The translations under genes and the position numbers were made by a program. From Norana najaformis (Eukaryota; Annelida; Clitellata; Crassiclitellata; Hormogastridae), in NCBI GenBank assembly GCA_964023275.1, contig OZ029929.1, positions 11,927,483 to 11,991,482 of the forward strand: a stretch of DNA of 64,000 nt. The letters are read 5' to 3'. The notes beneath the pieces are model-generated. The model did no database searches and had not been told where the DNA came from. It was given only the letters and a program-made list of their open reading frames with translations. Below are positions 1 to 64,000 of this stretch, piece after piece (the first letter of the stretch is position 1; every line of letters begins with the position of its first letter).

Positions 1-165
1 TGTTCAAAAGGTCACACTGGCACCATGATAAATTGCACACAAAATACAAACCCTTATTATTATTAATTATTTACTAATTATTTATTTACTGTAGAACTTA
101 CTCAAGGTCAATAAATTCAAATCTGAGGTGTGAGACAGAATATCAGTCTGAACTCGTAGACTTAC

Positions 166-1767
166 TCGAGGGCATCAAGAAGGCGTTGAGGTTCCACTGG
201 GGGAGGGTAGGTCTGTTCCTCGATGAACTGGCGCTCACAGTTGGCATAAGCGGTTGAAACATGAAGAAAGCATTCAAGATGCTTCATCTTCTTGCACAGG
301 TTCACCATCTTATGAACCGCCATCACGTTCATCTCCACCGCAACCCTAAAACAACAATCAACGAATCAACTAATCAGCCGGAAAATCCACTGAATGCTCC
401 ATCAACTGATCCAATGCTCAGCGAGTCAGTCAGTCGAATAAACAATCCATAATCACAGAATGCAACCTTGTTATATGACCAGTCAATCAACTGATCAGTT
501 TTACAATATCTTCAAGGACTAATTAGTAAACATTACATGTTCTTAACAGCACATTACATAATGTCACTGGAAATACATGTTTCTGAGATAATTTCCTTGC
601 TTCTGTAAGGGTAGAACACTGAAGAATAATGTTATGCATGCAAGGTCAGTAAATGTGAATCCGAAGTGCGAGACAAAAGCGCACAAATAGCTAGTCCAGC
701 ATTGTTGTACAGAGCCTACTCAGCAGGCTCGAAGCTGCAACTGATAGGATTTACAGATCCAATGTTATTTCAGGGTTGGCTCATCTGAATCTACTAAAAG
801 ACCACGTCAACAGGTCCATCAGATCATGACTTTATTTTCACTGTGGTGCTGCATAAACAGTGGGACGTGGTGGTGTAGTGGTATGGTCGTTGCCTCATAA
901 CCAGAGGGTCGCAGTTTCGAATCTGTCTCGAACCACTTTGTAACGACCTTGGACAGGTTGCTTGCCCACAGTTGTCTGTGAGGAAGGCAATGGGAAACCG
1001 CCTCACTCATCTCATCCCCGGGTGGCAGAAAAGCCAATGGACCTGCCTTCAAGCAGAGAACTCATCATCATCATCATCATCACTGCAAAATGTAAGAAAA
1101 TACCAAACTGAATAAACATAAAATAAAAACTAAAAATAAATGGGTACCTGAGAGGTTCGTCAAACCGGACCGTTGCCGCACTGTTGAAGACGATGTGAAT
1201 GTTGTTCTCAAGGGTCCTTTGATCCAAGTCACTCAGGCCGAGCTCATTCTCAAGCACGTCTCCCGACACAGCGATCACCTTCTCTACAAAGTTTGGCTGA
1301 TCGTTGTGCAAGTTGTCGAAGAGCTACAAGCGAAAACAGATATAAACCAGATGCTGGCATTTACGGCAAAGGAAATGAGCGCATCTCCTATGTTGCATTA
1401 AATGACACGACCACTTAACTTCTACTTTACTGTGGAGAACCTCTCCAGAGCTGAACCTTAAAAAAGCAAATTTACACATTTTGCAACTATATCACCCATA
1501 TAAAAAACTGGCACTTAATAAAGTGGTCATTAAATCTCGAAGAAAAACTTTCTTTTACATTATTTGAATTCCACTTACTGGTTCCTGTAGCATTTTCGTA
1601 AGACGTTCAGCTGCGCTTAAGCCCTTTCTCGGTCGGATGAGGCAGTAGACTGTCTTCACCCCAGAACATGACCTCAGGAGTTTCTCAATCAGAACCTTCC
1701 CAATAAATCCAGTTCCTCCCGTCACAAGGACGTTCTTGCCAGAGTAGAATTCGGGAATGGACGACAT
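166..1767 (-). CDS. Fatty acyl-CoA reductase, N-terminal three coding exons (gene runs off the left edge)
   Basis: Three coding exons on the minus strand: 1579-1767, 1148-1323 and 166-345, joined by GT/AG introns with compatible phases (0, then a split AG/G arginine codon). The ATG at 1767 gives [20 protein letters not shown], the usual start of animal FAR1/FAR2-type enzymes, with the Rossmann NAD(P)-binding TGGTGFIG at residues 16-23. Exon 2 carries the SDR-like [13 protein letters not shown] segment. Exon 3 carries HVSTAYANC and the [15 protein letters not shown] region, both hallmarks of the family. The YxxxK catalytic motif and the C-terminal FAR domain would lie beyond position 166. Known family role: NADPH-dependent reduction of fatty acyl-CoA to fatty alcohol for ether lipids or waxes, at the peroxisome or ER membrane. 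The frame stays open upstream to 1905, but a splice-acceptor-like sequence ending near 1788 suggests a 5' UTR exon junction just before the ATG. No defects seen. Confidence 0.93.
864..1085 (+). repeat. tRNA-derived SINE with (ATC)n tail, in a FAR intron
   Basis: A tRNA-like head with an A box (TGGTGTAGTGG) and a B box around GTTTCGAATC is followed by a body containing GTCTGTGAGGAAGGCAATGG and ending in a short (ATC)n run. A second copy with the same order of blocks lies at 23515-23830. The copy sits in FAR intron 2 in antisense orientation to the gene. Confidence 0.8.
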
Positions 1768-1799
1768 GACTTCTGGCGACTGCATCATCAAAGTGTGCC

Positions 1800-2225
1800 A
1801 AATGGCTAAAAAATTAACAGCAAAATTTATGCTACACTTGTCAAATGAGACATCTGTGCTGTTAAACATCTTTAAAAAACTGCATAAATTTCTGGATACA
1901 AACAAACATATACTTACACCACACCTAAATTATGCATATTACACTACCCCTTGCAGCTTTTTAACAGTGCAAAATGAAACAACTTTAAGTTTCATGGATT
2001 TTTTGCACCATGCTTATTGCAAGATGCTTATGTCCAGTTCCCTCATCAGAAGGCAACAAGGCACATTTGAAACAATCAATTACAAAATTATCTGCAGTTG
2101 CGAATCCATCAGGCAAACATGTAGGTTACAGATCAGCTTACTTTCCATCAAATTAAATGTAAATGTCTTGGTTTTATATAGCGACTGTATGGCCTCGACC
2201 CTGCTCATTTTGCAATGAATTTATA
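1800..2225. other. Upstream of FAR coding start; no second gene seen
   Basis: An AT-rich stretch upstream of the FAR start. The open plus-strand frame at 1757-2218 overlaps FAR exon 1 and has no recognisable domain. The stretch probably contains 5' UTR and intron or promoter sequence, but no promoter element can be pinned down. Confidence 0.4.
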
Positions 2226-2400
2226 GGGCGAGACCCTTCACCACCACTGCCCGTTTGAATGGGCTCCACGCCATTTAAGGTCCCCATGCACGGACCGTAC
2301 TAGCCCGAGATTTAAATCTCTGAAATAAGCCATGACCGGGACGCGAACCGGGGATCTTCACGCACAGAGGCTCCTTGGCGCACGCAATCTATCCCTCAAA
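2225..2400 (-). repeat. tRNA-like SINE remnant
   Basis: On the minus strand a block with a B-box-like CCCGGTTCGCGTCCCGG follows GCGTGCGCCAAGGAGCCTCT, typical of a tRNA-derived head. A shorter related piece (the CGTGCTAGTCCCGGATTTAA segment) occurs near 4830. It is not a functional tRNA: no cloverleaf could be assembled. Confidence 0.5.
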
Positions 2401-3070
2401 TCTCTCTCTCACTTACTGATGTAGCTAAATAGGCCAGTACTTATGAACCGGATGCAGTCACTGCTTATCCTCAGTTCACAAATGCCTGCCAAATTTGTAT
2501 GAAATAGACCTTGATACAGAGTATAGCGTGCAGCTCTACACATTTAAAACCGGCGCTACATAAATTCAATTCCTTGCGAAAACGACACTCAAAAGGATCA
2601 TGACGGTTGTCATGGTAACATAATCACTGTATACATGCCCACGATACAACTGCTCTACTGACTAATCACAATCGCGTCAGATTTCTGTTAAATTTTCACC
2701 TTTTTTGATAATTTTAATTAAAATATTGATAAATATATCTTACTACGCTCAATGCACGCCGGGAAAGGGTATACCACGTGACTTAAGCCTATAAATAGAA
2801 TGGTTTGCGATTGGTTGCTTTAAAATCAGGAGATGGAGACAGATCCATGCGCCACATTTTAGACGACTTAATTTGAAATGATAGTATAAAAGGTCATTTT
2901 CTAGTTAATAATTGTTAAATGTAAATCTGTTTACTTTTAGGGTTTTATAATAAATTAGATAGCCTAAGACTCAATGTGTATGAAATGATTAAATCTGTGT
3001 TACGTGATTGCCAATTTTATGTGGCATTTACACAGCTTGCGGCGTTATAGGTCAGTTTTACCCGAGCACA

Positions 3071-3127
3071 GTATTATCAAAGATCTTAGAGTCGTAGAGT
3101 CTACGACTCTAAGATCTTTGGTATTAT
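3071..3127. repeat. Perfect 43-bp palindrome flanked by 7-bp direct repeats
   Basis: The 21-nt arms (3078-3098 and 3100-3120) are exact reverse complements around a single G at 3099. GTATTAT occurs immediately on both sides (3071-3077 and 3121-3127), as a target-site duplication would. A 15-nt piece of the arm (CAAAGATCTTAGAGT) recurs near 45722 at the edge of a larger repeat. Confidence 0.9.
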
Positions 3128-3134
3128 GGTAGGC

Positions 3135-3720
3135 TAATTATTATTATTATTATTATTATTACTACTATTATTATTATTATTATTAATATTATTATTATTA
3201 AACAGACATTTACAACGCGCGCAATTAACAACAGCGTCAAAGGCGCGTGCAACGACCCTAAAAAAGTCCTATCGAGTAATATCATGGTTTATGGATCAAT
3301 AGGAATTCACAGAAATCGAGGCAGACCTATTAAACATGTAAGTTTTAAGTTTCTTTTTAAAACTTGTTATTGGAAGAGTGTTATCTTTGATGGTAGTCCG
3401 TAAGGCATTCCACACTGTGGGGCAAGAGTAACAAAATCCACGAGAGCCAAATCCAGTGTAAATCTTTGGAACTGTGAGATTTCGAATGCTTGCAGAACGT
3501 AAGCAAGATCGACCATGAACTGTCGCAACCGGAATGTGGAACCTGGATAGGTAGGATGGAGCCAGTCCATGCTGGCATTTGTACGCAATCATAGTTAGTT
3601 TATAGTCGACTCTTTGTGGGAAAGACAGCCAATGTAATTGCTGTCTCATCAGATCTGACACACTGGCTGAACTTGGCAGACTGAGATCTTAACTAGCTCT
3701 GATGAAAGGAATGATTTGAT
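3135..3720 (-). mobile_element. LINE 3' end with reverse-transcriptase C-terminal remnant
   Basis: A 121-codon open frame at 3296-3661 (minus) reads LHWLSFPQRVDYKLTMIAYK, then HGLAPSYLS, GRSCLRSAS, PTVWNALR and FKKKLKTYMFN. These are the conserved blocks after the reverse transcriptase of CR1/L2/RTE-like non-LTR retrotransposons. Downstream on the minus strand comes a short 3' UTR and an (AAT)n tract (3135-3195). The copy is 5'-truncated; no RT core or endonuclease is present. Confidence 0.8.
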
Positions 3721-4980
3721 TTTATAAGCATATCCCTCATACGACTCCTGTGCTTAAACTGCACTCTGTGATATCTTCGCATGCTTGGCTAGTTTTATGT
3801 TGGACACGAATGTTAACAATGACGCAGGATTTGAATTCTGTTCAAGTTACTTCAGCTATTATTAATACCTGAGCTAACTGGTAAAGGAGGCGCCGAATGG
3901 TACTATGGGGTCTTTCACTATTAAGTTGTTGGTATATGGGAAAACAACACGTGGAACATTTCTCGCAAGTAAACATACAATTATCCGCAGTATAATTTTG
4001 GATACTTTGTTGGTTGTTTTGCTTTAATTTGCTTGTATAGCCCCCCGTAGGAGCGTTCAGAAATTGCGCTTGCCGCGCATATTTCAGAGCGACAGTGCTG
4101 GGTATTGGGTATAGTTTTCAACTAGTAATAACCACGCCTCGGATAAACCTTATCGGATATGGTACTGCCACTGCGCAAAGCTAATCAAAACCCATTTCCG
4201 GTAATATAAATAAATGTGAATTTAAGTGAAGTTCGGGTGTCACATTGCATACGTTGCAAAGTACTATAAATTTATTTTACATTTAAATAGATGCTGTAAC
4301 ATCATGAGCACATTTCGCTTAAATTAATTTTAAAAAATAAATTAAATCATGTGAGAGAAAAATTTAGTCTTCAAAAACTTGACGTGATAAGATTTTTAAT
4401 TTTTTACGCTGCAACATTTTTCAACGAATTTGTTCCCTAGGTGGCAGTGCTCGTGACATCACACCAGTTTCAGAGAACTAATTATCCTGCAAACTGCACC
4501 AGGGCTGCGAATTATTGTCCGTTTATTTACAGGAATGTCAACAAAAAAATAGCATTTGTGTTAAAATTTTAAATTGTAAATGCAAGTCATGTCTATGACA
4601 TGCAAAACTAAGAGCCACATTGCTGTTACTGGATTTTTCCAATAATACAAAATGAGAGTCTGTGGTTCTCGGACAAATCTTGCAATTGGAATATTATAGT
4701 CTACAACTAGTAGCACTGGCATAATTTGTTAGATTCTCAAGTGTTGTAACTGTCTAGTGTAAGAAAGTAAGTGTAAATGTGTCGCGTTTTTCTACAGCGA
4801 TATGACATTTAAAATCTCAGTGTCGAACCGTGCTAGTCCCGGATTTAAATCTCTCAATTAAACATTTCATATTAGAAATTTAGTTGTGCATTTAAGTTAT
4901 GCTCTCTTCAAAGCGTTTTAAACTTTCCAACAGGTGTTCATCATTGACCTTAGCGAGATTACCAGTCGCACAAAAACCTT
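3720..4980. other. Stretch without a recognised gene
   Basis: AT-rich sequence with stops in all frames. No domain, RNA gene or clear repeat was recognised beyond a fragment of the 2225-2400 SINE family near 4830. Confidence 0.4.
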
Positions 4981-4984
4981 TAAA

Positions 4985-5215
4985 CTAATGACAGTTATCA
5001 TGTATAAAGCCGGATTTTGGCAGTCCAATTTCAAATACCACCCACCATTGCCGTCTGACTGTTTGTCTGCCTGCCTGACTCTTGGATCTTGACCTGGAAC
5101 CGAACCCTTCTTGCCTATCGATTTTCTCTTGACTGTGAATAAGCTGGTTCCCGCGATTCAGCTTTAGTTGCACGCTGTATAAATATCGAGTTTAGGATTA
5201 CGAGTCCTTGGGCAG
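4985..5215 (+). mobile_element. LINE 3' tail, (ACGATT) family
   Basis: Contains the family's conserved 3' blocks in order: GCCTGCCTGACTCTTGGATC, CTTGACCTGGAACCGAACCC, GTGAATAAGCTGGTTCCCGC, a CGCTGTA..AAAT.TCGAG block and a short GGATTACGAG end. The same blocks recur at least ten times in the window in both orientations. Longer copies (for example 16425-16870) carry RT C-terminal code upstream, which identifies this as a LINE 3' UTR rather than a free SINE. Confidence 0.75.
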
Positions 5216-7080
5216 CGCTGATCGTTATTGTAATATGGTGTAATCGGTATTGATATCTTGTCTGTGGTACAGGAACTCTATCTGAGTTTCCCACTGATTA
5301 CGTCGTTGTACAAAATGGCGGATAAAATTGACATGCGGGTGAGACTTTCTGTTGAAAAAATCACAAACGGTTAAAATTAGTTGATTCAGTCGTATAAAAA
5401 CAACAACTATATTACTGCATGCACTAAGTGTTTAAAAGAGGTTTGATTTTTGTTGAAATAATGGACTGGTCTGTTGAAATAATCGACTGGTCTGTTGTCG
5501 AATATCAGTTTACTTACTTCCTTGTGCATATTTACTAACATAGATGTTTTCCTTGTAATGTAAACAAAGTTTTTTTTAGATATGGGCAGTACTTCAAAGC
5601 TTCTGCGGCGTAATTCAGATTAATAGGCACACATAGATTAGTTTTGTTCGTCCTTTGACAAACATTTGTTCGGAATTAATTATAAAACTGTTTAAAAAAT
5701 TTTTGAGTGTAAAAACATCATGAATTGTTTGCAGCAATTGATTGAGTGATTGCTTGCTTGCTTGATTGATTGAATGATTGAATGATTGTATTAAAACTTA
5801 GAAAAGGTTACAGATACAGACATATTCGTAATAAACATATTTTCCTCGGGCCAGCAAAGACTTGCTCAAATCTTATATTTATATTTTTATCTTGATAAAC
5901 ACTTGCTTCTCGTGATAATAAATGGATCTGGACAAATTGGCTTTTTATTGCCTAAATTAATGCATACAACTTCCCCTACTTCGCTGAAGCCAACAGCATC
6001 TTATAACCTCTCCTAGTCTACCCCGCAGATCAAATTGTGACCATTGAATGCTCTTACTTAACTCTTACAAAACTGTTGAACTTTATAAAGATAAAGTCTT
6101 ATTTCAATTAATCTCAACCATTTAGTCGTCCTTCTCTCACAATTGGTCAGCATCATCGACTTTATGCTTGGTCATTTGATAATGGCGCTTAAAAATTGCA
6201 AACATAATAACAATATTACTTAAAGAGAAACTGTTGTAAAAATCATAATCCGTTGGAGAAGCCAGGTCAAAATCCATGAGCGGAGCTAGAATCCTGAAAT
6301 CTGCTGAGAGGGTAATCTTATGTAATCTAATGACTTCATAATTCCCTATAGGCATCAATCAGTCTTTTTTTTGTGATGCCAATAAAAAGTGAGTTACGTT
6401 AATCAAGCCTGCTGGAAACCAAAGCATTAGCTAATGGAATTAAGAAATATGATGCAAAACAGATCTGATTCTCCTAATATCGCGTAGTTGAAATTGAGCT
6501 GATTTGCATATGGCGCCAACATGTTTAGAAAATGACAAAGTAGATTAAAATATTACGCCTAGATTGCGTGGGCATCCAATACGACTGACATGCAAGCCGC
6601 CAAATTGAAACGTGTGAGGATATGCTGGCACTAAATAGTGCTTACGGCTGAAAAAATGTTAGAAACCAGTGTTGATTCTTGTAACTTGTGTGGGGCCATG
6701 TTATTGCATTTATATAGGGCCATTAAGAAAACTGTGTTTTTTATATGTTTACACTGTACATTACTTCTGATTCATCTCAAAGTCGAAATCTTAATAACAA
6801 TAAATGTAGAAGCTCTGGATTTTGTTGTATCTTGGATTGTTTAGAATTTCGGGGAAACCGATTAGTTAAATTGATTTTTGCCTAGTCGCTGATGTGCCTG
6901 TTATGCTGGTCTAATATTTTCAGTAAAAAAAAGGGGTTAAGGGCTGTAAAACACATCATGCAGATAACCAGTTGCATATTAAGTTACGCAGTTTTATTTA
7001 CTAAAGACTACTGTTTAAATGAACCGACACTTCTACATCTTCAACACGACTAACATAGTAGAACATGAGCTAGGCCGCAA
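5215..7080. other. Stretch without a recognised gene; (TTGA)n microsatellite
   Basis: AT-rich non-coding sequence. A degenerate (TTGA/TTGC)n microsatellite lies at about 5738-5792. The longest open frames (73 and 68 codons) show no domain and are what AT-rich chance would give. Confidence 0.4.
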
Positions 7081-7084
7081 TACT

Positions 7085-9540
7085 ACACTGAAGTGCGGAC
7101 GTCCGCAAAGAAGACCGTCAAATGCGGACTATTGCGGACAAGCGCTTGAAGACCATTTTGTTCCGCAATGGCTCTGGGTTGTCCGGCCGGGAACGTCTCT
7201 GATAATTGTATCTTGAAGTGACGTTTTGTATGTTGTTGATTTCGATTACGAAGGAAAAGCAGAGGTCCAAAGTGGGTCAATTTTTGCTGACGTTCTTTAT
7301 GAACAATCACAAAATAAACAGCACATGCCCCAAATGTTAGGCTACTGTCCACGCGGCATAGGCCACGGCGAAAACAATTATAGGAACATCACGCCCAATC
7401 ATTCAGTACAAAATGAGCAGGGTTGAGACCAGCGGCGTTCGCCAAAGAAAAACGTGTATTTTGCATGTTCTCCCGTTTGGCTAGTTAAAGCAGGTCATAG
7501 ATACTCCAAATACCCATTCGAATGGCCAGCGATTGTGAAGAATCTCACCCCATGAATTCATTGGAAAATGAGCAGGGTCGACGCAATGGGTCGCTATTAA
7601 ACCGCGTATAGATTATATTTACATTTTGCTTAAACTTAGAATCTCGGATCTGCTGATAATCTAATGCGTAGTTGAAATACAACGTATGGCCTACATATAC
7701 TCCATGTTCTGTTCATGATCACAAAATAAAACACAAAGAAGTCTTTCAGTTTATTAGTTCATCAATCGTTTAAGTTAATTATTCGCACATAAACAATTTA
7801 ACCAGGGTTTAGGAGATTTGGTTTGAGAAACATACAAAATACATATAACTATTTACTATGTTACAGATCCTAAGATATATAATTAAATGTTTAGTTGACT
7901 CATCTAATATCTAAAATGTGCTAATGTAAGGTTAGTAGGCCTACTTATAACATTAATAGAATAATGCTACAAAGAAAGTCACATTTATAGCGAAAGTTCC
8001 ATTAATCACACTCGACGGATCGATTTTGTTTTGAGTCTCAAATTTACAGCTAAAGCATAATAAACATAAATCATAAAATAAACGAAAGAACTAATAAAAA
8101 TGTTTAGAATACACTACAGCTTAACTTCAGCAAACCCATGCGTTTAAGTATACCTTTCGTATGTTAAAAATTTAGCCTGTGTTTATTTGGTTGCAGATTA
8201 AAAACAATGAAAGGTGATAGTTTGAGCTTTTTTGTGAAACAGGCTGTATTAAATGACGCGTGGAAATTTGAAGCGCGCACAACTCAGGCGTGCACTTATG
8301 GACATGCGCAGTTCAGAATACTTTTTATGTGACAAAGAACATTCCATACAAGAAGAACTGATTACGATGAAAAGAAAAGAAACTTTCCTTAGTTTGTGGA
8401 GAAATATTATGCCACGTTATTTTGTAGAAGATATTAAAAGCAGCGTTTAACAGATGAGTGCAGTACAGGGTATGACATAGGGAAGCGACAGATACCTATC
8501 TTTGTATGTATGCATGCATCAAGATTCTTAATATAGCGCATTTTAAGTACATCACAAAAGCGTTGAAGCGGCGAAAATGCGGCCACATCATGGCCGCCGA
8601 ATGTTCTCTGTCGTAAATCTTGTCTCTCTGTAAGCGAAGTCATTGTAGCTTTAAACAAATTAAATCTTGCGAGCTTGGTGTTATTTCACACTTAATCATA
8701 TTCAGTGCACCGCTTGCATTTACCATCACCGTCAATGTATGGAGTTTATCCTGAGTTTCATGTAGGCAGTTAAAGCAATAGAAGAAGCATCAGGCATTAA
8801 AGAAAGACGAATTTAAGGAAAACCAAAACCCCAATTCCCATACATTATACACCCGCCACCCGAGACGTTTCTGTCTTCGCGATGAATCGGCTGGATCTGA
8901 ACAAACATAAATTCATAAAAGTTCTAAGTAACAAGGGAAAATCCTGAAACAAAATATATAAGGGCCGTCAAAAAAGGACGCAGACATCGAGGGATTGTGA
9001 GGGGTCACCCAGTTGCGGCCAAATGCTGAGAATGGGTGGGAATTTTGCCCAATCTAAATTTGGTGCATACATGTACAGTTATTTTACTTCATCCTGTGCA
9101 ATAAACACCAAGACAGCCAGCAAATTAGGTTGCGCTGATTCTAATTGGATTCCGTTTTCTAGATGTGGCAGCATAAATATACCCCAACCCGTAACACCGT
9201 TAGTTGTGCAAGATCAACATGATAGCCTATTCTATATCTTAGTATTCGGAGTGCGGACATCTGCAAAGAAGCAGTGAGGTGGGTATCATAATATCAAGTA
9301 TGGACAGTTGTGGGAAAGTGGAGAGGGTGTAAGACGAATAATAAGAAATTAGAAAATCCACGCTATCTCTAAAGAAGAACAGTCCCTTTAGTCAGCCTGA
9401 AAGGCAGCCAATATTAGCGATTTCGTTGGTTTAGCCTCTGCATATGAAGGCGGGTGACCAATACTCTCCCTCGTCGTCGGTTCTTGCCAGTGATAGCATA
9501 CAGTCAGTGTACTCCTAATAGCCGAGACCTAACGAATTAG
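7085..9540. repeat. Dispersed repeat of about 2.4 kb, copy 1
   Basis: Aligns collinearly with 27430-29890. Shared landmarks include the GGACGTCCGCAAAG-type start, the ATG.GCAGGGTCGA blocks (7560-7600 versus 27700-27870), CATGGCCGCCGAA (8590 versus 28815), CGATGAATCGGCTGGATCTG (8881 versus 29195) and the 3' GTGCGGACATCTGC plus GACGAATAATAAGA blocks (9250-9350 versus 29550-29710). A partial third copy of the last part lies at 24530-24900. The open frames inside are short and not conserved between copies. The class is unknown; it looks non-autonomous. Confidence 0.65.
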
Positions 9541-9871
9541 TTGCAAATATAGAATTAGTAGGCTACACTGTGTAGAAAGAATTTTGACACAATTTTCACA
9601 CAAGCAGTGCAATAATTACGCAGCTCAGATAAAGCGAAATTAATTGGCGAATACTAGTTCTCCCAGAGTCAGAAGAAATTTCATTTCTGCAACATTTAGC
9701 AACTTTCACAAAAGTTATTCTTAAGGCCTAAGGCTTATTGTCTTATCAAAGCAATTCTAATTCAAATTTTATTTCTAACTCTAAGTTTAGCTTAATAGGC
9801 TTTATCCAGTCTACTCTTATTCTATGATGAAGTCAAATGGGCCACGCGCGGTAAATACTGTAAAGAAATAC

Positions 9872-9877
9872 TTTATT
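9872..9877 (-). terminator. Polyadenylation signal of the BRICHOS gene
   Basis: AATAAA on the minus strand 8 nt after the stop codon of the BRICHOS gene (TAA at 9886-9888). It is the only canonical hexamer this close and would give a very short 3' UTR. Confidence 0.55.
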
Positions 9878-9885
9878 CTACGTTT

Positions 9886-12800
9886 TTATAGGCCTAGATG
9901 AGTTCGCAAAATTTTCTTACAGTTTGGAGTATCGCAGCTTGGGTACACCCAATAGGTAGAGATTCCTTTGCAGGTGTCCTTGGCCGTCTTGCTCAGAAGA
10001 GACGAATCCGGAATGGGTGTGTTGGCTGCATGGTAAACCACGGTGTATGTTGTGTTTAGTTTCTTAAAAGTACAAGCGAAATAATTAACAAAATAACAGC
10101 AAAACACTACTTCGTCAATGTGGCTCTTTCACTGTCTTCTTGTATTGAATATTACTTCACAGGCATAATTTCCGAAAAAAACATTACAAAATGATTCCCG
10201 TTGTATGCCATAGTCATTTCCAATCACTTCAATAAATCAACGGTGCCAAAATTCAAAGAAGTCTCGAAAGTCCTAGCAACGCTTTAAAAACAAAGCACTT
10301 TTTGGCAATTTGTAAAACATCGGAGCCCTTTTGAGATTTTCAGACTCCAATGCAATTGCAAGGAATTGTAAAGTCAGTTAGTCTACTTACACTTCATAAA
10401 TTAAAGTTTTTTATACGCCTAATACGAAAACAATTATCATTGTAATTTAATAAGATCGTAAAGTTGTCAATGAGTTTCTATTCGAGCTAACCTGAGCATT
10501 GATGTTCTGTAGTCAGGAACTAATACTGACCTTGATATAGACTTGACAAACGAATTACGAAACGTTCAACCTCAATGGGGCTTCTGACTTTTAGATGCCT
10601 GAGATAGCAGGCTCCTGTGTGGTGTTAATACAGTGTCCTGTAAGAGTGATTTCATACCCGAATGATTTTCTCATATAGCAAGTTGTTAAGATGCAAAGAA
10701 TTAAGACTTACCGTGATGTCTGATGGAGCGCTGACTTTTGATGGATCGGTTGCTATAGTTCTATTCAACGGAGCCACATAGCAATTCGTACCAGAACCCG
10801 ACTTGGTTTTCATTACTTGGATATCCTGTAAAAATACTTACGTACCGTTATAAATCGCAATCATACACTTGAGATTTCTACAGTGCTCAATTAAAGCTAC
10901 GTCGCTATACCCAACTTATTAATAGGCACTCAATCGAAAGCAGATTCGATAGGCAAGAAGCACCAAGAGCCGAAGATCAGACAGACAATTAGACGATTAA
11001 TTGGATGGCGTTGGAACTGGAGAGGGGTGCGAGATAAGGGGTAGAATTGGAATTAGGACATAGGATTTTTGGAAGAGCAGTGTTTCAGTGTTGAGTGACA
11101 GAGCTGCGCAGCGATTGCAAAAGGTGAAGTGTTGGTGAGTTCGTAGTTGGTCAGATATTTGTCGTAATTCTGGCAGAAGTTTATCCCAGAAGGGTGGATA
11201 CATTTAGATTCTAAAATTTACGCCGTTTCTTAATAGCTGAATATCACTTCAGTGCAACATTTACGCTAAACCTGCCCTACAGTTTTCGGGACACCTTATG
11301 GCGCATTCCAAACTTGACTTCTCTAATTCCCTTTGAATCTATTTAAATTAACCGTCTTCAACTCATCCAAAATTCACTTGCCCGAGCTGTCACTACAACA
11401 GCCAAGCATCGCCATATTGATCCTATCGTTAAATCACTCCATTGGCTAAAAATCCCCGATCGGATAAATTTCAAAGTTCTTTCTGCAACCTGTAAATCTC
11501 TGCAATACTGCCAAACAACTTCTTTCCCTTTGCCATCCAATCATCTCTCTCTACTCGTTCATCCTTTAACCTCACCCTTGGCCGTCCCCAGTAATTATGC
11601 GTCTAAAATTCTCTGACTGCACCTTGACTTTGGAACGATCTCCTCCTGAATTTCGCACATTCTCCTTTCCTTTATCCCTTCTGTCGTTCAAACCCCTCTA
11701 TCTATTACTTTTCATGCATTCTGTCAAAACTGAAGTCTCACCTTTTCAAAAAATTTAACTCTATTCCATTCAATACGCAGTCTTCCCATTTCTCTTAACC
11801 TAAACAAAGCCCACCGTAACAGTTCCTTCTCCATCCCCTCTTCTCTCTGGTCTTGGCAACCGAACTTTTTTCTGCCCATGGCATTTTTGCACAACCCCTC
11901 TGACTTGACGCAGTCCTCTTGAATAAGCTGGATCATTCAGCTCAACTTTAAAGTAGCACTTTAGAAATTTTCAAGATTACGATTACTAAATTATTACAAC
12001 AGTAATTATTTATTAATTTATCACACGCCGTTATCAACGCTAATATTCGGCGGCGAGATACTGGTAATTGCATGATTTGCTGCTGAAACGTAGAAAAGGC
12101 AACAGCAAACCAGCAATCCAACAATCGTAACTTCAAGACTTGACCACGAATGGATAATATAACAAGTTGCACACTATAAGCTCAGACGAATGGCCGATTC
12201 ATTCTTTGAAAAGACCGATTCACTGTACTACCAGAAGAATCATGAAACTCATGTATATTAAACACTTTCTACATGCCTTTACCGACTAGCGTAAAATGCT
12301 AAATGTGGCCGTAAAAGTTAGCAGAAATCTGTTCTAGGTGATGTAAATAAACATAGGATCAATGATCACTCTGAAGTCACTGAGTCTAGAGCGTAATCTT
12401 AAGTTTAACCTCACCTGAATTTTACTAAATTGCTGCTAAGCTGCACGATTTTCCTGCCTATGTTACCAAATACATCTGTGAATCAAATCATAACGTTGGC
12501 TACTGGTACATCACAAAGTAGTAATGAGATAAGATTAGGTTAAAGGTTTTTGATGATGTCACTCACCCGATTGAAGTCATCGACAACCCATATCTCATAA
12601 TCTGGATTGATGGCATGGTACTGAACGATGTTGGTGTTCAGGTCACTTGTCACGTCTTCTTTGGTGTTCTCGTTTCGATTGTAAGAGAACTGAATACATT
12701 ACAAATATTATTAAATCCTAAATAGCAAACTACTTGTAGCATATTATCAGTTCAACTTGTTTAGTCACTTCACAACTATAAATATAATATAGACCTATCA

Positions 12801-14041
12801 CTTGTTCATATTGCGATATACTGATTCATTTAGCAAGATCAAAAAGCATATTTGATTTTTAGATTTAAATCAGACATAAATTAGTACATTTCAACATCGC
12901 TTATATTCTTTCGATACCTTTATAATGGCCTTCTGTGCTTCATTAGAAAGATACCGTCCAACCAAGATGGCGGTCAGAATGATTGCCACCACCACGACAC
13001 CAGTCACGGCAATGATGACGTACTTCCGATATGGGCGGGGCTTCGGAGGGACGACCGCAGGCGGCACCTAAAATTCATATTATTTGACGGGACTTTGATG
13101 TAAAGCTGTGGCAATTGTTTTATTTAAAGCGCTAATAGTTTTGGCTTCCTCAATAGATGCTGGAAGGCTATTCCACGCACACGGCCCAACCACCCGAAAA
13201 GCCTATCAACCATGTTAGTCTTATTTGCTGGTTTGAAAACATCGGAAGACTTTGGTGATTCCAGTCGTTGTTGAATAAAGTCGGGAGACTATATCTTGGA
13301 GACTGCATCAAACTGCAGTTTGAAGCACTCTCCAAGATAACGTGTTGAAGAGCAATGTTTGAACTGATTATTGAATTTGTTTTTTCTTCTCAAGGTTTGT
13401 CAAATATGAAATTTGTAACGAAAGATACTTCCGGTCATCTGACTATATCGGAAACAAAAACATTAGAGCCGTTGAAATTCGATTTGAATATTGCCAAGGC
13501 AAGTTGAAGCCTGAAGGACAGACAGACGGCTCAGCGATGGGGGAGTAGTCGTTCCAAACACAACCCACCGTAGCCGTCTGACTGCCTGCCCGCCTGATTC
13601 TTAGATCTTTACCTGGAATTGAACCCTTCCTGTCTATAGATTTTGTTTTGACTGAGCGCCTGCGAATAAGCTGCTTCCCGAGACTTAGCCTTTGTTAGAC
13701 GCCATATAAATCTCGAGTTCACGGTTACGATTATGATTAACATTCGCTGTTACCCTACTCATTCGTACCTTCATACTGAAATAGCTCTCATGCTCCAAAA
13801 TGGCGTATCCAACCAAACTGGGCGTATGGAGGAAGGCGTGTTGGTCTGTTTAAAGTAATACCGATTGATTTTTGGGAATTATGATAACGGAGTTATAGAA
13901 GCCATTAGACTATATTAGGTTAGATGACATATTTCCATAAATTCTGAGATTTTTAGAGCTATTTTCATAGACTACTAGAGGTTTTACCTGATTTTCGGCG
14001 AAAATGATCGCTGGCATAGTAGTTGTCTTTTCTTCGGACAT
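9886..14041 (-). CDS. Type II membrane protein with BRICHOS domain, copy 1 (complete, five exons)
   Basis: Exons on the minus strand: 13988-14041, 12918-13067, 12567-12689, 10712-10825 and 9886-10062. All junctions are GT/AG and phase 0, giving 205 residues. Order: short cytoplasmic head starting MSEEKTTT; proline/basic stretch VVPPKPRPYRK (24-34); one membrane span (about 35-55, VIIAVTGVVVVAIILTAILV); linker; BRICHOS domain (about 80-185) with WVVDDFNR (Asp105/106) and the paired cysteines of GTNCYVAPL (Cys124) and KDTCKGIS (Cys178). After the domain comes YWVYPSC and a short basic tail with Cys190 and Cys195. Known family role: BRICHOS assists folding and blocks aggregation of a linked peptide. 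In polychaetes the domain occurs in antimicrobial peptide precursors, usually secreted. Whether the tail here is a released peptide is inference. An in-frame ATG at 14053 would add four residues; an in-frame TGA lies further upstream. Confidence 0.85.
10950..11210 (-). mobile_element. LINE 3' fragment in BRICHOS intron
   Basis: The minus strand encodes FWDKLLPELRQISDQLRT followed by a TLLFQKSYV-like stretch. This is the family's post-RT block and matches the copy at 16600-16860 (LLWNKLVADLRQLSD, IPLPQILS). Truncated at both ends. Confidence 0.6.
11340..11995 (+). mobile_element. LINE 3' region, second (ACGATT) subfamily, longest copy
   Basis: The plus strand reads LQLIQNSLARAVTTTAKHRH, IVKSLHWLKIPDRINFKVLS and further RT C-terminal blocks. 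It then runs through the subfamily 3' UTR (TTGGCAACCGAACTTT, CATGGCATTTTTGCACAACC, GACTTGACGCAG, GAATAAGCTGG) to GATTACGATTAC. Tails of the same subfamily lie at 23985-24180 and 26285-26560. It lies in the intron between BRICHOS exons 3 and 4, antisense to the gene. Confidence 0.75.
13095..13290 (-). mobile_element. LINE RT C-terminal remnant
   Basis: The minus strand contains CAWNSLPASIEEAKTISALN, the WNSLPASI block also present in the copy at 30163-30441 (WNSLPASARYAQ). Frames are broken. It lies in the first intron of BRICHOS copy 1. Confidence 0.5.
13500..13745 (+). mobile_element. LINE 3' tail, (ACGATT) family
   Basis: Carries the family blocks GTCTGACTGCCTGCCCGCCT, TACCTGGAATTGAACCCTTC, GCGAATAAGCTG and a CGAGTTCACGGTTACGATTA end. 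Inserted in the first intron of BRICHOS copy 1, opposite to the gene. Confidence 0.75.
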
Positions 14042-14054
14042 CTTCGGATGCATT

Positions 14055-15130
14055 TGCGGCTGAAGATCTTTCGCTGCAGATGACTCGAGTCTTGTTCAAG
14101 AAGATATTCGTCTGTTGCGCTGGAAGCTGTACAAATCTACGTCGCAGTTCTGTCGAATTTATACAATTCAGCAACAATACTGAGCAAAACATGTTTTTCG
14201 TGCTTTTCAGTCACGCTTGGTTTATCGATAGGGGCCAGTTTGCCAATTTTTGGAGTTTATTCCCATACCCTGGGAAACGTCATAAACTAGGTGAACGAGT
14301 TCATCTTTTAGTTAGTAACCACTCCATTTAAAATGTTTTATGTCATATTTGATTGAACTAATAAAAAAGGTGCAATGAATCTTATCCCGCGGCTGTCTTC
14401 TTTGTGAAAAGGGAATCCTCTGTCGTCTGTCGTCTGGTGCTCAAGCGTTGCTGTGATCACGAACATTTGCTTGTGTGTATGTGTGGAAGAGGTTTGAACA
14501 AATCTGAGGTGGAGACAAAAGTTTTAGTAAAAACACCTACCAAGACCAAGAGATAGTTTGATGGCGGATTCAAGAGAAGGTGGGTTCCGGGACTGTCTGG
14601 GCTGCCAACGATTCTGTTTCAATGAGAAGACTGGACTGAGAGGGTTTCTGAATGGGTGTTTAAAGCATAGCTACGTAAATCAATCAATAAATAATTTAAT
14701 TAAGCAATGCAAATTACACGTACAATAGCCTTCACAAGATATTTGGGGGTTGGGAGTTCTTTATGAGCCTACTTTTCTCAATGTTAGATTAGGGAAAAAC
14801 TTTGACAGGTACGAGGCAGATGCGCAGTTACAACAAGATTCTGCATTACTCAGCACAAACAGAAATGCAAGCACAAAGAAGCCATGAGTTAGAGGTCTTT
14901 TTGCCCATTTGTTAATGCTACATTGCATAAAAAATCGATGGGTTAGACTCAATTGAGTCCTGTCTGGTACAAACAAACGTAAAAACAACGTTGAGGAGGC
15001 CACAATTCTTCGACTGGAGCTTCTCTCCCTCTCCCCTTCCTCTTCCGCAAGCGCTTGAACAACGTATTATTCCCCAGTTCTGAGACTACGGGTCGGGAGT
15101 GCCTTTGATGGGCTGCTATGAAGCGGCGCT
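14055..15130. other. Upstream (5') flank of BRICHOS copy 1, duplicated at 21720-22790
   Basis: Sequence upstream of the copy 1 start resembles that upstream of copy 2: the AAATCTAC..CGCAGTTCTGTCGAATTTATAC block (14130-14165 versus 21800-21830), GTGCAATGAATCTTATCC versus GTGAAATGAATCTTTTCC, and TGAGTCCTGTCTG..TA..AAC (14955 versus 22660). It presumably contains the promoter and 5' UTR. No TATA box can be assigned with confidence. Confidence 0.55.
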
Positions 15131-15499
15131 TTACAAACTTCTGATTAGAATTACAATTACAATTTTATTTCTATAAATAAAAATTAAAAATAGTAATTTT
15201 ATTTCTGCGATGCGTGCACTGATTGTATAATAGCTTCACATTCAAGTTGTTCGGTCCATCTAAGATTATTTTTTTTATATTTTAACGATTTAGGTTTTAA
15301 TTCAATTTGAAATAAATAAGTCCGTAATCCATGTCAACACTCCTTCGCCGCTGTGCAATAAATTGCAGTCACTTTGTCAAAGGGGCGCCGGCAGTCGTTT
15401 TAGCCCAATAGCCTAAATTTAGGGCGCTTTAGACTAATAAGTTGTTTATGTTAATGGTTTCCCTACGTGTGCAGAGCAACACACGCACACACTATGACT

Positions 15500-15700
15500 T
15501 ATTAGTGGGCTCCAGAGTCATACAACAAAGCAAACGTTGTCTTGTTCCGGATTGGCTCCGCTGATTCGAAACGACCACCCTGTTGTAAGATCGCGAGACG
15601 GTTTAAGTCACAATAGTTGGAAGGCAGAGGCGGTGCGGAACTCGGGGAAATTCCCTTCGTCATAAATAAATAACAATCTAAGTACAACTATGGGTAACGC
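15500..15700 (-). repeat. Solo relative of the foldback-element arm
   Basis: The minus strand shares about 100 bp with the inner arm of the 30.9-33.6 kb foldback element: the CGAGTTCCGCAC..C.T..CTTCCAACTATTGTGACTTA block, GTCTCGCGATCTTACAACA and GGAGCCAATCCGGAA. The translated pieces also resemble each other (SNYCDLNRLAILQQGG versus SNYRDLLDRLATFQQGG), but that reflects DNA homology and not a proven protein. Confidence 0.55.
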
Positions 15701-16420
15701 TACGGAAGCTAACCCCACTGGTCCAGTTCGATAAAAAAATATAGAGTGGACACTGCGCTCCCGGAAAGGCAAAACCGCACGCTGTCCGATTTAGACACCG
15801 ACTGAAAAGGACCTGGCAGTGACTAACTCGTCCACACAATGAATAAAGCTTTATATCTAAATTGGGGTGACTTTTTTGCTGACTGGTAAAGAGTTTCCAT
15901 TTTAATTCTATGTTGAGTACGCGAATCGTGGAGCATAGCGTGGAAAGAACAATTTGTCGTTCAGCCATATAAACCGTAAGGAACTATTGTCTACTTGTTA
16001 GGAAGCTGTTATTTTCCTGCTCATCCGAAATATCTTTCAACTCCAGGGCCACTACACCGCGAAGGACAATCCGCCAAAAGGGGCATGAAATAATTGAGCG
16101 ATCAAATCACCCATATTTTTCAAAATAACCTTTCTATAGCGCTGCGTTATAACCTTCCAGGGCTTGTAGAGTGGCACTACACAAATGCTCTGTTACAATA
16201 GAATCTCTTAGAATTCCGTAACAAGCAAAACATGACTCAGCCAAAAAAATTCGGTACGGAATAACCAATCATAAAATCTGTTTACGTCGGCTCGTTATTT
16301 TTAGTCCAAATAATACAGGTTTTACCCGTTGTGCAAATTCTATAACATGCACCGATGAACAAGTCATCGGCTGCCAGGGTAGTGCAGCTAAATGTTATGT
16401 ATTATGTGCCTCAAGGGAGC
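15700..16420. other. Stretch without a recognised gene
   Basis: Open frames up to 96 codons on the minus strand carry no recognisable domain and have no duplicated counterpart elsewhere in the window. Nothing further seen. Confidence 0.35.
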
Positions 16421-16424
16421 AAAA

Positions 16425-16870
16425 ATTGGCGTTGAGTTGTGAATCCTGAGTTTACGATTTCGGTTAAGATAACGATCTCAAATTTGGCGCTCAGTCAAAT
16501 CAAAATCGTTAGGCAGGAGGATTATAAAGGGTCCGATTCAAGATCCAAGAGTCAGGCATGCAGGCAGTCAGACGGCTACGGAGGATGGTGTTTAGAATTG
16601 GAGCGGCAAGTTGGATAAGGGGAAGAAGAGGAAACGGGACAGGATCTGTGGAAGAGGAATGTTTTTAGTTTTGAGTGAAAGATCTGGACAGAGATGGCAA
16701 AGCGGTGAAATATTGGTGAGTTCGTTTGATGGGTCAGATAATTGTCGTAAGTCTGCCACGAGTTTATTCCAGAGGAGCGGGATATGATTGGATCGATGAG
16801 GCAACTGGTGACGTCCCACGACATTATCCATCCGTGATGCCATTTAATTGACCTTTTCATATGTTTCATA
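16425..16870 (-). mobile_element. LINE 3' end with RT C-terminal code, (ACGATT) family
   Basis: The minus strand encodes LPHRSNHIPLLWNKLVADLR and later IPLPQILSRFLFFPLSNLP. It then passes through the family 3' UTR (GCCTGACTCTTGGATCTTG) to an AACTCAGGATTCAC region at 16440. This copy links the short dispersed tails to a LINE coding region. Confidence 0.7.
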
Positions 16871-16925
16871 TTCCGTTAAAGCCCAGTTCACTAACAAAAT
16901 CTCACGCCCCTCATACTGGAATAAT

Positions 16926-18451
16926 TTAACCGGATATTAACGTTTTAAATTAGTTACAAAAATTCTTTGTGACAGATGAAAAATACCGCAAAATATAGTC
17001 GAGTGATCCATGCAGACATTCTTGTGGCAGAACAGTGCACTCTTGTTTCACCTTTCTGCCAGCGCTGCGTGGAAAGAAGTGGCAACGATGTTTTCTGGAA
17101 GGTTCTTTGCTGTCAAGGTTGCCTTCCACTTCAATCGATACGCCCTGTAGAGTCACACTTGATAGCATTTCTCACTTCACCTTGCACAGCTTGGGGATTT
17201 GCAGCACGTACAGCAATTTGTTCGTGAACCAGCTCGTGGCCCAACCGTAACATGAATAGTCGACGACGGCGGCTCCCACTACGCGATTCCAACTCTGGAC
17301 AGTTGCATAGCCAGATAACAAGGGCTGCAATGCAAGCGACATCGACCATGTTGAAGAACAATGATAATGGCCATCGTTTGCAATTTCATTTGCAGGAGTA
17401 TGTTGCAGCAAGTTTGTCCATGTTGTCTACTCCGCCCTTCTTGGAATTGTAGTGAAGTATGATAAGAGGCCTGTGATCGTCACCGCTGTTGCACTGTCAT
17501 GATGCATAGAAGACAGCAAGATGACAGCCATTGCCTTCTTTGGAACATAAGGAGCCAAAGTGTAACAGGGTAACTCCTTAAATGTAAATGCTACTCCTTG
17601 TTATCAAAGCGAAGAAAAAGCAATATATCCTCGAAACGATTGACCGACATTGTTGCAGTAAAGATTGGCCGTCCATGTTTGCTTGACCACATGTTCCGCA
17701 AAGGTTCCAGTTTGGCTCTTTATGTTCCATCCGGAAGAATGACACGCAGTAACGCATTAATCTGGCAGATTAGTTAAAGTGTCTTCAGCAGCAGGTCTCA
17801 ATAACTGGATCTAGCACCACGTTGAAGTCCACTTCGGCCACGTGCTGTGCCACCAGTTGCTTTTATGCCACGAACTTGTGCTGCAGGAAGTGCAGGTCCT
17901 TCAGCAGGCTCAAAGTCATATCACTGTTTCTTCTGCGTCAGGCACAAGATCAATTTCATCTTCTTTATCAACCACCTTATCGCTGCTCTCTTCGTTGCTC
18001 TGAACGTCATCTTCTTCACCATCGAGTAGTATCTTCAGCGCTTCAGTAATAGTAGGCCTATAACTAGCACGTTTTTGAGCCATTTTACACTGAAATGCCT
18101 TGAAACTGTTGCCAAAAATGTATGTGCGCCATCATTTCCTCAAAATGGGTGCCTAAGTAATTTTATTTACGTTTTCTCGATAGATTTTCATTTGTATTTT
18201 CATTTCTCGATAGATTTTCATTTTTCATTTCATTTCATTTCCCCCATTAGTCTCTATGGACCTCATATGAAATTTAAAAATATTTCCTTTGTAAAATCAA
18301 TTGCTGACCTATAAATTCATGCAGTTGTTTATTGACAAAGGGCTGAAAATTATATGAAATAATAGTGCTATACCATCTATGGAACAAAAGTTACACATAT
18401 TCTAAACTGGTTGGGGTCCGCTTGGACCCCAGATACGTGGATGAGGGTTAA
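16926..18451 (-). mobile_element. Decayed piggyBac-family transposon, internally deleted
   Basis: Encloses the transposase remnant described separately. At the transposase 5' side the minus strand shows TTAA (18448-18451) followed by CCCTCATCCACGTATC, the TTAA target plus CCC start expected for a piggyBac end. An imperfect inverted GGGGTCC/GGACCCC motif lies at 18413-18432. The other end is less certain; a TTAA at 16926-16929 followed by CCGG is the best candidate. Confidence 0.7.
16950..18083 (-). pseudogene. piggyBac transposase pseudogene
   Basis: The minus strand starts MAQKRASYRPTITEALKILL and an acidic segment (EEDDVQSNEESSDKVVDKED), then frameshifts near 17925. The DDE_Tnp_1_7 blocks follow in broken frames: EPLRNMWSSKHGRPIF, TMSVNRFEDILLFLRFDN, then a jump to LSSMHHDS, RRADNMDKLAATYSC and RWPLSLFFNMVDVACIAALV. 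The Cys/His C-terminal finger region is represented by a degenerate end near 16980. The segment between RFDN and LSSMHH is missing, removing most of the catalytic core. Several stops and frame changes show it cannot encode active transposase. Family role (established): cut-and-paste transposition into TTAA. Confidence 0.82.
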
Positions 18452-19078
18452 TCCCAGCAGATTCCTCTCTACTCTAGCAGTCTCTGGGACAAATCGTTTG
18501 TCTTCTTGGCAGGCAACGGTACTCGAAGAATCTGTCGCGGATAATTCATTTCAAATGCGTTGATTCTTGCCTCCTCAGCTGAATTTCTGAATAAGCGAAA
18601 AATACCTTAAACTAAATGTCCAAGAATTAAAGTTTTCAACACATTTCAAGGTTTTCTTTTTAAACTTAGTTATAAAACATGGGTCATTAGCTACCGTTAG
18701 TCACGTGAAGATACTGATCTGTTATTTTCCACTAGTTAGTTCTCAATGCAGTTTTCGATTGTTGCATCTTGTCTAATATGCTTTAAATATGGGTTAGCAT
18801 GGCATTTGTCAATGGTAGCACAGACTTTTTATTAAGCCTAGTATGCCTTTAATCACGCATAGCACGAATTTTTAATACGAATAACATAGATTTTGCTATG
18901 GTTGTCCTGCTTTTGCTCTGTCTCCTTGAGCAATTGACCAGAATGGTAACCGATATTTAAAAACTATCACATTCTCCTAGGATTATGACGTCACAGGACT
19001 AAGCGTCCGAGCTTTTTGTAGATTCAACTTAACAGAGAGTTTTCAACAAACTCGTCTTATTGGCGCGGCTTTTATTAA

Positions 19079-19207
19079 CGAACTTGATATAGCACCTTTT
19101 AGCAACCTCACAAAGGTGCTTCTGCGCTATCTTAAATGGCGATAGGTGTCATTAAGAACAACAATTCCGTCATTTAGCAAGCAATGATCAGATAACTAGA
19201 AATGTCA
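19079..19207 (+). repeat. Short dispersed repeat, copy 1 (second at 62323-62452)
   Basis: The AACTTGATATAGC.CCTTTTA block, CCTCACAAAGG.GCTTC and AATTCCGTCATTTAGCAAGC followed by AGATAAC.AGAAATGTCA match 62323-62452 at high identity over about 130 bp. The second copy is inserted inside the CACAGA satellite of VLIG unit B, so the element has been mobile. Confidence 0.75.
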
Positions 19208-19408
19208 CCAGTAGCGGACTCGCTGAACCTCCCACACACGCTGAACCCAACCAACTGGCTGCCATCCCAAGTTGACTGATGACAACGTGTTCAGAGTTCG
19301 TGAACCGAGTAGCGTCAGAGTCGTTGAATGATGGCTTCCGAAGTACACGAGAGCCCCACCGTCCAACGCCATCTCTGGCAGGTGGTAGAAGACGCGGCGT
19401 CCAGACAT
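19205..19408 (-). other. Unassigned open frame
   Basis: A 67-codon minus-strand frame starts MSGRRVFYHLPEMALDGGAL and ends WVQRVWEVQRVRYW. It is open and of balanced composition and could be a terminal exon, but no family was recognised and no good exon partner was found. Overlapping frames on both strands are also open, which weakens the case. Confidence 0.2.
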
Positions 19409-20110
19409 AACTCGAACGCTGACGGACAGCTGTTCGATTGATGGTAGGACCCCTCTCCGCTAGACGGTCGAAACAATTCCAGTGCGTTAGACGTAAATTG
19501 CGTTCTGTCATCCTATGAGTTGCAACCAGGCATACCTTGATAGACAGTCCAAACAATTCCGAAGCGTTAGACGTGAGTTGCCGTCTGTCATCCCTTGTGT
19601 ATACAATGAGCTAATACAGCGAGAAAGGGCGTCGATCACAAACAGAAACACCGTCCAAAAACCGAAAACTATGACGTACTCGTGTAAAAAGTACCTGAAC
19701 GCCAAGTCGCTCACAACAGCAGTATTAACACAAAAGAAATTCCGAACAAATATTTTGCTTTAAGACGAAACTTAAGCCGAAATGAAAAGTGGCGTAAAAC
19801 AGCATGGCCGCCGAACAAGCGCACATAAAAAATTATGTTTATCATCTTCATCCAGCTATCGATGCGTTTGAGAGTATCACCTCCACGACTTTCCTGCCGT
19901 TATTATTGAAAACGCGCAAGCAATAAACTTCTGTGAACCGATTTAAGATTGCTTTGTTTCTTATGAACACATAACAGTAGTTGCACAAATCAATATCAGC
20001 TATGTACTTATTTTGGTGATTCGTCGATTGGTGTTTTGTGCATAACATCGGACGGTGCCAAAGTAGTAGTAACATAGGATTATACTAGAGTTTTTGATGG
20101 TGTTACTCAC

Positions 20111-21708
20111 TCGATTGAAGTCATCAACAACCCACATCTCATAATTTGGATTACTGACATGGTACTCAACGATGTTGGTATTCGGGTCACTGGTCACGTC
20201 TTCCTTGCTGTCCCCGTCTCGATTGTAAGAGAACTGAATACATAACAAATATTATTAAATTCTAAATATCAAACTTGTTATAGCATAGTAGGAGCTAAAC
20301 TTATTTAGTCACTTCAGAATTAAAAACATAATATGGGTCTAACACCTGTCCATATTGCGATATGTTGATTGATAACGGATACTAATATTAAGAAAAGTGT
20401 GTCTGATTGTTTACATTAAAATCAAACATAAATCAGTACATTTCAACACCGCTTCTTGTCTTTCGCTACCTTTATAATGTCTTTCTGTGCTTCAGTAGAA
20501 AGATACAGTCCAACCAAGATGGCGGTCAGAATGATTGCTGCCACCAAAATACAAGTCACGGCAATGATGACGTACTTCCGGTAGGGGCGGGCCTTCGGAG
20601 GAACAACCGTAGGCGACACCTAAAATTCATGTAATTAAACAGCTCTTTGGTGGGAAGGTAGGACAATACAAGCAATGACTGTCTGCGAGTTTAACTGAGC
20701 TGAAGTAACACCTTATATTCAGTACGCGGGAAGGAACTGATTTATCAGCTCAAGTGCTTGCATTCGTTTTCATTATTGAATTCGCTATTAAACAGCATCG
20801 CAAAACGAAAAATCTGCACAAATTACAGATGTTTTCTGCAACCAGTGGTTCGAACTCTTTGGCAAGGGCTCTAACAAAATACCAAAATTACAACGCTTCA
20901 CCCCATTCCGCAATCATCGAAATTGTTATCTGTAAATTCTAGGAAGTTTTTAGTCGGAACCTGGGAGTACGACCACTATAGGCCTACTAGATGTTGCAGT
21001 AAATACCGAAAAACCTTTCCGTATTCTGATATGTGGACCATGTTTATGGAATTCCTGCCCATGCGGCTAATTTTTCCACCCACTGCACTCCATTTCAATG
21101 CACAGTAAAACGTTATTTTGATGGATTCATTGTGTGCATCAGTGCTTTTTTTACAGACGGAAGGCCACCTTTTCTCTGCTAATAAACAATAATTTAGTTG
21201 TTATTAAAAGCATTGTGTTACTAAGTTATTTTAATTATGTAATATAATGTAACTTATTTTAATCCAGTTTCAGTGCTTACAACTTTATACTGTTTTCAGT
21301 GTTTATTGATTGATAAAAAGAATGAAAATTTAGCACAAAATTCCACAATTGTTCAGTTTCGGAACTTTTTTCTAGAAAAAAGCACTGGTGTGCATAATGT
21401 ATAATTTACGTATGATGTGTGAAAAATGTATTGGGTCTAAAGTATTACACAAGCACCACCACCTAGCACATATTAATTTGACTACGAGTAATATGTGTTT
21501 CGAGTTCGGTGATCAATAAAGTACTTTTTCTGCACATGAAAGAAGAAAACTGATATTCATTTAAAAGGCGATTAACTTAGGCCTATCTCAACTTACACTC
21601 GTTCGTCATGACTGAGAAAAGATATTTTCAAACTATTTTCATACTATACTAGTACTAGAAATTTCACCTGATGATCGCTGGAGCCTTAGTTGTCTTTTCT
21701 TCGGACAT
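20111..21708 (-). pseudogene. BRICHOS membrane protein, copy 2: exons 1-3 only, exon 1 frame-disrupted
   Basis: Exons 20470-20619 and 20111-20233 are intact with GT/AG borders and lengths identical to copy 1 (150 and 123 nt). They encode the proline/basic and membrane segment (VSPTVVPPKARPYRKYV, then the span) and the BRICHOS start (FSYNRDGDSKEDVTSD ... WVVDDFNR). Exon 1 (21668-21708) starts MSEEKTTKAPAII but lacks 13 nt present in copy 1 before its donor, so it no longer joins exon 2 in frame. Exons for the second half of the BRICHOS domain were not found downstream. Either this is a decaying duplicate, or exons 2-3 serve as an alternative upstream cassette for the exons at 10712 and 9886, to which the phase 0 donor would fit. 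A different first exon would then be needed. Confidence 0.7.
20640..21660. other. Intron between exons 1 and 2 of BRICHOS copy 2
   Basis: AT-rich intronic sequence. Short open frames of 61-62 codons on the plus strand have no recognisable content. No repeat family was identified. Confidence 0.45.
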
Positions 21709-22409
21709 CTTCGGATGCATTTGCGGCTGAAGAACTTTCGCTGCAGATGAATCGTGTCTTGTTCAAGAAGATATTCTTCTGTTTCACTGGAAGCTGTACA
21801 AATCTACACCGCAGTTCTGTCGAATTTATACGTTTCAGCAACAATACATGTTTTGGTGTTTATAATTTGATTTACATGGACATTAATAATAGCCCAAATT
21901 GCAGTGTTCAGGCCCATTTCTTATTGAACTTGTAAACAAGGTGAAATGAATCTTTTCCATCGGTGGTCTTCTTAGTGAATAGTCAAGTTGATGCAATCAG
22001 TCGTCTGGTGAACAATCGCGCAACCATCTTTGAGGTGTAGACAAAATTTTCCATACAAACACCTAACAAGGTCAGGGCATGGTTTTATTGCGGAGCTAAA
22101 ACAAGGTGGGGTCCGGAATTAATCTCGGCTGCCAACGATTCTGATGCTTTGAGAAGACTGGGCTGGGAGAGCTTCTGAGTAAGTATCTGAAAGGTTGCTA
22201 CACAAATGAATGGATAAATGAATTACTGGATTAAAAATAATACAAACGTATACAATCATTCACAAGGATTTTTGAGAGTTGCAAGTCCTTTTTGGATCTT
22301 TATTTTCAAGGTTAGGTTTGGGAAAAACTTCAGAGAATCACGTGGCCCTTTTCCAGCAAGTATGGGTTACTTGTGGGACAGAGTGCGTTTTGACTCCTTG
22401 CTAATGCTA

Positions 22410-22640
22410 AGTTACAATAATCGTATTCGTAATCGTAATTACAAAGTTTCTAAAGAAAGCCGCGCCGCGGGGACCAGCTTATTCACAGGCGTTCAGTCAA
22501 AGGAAAATCGATAGGCAAAAGGGTCCGGTTCTAGGTCAAGATCCAAAAGTCAGGCAGAGAGACAGCGTGGCAGCAACGGGGGAAGGTGCTTGGGGTTGGA
22601 GAGGAGAGAGAGATAAGAGGAAGAAGGGAGTATACAGAAA
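22410..22640 (-). mobile_element. LINE 3' tail, (ACGATT) family
   Basis: Minus orientation: an AATCGTATTCGTAATCGTAATTAC run, then the complement of GAATAAGCTGGTCCCC, CCTTTTGCCTATCGATTTTC and GACTTTTGGATCTTGACC. It interrupts the duplicated upstream flank of BRICHOS copy 2 and has no counterpart in the copy 1 flank, so it was inserted after that duplication. Confidence 0.7.
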
Positions 22641-23097
22641 TCGAGGGGCCAGACTACTTGAGTCCTGTCTGATATAAACTGGTAAAACCCGACGTAGAGT
22701 TCCGAGGTCTAGAAGTCCGTTTTGTTCAGCTCTTTCTCGTGTTGAATTATTGATAGGGGTAAACGGACCTGAGAACATTGTTTCCAAATGCGGGTTACTG
22801 TATTAAAATGCGCTATATTCTGAAGCCTTACTTGGTGCGCGGAAACTTGCCCCGCTGTATACGGCAGTTGTTCACGGCGAACGAGCAGGAGGACGCCTGT
22901 CTAGAGGTTCTTAAGTCTGTCGCTTGGTTGAGTCTGGCGCTGAGTGACGGAGCGAAATGAAGACAGTTTCGGGGAATTCGAAGAAGGTTTCAGTCGGACG
23001 GACTGGAGAACCGAGGCCGTGACTGAAGTGGCGGGGAGACTGAGAAGCAGAGAAGCCTTAATTAACTTCCCTTAGTCTTCGTCCTCGTAAGTGTGTG

Positions 23098-23132
23098 TAT
23101 ATATATATCGAGAGAGAGGGGGGGGGGGTTAA
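23098..23132. repeat. Simple repeats (AT)n, (GA)n and a G run
   Basis: Consecutive (TA), (GA) and poly-G tracts. The flanks (22800-23500) show no gene. Confidence 0.8.
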
Positions 23133-23514
23133 TTCTAAGCTTGTTTAAAGTGTATGTATTTACAGTATTGGCTCTTAATACGCATTTGTGCGTTTATTTG
23201 AAGAGCCTTGTTTAGTGTGCATGCGGTTTCAAGGGCTTCGATTATACTTGTCTTAATTATATACAGATGGTGATATTTGAACAGTATGGAGGTCTTGAGT
23301 TTTGAGATAAATGAACACTTGAAGGCAATTTTGTGCGGTTTTTTCAGAGGAATACATTGGCAGATTTTATGTTGTGTGAAATGGTTTATCTGATGTGTTT
23401 GTTATGCTATCGACGATTGTCGAAGAATGTTTACCCTAAATAGCATATGTTGTGCGTTGCTTGAAACGCAGTTTTGCGAATTAGGTTATAAGGTTATTTG
23501 CTTATTATGTCGAG

Positions 23515-23835
23515 GACGCGTTGGTGTAGTGGGATGATCGATGCCTAGTAACCGGAGGGTCGCGGGTTCGATTCTACCTTACGCCACTGCGTAGCGATCG
23601 TGGACATGTTGCTCACCCACAATTGTCTGCGAGGAAGGCAACAGGAAACCTCCTCACTCATCTCATCCCAGGGTGGCATAAAGCCAATGGACTTGCCTTG
23701 GGGGTGAGATCTGATCATCATCATTATCACATTATCATCATCATCAAATTCATCACATCATCATAATCATAACCATCATCATCATCATCATCATCAACAT
23801 CATCATTTTCATCATCATCATCATAATATGTTGAG
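23515..23835 (+). repeat. tRNA-derived SINE with long (ATC)n tail
   Basis: Second copy of the SINE at 864-1085: A box GTTGGTGTAGTGG, B box GGGTTCGATTC, body CCCACAATTGTCTGCGAGGA and GGCATAAAGCCAATGGACTT, then an (ATC/ATA)n tail of over 100 bp. The Asp-rich minus-strand frame over the tail is a product of the microsatellite. Confidence 0.82.
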
Positions 23836-23984
23836 GGCTGCCTATTGGAGTTTGTTGCTTCATGGATTCGTAGAGATCTATTGGGTATGTAAATTGAGAC
23901 CGGATGGGTTGGAGTTGAAGCGAAGCTGTTGTACTGGTTGATGAGTGTTAGGGAACCACTGCCGAACTTGTCTTCGTGTGTGGT

Positions 23985-24180
23985 CAAGCCCGTGCCTCCT
24001 CACCTCTGCTCTCTCTGGTCTCCTGGCAACCGGACTGGTTCTTGACATGGCATCTTTGGACAACCCCACGGACTTGACGCGGCGCTCGTGAATAAGCTGG
24101 TGCCCTGCGCTTAGCTTTTAAGTAGCACTTTAGAAATTTCGAGTTTACGATTACGATTACGATTACGAGTTTTGCCCGAC
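23985..24180 (+). mobile_element. LINE 3' tail, second (ACGATT) subfamily
   Basis: CTCTCTGGTCTCCTGGCAAC, TGACATGGCATCTTTGGACA, GACTTGACGCGGCGCTCGTG and AATAAGCTGG are followed by GAGTTTACGATTACGATTAC. Same subfamily as 11340-11995 and 26285-26560. Confidence 0.75.
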
Positions 24181-24499
24181 GCATAAATCTGTATCTAACG
24201 ACGAAACATGCAGGTATTTCAGTGCAACCTGTGCCGTAAACATCAACTCCAGTCTGACAGCAAACGGAAACTCCACCACTGCCTAGTTTGGGGTAGTGCC
24301 AGTCTCAAGCCTGAAAAAAGGAGGAGGGCGACGTCAAGGGCCTTTGATGTCATAAGTTGTCGTTAAACTGAGGAATGTCGTTAAACTGAGGAACTACTAC
24401 TACAGCAGACGGACTGTATAGTGTATACAGCATTAAATCTATCAAGTCCTTTGCTGGACGCGACAGCATCACAGAACTTCATCCCATTGCCCAGTCAGC

Positions 24500-24900
24500 C
24501 ATGCATGACGAGTAGGGTAGCCTAATTAAGGCCTTAGTACTCGGGGTGCAGACGTCTACAATGGGTATGGGGTGGGCAAGGTAATGCCAAATGCGGACAA
24601 ATGTAGACAAAGGGAAGGAGGAAGTGGCCCAAAGTAGGTCATTTTGCGGACGTCTTTTGTGGACGACCTCATACAGAATCAATGAAGCATAAAACGAATA
24701 ATAAGAGCCAATAAAATCCAAACTATTTCTAACGAAGAAGAAAAAAGCAGTCCAAACTAACGTGAGAGACAGCCATGGTGCTAAGTGTTAGCCACTTCAG
24801 TTGTTTATCCTTGATATATGAGGGCAGGTGGCGAGTCCTCTCTCTCTCGCGCAGTCTGATCTTACCACCACCAGTGTACTCAGTATAGCCAAGTTCTAAA
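24500..24900 (+). repeat. Partial copy of the 2.4-kb dispersed repeat (3' part)
   Basis: Matches 29520-29890 and 9240-9540: AATGCCAAATGCGGACAAAT, the GACGAATAATAAGA-type block, the ATCCAAACTA..TCTAACGAAGA block and a TTGTTTA..CCT.G..ATATG.. GGCGGGTG-like end with CAGTGTACTC. Confidence 0.65.
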
Positions 24901-24904
24901 CGTG

Positions 24905-25075
24905 AACTCGATCGTAACCTCGAGTTTTCTATAACGCCCAACGAAAGCTAATTGTGGGAACCAGCTTATTCAATGAAAACAAAATCGATGGACAGGAATA
25001 TTTGGGCTTCAATTCAAGATTCAAGCGTCAGGCAACCACCGTAGCGGTGGATGGTGTTTGGAATTGGAGTTCTAA
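24905..25075 (-). mobile_element. LINE 3' tail, (ACGATT) family
   Basis: Minus orientation, from a CGATCGTAACCTCGAG end through the complement of AATAAGCTGGTTCCCAC and TTGAATCTTGAATTGAAGCC to an ACCATCCACCGCTACGG block. Followed by unassigned AT-rich sequence. Confidence 0.65.
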
Positions 25076-25359
25076 CGAATACAGTAAGTTGAAATGTAAA
25101 ACAAGTAGGATATTCGAAATGCAAAGAATTGTAGCATATATTTTCCAATTAAACGGTGCAATAACTAAGCAGCATAGAATAAAACGGAAACTATTGAGGG
25201 AATACAGGTTTTCATAGAATTCGAAGCAACTTCTTGTCAGCAACAGTTTGATTGATCATAATAAAGTCTTAAGGGCTAAAGTTTGTTGTCTTAACAAAGC
25301 ACTTCTAATAGACTGTGGTTCTTGTTATATATAAGAGAGAGTGTGTGTGTGAGAGAGAG

Positions 25360-25390
<31 letters not shown>

Positions 25391-26285
25391 TGATTATATG
25401 CGAGGTGACTCTGTTCAATGTTCTCTATCAGCCACGATTGGTACAACAACCTGCCAATGAGAACTAACTAATGGAAAATAACAGATCAATATCTTTGCAC
25501 GCGTTACAATAGTTAATGATTCTTGAATTATAAATAAGTTTAAAAGCATTAGTTTACAATGAATTGCGTTGGACAACTCCGTTCTTGGACATTTGGTTTA
25601 AGGTATCCTTCGCCAAATCAAAATTTCAACGAAGTCTCTTTTCTCTTTGGAAATCGAACTTAGGAACCATGCCAAACATTTCAATTCATAGCAAAATGGT
25701 GTTTAGCGAAAGTTTGCACAATTAGTATATGTATTGTGGAGAAAACTTGAAGTCACGTGTGATGTAAATGAATCACTGTAATTGAATCGAATCAACAGCT
25801 ACAGAGAGAGTTACAAGATTTCGCCAGATTTTAAATGTCAGCACCACGACTGAATGCAATTTGTTCAAAGGTATATACCTTCGAGTTGGATTCAAAATAT
25901 GAGTTTTTTTCTTTATTTATTGTGATCTAAGGTGAATTTTAGCCCTATCTGTAGAAAATGAGATTTCTCAGGTTAGACTAGATTGTTGTCTTCGGTTTTC
26001 TACCTGGTGAACATTTTTGCTTAACTGGCATCCGGAAAGTTATAGGTGTAAATACGCGGATTTTCTGCAGTTAAGGGTGTAAGGAAACTTTTCACGTTTT
26101 CAGTTAAATGTTTCTTCCTTACTGTGCTGAAAATTTGTTTCGTTGTTACAGCATGTGAAAAGAGCATGTTAAAAGAGTGTGTTAAAACAGTATGTTAAAA
26201 GTGTAAAGTTCTGTTTTGTTGTGTGTGACTATGAAAGACTAAAAAGGTTTTTTGGCATGCTTCGTTTGTCTTTGCATATTACAAT
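25075..26285. other. Stretch without a recognised gene; GA/GT microsatellite
   Basis: Contains a compound (GT)n/(GA)n/(GACA)n microsatellite at 25330-25390. No domain or conserved block was recognised elsewhere. Confidence 0.4.
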
Positions 26286-26560
26286 GGTGTATTGGTCTAT
26301 GAAGTCTCACCTTATCAAGAAATCCCACCCTGATTCATCGAATCAGCTGCCTTTCCATTTCTCTCATCTTAAACATAACCCATCCTAACAGCTCCTCTCC
26401 CTTTCTCTCTCTTGTCTTCTGGCAACCGGACTTGGTTCTTTACATGGCATCTTTGGACAACCCCGCTGACTTGACGCAGCGCTGTGAATAAGCTGTGTCC
26501 TGCACTTAGCCTTTAAATAGCACTTTAGAAATTTGGAGGTTACGATTACGAAGATTGCAA
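26285..26560 (+). mobile_element. LINE 3' tail, second (ACGATT) subfamily
   Basis: Encodes a degenerate WSMKSHLIKKSHPDS block corresponding to the post-RT end. The tail follows with CTTCTGGCAACCGGACTTGG, ACATGGCATCTTTGGACAAC and GAATAAGCTG, ending in GAGGTTACGATTACG. Confidence 0.7.
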
Positions 26561-27430
26561 TGCTCGAACGAAAATGCCAGTAGTATTCAAACCATGCTTG
26601 TAGAACTTGAAAAGATGTACGTTTACTGGGTACATTTTGATCTAATCTAATGATCTACTACGACGTAATTCAAAAATCAAGTTTTTACTTGCCTCCCAAA
26701 GCTGTTAGTCAGTATTGCTGGATTAAATTAGGTTTGGATCAGAAAGTAGTGCGTTTAATAATATTTTTCTTAACTGTAATCACTGCAATTCTTTTGTTTG
26801 CTTAGAAAGACCCAGTAGAGAGAAAGAACATGTCCATAGGAAACCAAAACACAGTCTTTAAGCCTCGGAGTACCAGTCTGTACCATGATCATAGCCCTAA
26901 GTACATGGTTCTGGAAGCACGGTCTGAATAAACTTCGGTGTTTGATAGCACAGTGCCACGTTTTTGTTAGGATTGCTTTTGCTGCGGAACATGGGCTGAT
27001 GTGTCGGATATTTTCATACAGAACGTGTATTGGTGATTATATTAGCAGCTCAAGTATTAGAATCGCTTTTGCACAGCTCACTTAAAAGCTACCAGATGCC
27101 CTTTTCAACTGGACTCTTGATTCTTCACTCAACTCATTTTCTTGACTTTCAACTGATCGATGTCTTTCTAATACACATTTCTTGACAGTTTTCTGTTCCG
27201 TATCATTCAAACATTTTCTATCAGCATGCTACTTTGGAATATTCACACTTACAGTTTAGATGTTGACCCACATATCTTTTCAGGTTTAACAGCAGAAGTT
27301 CAAGCACTTAAATTCTTAGGCCACGTTTCCTTGCAATACCCAATGAAAAGTATACTGGATCCACACCTATAACAGCGTCTTCCATTTACATTATTTTCAA
27401 GTGGTTCTTTACTTTAATATAAAATTACAT
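26560..27430. other. Stretch without a recognised gene
   Basis: AT-rich; one 66-codon plus-strand frame at 26885 without recognisable content. Nothing else seen. Confidence 0.35.
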
Positions 27431-29890
27431 CACCCTGTAACACAGTTAGTCTTGAAAGATCAGCAGGGTAGCCTATGCCAGGCATCAGTACTCTGTTGGA
27501 TGCGGAAGTCCGAAAAATGGAGGACTGTTGAGGACAAAGAAATAGAGGAGCCTACAGTAAGTCAATTTTCTCGGACTTTTTTACGGACGACCCCAGGACA
27601 CACAAGGTTATGTCCCAAATGTTATTGTCCTCGAAGTGGGCCAGTGCACGCACACCAAAAAGTCGAGGGAACAGCGGTGGTGAAGCATCATACCCGATTA
27701 ATTCATTGCAAAATGGGAAGGGTCGAAGCCATGCGGTCGCTATAGAAGAATATGTATATTTTACTCCCGTTTCTCTACCTAAAGCTGTTCATAGATAGGC
27801 ACCCATTCAAACGGGCAGCGATGGTGAACGATCCCAACCGATCAGTTCATTGGAAGTTGAGCAGGGTCGAGGTCAAACGGTCGCCATAGACAATCGTGTA
27901 CATTACAAACACAATTACAGTTTGCTTCAACTTTGAATGCTGAATCTGTTTGTAATTTTACGCGAGAGTAAAATTAACAGGTTTGGACTACATATGCTCC
28001 ATAATCGACGCATGAAATAACACACAAAATAAGATCTAACGATACACATTACACCGTCTTTCAATTTATTAATCCATCTGTCGTTTAAGTAAACTTCTCG
28101 CACATAAAAATTTAGCTAATGGTTAATCTATCAGTTTTTATAAAAATGCAAAATACGCATATTTGTATTATATATTCTTATGTTGACTTGCCGAAAATCT
28201 TAAATGCCTTTATGTAAGGTATGTAGCCCTAATTATAATTTTAGTAGACAAATATCACGAGTTTGGCGCAAAGGCACAAATAAAAGCGAATATTCCATTC
28301 ATCTCAGTCAACGTATCGACTTTGTTTTCAGTCTCAAATTAAAAGCGAAAGCATAACAAACACGAATCATAAAATAAACGACAGAAATTGTAAACATTTG
28401 CAGAGTATGTTACAGCTTAACACCAGCAGACCCAAAAGTTTAAGTATGCTTTTTGAATATTAAGAGCGCCAGAATTACGACAATTATCTGACCCGTCTTA
28501 CAAACTCACCAACACTTCACCTCTTGTAATTTTACTCTAAGCTGAAAACATTACTTTTCCAAAAATCTTATCCTGATTCTTCCTCTTTCCCTTATCTCTC
28601 TCCGCTCCAATCCGAAAGGGCATCCGCTGGAGCCGTCCGCCTGCCTGACTCCTGGATCTTGACCTGGAACCGAACCCTTTCTAACTACCGATTTTGTTTT
28701 GACTGAGCCCCTTTGAATAAGCTGGTTCCCGCGCCTTGGCTTTCGTTGGACGCTGTAGAAATCTCGAGCTTACGATTACTTTTACGATCAATCGGCACAA
28801 AACGCGGCTACTTCATGGCCGCCGAACATGCGCAGTGGACGAATTTTGGTCACTGTCGTAAATCTCACTTGTGTCTCTATAAGCGAAGTAATCATACTTT
28901 AAAAATTAAAACTTGCGAGATGAGCGTAATGTCACACTTGAAGCGAAACTTGTGTTCGTCATAGTCAAAGAAACCGACTTTGGTTTAAGCCTCTTTTTCG
29001 CGGCTAAAGCATTAGAAGCATCAGTCAGTAAAGAAACGACAGCAGTTGTACAAATTCGCAGTATATGCCACAGGTTAATAAAATTTAGCAAAAATAATAA
29101 CAGTAACTAGAATAATAATAACAATAAAAGCAACAGTAATAATAGCAGCAGTACCAATTGCAATAGTAGTAGTCGTAACGTTTCGGTCTTTGCGATGAGT
29201 CGACTGGATCTGAACAAAATAAATTCAGAACAGTTCTAAGTAAAAGGGCGAAAATCTTAAAGCTATATATATAATATATATATATATAGGGGTCTTTCAT
29301 AAAGGACGTCCGCAGAAGAAGAGAAGGGAGGGGTTTCCCAGATGCAGGCAAATGCGGACAAGGGGTAGGGAGTTTTAATCAATGCGGACGGCCGCGCCTA
29401 AATTTGATATACAGTCATTTCAGTGCAGATTCTACCTTAAAGACAGCCGTCTGTATTGCGCTGAATCGTAGTCCGTTTGCTGGATGTTAGCCGCGCAAGT
29501 TCAACAGAATAGTCAAATCTAGCCTTTTTAGTGCTCGGTTGGAGTGTGGACGTCCGTAAAGTGGTTGGGGAATGGAGAGCAATGCCAAATGTGGACAGAT
29601 GCGGACAAGGGAACGGGAAAGAGGGGTCCAAAGAAGGTCGTAGTTTGCCTCTGTTCTTTATGGACGAACCCATTGAAAATGATAGCAGCATAAGATGAAC
29701 AATAAGAATTAATGACATCCACACTACTTCAAACGAAGACGAAGAAAAGAGCGATCCAAACTAGCAGGCGACTTCATTTGTTTAGCCTCGGCATTTGCTA
29801 GCGGTGGCCGGTCCTCTCCCTCTCCCTCTGATCTTCCCACTGACAGTATACGGTCATTGTACTCGTTATTCTGGATATTAACCTGATAGT
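27430..29890. repeat. Dispersed repeat of about 2.4 kb, copy 2
   Basis: Collinear partner of 7085-9540. It has gained a LINE tail at 28480-28800 in a position where copy 1 has none, and carries (AT)n at 29268-29288. Blocks of GTCCGC/GCGGAC pairs (for example GGACGTCCGCAGAAG at 29303) recur near both ends and inside, suggesting terminal or subterminal inverted motifs of a non-autonomous DNA element. No transposase was recognised. Confidence 0.65.
28480..28800 (+). mobile_element. LINE 3' end nested in the dispersed repeat
   Basis: A degenerate QLSDPSYKLTNTSP block (post-RT region, compare QLSDPSNELTNISP at 16600-16860) runs into the 3' UTR: GCCTGCCTGACTCCTGGATC, TTGACCTGGAACCGAACCC, GAATAAGCTGGTTCCCGC and CGAGCTTACGATTAC. 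Confidence 0.7.
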
Positions 29891-30130
29891 GGCTTGGTTT
29901 TGGTGTGCCATCGGTTGATGCCTTGTGCATTAGACACCGGCGAATTAGAAGTTGCTAATTATCATTATTATTATTATTGTTGTTGTTATTATTATTATTA
30001 TTATTATTAAAATTAAAAACTTATAGAGCGCCGGTGTCCAATGCACAAGACATCAACCGATGGCGCTTCAGATTTAATCCGCATTCAGGTCGATATCCAG
30101 AAGATCAGTCCACTGAGACAGAGAGGCAGC
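29880..30130. repeat. Two head-to-head LINE 3' tails joined by (ATT)n
   Basis: GGTTGATGCCTTGTGCATTAGACACCGGCG followed by (ATT)n lies on the plus strand (29905-30008). Its near-complement, GCGCCGGTGTCCAATGCACA, follows on the other side (30025-30060). The result is a short inverted repeat around the microsatellite, produced by two insertions meeting at their tails. Confidence 0.75.
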
Positions 30131-30540
30131 CTACGGCGGATAAGCCAACTGGAAAAGGTGTCTTAAGTCGAGAACGAAATGACAACAGATTGAGCATAAC
30201 GCGCTGATGCAGGAAGAGAATTCCAAGATTTCGGTCCAGCAACCGAAAAAGCTCGTCTACCAAGAAAAGTTCTAGTTTCTGGCACAACCAGAACAAGGCA
30301 TTCAGATGACCTGGTTGAATAATGTTGAGTTTGAGGAGCGAGGACTGATTTTAAGTATTGTGGTTGTCCAGATTTCAATGTTTTGTAAACTATAAGCCCC
30401 AATTTAAAAGAAATTCTTTGCTGAATAGGAAGCCAATGCAAGGATTTAAGTACAGGAGTTATATGCTCATATTTTGGTGTAACAGTTAATCGTAATATCG
30501 AAAATTCCTAAGGCGCTATTCTAAAGCAATGGTCTGTACA
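30015..30540 (-). mobile_element. LINE 3' end with RT C-terminal remnant, (ATT)n family
   Basis: A minus-strand frame (30163-30441) encodes MHWLPIQQRISFKLGLIVYK, SGQPQYLKSV, RRAFSVAGPKSWNSLPAS: classic post-RT blocks. The 3' UTR then ends GATGTCTTGTGCATTGGACACCGGCGC plus (AAT)n. Its tail block recurs alone at 34480, 45465, 46850 and 52265, which identifies those as truncated copies of the same family. Confidence 0.78.
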
Positions 30541-30705
30541 CTTATTATGATTCAGCAACGCGAGAACAATTTAATTACCGTCTTTTTCTTTGTTCATAGA
30601 GCTAACTGAGCTTGAAAATAAGTCAGAAAATCGCGTATGTTCCGTTTTCCAGAGAAGTAAACGACTGTCTTACAGAAGGGCAGATGATACAGTAAATTTA
30701 GACAC

Positions 30706-31515
30706 TTAGGCTACTTTGGCGAATAAATCGATTTTATATAACGATAGGGGTAATAAGGGGCAAGTTTCCGCACTTAATTTATTTTTTAAGACGATCCAAA
30801 GAAAAGACTGAATAAGAACGAAAAGATTCTGGCAACAAACTTTAATGCCATTGGGGTTATAATTATGTGGCGTCCTCGGTCGGGCTAACTGTTCATGGGG
30901 TGGGAGTAACTCTAACCCAGTTCTACGCTCAGAGCCACCCGCCTCACTGCCCCTTGCACTCTCATCATACAATGGCCTTCCCGTACCATCTTTTCCAATA
31001 GTGTCTGTTCTCTCCAAGGAAGGCCTAGGATGGGTCGCTTCCTTAAGGGAATCAACACTGTAACTCTCAGTCTCGGAATCCGACTTTGCCTCTTCCGCGG
31101 TCGCCGGATGGGCAACGTCCTGAGGATGGCCTTTACTCAGAACAGGGTTCGTTACTTTACCGGCAATAGTCGTTCCCCTTCTGCGTGAGGACTTTCTCGT
31201 AACCACCATTCTACATCTCGTAACTCTACCGTTACCGCCAATATTTTCAGGCACCAGTCGTTTTCTCCGTTCCGGGAACAGGGAAGTCTCACAACAAGCC
31301 TCTGTGTCTTTCCGCCCTAGACACAAGGATATTGGGCGACACATCTTCCCACTATCTCGCTCCATTTCCGTGTATAGGATTTCCGGAGTAAGTTTCCGCA
31401 CCAGATCTCTGTTGGCAATTATCGACCAACAGTGCTTCAGAGGATAGGATACCCCTATGGAACACTCAAGAGAAGGTTCCCTCTCTAACCTTCTGTAAAA
31501 CACACCAACCTTCAT
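30706..31515 (-). CDS. Open frame in the left arm of the foldback element (unknown product)
   Basis: A 269-codon frame on the minus strand. Its middle part (EILYTEMERDSGKMCRPISL, CLGRKDTEA, GRVTRCRMVVTRKSS, GKVTNPVLSKGHPQDVAHPA) is matched in the other arm by a plus-strand frame at 33016-33408 with most residues conserved. No domain was recognised; it is basic and Ser/Arg/Lys-rich. Conservation between arms may simply reflect recent arm homogenisation. It may be a fragment of an element-encoded protein or no gene at all. Confidence 0.3.
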   Translation of the reverse strand: MKVGVFYRRLEREPSLECSIGVSYPLKHCWSIIANRDLVRKLTPEILYTEMERDSGKMCRPISLCLGRKDTEACCETSLFPERRKRLVPENIGGNGRVTRCRMVVTRKSSRRRGTTIAGKVTNPVLSKGHPQDVAHPATAEEAKSDSETESYSVDSLKEATHPRPSLERTDTIGKDGTGRPLYDESARGSEAGGSERRTGLELLPPHEQLARPRTPHNYNPNGIKVCCQNLFVLIQSFLWIVLKNKLSAETCPLLPLSLYKIDLFAKVA

Positions 31516-31671
31516 ACCGACCTACGCACGAGGGGCCCCTTCCCCGCAATTCAGTCAGCCCTCTGATCAGTGTGTGGCGACAAGCATATAGAGGAGTCGG
31601 TAGCTTCCCGTGTCGACTCCGGTATTATCGGGGAACCGACCCGGACTATGATGTACCGGGTATTTTCTTGA

Positions 31672-31818
31672 TCTGCGTTAGTTTCCGGTCTCTTACGTAC
31701 CGGGACTTTACTTGGTCTGCGTTATGATCCGGTCTCTTACGTACCGGGACTTTACTTGGTCTGCGTTATGATACGGTCTCTTACGTACCGGGGCTTCACT
31801 TGGTCTGCGTTATGATCC
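31672..31818. repeat. Tandem repeat of about 52 bp in the left foldback arm
   Basis: Repeated units with GGTCTCTTACGTACCGGGAC, TTTACTTGGTCTGCGTTATG. Nearly three units are present; the inverted counterpart with about four units lies at 32615-32825. Confidence 0.85.
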
Positions 31819-31901
31819 CCGGGTCTTCCCGTATCCCCGCTGTCTGAATTTCGACCGGGAGAACCGCGGCCGCGACTTTACCCGAGTTTCGCACAACCTG
31901 T

Positions 31902-32246
31902 TATCTTCCAACTCTCGTGACTTACTCGACCGTCTCGCGACATTCCAACAAGGTGGGCCCGAGCCCTGCTGGACCAACGGAGCCAGTCAGAAATCAGACA
32001 GATTGGTTTGTTTCGGTTGCGACCTCCTCAGGAGCGCATGGACCAGTTTTTTATACGGCACGGGTTTTCTCGTACGGCAGATGCTACCCCGGGTTCACAC
32101 AGACCTGTCTATTCGTATTTTCCCGAGCTCGCGCAGCCTCTATCTTCCAACTATCGTGACTTACTCAACGTCTCGCGACGTTCCAACAAGGTGGGCCCGA
32201 GCCAGGCTGGACCAACGCGGAGCCAGTCAGAAATCAGACAGATTGT
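31902..32246. repeat. Direct repeat of about 105 bp in the inner foldback arm
   Basis: A segment from TATCTTCCAACT to CAGAAATCAGACAGATTG occurs at 31902-32007 and again at 32142-32246, separated by about 135 bp. The right arm carries the complement once in full (32410-32540) and a partial version at 32250-32300. A diverged solo relative is at 15500-15700. Confidence 0.8.
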
Positions 32247-32614
32247 TGGGAAGTCGCGATACGGTCGAATAGGTCACGATAGGTGGATGTGAGAGGCTGG
32301 GCGAAGTTCGGGGAAAGATGCGTCGACAGGTCTGTGTGAATTCAAGGGGTAGCAATTGCCGTAAAAGATAACTGGTGCCGTAATACTTGTCCGTGCGCTC
32401 CTGAGGAAGTCGCAACCAAAGTAAACCAATCGGTCTGATTTCTGACTGGCTCCGCGTTGGTCCCGCAGGGTTTGGGCCCGCCTTGTTGGAACGTCGCGAG
32501 ACGGTCGAGTAAGTCACGATAGTTGGAAGATAACAGGTTGTGCGAAACTCGGGTAAAGTTGCGGCGGCGGTTCTCCCGGTCGAAATTCATACAGCGGGGA
32601 TACGGGAAGACCCG

Positions 32615-32825
32615 CAGATCATAACGCAGACCAACTAAAGCCCCGGTACGTAAGAGACCGGATCATATAACGCAGACCAAGTAAAGTCCCAGTACGTAAG
32701 AGACCGGAAACAACGCAGACCAAGTAAAGCCCCAGTACGTAAGAGACCGGATCATGTAACGCAGACCAAGTAAAGTCCCAGTACGTAAGAGACCGGAAAC
32801 TAACGCAGACCAAGAAAATACCCGG
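32615..32825. repeat. Tandem repeat of about 45-52 bp in the right foldback arm
   Basis: Units of CGCAGACCAAGTAAAG(T/C)CCC and AGTACGTAAGAGACCGGA, the reverse complement of the left-arm array. The number of units and some unit lengths differ between arms. Confidence 0.85.
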
Positions 32826-33595
32826 TATATCATAGTCCGGGTCGGTTCCCCGATAACACCGGAGTCGAAACGGGAAGATAGCGACTCCTCTATATGCTTG
32901 TCGCCACACACTGATCAGAAGACTGACTGAAGTGCGGGAAAGGGCCCCCTCGTGCGTAGGTCGGTACGAAGGTCCGTGTGTTTTACAGAAGGTTAGAGAG
33001 GGGACCTTCTCTTGAGTGTTCCATAGGGGTATCCTATCCTCTGAAGCACTGTTGGTCGATAATTGCCAACAGAGCTCTGGTGCGGAAATCCTATACACGG
33101 AAATGGAGCGAGATAGTGGGAAGACGTGTCGCCCAATATCCTTGTGCCTAGGGCGGAAAGACACAGAGGCTCGTTGTAAGACTTCCCTGTTCCTGGAAAC
33201 GAGAAAGCGACTGGTGTCACAGAATATTGGCGGTAGCGGGCGAGTTACAAGATGTAAAATGGTGGTTACGAAAAAGTCCTCACACAAAAAGGGAACGACT
33301 ATTGCCGGTAAAGTAACGAACCCTGTTCTGAGTAAAGGCCATCCTCAGGACGTCGCCCATCCGGCGACCGCGCAAGAGGCAGAGTCGGATCCCAAGACCG
33401 AGTGTTAGTGTTGATTTCTTAAGGAAGCGGCCCATCCTGAAAGTTCCTTAGAGAGAACGGCGATACGGGCAGAGGCGATATGGAGAGGCCATTTTACAGT
33501 GAAAATATAAGGGGCAGTGAGGCGGGTGGCTCTGAGCGTAGAACTGGGCTGGAGTACCCCACCCCGTGGACAGTTAGCCCGACCGAAAACGCCAC

Positions 33596-33596
<1 letters not shown>

Positions 33597-33626
<30 letters not shown>

Positions 33627-33635
33627 CGTATGTTC
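33597..33635. repeat. (TATG)n microsatellite at the foldback element edge
   Basis: A TATG/TACG run directly abuts the right end of the foldback arm. A similar run lies at 46633-46732. Confidence 0.85.
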
Positions 33636-33929
33636 CAACAGTGCTCCTTTGAAATGCTTATCTAGTTCGTGATTGCCCAACACCCGGCCAGATACAGTTA
33701 GGTCTATGTGCGCCTATAGGTCCCCGTCAGTAGTGACGTTGAAGTGTCTACGTGATACCAACGCAGGTCTAGTTACAGTAGGCTATATAATGTACCTGTG
33801 TGCCTGGTTTCATGCGTCTATAACCACAGTTACAATTTATTTATTTTTGCAAAGGTAGGCTATTCACGCAGATAAATAGCGAATCAGTTTTCACAGGTTG
33901 ACGGCAAATTGTAAATGTTTATATGCGCC

Positions 33930-33998
33930 TGTGAATAAGCTGGTTCCAGCAACTTAGCTTTCGTTGGGCGCTGTAGAATTACGATTACGATTATGACG
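33930..33998 (+). mobile_element. Short LINE 3' tail, (ACGATT) family, unit A only
   Basis: GCCTGTGAATAAGCTGGTTCC through GTTGGGCGCTGTAG to ATTACGATTACGATTATG. The matching place in unit B (51730-51800) lacks it. Confidence 0.7.
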
Positions 33999-34399
33999 AA
34001 CCAGGATTTGAACCCTACACGCAAAGGTGAAAGGCAAACACACGACCAACCTGCCACTTTGCTACCTACTATAAAGTCTAGCAGAGAATACAGTGTTTTG
34101 CTGCATTCAACACTAACTAGTTTAATAGGCCTACCATAACAATTTATACATTTAGGCTCTCACCTATCCACTGCTTTTAAGAGTATGTACACAGCCTTCG
34201 TTAAGTGATAACATTGACTACAGGGAAGCCCAGTTTCCGACCTAAATGGTGTCTTATTTTGCGTGTCGTCATGGCGATAATCAGTATCAGCGAAGAGGAC
34301 CTGAACGAAGCTATTGATCGTTATACCTTGTACAGGAAGAAAGATTATGTTGTTTATCGACTTTGTCGAGAAAAGGACCCGAATGCGAACGCAGTCGTC

Positions 34400-34468
34400 T
34401 TCTAGTATTTTGGTTACGTGCGGTGCTGGAGTTCAGCGGCTTAACCTTCAGGCGACTTCGGTCTTCTG
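34400..34468 (+). promoter_or_regulatory. Candidate non-coding first exon of VLIG copy A, with splice donor
   Basis: A block GGAGTTCAGCGGCTTA..CTTCAGGCGACTT..G..CTTCTG is followed by GTGAGT (donor at 34469) and conserved in unit B, where the donor is GTAAGT (52255). The VLIG coding exon has an acceptor-like CATTACTTTTAG ending at 38441, 13 nt before its ATG. An intron of about 4 kb in the 5' UTR is therefore inferred. A large single coding exon with upstream non-coding exon(s) is also the layout known for vertebrate VLIG genes. Confidence 0.45.
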
Positions 34469-34479
34469 GTGAGTGTGAA

Positions 34480-34535
34480 TCGTCCGGTTGATGCCTTGTG
34501 CATTAGACATCGGCGTGTTAAAAGTTAATAATTAC
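34480..34535 (+). mobile_element. Short LINE 3' tail, (ATT)n family
   Basis: CGGTTGATGCCTTGTGCATTAGACATCGGCG then AAGTTAATAATTAC. The counterpart is at 52268-52325 in unit B, so it was inserted before the duplication. Confidence 0.6.
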
Positions 34536-34667
34536 TAAATGCTGTCCGTGTATCGAAGCACTATTTCATCAGATATCGTATCCCATTAAAGCGTGTTGTC
34601 AAGAGCAGAGGAAACATGTCTGTGTAAGGCCTATGAACATTTGCGATGGGCTAGTGGGATTGGATCA

Positions 34668-34745
34668 CGCCTGTGAATAAGCTGGTCCCAGTGACGTGGC
34701 TTTCGGTAGGCGCTGTAGATATCTCGGAATTACGATTACGATTGG
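34668..34745 (+). mobile_element. Short LINE 3' tail, (ACGATT) family, shared by both units
   Basis: GCCTGTGAATAAGCTGGTCCC, GGCGCTGTAGATATCTCGG, ATTACGATTACGATT. It is matched at 52456-52535, so it predates the duplication. Confidence 0.7.
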
Positions 34746-35049
34746 ACTGCTCACGTGAGATAAGCGTAAGCGAAACGTTACGAGCCAGGTTCAATGTCCA
34801 TTTTACGCATGTGGAATTTGAGTACTGCGTCTGCTGCATCGGGCGTCGTCGTTCCTCATCCTCGATCTCTGTTTGGGTACAGGAACCCCGAGTGGCGACT
34901 CTTTCACTTATCTGAGCGCTAGGCACAGTTTTCTTACAATCAACTTTCTGTTCTTAATGACTTTAATTGTAATTGTAAAGTTAGATTTACAGAGCTCCAC
35001 TTAGAGGATAAAGTCATCAGGGACTTTAACAGCAATTAGCCTAGCGAAA

Positions 35050-35142
35050 TAAGCGCTTTTGGGTGAATAAGCCTGTGAATAAGCTGGTTCCCGTGACTTA
35101 GCTTTCGTGGGGCGCTTTAGAAATCTCAAGATTACGATTAAA
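35050..35142 (+). mobile_element. Short LINE 3' tail, (ACGATT) family, unit A only
   Basis: GTGAATAAGCTGGTTCCCGT, GACTTAGCTTTCGTGGGGCG, TCAAGATTACGATTA interrupts a sequence that is continuous in unit B near 52865 (TTTTGGGAGGTACC..GCTATATTAAATGTG). Confidence 0.75.
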
Positions 35143-35759
35143 AGTCGCTATATTAAATGTGTCGAAATAACTAACTAACTAATGTAGGTTCAAAGCCATC
35201 TTACAGTCATTAAAAAATATTTCAAAAATTATTTCGAAGTTACTAACATATGGACTGTTGTTTATGGTGGGCTTATGGGCATGGGCTGCCCAACAACTAG
35301 TCTAGCTTGCGGTGAACGCCAGAAGCCCATTTACATACATCTACCAACACATGAACACTATGGGCATTTTGGGAGGCAATATTGGCGCGAGTTATCTGTC
35401 TATGAGTGCAGACTATATAAAACTACACAAGCTCAATGTCAGAAGTCCACCTGCAACATTTACCAAAATGTCGGTTCTATCTTTATTTTAGGCATGGGTT
35501 GCCCAAATTGTTCCACACACGCTGAATGTAAAAGCCCAAGTAGGTAACAGTGCTGGAGCCATATCTAGCTCACATGTAAGAGCGAGTCATATTTTGACGA
35601 TATTTTTTATTTTTTCGCAGCTCTAACATTTTCCTTATAAAGAGCTCTGTTAAAAGGCCCCAAAAATGCGCTTACGAAATGTCATGATACCTAAATAAAC
35701 ACATTTAGCTGCAACATATATCTGTTACTAAAACGTTTGCCCCCTTCATTTATGGGCGA

Positions 35760-36600
35760 AACTCGCTGTTAAGGGGCATTGGACGAAGGAAGAGCCAACC
35801 TTCTGTTATCTTGAATTGGAATCGAACCTTTGTCGGAAGAAGCGACCAATCTTACCCGCATTTCTTCCTCACCATAGTATGGAAAAATCCTACTGCTTAA
35901 TACAGCCTTACGACGTAAGGGTGGTAAGTCTCACGTTTGCAGTTCCCTTCGAGAGTTTACCAGATGGCACTTCAGCTTCCAAAGCTGAAGTGGTGTCCGG
36001 CGTTTCCGAGCAAGAAACCGTCGTTCCTGAGGGCAGACGATGATTCTTCTTGGTCCCCGCAACATAATTGAAATCTGATTCTAAAACGTCTTCCCAACCT
36101 GGCACCACAAAATGCCCTGAGAAACATTCCATCAGTCGTTCTTCCAGGGAAGACTAGCGCCCCGAAAGTTTATATTCTAAACGAGAGTGACTTTCCTTTA
36201 ATTCCTCTAAATGAGTTTCAATGCCTTTTATCTGTTCTTGTAGCTCAATCTTGCGCTCTATGAATTTCCTTTCTAAATAAATGTGACTTTCTGTTAATTG
36301 TTCTTGTAACTCACTCTGGCGCTTTACAAATTTCCTTTCTAAGGGAGCTTCACTTTTCACTAGCATCGCCTTCGAGTCAGTTATCTCTTTGAACATGGGT
36401 ATTACCTCTCTGCCCAGATGGTTCCACAAGCGCTGAACATAAAAGCTTAAATAGGTGACAATGCTGGAGCGATATTAAGCCCACGTGTGCATGTTGGCAG
36501 AGAAAGATCACTAGTGTAATTGATACATTATCAGGTGACAGCGAGCGATACTTTCCCTTAGGATTTCGTCGTTTAGCGAACATGTGGCCATACCATCAGC
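35760..36600 (-). repeat. Locus-specific repeat with coiled-coil-coding frame, copy 1
   Basis: The minus strand holds a 91-codon frame (36154-36429, MWNHLGREVIPMFKEITDSK ... ERKFIERKIELQEQ ... YKLSGR) with clear heptad character. A TAG follows, and then the same frame continues SSLEERLMECFSGHFVVPGW for 80 more codons. The block ends with a tRNA-like B box (GGTTCGATTCCAATTC, minus) near 35820. Related copies lie at 37000-37700 (unit A) and 53830-54580 (unit B). The TAG is conserved in unit B. It may be a fossil gag-like or SINE-associated sequence. Confidence 0.45.
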
Positions 36601-36999
36601 GAATTCACTTCACGTCATAGTTCTATGAGAGTGAGGGATTTTAGAACGCAGCTTATTCCACTGCCAGACTTTGGAGGGCCAGTTAATGTGTGTGGCATAA
36701 GCTGCGAGTCATTCATGACCTCGCTTCAATTCTTTTGCCTTATTGTAATAAGGCAATAGAATCGTGGACTCGTGGACTGTGAACGCGGCTTCAGCTGTAA
36801 AGCGTGAACTCGGTCTTTTTGTGGAGTTTTACAGTTTGTAACTCTTTGAGACAGCCAGCGATGACGATTTTCAGGCAAGCGAGCATATTTTGACGAAAAA
36901 ATGATTTTTCAGTTTTTCGCAATTCTGACATTTTCCGTATAAAGAGCTCTCTTAGGCTGTAAACTGCACTTACGACGTGTCAACTGCAACAATCATCAG

Positions 37000-37700
37000 G
37001 CACTAAGACGTTGAGGGGCATTGGACGAAGGAAGAGCCAACCTTCTTTTGTCTTGAATTGGAATCGAACCCTGGTCGAAGAAGCGACCAATCTTATCCGT
37101 AATCCTCCCTCATAAAAGTATGGAGGAATCCTACTTCTCAATCTAGCATTACAATGCACTTAAGTAAGTAAGTCCTACGTTTGCAGTTCTCTTCGAGTGT
37201 TTACCAGATGGCACTTCAGCTTCCAAAGCTGCAGTGGTGCCCGCCGTTTCCGAGCAGGAAACCGTCGTCCCTGAGGGCAGACGAGGATTCTTCTTGGCCC
37301 CCGGTAAAAAGCTTGAAATCTGGTTCTAAAACGTTTTCCTCCCAAAACTGGCGCCACAAAATGCCCTGAGAAACACTCCATCAGTCGTTCTTCCTAGAAA
37401 GACTGATGCTCCCAAAGTTTATAGTGTAAATGTGTGACTTTCCTTCAATTCCTCTAAACGAGTTTGACTTGCTATTAACTGTTCTTGTAACTCAATCTGG
37501 CGCTTTACGAATTTCTTTTCTAAGTGATCATAACTTTTCATTAGCATCGTCAATGAATCAGTTATCTCTTATGATATGGGCATTTCCTCTGTGCCCTTAT
37601 CTGAATCTAAGTCGTGGGGGACGTAGGCAGCCCTCTGCCATCTTTACTACAATTGCAGAGTCAAAAACACAGTCCATAGTATCTAATTATTATTAAACCA
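37000..37700 (-). repeat. Locus-specific repeat with coiled-coil-coding remnant, copy 2
   Basis: Shares CATTGGACGAAGGAAGAGCC, CAGATGGCACTTCAGCTTCC and CATCAGTCGTTCTTCC with copy 1 in the same orientation. Frames are more broken. Unit A thus holds two copies and unit B one (53830-54580). Confidence 0.6.
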
Positions 37701-38428
37701 ATGAATTCAATTAAATTTATATCGTCAACTTGACGCACTTCGAGAGCAATAATGTTTTATTTAAAATTATTATTATCTCTAAAATTTCTTTAGAATAGTC
37801 AGATTCGGAGCTTTCCGATTGTTTTGCAGCTGAAGAAACCTTTTGCAACAGGAATTAAATCAACTTCCTTGCCCCAAAACTTTCAGAAGGGTTTTCAGCA
37901 GCGGCCTTCCGTAAGAAGGGGATGATGCCGATACATCCCAGCGGTAGTCTCGACTGAGCGGATTGGCCGACGACTACCAGAACTGGATTCGACGAAACCA
38001 AGACGAGCCTCGAAGCGTTTGAAAAATTTTTCGGAAGACATAAGTTCCAAAATTTAAATTTCGTAGCTTCTAAGTAACCTCCAATCGAAAATATATCGCC
38101 ATAACTAATTCTTTTAAGTTTCGAACATTTATATAGCGCACGTGTTCGCAATCAGGCAGTAATCGAGTTAAGCACTGTCGGTTATCGATGGAACATTACG
38201 GAACGCACGAAATTCGATGCGATCACCCATAAAATACTCTTAAACTATGATATCGTATCAAATATCTATCGAACATTATTTGATATCGCAAAAATTCTTG
38301 AAATCAGCGAATCCTTGCAACTACATTGCTCTGTCAACGCCTATCATTAGGATTACTGTCACCCAACAGCTGCTGTATCAGGAGGAAGCCTTTACCTACC
38401 GCCACCCTGAAATAATTTTTAAATCGCT

Positions 38429-38441
38429 TCATTACTTTTAG
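38429..38441 (+). promoter_or_regulatory. Splice acceptor before VLIG copy A start
   Basis: A pyrimidine-rich TCATTACTTTTAG ends 13 nt before the ATG at 38455. The same TTACTTTTTAG arrangement precedes the second ATG of copy B (AG at 55458-55459, ATG at 55473), which argues that the downstream ATG is the ancestral start. Confidence 0.5.
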
Positions 38442-38454
38442 ATAATATTACGCA

Positions 38455-41400
38455 ATGGCTGATAGTGGAACTGCGGGTCGAGATAAAATACTTGATGAAT
38501 TAAAATTGAAGAACTACTATCCTCGCAAACTCAGTTACCATGAAGCAATAACGATACGAGCAAACGATAATCAATATGGATTGATGATCATCAATAGGCT
38601 TCTGCGATTTGATCATTCGGCTTTGAATTTGATTACCACGGAAATCAATGAAAGGAACAATGTCAAAGATCCCACCGTACGTGATAAACCAACTCAAAGC
38701 GGTGGAGAACATTTCGTAAAACGGTTTTCCCTCCGCAAAAGAAAAAAGGGAAATTCGAGGCAAATACATCCAATGGACATGCTGCTGGTTCTTCTAATCT
38801 GCTGTGATGATTGCCTTAGACATTTATTGGTACAGAGACTCATCGCAGCTAAATTAAGTGTCCCGGTGTTTCTTCCAGATGTTATAGATGATTCAACAAC
38901 AAGAAAAATCTGGCTTTTGAAAGACATAGCTTTGGAGTCGTCAGGTATAAGAGATAGGCCTACTTCAGAAACGAATCAGGCTGTGGTTGATGCTTCCGAT
39001 GTTACGGTTTCTTTCATTCGCGCTGGAGACCTTCACAGATCCAAGTCAAAACTTCTGTGTGAAATTCTAAACGAAACCGCCCACAGCACATTCTATCACA
39101 GAGATTGCCCTAACAGTTCTGCCAGACGAAATCTGACAAACGGATCCATCGAGGCTGCATGGTATCAGCCTAAGGGACAGTCCGATAACCACTTCAACTG
39201 TAATTCTGCCACAATTTTGAATCTAAGAGGAGATTCGTGTAATTACCCAAAAGAAGTTGAATTTATGTGCAAGTTATCCACGATTGTAGTGATTATGACT
39301 GATTCAACTGATTCGCTAGAGAAATTGTACCAGAATGTTTTGAAAAAAGTTATTTTGTCAAATACTAAATTACTTCTTGCATTTGTCTCAACAAAACCAG
39401 CAACTGATGAGGAATTAGACAATTTGGACTCAGTTTTGAAAGAAATCCGATTGTTGGAACACTTGACTGATGTCATTTCCGACTGGACAGAAAATCAACA
39501 AATGAATTCATACGAGTGGAAGATGAGTATCACGAAAGCAATTAAAGATTGTGTGAAAGAAATAGGACCAAAGAAATGGCCAACGATGGAAGAGGTTATT
39601 AAAAAATCAAAATTGTTCGAAATTGCTTCTCATGATGACGAATACCAGTTTGAAAATCGAAGGCAAGACGCTAAGGATTTAGTAAGTGACATCACTCGCG
39701 AATCTTATCGTTTGAAAAGGTCGCAATTGCCAATGGAGGAACTGTGGCATAGGATTTCAAAACTGGAAAAAGAAAAGCGACGGAAAGTCACAGCAGAGGA
39801 CGAGCCCATAGAAAGATTTATTGAAAAGAATGCCAGGGAAATCACAGACTTAAGAAAGCGTCAATTTGAAAAAATTGATACACTGAGTCGAGCATTTTGG
39901 AAATTCTGTGAGTTATTTGCCACTATTACCGAGGAAAAACATTTAATGTTTTATATCAATCAGATCAAACTGAATATTGAAATCGACCGTGGACAGAATG
40001 CCGAAATGCACAAGTCCTCAGGTCTAGTACTTAAGATAGAAACTATTTTACGCGAGGTTGGACAGATGTATGAGGCTACAAAAACAAAGGAAAACGTGAG
40101 AAATTCAGATGACACAGTCAAAAAGTTTCCAAATAGCGCAGCTAGGCTATTGCTAATGGGACAATCATTCGAGATATTGGATGGCGATGCTGGAAATGTT
40201 CCTCTTATTTGGTTAGAAGCAATTTTTGATGAAATAAAAAAACAGACGAAAGTTGATGTGAAAGTGTTTGTGCTGTCGGTTATCGGGCTACAAAGCTCCG
40301 GAAAGTCAACTCTGCTGAATGCTCTTTTTGGGCTGGATTTTCCAACGAGTGCCGGACGATGTACGAGAGGAATACATTGCCACTTGATACCCATGGATGA
40401 GACAACGCTAGGGATTAATTTTGATTACTTGATGGTTTTGGATGCAGAAGGATTCAGAGCACCTGAATTTTCAGGCAATTCTACTATTCGAGACAACGAA
40501 ATGGCAACACTTATTGTTGGCATGTCGGATTTAACAATTATTAGCGTAGAAGGAGAGACACTTTCCGAAATGGAAGACATTCTTCAGATCGTTGTTTACG
40601 CCTTACTTCGTATAAAACAAACAAAGCACGACGTAAAATTTATGCCAAGCTGTATGTTTGTCCACAAGAATGTATCGGCTCCTGATGCCAAGAGAAAGAT
40701 TGAAAAAGGGAGAAAATATCAGTTGCGTTTCCTAGACAAAATGGTGAAGGCAGCTGCACAACGAGAAGGATACAAAAGCGTAACTTCGTTTAAAGATGTT
40801 ATCACCTTTGATGAAAACTCAGATGTGTGGTATTTACCTGATTTGTGGCTAGGTGCTCCTCCATCTGCCACCTTCAATCCTGATTATATCAAAAGAGTTG
40901 CTGAAATCAGAGAGACTTTCATGGACAATATGAAGAAAAGACCTCCAAAATTAACTGTTTCGCAGTTATTTTTTCGTATTTCAGACGTATGGAATGCAAT
41001 TCTCATGGAGAATTCCATTTTTAACTTTCGATGCACAAGGGAAGTGTTAGCTCATGCATCTCTGAATAAGAAAATACAAGAAATCGAGTGGAAAATGCGC
41101 ACTCAGTGCCTCCAAGAACAGACGAAGATAGCTAACAAAATTATGTCTTGTGAAACGCTGGAAGATCTTGAAAAAGTCAAGAATAACTATCATGAAGAAA
41201 TGAAAACTTCTCAAGAAAACAGTGAAAGAGAGGCACTGAGAACACTGACTGAAATTCTCAATGAGATTGAGTTTAAAGAAATTCGTGAAAAGTTTAAGAA
41301 GAATTATGAAAAAAGTATTAAAAATTGGGCAAAAGCACAAACATATGATGCTTTGCAAGCACTTGAAAGGACGATCGACACTAAAAGAAAGAACATTGAA

Positions 41401-42372
41401 AATTGTCAAGGAATTCTAATAAAATTTCAACATATACAACACAAAATTGTAGAAGACTTTAACAAACAATTCAATGACGGAATAAGTCCAAGCGACGAGG
41501 AAATTGAGGCTTTTGTTGAACGCAAATGGAAGGAACAATTTTATGATGAAATACAGATGTATCAAAATGCACAATTACGTGGCAAGGAAAATGTTGCCAA
41601 AGCACTAGATTCAGAATTACGTAAACTATGCAAACATAATAACGCGAGTGAAATTAGTCTTGACGAAGCACTGAAAAATTACCCAATGAATTCTGAAATG
41701 TCTTTAGAGGATATAGCAATGCCCCAAGTAACGGATCGAGACATCACGCAAACGGCAATACAGGTACAAAGTACAGGCGTTCATGAAAAATCTCGTACGA
41801 CGGACGCTCAAGACATATGTCGCGAACTCTTTAAAAGATGCGAGTCGTATTTGAACAGCCTTAAAGGACTTGACTTTCAAAAAAGTCACGCCGAAGACAT
41901 ATTGAAGAAAATCGCCGAGTTTTTTGAGATACGAAGTGATGCAAGTTCCAGATATGATTGTAGCCAAAACGGCGTAGGGCCCAATGTCAGAGACGACTCG
42001 AGCTGTGGCAAGCAACATAATGCAGCCAACAAAGAGGTAATGGAAAATGATTTTCAGGCATCAGGGTCAATTTTTAAGAAAGCCTTTATCTTAAAATTTT
42101 CCGCTTTCATCTGTCAATATGCTTTCAACAGGTTAGTTAAGCTGAATCAAGAATTCATTTCAAACACGGATGCATCTGTAACCATGAAAAAACTATACAA
42201 ATCTCAAGCTAAAATGCTACTTAAGAGACAACTCCCTGCTGAACACCGTTTTGCCCGTCATCTTATGGAAAGGGCAAAAGAAACAGTTTTCAGAGGACTG
42301 GGTTCAGCAATCGTGATGAAAGTGTGCGAAGAAGATGACGCATTTACTCGACAGAAAAGATTTCATGGTTAG
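38455..42372 (+). CDS. VLIG-like GTPase, copy A (truncated by frameshift)
   Basis: 1,305 codons in one exon. The start MADSGTAGRDKILDELKLKN leads into LKNYYPRKLSYHEAITI, like the N-terminal region of vertebrate GVIN/URGCP proteins. G domain: P-loop GLQSSGKST at residues 611-619, TRG switch region, DAEG (G3) at 663-666, and the HKN segment of SCMFVHKNVS in place of a classical NKxD, as in the VLIG family. A long charged helical region follows (about 780-1200). Relative to copy B there is one extra base near 42349, after KVCEEDDAFT, so the frame ends 8 codons later and the C-terminal domain is lost. Family background: very large cytosolic or nuclear GTPases of the dynamin-related/GBP-like group, interferon-inducible in vertebrates. 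Function here is unknown. It may be a pseudogene or a shortened protein; an assembly error is possible. Confidence 0.85.
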   Translation: MADSGTAGRDKILDELKLKNYYPRKLSYHEAITIRANDNQYGLMIINRLLRFDHSALNLITTEINERNNVKDPTVRDKPTQSGGEHFVKRFSLRKRKKGNSRQIHPMDMLLVLLICCDDCLRHLLVQRLIAAKLSVPVFLPDVIDDSTTRKIWLLKDIALESSGIRDRPTSETNQAVVDASDVTVSFIRAGDLHRSKSKLLCEILNETAHSTFYHRDCPNSSARRNLTNGSIEAAWYQPKGQSDNHFNCNSATILNLRGDSCNYPKEVEFMCKLSTIVVIMTDSTDSLEKLYQNVLKKVILSNTKLLLAFVSTKPATDEELDNLDSVLKEIRLLEHLTDVISDWTENQQMNSYEWKMSITKAIKDCVKEIGPKKWPTMEEVIKKSKLFEIASHDDEYQFENRRQDAKDLVSDITRESYRLKRSQLPMEELWHRISKLEKEKRRKVTAEDEPIERFIEKNAREITDLRKRQFEKIDTLSRAFWKFCELFATITEEKHLMFYINQIKLNIEIDRGQNAEMHKSSGLVLKIETILREVGQMYEATKTKENVRNSDDTVKKFPNSAARLLLMGQSFEILDGDAGNVPLIWLEAIFDEIKKQTKVDVKVFVLSVIGLQSSGKSTLLNALFGLDFPTSAGRCTRGIHCHLIPMDETTLGINFDYLMVLDAEGFRAPEFSGNSTIRDNEMATLIVGMSDLTIISVEGETLSEMEDILQIVVYALLRIKQTKHDVKFMPSCMFVHKNVSAPDAKRKIEKGRKYQLRFLDKMVKAAAQREGYKSVTSFKDVITFDENSDVWYLPDLWLGAPPSATFNPDYIKRVAEIRETFMDNMKKRPPKLTVSQLFFRISDVWNAILMENSIFNFRCTREVLAHASLNKKIQEIEWKMRTQCLQEQTKIANKIMSCETLEDLEKVKNNYHEEMKTSQENSEREALRTLTEILNEIEFKEIREKFKKNYEKSIKNWAKAQTYDALQALERTIDTKRKNIENCQGILIKFQHIQHKIVEDFNKQFNDGISPSDEEIEAFVERKWKEQFYDEIQMYQNAQLRGKENVAKALDSELRKLCKHNNASEISLDEALKNYPMNSEMSLEDIAMPQVTDRDITQTAIQVQSTGVHEKSRTTDAQDICRELFKRCESYLNSLKGLDFQKSHAEDILKKIAEFFEIRSDASSRYDCSQNGVGPNVRDDSSCGKQHNAANKEVMENDFQASGSIFKKAFILKFSAFICQYAFNRLVKLNQEFISNTDASVTMKKLYKSQAKMLLKRQLPAEHRFARHLMERAKETVFRGLGSAIVMKVCEEDDAFTRQKRFHG

Positions 42373-43373
42373 ACTTCTCACTGATCTCGCTAATTGTGCA
42401 AAACAGGAGGATTATGAGTCGTTTTTTGAAGATTCAGAAAGTTATTCTGAAAAAACAATAAAGAAATACATAACAAATGAACTGAGAATAAACCACTACA
42501 GGAAATCTTCGCAAAAACATAATCCTGGAAACCGTCGAGAGGTTCAAAGTTTTAGTAAAAGAAATCAAAGACGCTGTCTCTTCTTCAGAAGGCAGGATCA
42601 TTGAACACTGGACGCAAGATCTTCAAAGCAAGGTATCTGGTAAAATAGAGTTTAAAATGGCAGAATGTAAAATTCTATTAAAAGAATTTGACGAGAAAAA
42701 AGAAATGAAGACTACTGCAGATCAAATACTGAGAGAAATTGATCAGATATTAGGAGACGAAATTAGCTCAATTGAAAAGCCTGACTTTGATATTTTGAGC
42801 AAGGTGCAATCGACGTTTGGCACAATTGATCCGATCGCTGAGTTAATGGAAAAAATTTCAGGATGCCGTGCGAAATGCCCATTCTGTTCCGCTCCGTGCC
42901 TGGAACAAATAGTTCATGCAGAACTCGAAAAGCACCGCTCGTTGCACTATCCGCTGGGGGTCTGTGGCACAGTCGAAGTTTCTTATGGATTGTTTGGTGG
43001 GAAAGTTGAGCAAGTGATTCCTGGAGCAAGTCAACACAAAAGTAAGCAGTTAGTTCTGGATTCATGTCCCCTTTTAATCCAGACCAAAAAGCGTTTTCGT
43101 TCTCTGAGCAAACAGAAGAAGTTCCTTTGCCGATTATTTCGCAAGGATTCTCGCTGTTATTCCAAATACTTTAAGGAGTTTCCTGATTGGTACATAACGC
43201 CAGCATCAGGTGCAAAGCATACGGCTTTCGACTATTGGAAGTGGTTTAAGGCTCAGTTTGCTGAAAAGTTTGCAGCGAAATATAGGGCTTCATGTCCTGA
43301 AATACAAGATGAATGGAAAAGTATAACTTTGGAGGCAGCAACGGCAAGTTTGAAGGAACAAATCAACATATAA
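42352..43373 (+). pseudogene. Displaced C-terminal part of VLIG copy A
   Basis: After the first frameshift, homology to copy B continues in the next frame (RKDFMVRLLTDLANCAKQED ... SYSEKTIKKYITNELRI). A second extra base near 42496 moves it to the third frame, which is then open to a TAA at 43371. This last part holds CRAKCPFCSAPC with downstream histidines, a Cys/His cluster typical of the VLIG C-terminus, and ends in FDYWKWFKAQFAEKFAAKYR ... KEQINI. The coding signal (homology to B without internal stops in the homologous frame) shows the damage is limited to two single-base insertions, neither in a long homopolymer. Confidence 0.85.
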
Positions 43374-43489
43374 GAGGTTTTTTGATCGTATTTCGAATTC
43401 CCACAAGACAAAATAAGATGACACAATGACTAAGGCATCTGTTCATTATCTAATAACCATATATGAACATCTTAGTATTTAGAGACCGT

Positions 43490-44175
43490 ATTTAAAAGTA
43501 GAAAACTATCACTATTGTTTCATTATTTAGCATCATAGATGGCGTGTTTTATCTTGAGGCCATTACTATCGTTTAACTGCTTAATTACATCATAATGAAC
43601 CTTATAAATATCTTAACGCTCCCACTGCTTTTCTTGATCGATATAATTATTGTTTAAGATTATGTTAAATCTTAACACTAACGTCGTCGCTTTGTTATTT
43701 AACATATTGGAGAACCTTCTAAATATATTGTTTTTTTCGAGAAGATTCTGAATGTGTTGAGTTATCCGACATGTTAAATCATAAAACTATCGTCCTCGCT
43801 TTGCTGTTTGTCATAATGGAGGACCCTCGATTTATTTTGATGTTATCGTTATTGTTTCTTCAATCCATAAATAAGTTTAGGACTGTGGCTAAGGCTGTAA
43901 TGGATTTGGCTAAGGCTGTATCTGACATGATAAATCTTAATACTATAGTCCTTGCTTTACTGTTTTACATGATAACGAAGCGTCTAAACATTATTTTGCT
44001 GCTATCATTATTGTTTTGCAATCGATATAATTATGAATCTGTTTAAGGCTGCATCTGGTTTGTTAAATCTTAAGAATATCGTCATCTCTTTGCTACTTAA
44101 CATGACGAAGAATCTTCTAAATATTTTTGATGCTATCATTATATTAGTTTTTCAGTTCGCGATAAATTTACTTTG
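43490..44175 (+). repeat. Degenerate tandem array of about 130-bp units downstream of VLIG A
   Basis: About five units share CATGTTAAATCTTAA, ATCGTCATCGCTTTGCTA, ATGATGGAGAACCTTCTAAA, TATTTTGATGCTATCATTAT and TGTTTTGCAATCGATATAAT. A matching array follows VLIG B at 60540-61220. The short open frames in it (for example 43771-44046) come from the repeat. Confidence 0.8.
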
Positions 44176-44477
44176 ACTCAATTGTTTCTGCCATCAAGCG
44201 TAGGAATTTGGTACCGGCATAATTGTGAAATTAACGGCAAGGCCTGCGATGCTTTGGCCCCTTGCGCATGACCTTGTGCTTCGTATGTTTCTGAAAGAAG
44301 TGCCGAAGAACAAAAATGAGAACCTTTTTTATGTTACGCTATGATCCATAGAAGCTTTTATAGCTTATGTTTACTAAGGGATCATTTCTACACTGGGTAA
44401 TATAAACAAATACATTTACTATTACCTAATTTGTGCCCATGAGCGCTTTAGCCGCCCTAATGTTGTAAGAGCGAGAT

Positions 44478-44750
44478 GTGCCAAAGTTTCAGCACGAATG
44501 GGACCACACAGACGCATACAAACACACAGGTAAGCATACAACACGCACAGAGACTCAGACACATACAAACGCGAGCAAACAGACATATAGAGACACACGA
44601 ACAGACTTAGACACACAGACAAACTCAGATACATGCAGACGCACACAGACACACAAATACAGACAGATACAAATAAATGCAGACAGGCTCAGACACACAG
44701 ACGCTAAAGACAAACAGTGACACCCACAGACACACACCAACACATACCAA
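44478..44750 (+). repeat. CACAGA-rich degenerate satellite, unit A
   Basis: An imperfect ACACAGA/ACAGACAC repeat of about 270 bp. It gives spurious Thr/His- or Cys/Val-rich open frames on both strands. The unit B counterpart is 62155-62560. Confidence 0.85.
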
Positions 44751-45164
44751 CTTTCTTCTTACTGTTACAAGCAGCTGTGCTTTAACGATCGTGGACGTCA
44801 TTCAACCAAGACAGAAATGAAATGAGTTGTGATGAATGGAGACAATCTATGCTGAGAACATCAATCAATCGGAGTTCGCTTCAGTAGTTAAAGTGTGCAT
44901 GACGTCAAATCAATTTTAGTCAGAAACGCAGGCAGAGTCCGCGATCTTCATGTATCAGGAAACACAGATATGCAGCTGTGCATCTTAATTTCCGCATAAA
45001 CAATGGTTCCTTCACGAGGTCCATATCTACAGTAGAATTCAGACTAAGTGTTTATATCTAGTACACGGAATAATCGGTCAATCAAAGAACACTTTATTCG
45101 CTACGGTGACTGCCTGCGGTAAGGCAAATGCTATGAGCGGCTGGTTGACCTACAGTATTTATGC

Positions 45165-45270
45165 CTCAAGGAGGTCATTCCGTAAGATTTTTGGTTTGAA
45201 ATCCAACGATTGCACGTTTGAGCATTCTCAGTTGACGCAGTGTAAACGACCTTGAACAAGTTTTTCTTAC
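45165..45270 (+). repeat. tRNA-like SINE remnant, unit A
   Basis: GGAGGTCATTCCGTAAGAT..TTGGTTTGAAATCCAACGATTGC matches the better-preserved copy at 62980-63110 (A box and B box recognisable there). It is part of the segmental duplication. Confidence 0.5.
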
Positions 45271-45464
45271 TCCTCAGTTTCAGGCAAATATTTTAATGAT
45301 CTTCTCGGAGAATTAAGTATAACGAAGAAATTATATCGAATAATCGCTCATTTATGGCCCGCAACTTATGATGGCGTTTGTATCATTTGTCCCATAGGCG
45401 TGATGTATCGAAGGACCTTCGTCACAAGTATTGACCTGATTTCGGCTTGGCTTTGATGCGTTAA

Positions 45465-45745
45465 CGTTTGACGCCTTGTGCATTAGACACTGGCGCTTTA
45501 GAAGTGATTTAGATTTGAAATTGTTGTCAATTGCTTTAAAAGATACACTAGATATTTCTTCTTGGGCATTGCTTAAATTTTGCCTTTGTATCCATGTTTA
45601 TGGCTGTTTATATAGCGCCTTTTATGAACCTCAAAGACGCGCTAAAATATGGCTACATAATAGTTCTAAAAAGATGCAATTTAATATAGTGTTTAAGGGA
45701 TATTATGGAATGGACGTAATGCAAAGATCTTAGAGTACACTCAGA
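45465..45745 (+). mobile_element. LINE tail plus second repeat at the end of unit A
   Basis: GACGCCTTGTGCATTAGACA CTGGCGC (the (ATT)n-family tail) is followed by a TATATAGCGCCTTTTATGAA repeat block and AAAGATCTTAGAGT. It is related to unit B at 63270-63610, which lacks the clear first block. Confidence 0.5.
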
Positions 45746-45959
45746 TATGACACTCAATGCATCCTGGAATTAAGTCCCCTTAACTTATATAAAGCAAAGC
45801 GCTTGGTGGCGCTGCAGTCGACGAAGTTATGTACCCAGTCGTATTATTTAAAGGAGCCCAATGAACGTTGCTGTATAATCCGACCCTGACCTTAATCACA
45901 TCTTCCGGTAGGTGGCGCAGCTGTTTTGCTTTGCTGACCACCAACACGCAAGTTAGGCT

Positions 45960-48400
45960 GCAAATCAAAAATTGCGTTCTTTCTTGACCAAGCTTCTAAA
46001 CTTTTCTGCCGCAATATGTATCTATATAAAACTTAGATCAAACCAATTTTTAAATAGTTTGCGGAAATTCAGTTAAACTAATACCCTGATATGCCGAGGT
46101 TAAGAAAATGAAGTCGCTAAGAATTCATCCACATGGCTAGATGGCCCGGGAATTATACCAAAGTCGAAAAATTAAACCAGTAAATAGTGTTTCCTTTTAT
46201 GTCACCGACTCCCTACATCACAACAACACATCACAATTATTTACAGAATTCCGAATGACGTTTGAACAGGCACTTCATGTAAAGCGAATGTCGCAAATTT
46301 CCATACACGGTAAATAAATCGGCATATGGATGGTAGGTAGTCTACTGCTGGCGAAGGAAAATAACCATCGAAACCATTTAGTGAATTGCTCTTTGCTGAA
46401 GCCTTCGGTCATCAATTCTTGCGAAAACGATTTACGTCTCGCAAACAGAAGCAGTGGACAGCCCTGCGGTTATTAGCAAACTTCGCCAGCCGACGGTCGA
46501 CACGGGGCACGTGCATACATACGAAAGGGCCAAATCGCATCGGGTAAACGCTGTAGCATCGTTCCGATATATTCTAAATCTGTATTATTGCAATTTACTG
46601 TAAGCCATCGTCTTTAGATTTGGGCGTTTTAATATGTATGTAGTACGTATGTATAAGAATGCATGCATGTATGTATGTATGTATTCATGTATGTATTCAT
46701 GTATGTATGTATGTATGTGTATGCATGTTTATATTTATATATTGACGTTAATTGTAAACAGAGGCTCTGTTCCACTAACAGGGTTTATCCACCGTAGTTT
46801 GTCTCTCTGTGTAACTGGACTGACTTTCTTGAATTGATCTGACTATGGCTTGGTTTTGATGTCGCATCGGTTGACACCTTGTGCTCTAGGCACCGGCGCC
46901 ATTAGAAGTTGCTAATTATTATCAATTATTATATTGTTGTAAATGTGCAGAACCATAATCTGACCCTATATCTGTCGCTTAATCAACACCTGTTCATAAC
47001 CATAGTCAAAAACCGTAGTCTAGGCATAAGCCAGTTCGAAATCTGATCCTGATCTGATTCCTAATTCTCCCGTATCTCATCAAATGCGATTTTCCCAAAC
47101 AAGCGAGCGAATTTCAAAGGCCGACACGCTGGGTTGTCTAAGGTTTCAATAGCTGTCGCTTGCGGTTAAAATTGCATCTCGACTGCAGCAGCAGCAGCAG
47201 CAGCTACAGCCCCTCTGAGCATCGCTATGTCAAATCAAAAGATGGTCGGGCGGCGATCGCAGAGGCGTTAAGTGCGCCGCGCCGCGTCGTCTGTCTGCCT
47301 TGTGCCTATGGCAGCTCTGGCTGCACAACGTGCTAGAATCTGATTGCATTCTTTCATCAACGAGATATCTCTCAAAATGCAGTGAAACATCGACGAAGAG
47401 CCTTCTGGACAGTTAATAAGTGACGTTGGGCACAACGCTGAAAGACTTACCTCTCTCACAAAATGTTTGGAACTGATCGCCTTTCTTCCAACTCGATTGC
47501 ATTAGTGACTTAGTAATAACTTTCTTACCACTTCGCAGGTGTTGTTGGACACATCACTGAATGAATTATCTTTTGACATAACGTGTTAGGAGTTACTTGT
47601 AAATGGGGTAAGAGAAGTGCATGAAAGGGCAAAGGACTTATTTGTGTATAGGCTGTTTCTGTGTTCGACACGTTCTCAGCAAGAAGCGAAGGTGGCCTTG
47701 AAAAGTATTTCACGGAATCATTCTATCCGCGAAAGGGATAGCAACATGACTGAATGGCGTATGTATAAGTAGATCTAGAGCAAAATGAAGAAATTTCAGG
47801 TGTACAGAATCACCATAAATGAGATATGAATTTTTGCGGTAGAGTTTTGCAAAAAGTGCAGATACCTTGCCATTAAAGATACTTTTCCATTAAAGGAAGC
47901 TTATAATGTCTTGATTTACTGATCGTAAATCCCGTAGTGACCTTGCTTATCTTTTCTGGATCGATAGGAAAGAATGACATAAAAACTCAAGTGACCTATT
48001 TTAGAATACTTTGCACAGTGAAATATAATCATTTGAGATAGGCGATTGCATTCAGCTGGAACCGCATAAAGGACTGTGAGAAAAAACGATGTCCCGTGCA
48101 ACAAGATGACGCATTGTTCAAGAGTATTTATTCACTTTTGGCAACAGACGATTCGTTTGTAGACGTTTGTAGAATCCTCATCGCTTAATAGTAAAAGCAG
48201 CATCGATTGCAGAGAGACCGCCATATAATCAGAGTATTGGATCTTCACACAAGGACTTACACGTACGAGAATGACTTCGTTTTTCAATTGCATAAAAACA
48301 GGCAAAGAAATGTCAGCTCTGTCCAATTGAATAAGGTCAGTCGTAGCTTTAATTCTATACGCTGTGCATCTAAAAGATTCGGATCATTGATAAGAGCGTC
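45960..48400. other. Unduplicated spacer, left part
   Basis: No gene recognised. It contains a (GTAT)n microsatellite (46633-46732), an (ATT)n-family LINE tail (46845-46935, GTTGACACCTTGTGCTCTAG) and a short (GCA)n run at 47184-47207. Open frames up to 67 codons have no recognisable content. Confidence 0.5.
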
Positions 48401-48423
48401 GCTTTAATAGCCGACTGGATCAC

Positions 48424-49347
48424 GTGGCCATCCATAAAATATGTCACGTGCTCGGCTGGAAATATCATGTGAGCGACCGGAAGTGCGAACTAAATGCGAC
48501 GGAAACGAGGAACCGGTTAGTTACGAGCGCAACATTAATACAACACATGTTTCCCGAAGTGTTGCAACACGCCGTCTCGCAAACCGAAAATCCCACTTCC
48601 GCGGGACCGGAAACGATTGAATACGGAACTGGAAGCAGTTGTTTAGGAGAGCCAAAGGGTCGAGAGGAATTGTGTATGGCATGCATCGAGGAGAGACGAA
48701 AACGAATATGCGATTTAAGAAACCATTTTTGCCAGTGCTTTTGTCGAACGCCAGCGGAATGGTGTGGTCAACGATCACCGAATTTATTGGCAGAGATAGA
48801 GCATAGTAAAGAGGAACCAAAATTATGCGAACCGAAAAGGTGTGACATTGGTAGATCTAATTTAAGAAGGTGAACAGAGATTAATAAGAGAAGAACAAAC
48901 TCGGGCAGCTAACTTAATGAGAAAAGCGCACAAAGTTTCCACCTGGGTGATTCTGATGTCACGCAAGTCGCCTGCATCAATGGGGTATCATCAACTGTGG
49001 ACGGGAACTGGAGATGTTCCGAACCGCGAGTGACCAGTCCGTCTACTGGATTACTTCTAGACAACTTCTGTGGATGCGTGAAACGGCAGAGAGCTTCCAG
49101 CGGGTGGAAAAAGATGCAGAGGTGGAAGATGGGTCCGAATCGAGAGATGTGTTTCCAGCGTGGAGACGTGGAAAAGAGGAGAACGTCGTTGGAAAGCGGA
49201 CAAATTCTGACTAGAAAGAGAACGTTGGTAGCTCTCGGGTCCGTCACCCGATTTCTGGTTTTGACTCTCTTCTCGCTGATTGTCATCGTTCTGCGATGTC
49301 CTGAGAAGACCTTCAGAGGTGGTGTGGTGTTCTGCGGTATAACATAA
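48424..49347 (+). other. Candidate unknown gene: two in-register open segments with a C-terminal membrane span
   Basis: A 149-codon frame (48424-48873) and a second open stretch from 48913 to 49347 lie in the same frame, separated only by stops at 48871 and 48910. The first part has a Cys-rich segment (CMACIEERRKRICDLRNHFC, then QCFCRTP). The second has DDNFCGC-like cysteines and a hydrophobic span (VALGSVTRFLVLTLFSLIVIVLR) near the C-terminus. An AAG/GTGAAC donor-like site sits at 48870, but no acceptor restoring the same frame was found nearby, so a simple intron does not explain the gap. No family was recognised, and opposite-strand frames of 150 and 99 codons overlap. It could be a decayed gene, exons of a spliced gene, or chance. 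Confidence 0.3.
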
Positions 49348-49559
49348 AGAAGTATAATCACCTATTTATTTAGCGTCAGTCATTGAAACTCTTTATATGG
49401 GACTTGATTTGAAACCTGGCGCGACTTTGGAAATAGATAAAAAAAAACTACTGAGCTGCTGTATGTGTAACATTCAAACATTCGGTATGGTGGGGATGGG
49501 TAATTAAGGGTTAAGAATACGCAGTATGGGAGACAAAGTGAGACAAAGATTTAGTCGTG

Positions 49560-50240
49560 ACATTGGTTAGAGATTCCATGCTTTTCACAACCCTACTCTT
49601 ACCTTATGCTGTCATATCTTTACATACCCTATCCTAACCTACAATACCATTCCCAACCACACACACAACGTACCTTGCCCCATTTTACCGCACCTCACAC
49701 TACTCTGCCTGTCCTACCTCCATTTCTAACCGTATCATGCTCTACCATTGCTTAACCTATACTTCCCTAACCTACCGTCAAGATCTGAGCCTATCACACA
49801 TTATCTTATTTCTGTATTAATGCTACAGGCCTTAACCATGCAGTTCCTTTTCTTTCGCAACCTTTCCGTACCCCACCCACCTTGTATTACCTCACCTTAT
49901 CTCTATCTGAGTTATGCCTTGACTTTCCTCACTCTACCCTATCCTCCACTACCCAACGATATCCGAAACGATCTTACCTAACCCAATACCACAAGCAATT
50001 CTGCTTTGACCATGCTTTATACTACCCAACCTCAGTGACGGAATTAGCTACGCGCCTGTGTTGGTTATATGCCGGCGCCCCTCAGACTAGACACGTGCAT
50101 GGTGGATTAGCAGAATGTGGCACCATCTGGAAATGCTCTTTCCCCACACAAGCAATCCTGTTGTGTTCCTTATCTGACCCAATGTGACTTTCTGACCATA
50201 TCTGACCTTGCCTAACCTTAACATAGCGGTATGTGACTTG
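49560..50240. repeat. Strand-asymmetric, G-poor CCTAACC-like tract
   Basis: About 680 bp in which the plus strand is strikingly poor in G and rich in CCTA/ACCTTA/CCCTA words (CCTATCCTAACCTAC, CCCTAACCTACC). It looks like a very degenerate short tandem repeat. The 77- and 101-codon frames in it reflect composition. Confidence 0.5.
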
Positions 50241-50454
50241 ATCGCTGTGCAGGGACAACGGACCGAGTACAGTGTTCCCTGGATTCTGCTAATTCACTCT
50301 GGGACATCGAACAACTGGCGTCAAACGATTTGCCGACGAGGATCGCCGAAAGCTCATTCGCTGGTAATCCAATCAAATCACTTCTAGAGATTACAATTAC
50401 AATTACTATACTACTCGACGCTGCTAGATAGCTATTAGCATTACCATTGCTACC

Positions 50455-50605
50455 GTGCGGCGCAGTGGTGTATTCGGTAGAGCACTGGTTGTTAAACTAA
50501 TGATTGTAGATTCGCTCTTGCTGAGCGCACCCGCGAGAAACGCTGGACGTGTGCACATAATAAATATAATATATAAATAAATAAATATATATATAAATAA
50601 ATAAA
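50455..50605 (+). repeat. tRNA-derived SINE with AT-rich tail
   Basis: GCGGCGCAGTGGTGTATTCGGTAGAGCACTGG resembles a tRNA D-arm/A box; a diverged B-box region and a (TAAATA)n tail follow. Not a foldable tRNA as it stands. Confidence 0.5.
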
Positions 50606-50639
50606 CAAGCCACTCTATGGAAATTTGTGTAGCGCCTAT

Positions 50640-51530
50640 TCAAAGACGTTCGTCGTGTTGGACAATTTTGTACATTTTAAATTAAAGGTATTTATCCCTG
50701 TGTAAGGTACAGTATTTCTGAGTTGCAGGGTTTGCCTTTCCGTCGGGAGACGGAAGAGTTGGGTACTGGATTGGGGTGAAGAGGGCCAGAGAAAGCCACG
50801 GTGGCCGGTGTACGTTCGACCAATGGAAGTGGATCGATTCCTACGGAAGGACTGCCGGAACAATCTCCGGAACAACGGCCTTCATGCCTGGAAAACCAGA
50901 CAAGTAAATGTATCACTTTTGAATCCCTCCGTCTGCCCATTCTTCCATTAATGGATCCATCTATCCATACATCTGTTTATCTTTCCATCAATCCATGCAT
51001 ATATCTGTCCATGCATCATTCGTGATCCATCGATTATAACGCGACTGAACTCTGACACTGTCATTTCGAACGTTCTTTTATTGATTAACTCCAGAAGATT
51101 TCGCTTTAACTCATTTACTTTCAGAATGTATAATTCACTAACTGTTGCCATCGGGGGCTAAACTTTTCACAAGCCGGGAAAATACCAAGAATGCAACTGG
51201 GTATCAAAGCTAATGACCTGATTAAAGACTTGCAGTTCCTCAGTTCATCCCTTTCTTGCAGCCTCTCTGATTTACTCGTCCAAATGTTCTAGTAGTTCTG
51301 CTTGATCATTTTAGTTCTTCTGTTGTGCATCAGCCGCGGGAGCATTCTGATGTACGAAGAAGCAGCTTGGCATCTTTTAAAACTATGTCTTATTAATACG
51401 CACCATGACGACCCTCTTCCATGCAAAAAACGGTAACTGATTGGTTGAGCTGGAGATGAAGTCTGTAATTCATCAATATATATTAAAGACTGTTGTTCCG
51501 ACAGCGTTCCTTTATAATGGTTGTCTAGTT
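50640..51530. other. Unduplicated spacer, right part
   Basis: Frames on both strands at 50690-51150 contain no recognisable domain. A (CCAT/CATC)-type degenerate simple repeat occurs at 50945-51030. No gene assigned. Confidence 0.4.
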
Positions 51531-52189
51531 CGTGATTACCCTACAATACACTTAAGTCTACTTGCGCGTATAGGTCGCCTTGAGAAGTGGCGTTGAAGTG
51601 TCTACGTGATACCAGCGCAGGTCTAAATATATGATGTGCCTGTGCCATGATTTAAGCGTTTAAAACCACGGTGTAGGCTGATACAATTTATTATTGCAAA
51701 GGTACTCGAGAAGCAAACTATGTCTTCTCTGTAACAGCTCATAAATGTTGCTGATGTATTTATTATATCTGTTCTGCAGCAAAATCAGAGTTTAAGATGG
51801 TAATTTGCCCACCAGAGTTTAGTCTGAAAAGCAAACACTTTACCAACCTGACACTTTACCAACCCGACACTTTGCTATTACTAGCGACAAAGTCTTGCAG
51901 AGAATATAGTGTTCTGCTGTATTCAACTTCGACTGGTTTATAACCATAATTTATACATCTAGTCTTTAACCGTTAGCCTACTCTACTTTTAAGGGTATTT
52001 ACACAACATGTTTTAAGTGATAACATTGACTACAGAATAGCCTGATTTACGAGCTAAACGGTCTATTATTTTGCGTGGAATCCATGCAGATAATGAGTGA
52101 AGAGGACTTCAACGTATACCCTGTACTCGAAGAAAGATTGTTGTTGCTTTTCTGCGTCGATAACAGGACCCGAATGCGAACAGTCTTCT

Positions 52190-52254
52190 AGTATCCTGGT
52201 TACGTGCGACGCTGGAGTTCAGCGGCTTATTCTTCAGGCGACTTAGGCCTTCTG
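52190..52254 (+). promoter_or_regulatory. Candidate non-coding first exon of VLIG copy B, with splice donor
   Basis: Counterpart of 34400-34468, ending CTTCTG/GTAAGT with the donor GT at 52255-52256. The acceptor is inferred at 55458-55459. The donor is consensus in both copies although the surrounding sequence has diverged, as expected if splicing is under selection. Confidence 0.45.
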
Positions 52255-52455
52255 GTAAGTCATGAATCGTCCGATTTGTTCCTTGTGCTTAAGACATCGG
52301 CGCGCTAGAAGTTAATAATTACTCAAATGCTGTCCTTGTATCGAAGCACTATTTCAGCAGATATCTTATACCATTAAGGTAGGTTATCAAGGGCAGAGGA
52401 AACATGTCTGTGTAAGGTCTATGTACATTTGAGATGGTCTCGGGGGATTGGATCA

Positions 52456-52535
52456 CGCTTGTGAATAATCTGGTCCTCGTGATGCGGCTTTCGTTCGGCG
52501 CTGAAGAATTCTGGGAATTACGATTAAGATTGGAC
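52456..52535 (+). mobile_element. Short LINE 3' tail, (ACGATT) family, shared by both units
   Basis: GCTTGTGAATAATCTGGTCC, TTTCGTTCGGCGCTGAAGAA, GAATTACGATTAAGATT; orthologous to 34668-34745. Confidence 0.65.
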
Positions 52536-53829
52536 TGCTCATATGAGATAAGCCTAAACGAAACGTTACAAGCCAGGTTTTTTATGCACGCTTGTGGAAA
52601 TTGGCTTTGGTACGTGTGCTGTGTTGGGTGTCATCGTTCCTCATCCTCGATGCAACGCGGTCAGGGACTCTGAACAAGGTGTCAACTGTCAACTCTGATG
52701 ATAATCCTTCACTTGGGCTCTATATAGGTGCGGAAGCCCTCGACTGGTGATGCTTTCACTTATCTAAGCGCTAGGAACTGTTTGCTTACGACCAACGCCT
52801 TGTTCTTAATGACCTTAACATTATTTATGTAGGCTAGCGAAGTAAAGAGGTTTTGGGAGGTACCTAAAAGGCGCTATATTAAATGTGCCGAGATAACTAA
52901 CTAATGTAAGCTGAAAGCCCACTTACAGTCGTATTAAAATATCTCGAAATTATTTCGAAGTTACCAACATTATGGAATGTAGTTTCTGGTGGGCTTATGG
53001 GCATCGACTACCCAACTAGACCAACATGCGCTGAACGCCGGAAGCTCATTTACATACAAATATCAACAAGAGAACACTATGGACACTTTGAGAGGGCATA
53101 TGGATGAGGGATATCTGTCTCTGAGTGCAGACTATGTAACTACATAAGCTCAGTGTCAGAAGTCCACCTACAGACTTGTACTAGAATGTCGGCTCTATCT
53201 GTATTTTAGGCATAGACCAAAATGGTTCCACACACACTGAACGTAAAACCCAAATAGATGACTATACTGGAGTCATATTAAGTCCACATGTGCATGTTGG
53301 CAGAGAAAAATCACCTGTGTATTTGATATATTATCAGGTAACAGCGAGTCGTCAACTGTTCCTGCGGATTTCGTCGTTTAGCAAACATGTGGCCATACCA
53401 TCATCATCAGCGAATTCACTTCACGTCATAGTGCTATGGGAATGAGGAATTTTTCAACGCAGCTTACTCGATTGCCAAGCTTTGGAGAGCCAGTTAATGT
53501 GCGTGACATGTCCTGCGAGCATTCATGAGCTCGCTTCAATTCTATTGTCTTATAATATAATGGACTGGTGGACTGTGAATGTGGCTTCAGCTCTATAGTG
53601 TGAACTCAGTCTTTTTGTGGAGGTTTACAGCATGCAAATTTGACAGACAGCCAGCGCCGACGATTTTCAGGCACTCGAGCATATATTAACGAAAGAACGG
53701 TTTTCAGTTTTTCGCAATTCTAACATTTTCCTTATAAGGAGCTCTGTTAAAAGGCTCTAAAATGTACCTACGAAGTGTCAACTGCATCATATATCTGCTA
53801 CTGAAACGTTCGCCCCTCTTCATTTAGGG

Positions 53830-54580
53830 GCGAAACGCACAGTTGAGGGGCACTGGACGAAGGAAGAGCCAACCTTCTGTTGTCTTGAATTGGAATCGAA
53901 CCCTGGTCGGGAGGAGCGACCAGTCATACCCGCAATCTTCCATCACCATATAGAGGAATCCTACTGTTCAAACTAGAACTACGACGTAAGGGTGGTAAGT
54001 TCAACGTTGCAGTTCTATTCGAGTGTTAATAATGTGGAACTTCAGCTTTCAAAGTTGCAGTGGAGTCCATGGTTTTCGAGCAGGAAACCGTCGTCCCTGA
54101 GGGCAGACGATGATTCTCCTTGGCCCCGCAACAGCTTGAAATCGGGCTCTAAAACGTCTTACTCCCTAACCTGGCGCAAAAACAAAATGCCATGATAAAC
54201 ACTCTATCAGTCGTTCTTCCTGGGAAGACTAGCTCTCCCAAAAGTTCAAATTCTAACGGAGAGTGACTTTCCTTTAACTCCTTTAAATGGGTTTGACTTC
54301 CTATATCTGTTCTTTTATCTCAATCTGGCTATCTAGTACCTCAATCTGGCTCTATGAATTTCCTTTCTGAATGAGTTTGACTTTCTATTAATTGTTCTTG
54401 TAATTCACTCTGGGGCTTTACGAATTTCTTTTCTAAGTGATCTTGATTTTCATTAGCATCGCCATTGAATCAGTTATCTCCTTTATTATGGGCATTACCT
54501 CTGTGTCTTGTTTGAACCTAAATCGGAGTGACGTAAAACACCCTCGGTCATCTTTACTACAATTTCAGAGTCAACAAAAC
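53830..54580 (-). repeat. Locus-specific repeat with coiled-coil-coding remnant, unit B copy
   Basis: Matches 35760-36600 and 37000-37700 (GGACGAAGGAAGAGCCAACC, GAATTGGAATCGAACCCTGG, GAGGGCAGACGATGATTCT). The frame is broken, and the TAG before the SSQEERL-coding segment is retained. Confidence 0.6.
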
Positions 54581-55472
54581 AGTCAGTACTATCTAATTAT
54601 TATTACAAAAATGAACTGAATCAAATTTATATCGTCGACAAACTTCGAGAGTTATAATGTTTTATTTAAAAGTATTGTTATCTCTAACTATTCTTTAGAA
54701 TATTTAGACTCGAAGCTCTCCAATTTCTTATTTCCAGTTTAAGAAACCGTTTAGAAAGAGATTTAAAATCAACTCACTGGCCCAAAATTCTCAGCAGAGT
54801 CTTCAGCAGCGGCCTTCTGGAAGAAGGTGATGACGCTGATCCCTCCCAGCGGTTTTCTCGAGGACGGCTTAGCCGACGGCAAACAGAACTGGGTTAGGCG
54901 AAACTAAGACCAATCTAGAAGAGTTTCACAATTTTTTCGGAAGATGTAACTCCCAAAATGCAGCTTCTAAGCAACCTGTAATGGAAAATACATCGCCATA
55001 ACTAATTCTTTTAAGTTTCGAACATTTATACATCGCACTTGATCGCACACAGGCTATAACCGAGTTAAGCACGGTCGGTTATCGAATCAACACTACGGAA
55101 CGCACGTAAATCGATGCGACCTCCCTAAAAATACCCCTAAACTATGATATCGAATCAAACTATCTATCCAAAATTTCTTGATATCGCAAAAATTCTTTGA
55201 ATCAGCGAATCTTCGTAGCTGTAATCGTAACTGTAATCTGGCATTTATAAAGCGCCACTTCAAGAATAAACTCATCAGAGGCGCTACAGGTTTAGCTCTG
55301 TCAACGCTTATCATTAGGATTACTGCCACCCGACAGCCGCTGCATCAGTAGGGACCCTTCACCTAGCAACACCCAGAAAGAATTTTTAATTCGTTTCAAT
55401 ACATTTAGATAACAGCACGCAATGGCTGATAACTGCAAAATAAATCTCTTACTTTTTAGAGAATATTACTCA

Positions 55473-58400
55473 ATGGCTAATAGTGGAATTGCGCTTGGAG
55501 TTAAAATACTTGACGAATTAAAATTGAAGAACTACTATCCTCGCAAACTCAGTTACCATGAAGCAATAACAATACGAAGAAACCATAACCAGTATGGTTT
55601 AATGATCATAAATAGACTTCTGCGATTTGACCATTCGGCCTTGAATTTGATTACCACGGAAATCAATCAAAGGATCAATGCCAGAGATACCACTGCACCT
55701 GATGCACCAACTCCGAGCGGTGGAGAACATTTCGCAAAAAGGTTTTCTATCCACAGTAAAAAGAAGGAAAATCCGACACAATTACATCCAATGGACGTGC
55801 TGGTGGTTCTTCTAATCTGCTGCGATGATTGTCTTAGGCAGTTATTGGTGCAGAAACTCATCACAGCTAAATTAAGTGTCCCGGTGTTTCTTCCAGATAT
55901 TATAGATGACTCACAAACACAAAAAATCTGGCTTTTGAAAGACATAGCTTTGGAGTCGTCAAGCATCAGAGATAGGCCTAATTCAGAAAGAGATGAGGCG
56001 GTGGCTAATGTTTCTAATGTTACGATTTCTTTCATTCGTGCTGGAAACCTTCACAGATCCAAGTCAAAACTTCTGTGTGAAATTCTAAACGAAACCGCCC
56101 ACAGCACATTCTATCACAGAGATAGCCCTAACGGTTCTGCCAGACGAAATTTGACAAACGGATCCATCGAGGCTGCATGGTTTCAGTCTAAAGGACAATC
56201 TGATAACCACTTCAACTGTCGGTCTGCCACAATTTTGAATCTAAGAGGAGATTCGTGTGATTACCCAGAAGAAGTTAAATTCATGTGCGAGTTATCCACG
56301 ATTGTAGTGATCATGACTGACTCAACTGATTCACTAATGCTATTGTATCAGAATGTTTTCAAAGAAGTTATTTTGTCGAACACTAAATTTCTTCTTGCAT
56401 TTGTTTCAACAAAACCAACAAATGATGAGGACTTTGATAATTTGGACCCAATTTTGAAAGGAATCGGATGGTTGGAACACTTGACTGATGTCATTTCCGA
56501 TTGGACAGAAAATCAGCCAATTAACTCATATGAGTGGAAGACGAGTATCACGAGAGCAATCAAAGATTGTGTGTCAGAAATAGGATCAAAGAAATGGCCA
56601 ACGATGGAAGAGGTTATTAAAAAATCAAAATTGTTCGAGAATACTTCTCATGATGACGAGAATCACTATGAATCTCGAAGGCAAGATGCTAAGGATTTAG
56701 TAAGTGCTATCATTCGTGAAATTTGTGAATTGAAAATGGCGCAATTGCCAATACAGGAAATGTGGCAAAGGATTTCAGAGCTGGAAAAAGATAAGCGACG
56801 GAAAGTCACAGCAGAGAACGAGCCCATAGATAAATTTATTGAAAAGAAAGCTAAAGAAATCTCAGCCTTGAGAAAGCTTCAGGTTGAAAAAATTGATAAA
56901 ATGAGTGAAAAATTTAGGAATTTCTGTGAGTTATTTGCCTCTATTATCGAGGAGAAACATCTCATGTTTTATATTAATCAGATCAAACTGAATTTTCAAA
57001 TCGGCCTTGGACAGAATACTAAAATGCATAAGTCCTCAGGTCTAGTGCTTAGGATAGAAACTATTTTGCGCGAGGTTGGACAGATGTACGAGGCTATGAA
57101 AACAACGGAATATGTGAAAAACATGACAATCTGGAAACAGAACACAGTCCAAAAGTTTCCATATAGCGCAGCTAAGCTATTGCTAATGGGACAATCATTC
57201 GAAATATTGGATGGCGATTCCGGAAATGTTCCTCTCATTTGGCTGGAAGCAATTTTCGATGAAATCAAAACAAAAACGAATGTTGATGTAAAAGTGTTTG
57301 TGCTGTCGGTAATCGGACTCCAATGCTCCGGAAAGTCAACTCTGCTGAATGCTCTTTTTGGACTGGATATTCCAATGAGTGCCGGACGATGTACAAGAGG
57401 AATACATTGCCACTTGATACCCATGGGCAAGACAATGCTAGGGAATAATTTTGATTACATGATGGTTTTGGATGCAGAAGGGTTCCGAGCACCTAGATTC
57501 GCAGGCAATTCTACTACTCGAGACAATGAAATGGCAACATTTATTGTTGGCATGTCGGATTTAACAATTATTAGCGTGGAAGGAGAGACACTTTCCGAAA
57601 TGGAAGACATTCTTCAGATCGTTGTTTACGCCTTACTTCGTATAAAACAAACAAAACACGACGTAAAATTTATGCCAAGCTGTATGTTTGTCCACAAGAA
57701 TGTATCGGCTCCTGATGCCAAAGAAAAGACTGAAGAACGGAGAAAATCTCACTTTGGTTTTCTAGACGAAATGGTGAAGGCAGCTGCACAACGAGAAGGA
57801 TACAAAAGTGTTACTTCGTTTAAAGATGTTATCATCTTTGATGAAAACTCACATGTGTGGTATTTACCTGATTTGTGGCTTGGTACTCCTCCAGCTGCCA
57901 CCTTCAATCCTGATTATATCAAAAGAGTTGCTGAAATCAGGGACGGTATCTTGGATATCGCGAAGATAACTCCAATAAAATTGGCTATGACGCAGTTATT
58001 TTTTCGTATTTCAGACTTGTGGAATGCGATACTTCTGGAGAATTTCGTTTTTAACTTCCGATGCACAAGGGAAGTGATAGCCCATGCATCTCTGAAAAAG
58101 AAGATACAAGAAATCGAGTGGCAAATGCGTAATCAGTGCCTTCAAGAACAGACGAAGATAACTAATAAAATTATGTCTTGTGAAACGGTTGAAGATCTTG
58201 ATCAGATAAAGAATAACTATCATGAAGAAATGAAAACCGTTCAAGAAAACAGTCAAAGAGAGTCACTGAGAAAACTGGCTGAAGTACTGAATGAGGTTGA
58301 GTTTGAAGAAATTCGTGAAAAGTTTAAGAAGAATTATGAAAATAGTATTAAGTACTGGGCCATCACTCAAAGCTGCGAGACTTTGCAATCACTTGATAGG

Positions 58401-60416
58401 ACGATCAACGCCAAGAAAAAAAACATTGAGAATTATCAAGGAATTCTGAAAAAATTTGAACGTAGGCAAAAAAAACTTGTTGAAGAGTTTTTCAATCAAT
58501 TCAGTTGCGGAGCAAATCCAAGCGAAGAAGAAATTGAGGCTTTTGTGGAACGCAAATGGAAGGAACATTTTTTTACTGAAATACAGAAGTATGAAGCTGA
58601 AAAAAAAATATGCCGAGATGATGTTGCCGAAGCACTATATTCAGAATTATGTAAACTATGCAAAGATATCAAGGCCAGTGAAAATAGTCTTGGCGAAGCA
58701 CTGACACGTTATCCAATCAACTGTGAAATTCCTCTAGAGGATATAAGAATGCCCCAAGTAACTGATCAAGACATCATGCAACCAGCTATACGGGTACAAC
58801 GTGCCGTCGTTCATGTGAAACTTCGTACGACAGAAGCTCAAGAGGCATGTCATGAACTCTTTAAAAGCTGCGAGTCTTATTTGAACAACCTGAAAGGACT
58901 TGACTTTCAAAAAAATCAGGCTGAAGATATATTGAAGAAAATCGCCGAGTTTTTCGAGATACGAGCTGATGCAAGGGCCAGATATGATGTTAGCCGATCA
59001 GGCGTAGTGCACAGTGACAACAGAGACGACTCAAGATGTGGCACACAACATGATGCAGCCAACAGAGAGTTAATTGAAAATGTTTGTCAGGTACCAGGAT
59101 CAATTTTTACGGAAGCCTTCATCTTATCTTTTTTCGCGTTCATCTGTCAATATGCTTTCAAAAAGTTAATTAAGTTGCATCAAGAATTCATTTCAAACAC
59201 GGATGCATCTGTAACCATGGAAAAACGATATAAATCTCAAGCTAAAGTGCTATTTAAGGGACAGCTGTCTACTGAACACCGTTTCGCCAGTCATCTTATA
59301 TTAAAAGCAAAAGACACAGTTTTCAGAGGACTGGGTTCAGCAATCATGATGAAAGTGTGCGAAGAAGATTCCACATTTACTAACAGAAAAGATTTTATGA
59401 TTAGACTTCTTACTAATCTCGCTAATGGTGCAAATCTGGAGGATTTTGAGTTGTTTTTTAAAGATTCCGAAAGTTTTTCTGAAGAAACAATAAAGAAATA
59501 CATAACAGATGAACTGGGAATGAAGTCTACAGGAAATCTTCGCAAAAATGTCATCATGGAAATCGTCGAAAGCTTCAAAGTTCTAGTAAGAGAAATCAAA
59601 GATGCCGTTTCTTCTTCAGCATGCAGCACCATTGAACACTGGACGCAAGACCTTCAGAGAAAGATATCTGGTAAACTAGAGTTTAAGATGACAGATTGTA
59701 AATTTATTTTAGAAAAAATTGACGAGAGAAAAGAAATGAAGACTACTGCAGGTGACATCATGAAAGAAATTGATTTTATAATAGAAGACGAAATTAGCTC
59801 AATAGAAAGGCCTGATTTTGATATTTTGAGCAAAGTGCAGTTGACATGTGACACAATTGATCCGATCGCTGAGTTAATGGAAAACATATCAGGATGCCGT
59901 GCGAAATGCCCATTCTGTTCCGCTCCGTGCCTGGAACAAAGAGGTCATTCAGAACTCGAGAAGCACCACTCGTTGCACTATCCGCTCGGGGCAGTTGGCA
60001 CAATTGAAGTTTATTGCGGATGGTTTGGCGGAAGCTTTGCCCAAGTATTTCCTGGAGCAAGTAAAAACAAAAGTAAGCAGTTAGTCCTGGAGTCATGTCC
60101 ATTTTTAATCCAGACCGAAAAGCAGTTTCGATCTATCAGGACACAGAATATGTTTGTTAGCTGGTATCACAGGTGGTTTGGCTTCGATTATGTCTCTTAT
60201 TCCGAATACTATAAGAAGCTTTCTGATTGGAACATACCGTCAGCAGCAGCAGTTTCAACGGACACGGCTTTCGACTACTGGAAGTGGTTTAAGACTCAGT
60301 TTGCTGAGAAATTGGCAGCGAAATATGGGGCTTCATGTCCTGAAATACAAGATGAATGGAGGAGAATAACTTTGAAGGCAGCAGTGGCGAGTTTGAAGGA
60401 ACAAATCAGCATGTAA
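55473..60416 (+). CDS. VLIG-like (GVIN/URGCP family) very large GTPase, copy B, intact
   Basis: 1,647 codons in one exon from the ATG at 55473, chosen because it aligns with the copy A start and follows an acceptor-like CTTACTTTTTAG. An in-frame ATG at 55422 would add 17 residues. Order: N-terminal family region (KNYYPRKLSYHEAITI, about 15-40); G domain with P-loop GLQCSGKS (615-622), Thr641 in CTRG, DAEG (667-670) and HKN (741-743) replacing NKxD; a long charged helical region (about 800-1300); a Cys/His cluster (Cys1475, 1479, 1482, 1486, His1492, 1498/1499, 1502); a Trp-rich end (DWNIPSA, YWKWFKTQF). At 1,647 residues it is shorter than vertebrate GVIN1-type proteins and longer than URGCP. 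No death-fold domain or membrane span seen. An AATAAA lies at 60638. Guanine-nucleotide binding is well supported by motifs; an immune role is inference from vertebrate relatives. Confidence 0.9.
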   Translation: MANSGIALGVKILDELKLKNYYPRKLSYHEAITIRRNHNQYGLMIINRLLRFDHSALNLITTEINQRINARDTTAPDAPTPSGGEHFAKRFSIHSKKKENPTQLHPMDVLVVLLICCDDCLRQLLVQKLITAKLSVPVFLPDIIDDSQTQKIWLLKDIALESSSIRDRPNSERDEAVANVSNVTISFIRAGNLHRSKSKLLCEILNETAHSTFYHRDSPNGSARRNLTNGSIEAAWFQSKGQSDNHFNCRSATILNLRGDSCDYPEEVKFMCELSTIVVIMTDSTDSLMLLYQNVFKEVILSNTKFLLAFVSTKPTNDEDFDNLDPILKGIGWLEHLTDVISDWTENQPINSYEWKTSITRAIKDCVSEIGSKKWPTMEEVIKKSKLFENTSHDDENHYESRRQDAKDLVSAIIREICELKMAQLPIQEMWQRISELEKDKRRKVTAENEPIDKFIEKKAKEISALRKLQVEKIDKMSEKFRNFCELFASIIEEKHLMFYINQIKLNFQIGLGQNTKMHKSSGLVLRIETILREVGQMYEAMKTTEYVKNMTIWKQNTVQKFPYSAAKLLLMGQSFEILDGDSGNVPLIWLEAIFDEIKTKTNVDVKVFVLSVIGLQCSGKSTLLNALFGLDIPMSAGRCTRGIHCHLIPMGKTMLGNNFDYMMVLDAEGFRAPRFAGNSTTRDNEMATFIVGMSDLTIISVEGETLSEMEDILQIVVYALLRIKQTKHDVKFMPSCMFVHKNVSAPDAKEKTEERRKSHFGFLDEMVKAAAQREGYKSVTSFKDVIIFDENSHVWYLPDLWLGTPPAATFNPDYIKRVAEIRDGILDIAKITPIKLAMTQLFFRISDLWNAILLENFVFNFRCTREVIAHASLKKKIQEIEWQMRNQCLQEQTKITNKIMSCETVEDLDQIKNNYHEEMKTVQENSQRESLRKLAEVLNEVEFEEIREKFKKNYENSIKYWAITQSCETLQSLDRTINAKKKNIENYQGILKKFERRQKKLVEEFFNQFSCGANPSEEEIEAFVERKWKEHFFTEIQKYEAEKKICRDDVAEALYSELCKLCKDIKASENSLGEALTRYPINCEIPLEDIRMPQVTDQDIMQPAIRVQRAVVHVKLRTTEAQEACHELFKSCESYLNNLKGLDFQKNQAEDILKKIAEFFEIRADARARYDVSRSGVVHSDNRDDSRCGTQHDAANRELIENVCQVPGSIFTEAFILSFFAFICQYAFKKLIKLHQEFISNTDASVTMEKRYKSQAKVLFKGQLSTEHRFASHLILKAKDTVFRGLGSAIMMKVCEEDSTFTNRKDFMIRLLTNLANGANLEDFELFFKDSESFSEETIKKYITDELGMKSTGNLRKNVIMEIVESFKVLVREIKDAVSSSACSTIEHWTQDLQRKISGKLEFKMTDCKFILEKIDERKEMKTTAGDIMKEIDFIIEDEISSIERPDFDILSKVQLTCDTIDPIAELMENISGCRAKCPFCSAPCLEQRGHSELEKHHSLHYPLGAVGTIEVYCGWFGGSFAQVFPGASKNKSKQLVLESCPFLIQTEKQFRSIRTQNMFVSWYHRWFGFDYVSYSEYYKKLSDWNIPSAAAVSTDTAFDYWKWFKTQFAEKLAAKYGASCPEIQDEWRRITLKAAVASLKEQISM

Positions 60417-60539
60417 GTTTGTCAGGTCGAATTTCTTAATCCCACAAGGCAACATAAGATAACATAGCCTAATGTCTCGGCTAAAATCATATTCATTATC
60501 TAATAGCCATATTGTAACATTTTAATTAAAAGTAGAAAA

Positions 60540-61225
60540 CTTTCATTATTGTTTCATTATTTGTCATCATAGATGACTTGTTTTATCTTAAGGCTATTGC
60601 CATTGTTTCACTGTTTAACTGATATCATAAAGAACATAATAAATATCTTATTGTTCCCACAGTCCCACTGGTTTTTATGATCGAAATAGTTGTGAATGTG
60701 AATACGACATGTTGAATCTTAAGGATATCGTCATCGCTTTGCTACTTAACATGTTAAAGGATCTTCATAATATTTTGATACTATCATTCTGTCACTATTA
60801 TTTTGCAATAGACATAATTATGTATGTGCGTAAAGCTGTATCTGACATGTCAAATCTTTAGATTATCGTCATCGCTTTACTATTTAAAACGATAGAGAAC
60901 CTGCATAATATTTTGATTCTATTATTCTGTCACTATTGTTTTGCAATAGATATTATTATGCACGTGCTTAAGGCTGTATGTGACATGTTAAATCTTTAGA
61001 CTATCGTCATCGATTTGCTATTTAAAATGATGGAGAACCTTCTAAATATTTTGCTGCTATCATTTTTGTTTTGAAATCGGTATAGTTATGTATGTGCTCA
61101 AGGCTGTATCTGACATGTTAAATCTTAAGACTGCCGTCGTCGCTTTGCTATATCACATGATACGGAACTTTCAAAATATTTTGATGCTGTCATTATTTTT
61201 TATGCTTTTATTATATCATTCTTTC
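60540..61225 (+). repeat. Degenerate tandem array of about 130-bp units downstream of VLIG B
   Basis: Four to five units carry AAGGCTGTATCTGACATGTTAAATCTT, ATCGTCATCGCTTTGCTA, ATTTTGAT.CTATCATT and TTTTGCAATAGACATAATTATG. Counterpart of 43490-44175. Confidence 0.8.
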
Positions 61226-62154
61226 AGTACAGGATAAATTTACTTTTAAACAATTGTTCCCGCTGTCAAGCATTAGAAATTGGTACCGGCATAATTGCGA
61301 AGTTTACGGCAAGTCTTGCGATGCATTTGCCCCTTGTCCATGACCTTGTGGTCCGTAACTTGCTGCGGAAAGAGAAATGGGCGTGCCTCCCTTATGTTTC
61401 ACTATGAGACATAAAAGCTTTACTTTTATAGCTTAAGTTTACTAAAATACAAATATCCTTCCTTACTTTAAGCTATGCGTGACGTATAAGGTGACGTATT
61501 ACCGCTAATCTGATCTTACTTTATCTTTCAGAGCATTGTTCCTCTAGACTGCAAATACCATTGCAGCTATAGAATTCTCGTGCACAAATAAATTTTCTGC
61601 CAATAACACAATAAGTGTGAGCAGTAGCCATGAAGTAAGGACGAAGGCTCTGCCGCTATTTTCCAATAACTGAACATTTTAACCCTTCGATGGTACAGTA
61701 GGTCTGTAATCCAACGCTCGCGGACTCGAGACTGCTGAGCGAACTCCGTGTAGCGGACCCTGGACACTCATCACACGCCTCAGATTCAGATTTGCTGACC
61801 TTGAGTGCGCTATAAGTGCAATAAATAAGGACAATTTAAATAAGAGCAATAAATAAGTGCAATAAATAAGTAAGTAGAAATATACGAACAACCTTCCTTG
61901 CAACTGCAGTTCACTGCTTCAATGACTTTGCCGTCCGCAGCACGCTTGCTGTAACAGAATTTGGCCAGGCGTAACCGTTCCAGATGATTTTTTTACATTA
62001 TTTCCGGAAATTCGTTTACTAATGAGGGAACATTTCTACTCTAGGTAAAATAAATAAATACATAAATATATTAATACGTATTTTGTGCATGTGAGGGCTT
62101 TGTCACTTTACTTTTGTAAAAGCGAGGTGTGCCAAAGTTTCATCATGAATGGGA

Positions 62155-62560
62155 TCATACAGACACAAAGGCGAGCTCACAACACACATAGAGAGACTCA
62201 GACATACACAGACGCACACAGAGACATATAGACACACGCGAAAACAGATTTGGACACGCAGACCGACTAAGACACACATACGCAAACAGACACACAAATG
62301 TATGTATGTATGCATATAAAAACTTGATATAGCGCCTTTTAAGTGCCTCACAAAGGCGCTTCCTGCGCTAATTAAATGGTGTTAAGTGTCACTAAGAACA
62401 AAAATTCCGTCATTTAGCAAGCAGTGTTCAGATAACCAGAAATGTCAAATGCAGACACATAAGGCAAATACAGAAAAAAACAGACAGCCTCAGACACACA
62501 CAGACGTATAAAGACAAACACAGACACATACCCACCAACACACACGAACAGAGCTCTGCA
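62155..62560 (+). repeat. CACAGA-rich degenerate satellite, unit B, interrupted
   Basis: Same satellite as 44478-44750, split by the 62323-62452 dispersed repeat; CACAGA words resume after it. Confidence 0.85.
62323..62452 (+). repeat. Short dispersed repeat, copy 2
   Basis: Close match to 19079-19207 (CACAAAGGCGCTTCCTGCGC, AATTCCGTCATTTAGCAAGC). It is absent from unit A's satellite, giving a filled/empty pair. Confidence 0.8.
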
Positions 62561-62979
62561 TATTCTTGTTGTTACAAGCAGTTGTGCTTTAACGAGCGTG
62601 TACGTCGTTCAACCGATACAGAAATGAAATCCGTCGTGATGAATGGAGCCAAAAGAGGTTCACGAATCTATGCTTCGATCATCGACCAACTGGAGTTCGC
62701 TTCAGAAGTTAAAGTGTGCATGGCGTCAAATCAATTTGAGTCAGAAACGCAGGCGGAGTCCGCTATCTTTATGTATCGGGATACACAGATATGGCGCTTT
62801 GCATCTAAATTTTCACATAAACACTGGTTCTTTTACGAGATCCATATCTACTCTAGAATTCAGACAATGTGTTTATATCGAGATCACAGAATAATCGAGC
62901 AATCAAAGAACACTTTATTCGCTACAGTGACTGCCTACGGTAAGGCAATGTTATGAGAGCCACGGTGATCAATTTATGT

Positions 62980-63110
62980 AGCAAGGAGGTCAATCTGTAG
63001 AGCGCTGGGTCTGCAATCCAACGATTGCTGGCTCGAGCCCGCTCAGCGGACTAAGTGTAGACGACCTTGTACAAATTCTTCTTGCGCCTCAGTTTCAGAT
63101 ACATATTTGA
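62980..63110 (+). repeat. tRNA-derived SINE, unit B
   Basis: AAGGAGGTCAATCTGTAGAGCGCTGGGTCTGCAATCC provides an A-box region and GCTGGCTCGAGCCCGC a B box. A GACGACCTTGTACAAATTCT body follows. A related GTCTGTAATCCAACGCTCGCGGACTCGAG piece is at 61700-61730. Confidence 0.6.
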
Positions 63111-63879
63111 TCACCTTGAGCGAGTAGTATGACCAACAAATAAATAAAATATTCTCTCAGGTATGGCTCGTAACTTAGGATGGCGTTTGCATTACTTGAC
63201 CCAGAGATGTGATGTCCTTTTGTCAAAAGTATCGAAAGGACCTTGTTTCACAAGTATTGACCTGATTGCGGCTGGAGCGTTAGAAGTTACTAATTGCAAC
63301 TGGAACTGGAAACAATTTATTGATATCATACCTTGAATGCCGAAAGACAGTAAAACGATTTAGGTTTCTGAGCATGTTAAAGATTTGAAATTGTTGCTAA
63401 TTCCTTGAAAATGTGCACTTGAAACCTTTCTTCTTTGGCATTGCTTAAATTTCGTATTTGTATTCATGTATCTGGCTGTTTATACTTCGCCTATTAAGAC
63501 CTTCATAGACGCGCTAAAACATGACTACATAATAGTTCTAAAAAGGTGCAATTTAATATAGTGTTTAAGGCATATTATGGGATGCATGTAATGCAAAGAT
63601 CCTAGTGAACACTAAGATATGATACTCAATGCATCCTGATATCCAATGCCCTTAACTTATATAAAGCAGAGCTGGTGGCGCTGCAATCGACAAAGTTGTG
63701 GGCTCAATCAGAGAGGTAATATTATGTGAAGGATCCCAATGGACGTGGTTATATAATCCGACCTTACCTTAATCACATCTTCCGGTAGGTGTTTTTAGAT
63801 TTTTGAAATGGGACGATGCGCCCTGTGACCTCAATGTCATCGGTGGTATCAAGGCTGTCTATTAGCCTTCCTGTTTACA

Positions 63880-64000
63880 TTACTCACGACAATATCTCGC
63901 TAGACACATTCGTAAAGCGGCTAAAGACCTATCTGTATCGTCTTGCTTTTGTTGTCTGACAGATGTAACCCACCCACGCCTACAATTCCTCGCTCAGTCG
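63880..64000 (+). mobile_element. LINE RT C-terminal fragment at the window edge
   Basis: The plus strand encodes DNISLDTFVKRLKTYLYRLAF followed by a stop, similar to the FKxxLKTYLF end of LINE ORF2. It begins where similarity to unit A stops (about 63800), so it may mark the right boundary of the duplication. Confidence 0.45.

Follow-up and report, generated by a model that had tools for sequence, protein, structure and literature searches.

The closest described counterparts of the locus reported here are the VLIG/GVIN large GTPases of vertebrates. In mouse, the Gvin cluster consists of tandem copies with pseudogenes, and a single, very long exon, preceded by an intron in the 5' UTR, encodes all of VLIG-1. 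We take the Pfam domain pair URGCP and URGCP_GTPase to name this family. Vertebrate URGCP (up-regulator of cell proliferation) is itself single-copy, and we know of no role for it as an immune effector. In IRGM-type IRG proteins, GMS replaces the GKS of the P-loop, and these GMS-type proteins regulate the GKS-type. Human GVIN1 was reported only in 2025 to form an antimicrobial coat on bacteria; its longest open reading frame is 1,808 aa and the human model has a layout with two G domains (PMC11974893). In clams, an "interferon-induced very large GTPase" family is expanded (PMC11592408). The original prediction for the present DNA called invertebrate VLIG loci little described; given the clam expansion, this is only partly right, although that report, in its available part, deals with family expansion and not with locus anatomy. 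Among the literature matches listed, none was a study of a VLIG locus in an annelid, and we do not claim that none exists.

We analysed a window of 64,000 nucleotides holding part of the cluster, which sits on a 19.4-Mb contig of the 608-Mb genome (17 contigs) of Norana najaformis. The host had been taken for an invertebrate from the DNA letters, and the annelid haemoglobin-linker domain (PF16915) indeed has 29 matches in the genome. The haemocyanin domain of molluscs had none, a result that does not by itself demonstrate absence. Our results indicate that this is very probably a tandem cluster of VLIG/URGCP-family large-GTPase genes in an invertebrate (annelid), evolving by birth and death. 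The features within the window are as follows.

1015..1929, minus strand: left boundary gene, fatty acyl-CoA reductase-like exons (NAD_binding_4).
33631..45927, plus strand: unit A, in which a 5' flank holding the predicted first exon, the predicted intron and a broken VLIG-like gene are followed by the 3' flank (BLAST blocks common to B, C and D).
34468, plus strand: last base of the predicted first exon of unit A, followed by the donor GTGAGT; predicted intron 34469-38441 (donor conserved in A, B, C and D; acceptor before 38442).
38455..42369, plus strand: open part of copy A, 1,305 aa, with URGCP domain and G domain (open reading frame; PF25683, 3.7e-91; PF25496, 3.5e-54; motifs).
42343..42494, plus strand: frame-shift stretch of copy A, two single-base shifts, first stop at 42370 (tblastn pieces; alignment with B and C).
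42495..43370, plus strand: last 292 codons of copy A in another frame, with a conserved Cys/His module (tblastn; alignment).
51047..51373, minus strand: old inverted G-domain remnant with seven stops (hmm match over cut-off; tblastn).
51494..63860, plus strand: unit B (BLAST blocks).
52254, plus strand: last base of the predicted first exon of unit B, followed by the donor GTAAGT; predicted intron 52255-55459 (conserved splice signals).
55473..60416, plus strand: copy B, an intact gene of the VLIG/URGCP family with a single coding exon of 1,647 codons (open reading frame; Pfam profiles).
60706..61194, plus strand: 138-bp tandem array 3' of copy B (TRF).

By Pfam profile, copies A and B belong to the URGCP/VLIG (GVIN) family of large GTPases, in agreement with the identity first proposed. 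A profile search placed the G domain in URGCP_GTPase (PF25683; 306.3 bits in A and 287.6 in B), far above the cut-off of 55, and the N-terminal part in the URGCP domain (PF25496; 184.6 and 167.8 bits, cut-off 27), with a best E-value of 4e-91 (rounded). The main G domain of both copies has an intact G1 P-loop (GLQ.SGKST) and an intact G3 motif (DAEG). Among 13 proteins, from 13 of 18 family loci, the P-loop is GKS in 11, GTS in copy C and without a recognisable motif in one distant member. The P-loop of the URGCP domain is present in all seven alignment rows from outside the cluster and degenerate in all three rows from it. This degenerate P-loop of the first G-like domain sets the genes of the cluster apart from vertebrate VLIG/GVIN genes; a layout with two large G domains in tandem, as in the human GVIN1 model (PMC11974893), may be common to both. 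Structure prediction from the window rows alone gave mean pLDDT values of 32.8 and 39.5, and no solved structure matched copy B by sequence at E up to 0.01. Four loci of Planctomycetaceae were considered as bacterial relatives, with a best matched segment of 47-48 residues around the P-loop; the proteins examined, at two of the four loci, are Dynamin_N/LeoA-like, and one protein at each locus scores 25.3 and 27.3 bits, respectively, with URGCP_GTPase (cut-off 55); we did not count them as members. In viral_contigs, 58 stretches fit a pattern and none was confirmed as a relative.

Like the vertebrate VLIG/GVIN genes, the cluster combines URGCP and URGCP_GTPase domains, a very long open reading frame and, as in mouse, tandem copies with pseudogenes. 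It differs in its invertebrate host and in the 1,647 aa of copy B, against 1,808 aa for the longest open reading frame of human GVIN1. Both Pfam domain names are shared with URGCP, whereas the genes described here form a multicopy cluster. The very large GTPases reported from bivalves are likewise an expanded family in a lophotrochozoan (PMC11592408).

The two direct units of about 12.2-12.3 kb, separated by 5.6 kb, that had been proposed were recovered by self-comparison: A (38432-43625) and B (55449-60660) are 85.5% identical over 5,233 columns, and the flanking blocks (33.6 to 45.9 kb against 51.5 to 63.8 kb) are 76-85% identical, with coding DNA at approximately 85% and introns at approximately 80% between the units. 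Both units are real duplicates, but their number was set too low. Extension of the locus, one of the checks suggested, revealed units C and D past the window, so that the array has at least four units, and the count of two genes likewise misses a third open copy, C. Each unit had also been credited with an array and a satellite; TRF scores the 138-bp array only in B and a satellite-like repeat at ~44.6 kb only in A, and for each the other unit has a degraded equivalent that BLAST detects. Two older inverted remnants lie inside the array, and the one at 51047..51373 has ~36% identity to A, B and C.

The predicted first exon and large 5' intron are supported by conservation, since the donor (TTCTG or TCTG, then GTRAGT) is found in all four units and the acceptor (TTTTTAG or CTTTTAG) lies 13 bases 5' of the ATG in all three genes (A, B and C). 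Copy B is a single frame, open from 55413 to 60416 and, from the ATG at 55473, over the 1,647 codons expected. Copy A is broken by two single-base changes, as had been stated, into the 1,305-aa frame, the two shifts and the last piece. Copy C is open over 1,639 codons and retains the G3 motif DAEG; its G1 motif fails, the P-loop lysine being replaced by threonine (GKS to GTS). In unit D, the first exon is kept, and LINE-like pieces, judged by eye, stand in the place of the gene.

There is practically no chance that haplotigs or a false duplication in the assembly have produced the repeated units, since the 15-25% divergence between them excludes it; furthermore, insertions differ per unit, edge sequences are distinct and the units hold separate positions on the contig. 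The duplication is thus real, as originally proposed. It is also extremely improbable that the genes are generic dynamin/GBP-type GTPases outside the VLIG/URGCP family. Dynamin_N, RHD3 and MMR_HSR1 do match the G domain weakly in both copies (14-28 bits), and GBP matches are present in relatives; however, only Dynamin_N in A reaches its cut-off (28.0 bits against 27), whereas the scores are 288-306 bits for URGCP_GTPase (cut-off 55) and 168-185 for the URGCP domain (cut-off 27), and on these scores another GTPase family is rejected. As for the repeated 5' block, parts of it (positions 599-674 and ~760-1048 of the query 51858-53300) recur genome-wide, as they would in a transposable element. 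We nevertheless consider it quite unlikely that the block is such an element and not a promoter with a first exon, because the splice donor is conserved across all four units and, among the matches listed in a search that scored 40 of 1,754 first-look candidates, the donor stretch (query 1-598) and the part past 1048 occur only in this cluster.

The fate of copy A is less clear-cut. The dN/dS ratio is approximately 0.6 on all three lineages (A, B and C), which means either a recent death of A or continuing constraint on its truncated form. The suggested comparison across the frame shifts gave one-ratio values of 0.585 before and 0.689 after them, with A no different from B and C. Copy A is probably a recent pseudogene. 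One could suppose instead that it is alive as a functional, C-terminally truncated protein of 1,305 aa, an unlikely alternative: the frame runs for 1,305 codons without a stop, P-loop and DAEG are intact, and the whole pre-shift stretch is constrained as B and C are (omega 0.62; omega 1 rejected, 2dlnL 8.56). A precedent exists in human GVIN1, which works from the longest open reading frame of GVINP1, a gene catalogued among the pseudogenes (PMC11974893). However, when the open part is divided, omega 1 is rejected for its first 650 codons (omega 0.49, 2dlnL 9.7) and not for the last 640 (omega 0.76, 2dlnL 1.3); the post-shift estimate is similar (0.68), though omega 1 is not rejected there (2dlnL 1.28). 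Moreover, the truncated protein would be without the C-terminal Cys/His module, which is invariant in all 10 aligned rows and in both subfamilies. Comparing the site models M1a and M2a gave no significant sign of positive selection (2dlnL 4.99, 2 df).

The array grew through repeated head-to-tail duplication, one round of which included the boundary genes. The stretch 1469-2869, which holds one exon of the left boundary gene, is copied into the B-C spacer past the window, and this spacer joins right and left boundary genes in a fusion (64050-65688/65694-66792, in numbering extended past the window end), the pieces of which have their long genome matches at the two cluster edges (87-92%). Judged from these matches, the fusion is a scar left when the whole cluster was duplicated in tandem. 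A one-step duplication predicts ~10% divergence throughout for A-C and B-D, whereas the inner parts differ by ~20%; thus, losses or extra rounds have to be assumed as well. In the gene tree, the partner of A is B and not C (support 0.80). As for gene conversion, the longest shared runs did not reach significance when all sites were counted (P 0.08 to 0.71), and third positions gave uncorrected P values of 0.039 for A-B, 0.18 for A-C and 0.13 for B-C. The pair that shares sites varies along the gene beyond chance (chi2 61.7, 30 df, P 0.0006), so that some exchange is possible.

The genome search, which found the third copy, the inverted remnant and relatives on C2, C5 and C10, gave at least 18 family loci across the host genome, at least eight of them broken, both counts being lower bounds. 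Together with an open copy bearing a P-loop substitution, a gene-less unit and old remnants, these counts support the birth-and-death pattern first suggested, more strongly than the window alone could. Each unit carries its own predicted first-exon block, and A, B and C each have one coding exon behind the predicted splice acceptor. Among the four units, B is the complete gene with an intact catalytic P-loop, C an open gene with threonine for the P-loop lysine, A a gene cut before the Cys/His module and D a unit without a gene. By homology, B would encode a defence protein of the GBP/VLIG type that acts cell-autonomously and self-assembles, driven by GTP, and may form an antimicrobial coat. 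Copy C may be either decaying or a nucleotide-binding-deficient partner. It resembles the IRGM-type IRG proteins in that its frame is open and another residue takes the place of the P-loop lysine, and differs in having threonine, not methionine, and in belonging to a different GTPase family. On the model of GMS-type IRG proteins regulating the GKS-type, the cluster might be split into a working set of catalytic B, P-loop-altered C, unable to bind GTP in the normal way, and truncated A, with one conserved first exon and the inactive paralogues regulating the active one, but we regard this as doubtful.

The locus is a clear but ordinary case of immune gene families growing and decaying. The intact copy, the P-loop variant and the truncated copy are a natural test set for the parts of the protein that matter, and the cluster extends the birth-and-death evolution of the VLIG family outside vertebrates.

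The window sits on contig 17 (19.4 Mb) of the genome assembly, which comprises 608.4 Mb in 17 contigs. BLAST comparison of the window with itself bore out the two direct units of the original prediction, unit A at about 33.6-45.9 kb and unit B at about 51.5-63.9 kb, with 85.5% identity across 5.2 kb of the coding part and 76-85% in the flanking blocks. Extension of the locus, proposed originally as a check, revealed further units, C and D, and the second of two old minus-strand remnants. The earlier picture of two VLIG-like copies was correct as far as it went, and lacked the array beyond the window.

Features of the array (positions beyond 64,000 are counted on from the window)
Left cluster edge: fatty acyl-CoA reductase-like gene (PF07993)
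34468: last base of the predicted first exon of A, at the conserved donor
38455: start of copy A, the same start as in B; open for 1,305 codons
42495-43370: last 292 codons of copy A, in another frame, beyond the shifts
51047-51373, minus strand: old family remnant (about 36% match to the family)
52254: last base of the predicted first exon of B, at the conserved donor
55413-60416: open frame of copy B, a single frame
55473: ATG of copy B at the start common to the copies, 13 bases 3' of the TTTTTAG acceptor; 1,647 codons
69263: last base of the predicted first exon of C, at the conserved donor
71960-76876: copy C (C17:11999442-12004358; window end + 7,960 to + 12,876); open for 1,639 codons
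89229-89414, minus strand: old family remnant (about 36% match to the family)
About 94.3-100.1 kb: unit D, with the first-exon block kept
96120: last base of the predicted first exon of D, at the conserved donor
Right cluster edge: histidine-phosphatase gene (PF00328)

The predicted length of copy B holds when counted from ATG 55473 (another ATG, 55422, lies upstream of the acceptor), and the frame of copy A is indeed moved twice, by single-base shifts that lie between about 42343 and 42494. In the Pfam search, URGCP_GTPase (PF25683; B 1.7e-85, A 3.7e-91) and URGCP (PF25496; B 4.6e-49, A 3.5e-54) matched far above their cut-offs, and generic GTPase profiles gave 14-28 bits, the cut-off being reached only by Dynamin_N in A. 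By profile, therefore, the G domain and the URGCP domain place A and B in the VLIG/URGCP family, as had been predicted. Both genes have an intact P-loop (GLQ.SGKST) and DAEG motif; a search of solved structures by sequence with B gave no match.

Copy C, about 8 kb past the window end, encodes a protein 73% identical to B, in which the P-loop is GLQSSGTST: ACG (threonine) stands where A and B have AAG (lysine). The GKS P-loop is present in 11 of the 13 family proteins compared, which represent 13 of the 18 loci described below; C has GTS, and the remaining, distant member, at 36.9 Mb on contig 2, has no recognisable motif. The most unusual point of the locus is that C, still open, has a changed P-loop and lies next to an intact copy. 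The gene place of unit D gave no credible tblastn match to VLIG-like sequence (best E 0.49) and holds, by eye rather than by profile, minus-strand pieces that resemble LINE reverse transcriptase and endonuclease.

The block common to A, B, C and D ends with TTCTG or TCTG followed by GTRAGT, and the predicted introns, from this donor to the acceptor before the ATG, are 3,973 (A), 3,205 (B) and 2,683 (C) bases long. Among the matches listed in a genome search (best 40 of 1,754 candidates), the donor-bearing part was found only in the cluster, and the two adjoining stretches were dispersed repeats. Since an in-frame stop (38443) lies between the acceptor and the ATG of A, the sequence fits a predicted untranslated first exon.

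The spacer between B and C may record how the array grew. Its left piece (64050-65688) matches 100118-101762 with 90% identity, and its right pieces (65694-66372 and 66372-66792) match 1469-2151 (87%) and 2439-2869 (92%) of the window. Among the 41 matches of this 2.7-kb stretch that were listed (best 40 of 716 candidates), the long ones lie only at the two cluster edges, and the remaining 37 are to a dispersed repeat about 100 bases long. Such a fusion of the right edge to the left edge is expected after the whole cluster has been duplicated head to tail. The edge copies diverge by 8-13%. The other flank and intron blocks common to the four units are mostly 75-85% identical (a 187-bp D-C piece reaches 91%, and a 177-bp piece shared by A and C downstream of the genes 87%), and genes A, B and C differ by a dS of 0.22-0.29. 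Thus, the copies seem to have diverged from one another before the block duplication, and the losses to have come after it, an exact order that we infer. In the gene tree A pairs with B (support 0.80), and shared-site counts are almost even (A-B 324, A-C 319, B-C 275).

Two other kinds of repeat were seen in the window. At 30706-33640, 44-bp satellite repeats lie between a pair of inverted arms, which are about 0.95 kb long and 88% identical to each other. The arm is an element dispersed through the genome in high copy number (1,591 candidates; 40 other matches among those listed 94-96% identical), and the 41 matches listed include five same-strand pairs spaced 10-11 kb apart; it is thus likely to be a long terminal repeat, from a retroelement that was active recently. 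Open frames at 3296-3688 and 30163-30507, both on the minus strand, resemble by eye the 3' ends of LINE reverse transcriptases; neither had a Pfam match.

The comparison of dN/dS before and after the frameshifts, also proposed originally, was made with a three-branch codon model of A, B and C. The single ratio was 0.585 before the shifts of A (1,290 codons) and 0.689 after them (291 codons), and a separate ratio for A fitted no better (lnL gain 0.08 and 0.00, respectively). A ratio of 1 for A was rejected only before the shifts (2dlnL 8.56; 1.28 after), where it was rejected for the first 650 codons (0.49; 2dlnL 9.7) and not for the next 640 (0.76; 2dlnL 1.3). Some of the lowest ratios in sliding windows lie around the G domain, and a site test for positive selection was not significant (2dlnL 4.99). 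The constraint on A has been mild and close to that on B and C; therefore, A is either a recently dead gene or one whose truncated product remains in use. For the latter there is a precedent in human GVIN1, which, as PMC11974893 describes, is annotated as the pseudogene GVINP1 and yet works from its longest open reading frame.

Across the genome there are at least 19 profile matches, corresponding to at least 18 loci (four on contig 17, 12 on contig 2 and one each on contigs 5 and 10), a lower bound that leaves aside unit D and the remnant at 89 kb. Ten of the 18 are open without interruption for 1,500 residues or more, and eight are interrupted or fragments, that at 15.91 Mb on contig 2 by one in-frame stop. 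A second, larger cluster, of another VLIG subfamily, occupies 15.26-15.91 Mb of contig 2 with nine loci, six of them broken or fragmentary and three uninterrupted with the canonical P-loop kept in the URGCP domain. Compared with seven others, B shares only 21-23% of residues over its N-terminal half and 16-18% over its C-terminal half. On the Pfam profile, however, A, B and C reach 296-310 bits and the other loci at most 218; by these sequence comparisons the genome holds at least two old subfamilies. A GxxxxGKS P-loop lies in the URGCP domain itself in all seven aligned proteins from outside contig 17 and is degenerate in all three from contig 17; its presence is in line with the human GVIN1 model of PMC11974893, which has two large G domains. 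A C-terminal Cys/His module (C1492, C1496, C1499, C1503, H1509, H1515 and H1519, numbered from ATG 55422), invariant in 10 of 10 aligned rows, may bind metal; the open frame of A stops short of it.

Some further loci were noted. At 36.92 Mb on contig 2, a 2,147-residue open frame has a weak GTPase profile match (67.5 bits), with G1 and G3 motifs not recognisable by the patterns used. The annelid haemoglobin-linker C-terminal domain (PF16915) has 29 matches in the genome, which makes an annelid host likely; 15 of them lie at about 34.4-36.9 Mb of contig 5, where the family has apparently expanded. In Planctomycetaceae MAGs, two loci (L049 2860-7171 and L052 615-5069) each carry three consecutive GTPase-like genes: two match Dynamin_N, of which the first is LeoA/LeoBC-like by PADLOC, and the third has a weak DO-GTPase1 match. 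They are possibly a multi-GTPase system and are unrelated to the VLIG cluster.

The observation and the main interpretation of the original prediction stand; the locus is well supported, though of an expected kind. Human GVIN1 coats cytosolic bacteria and blocks actin tails, according to PMC11974893; by homology with this one vertebrate relative, B would act in defence as a self-assembling protein driven by GTP. Tandem duplication would supply spare copies that diverge, their fates being loss of the P-loop lysine (C), truncation (A) or loss of the gene (D); with 8 of the 18 loci found interrupted or fragmentary, the birth-and-death reading of the family holds.
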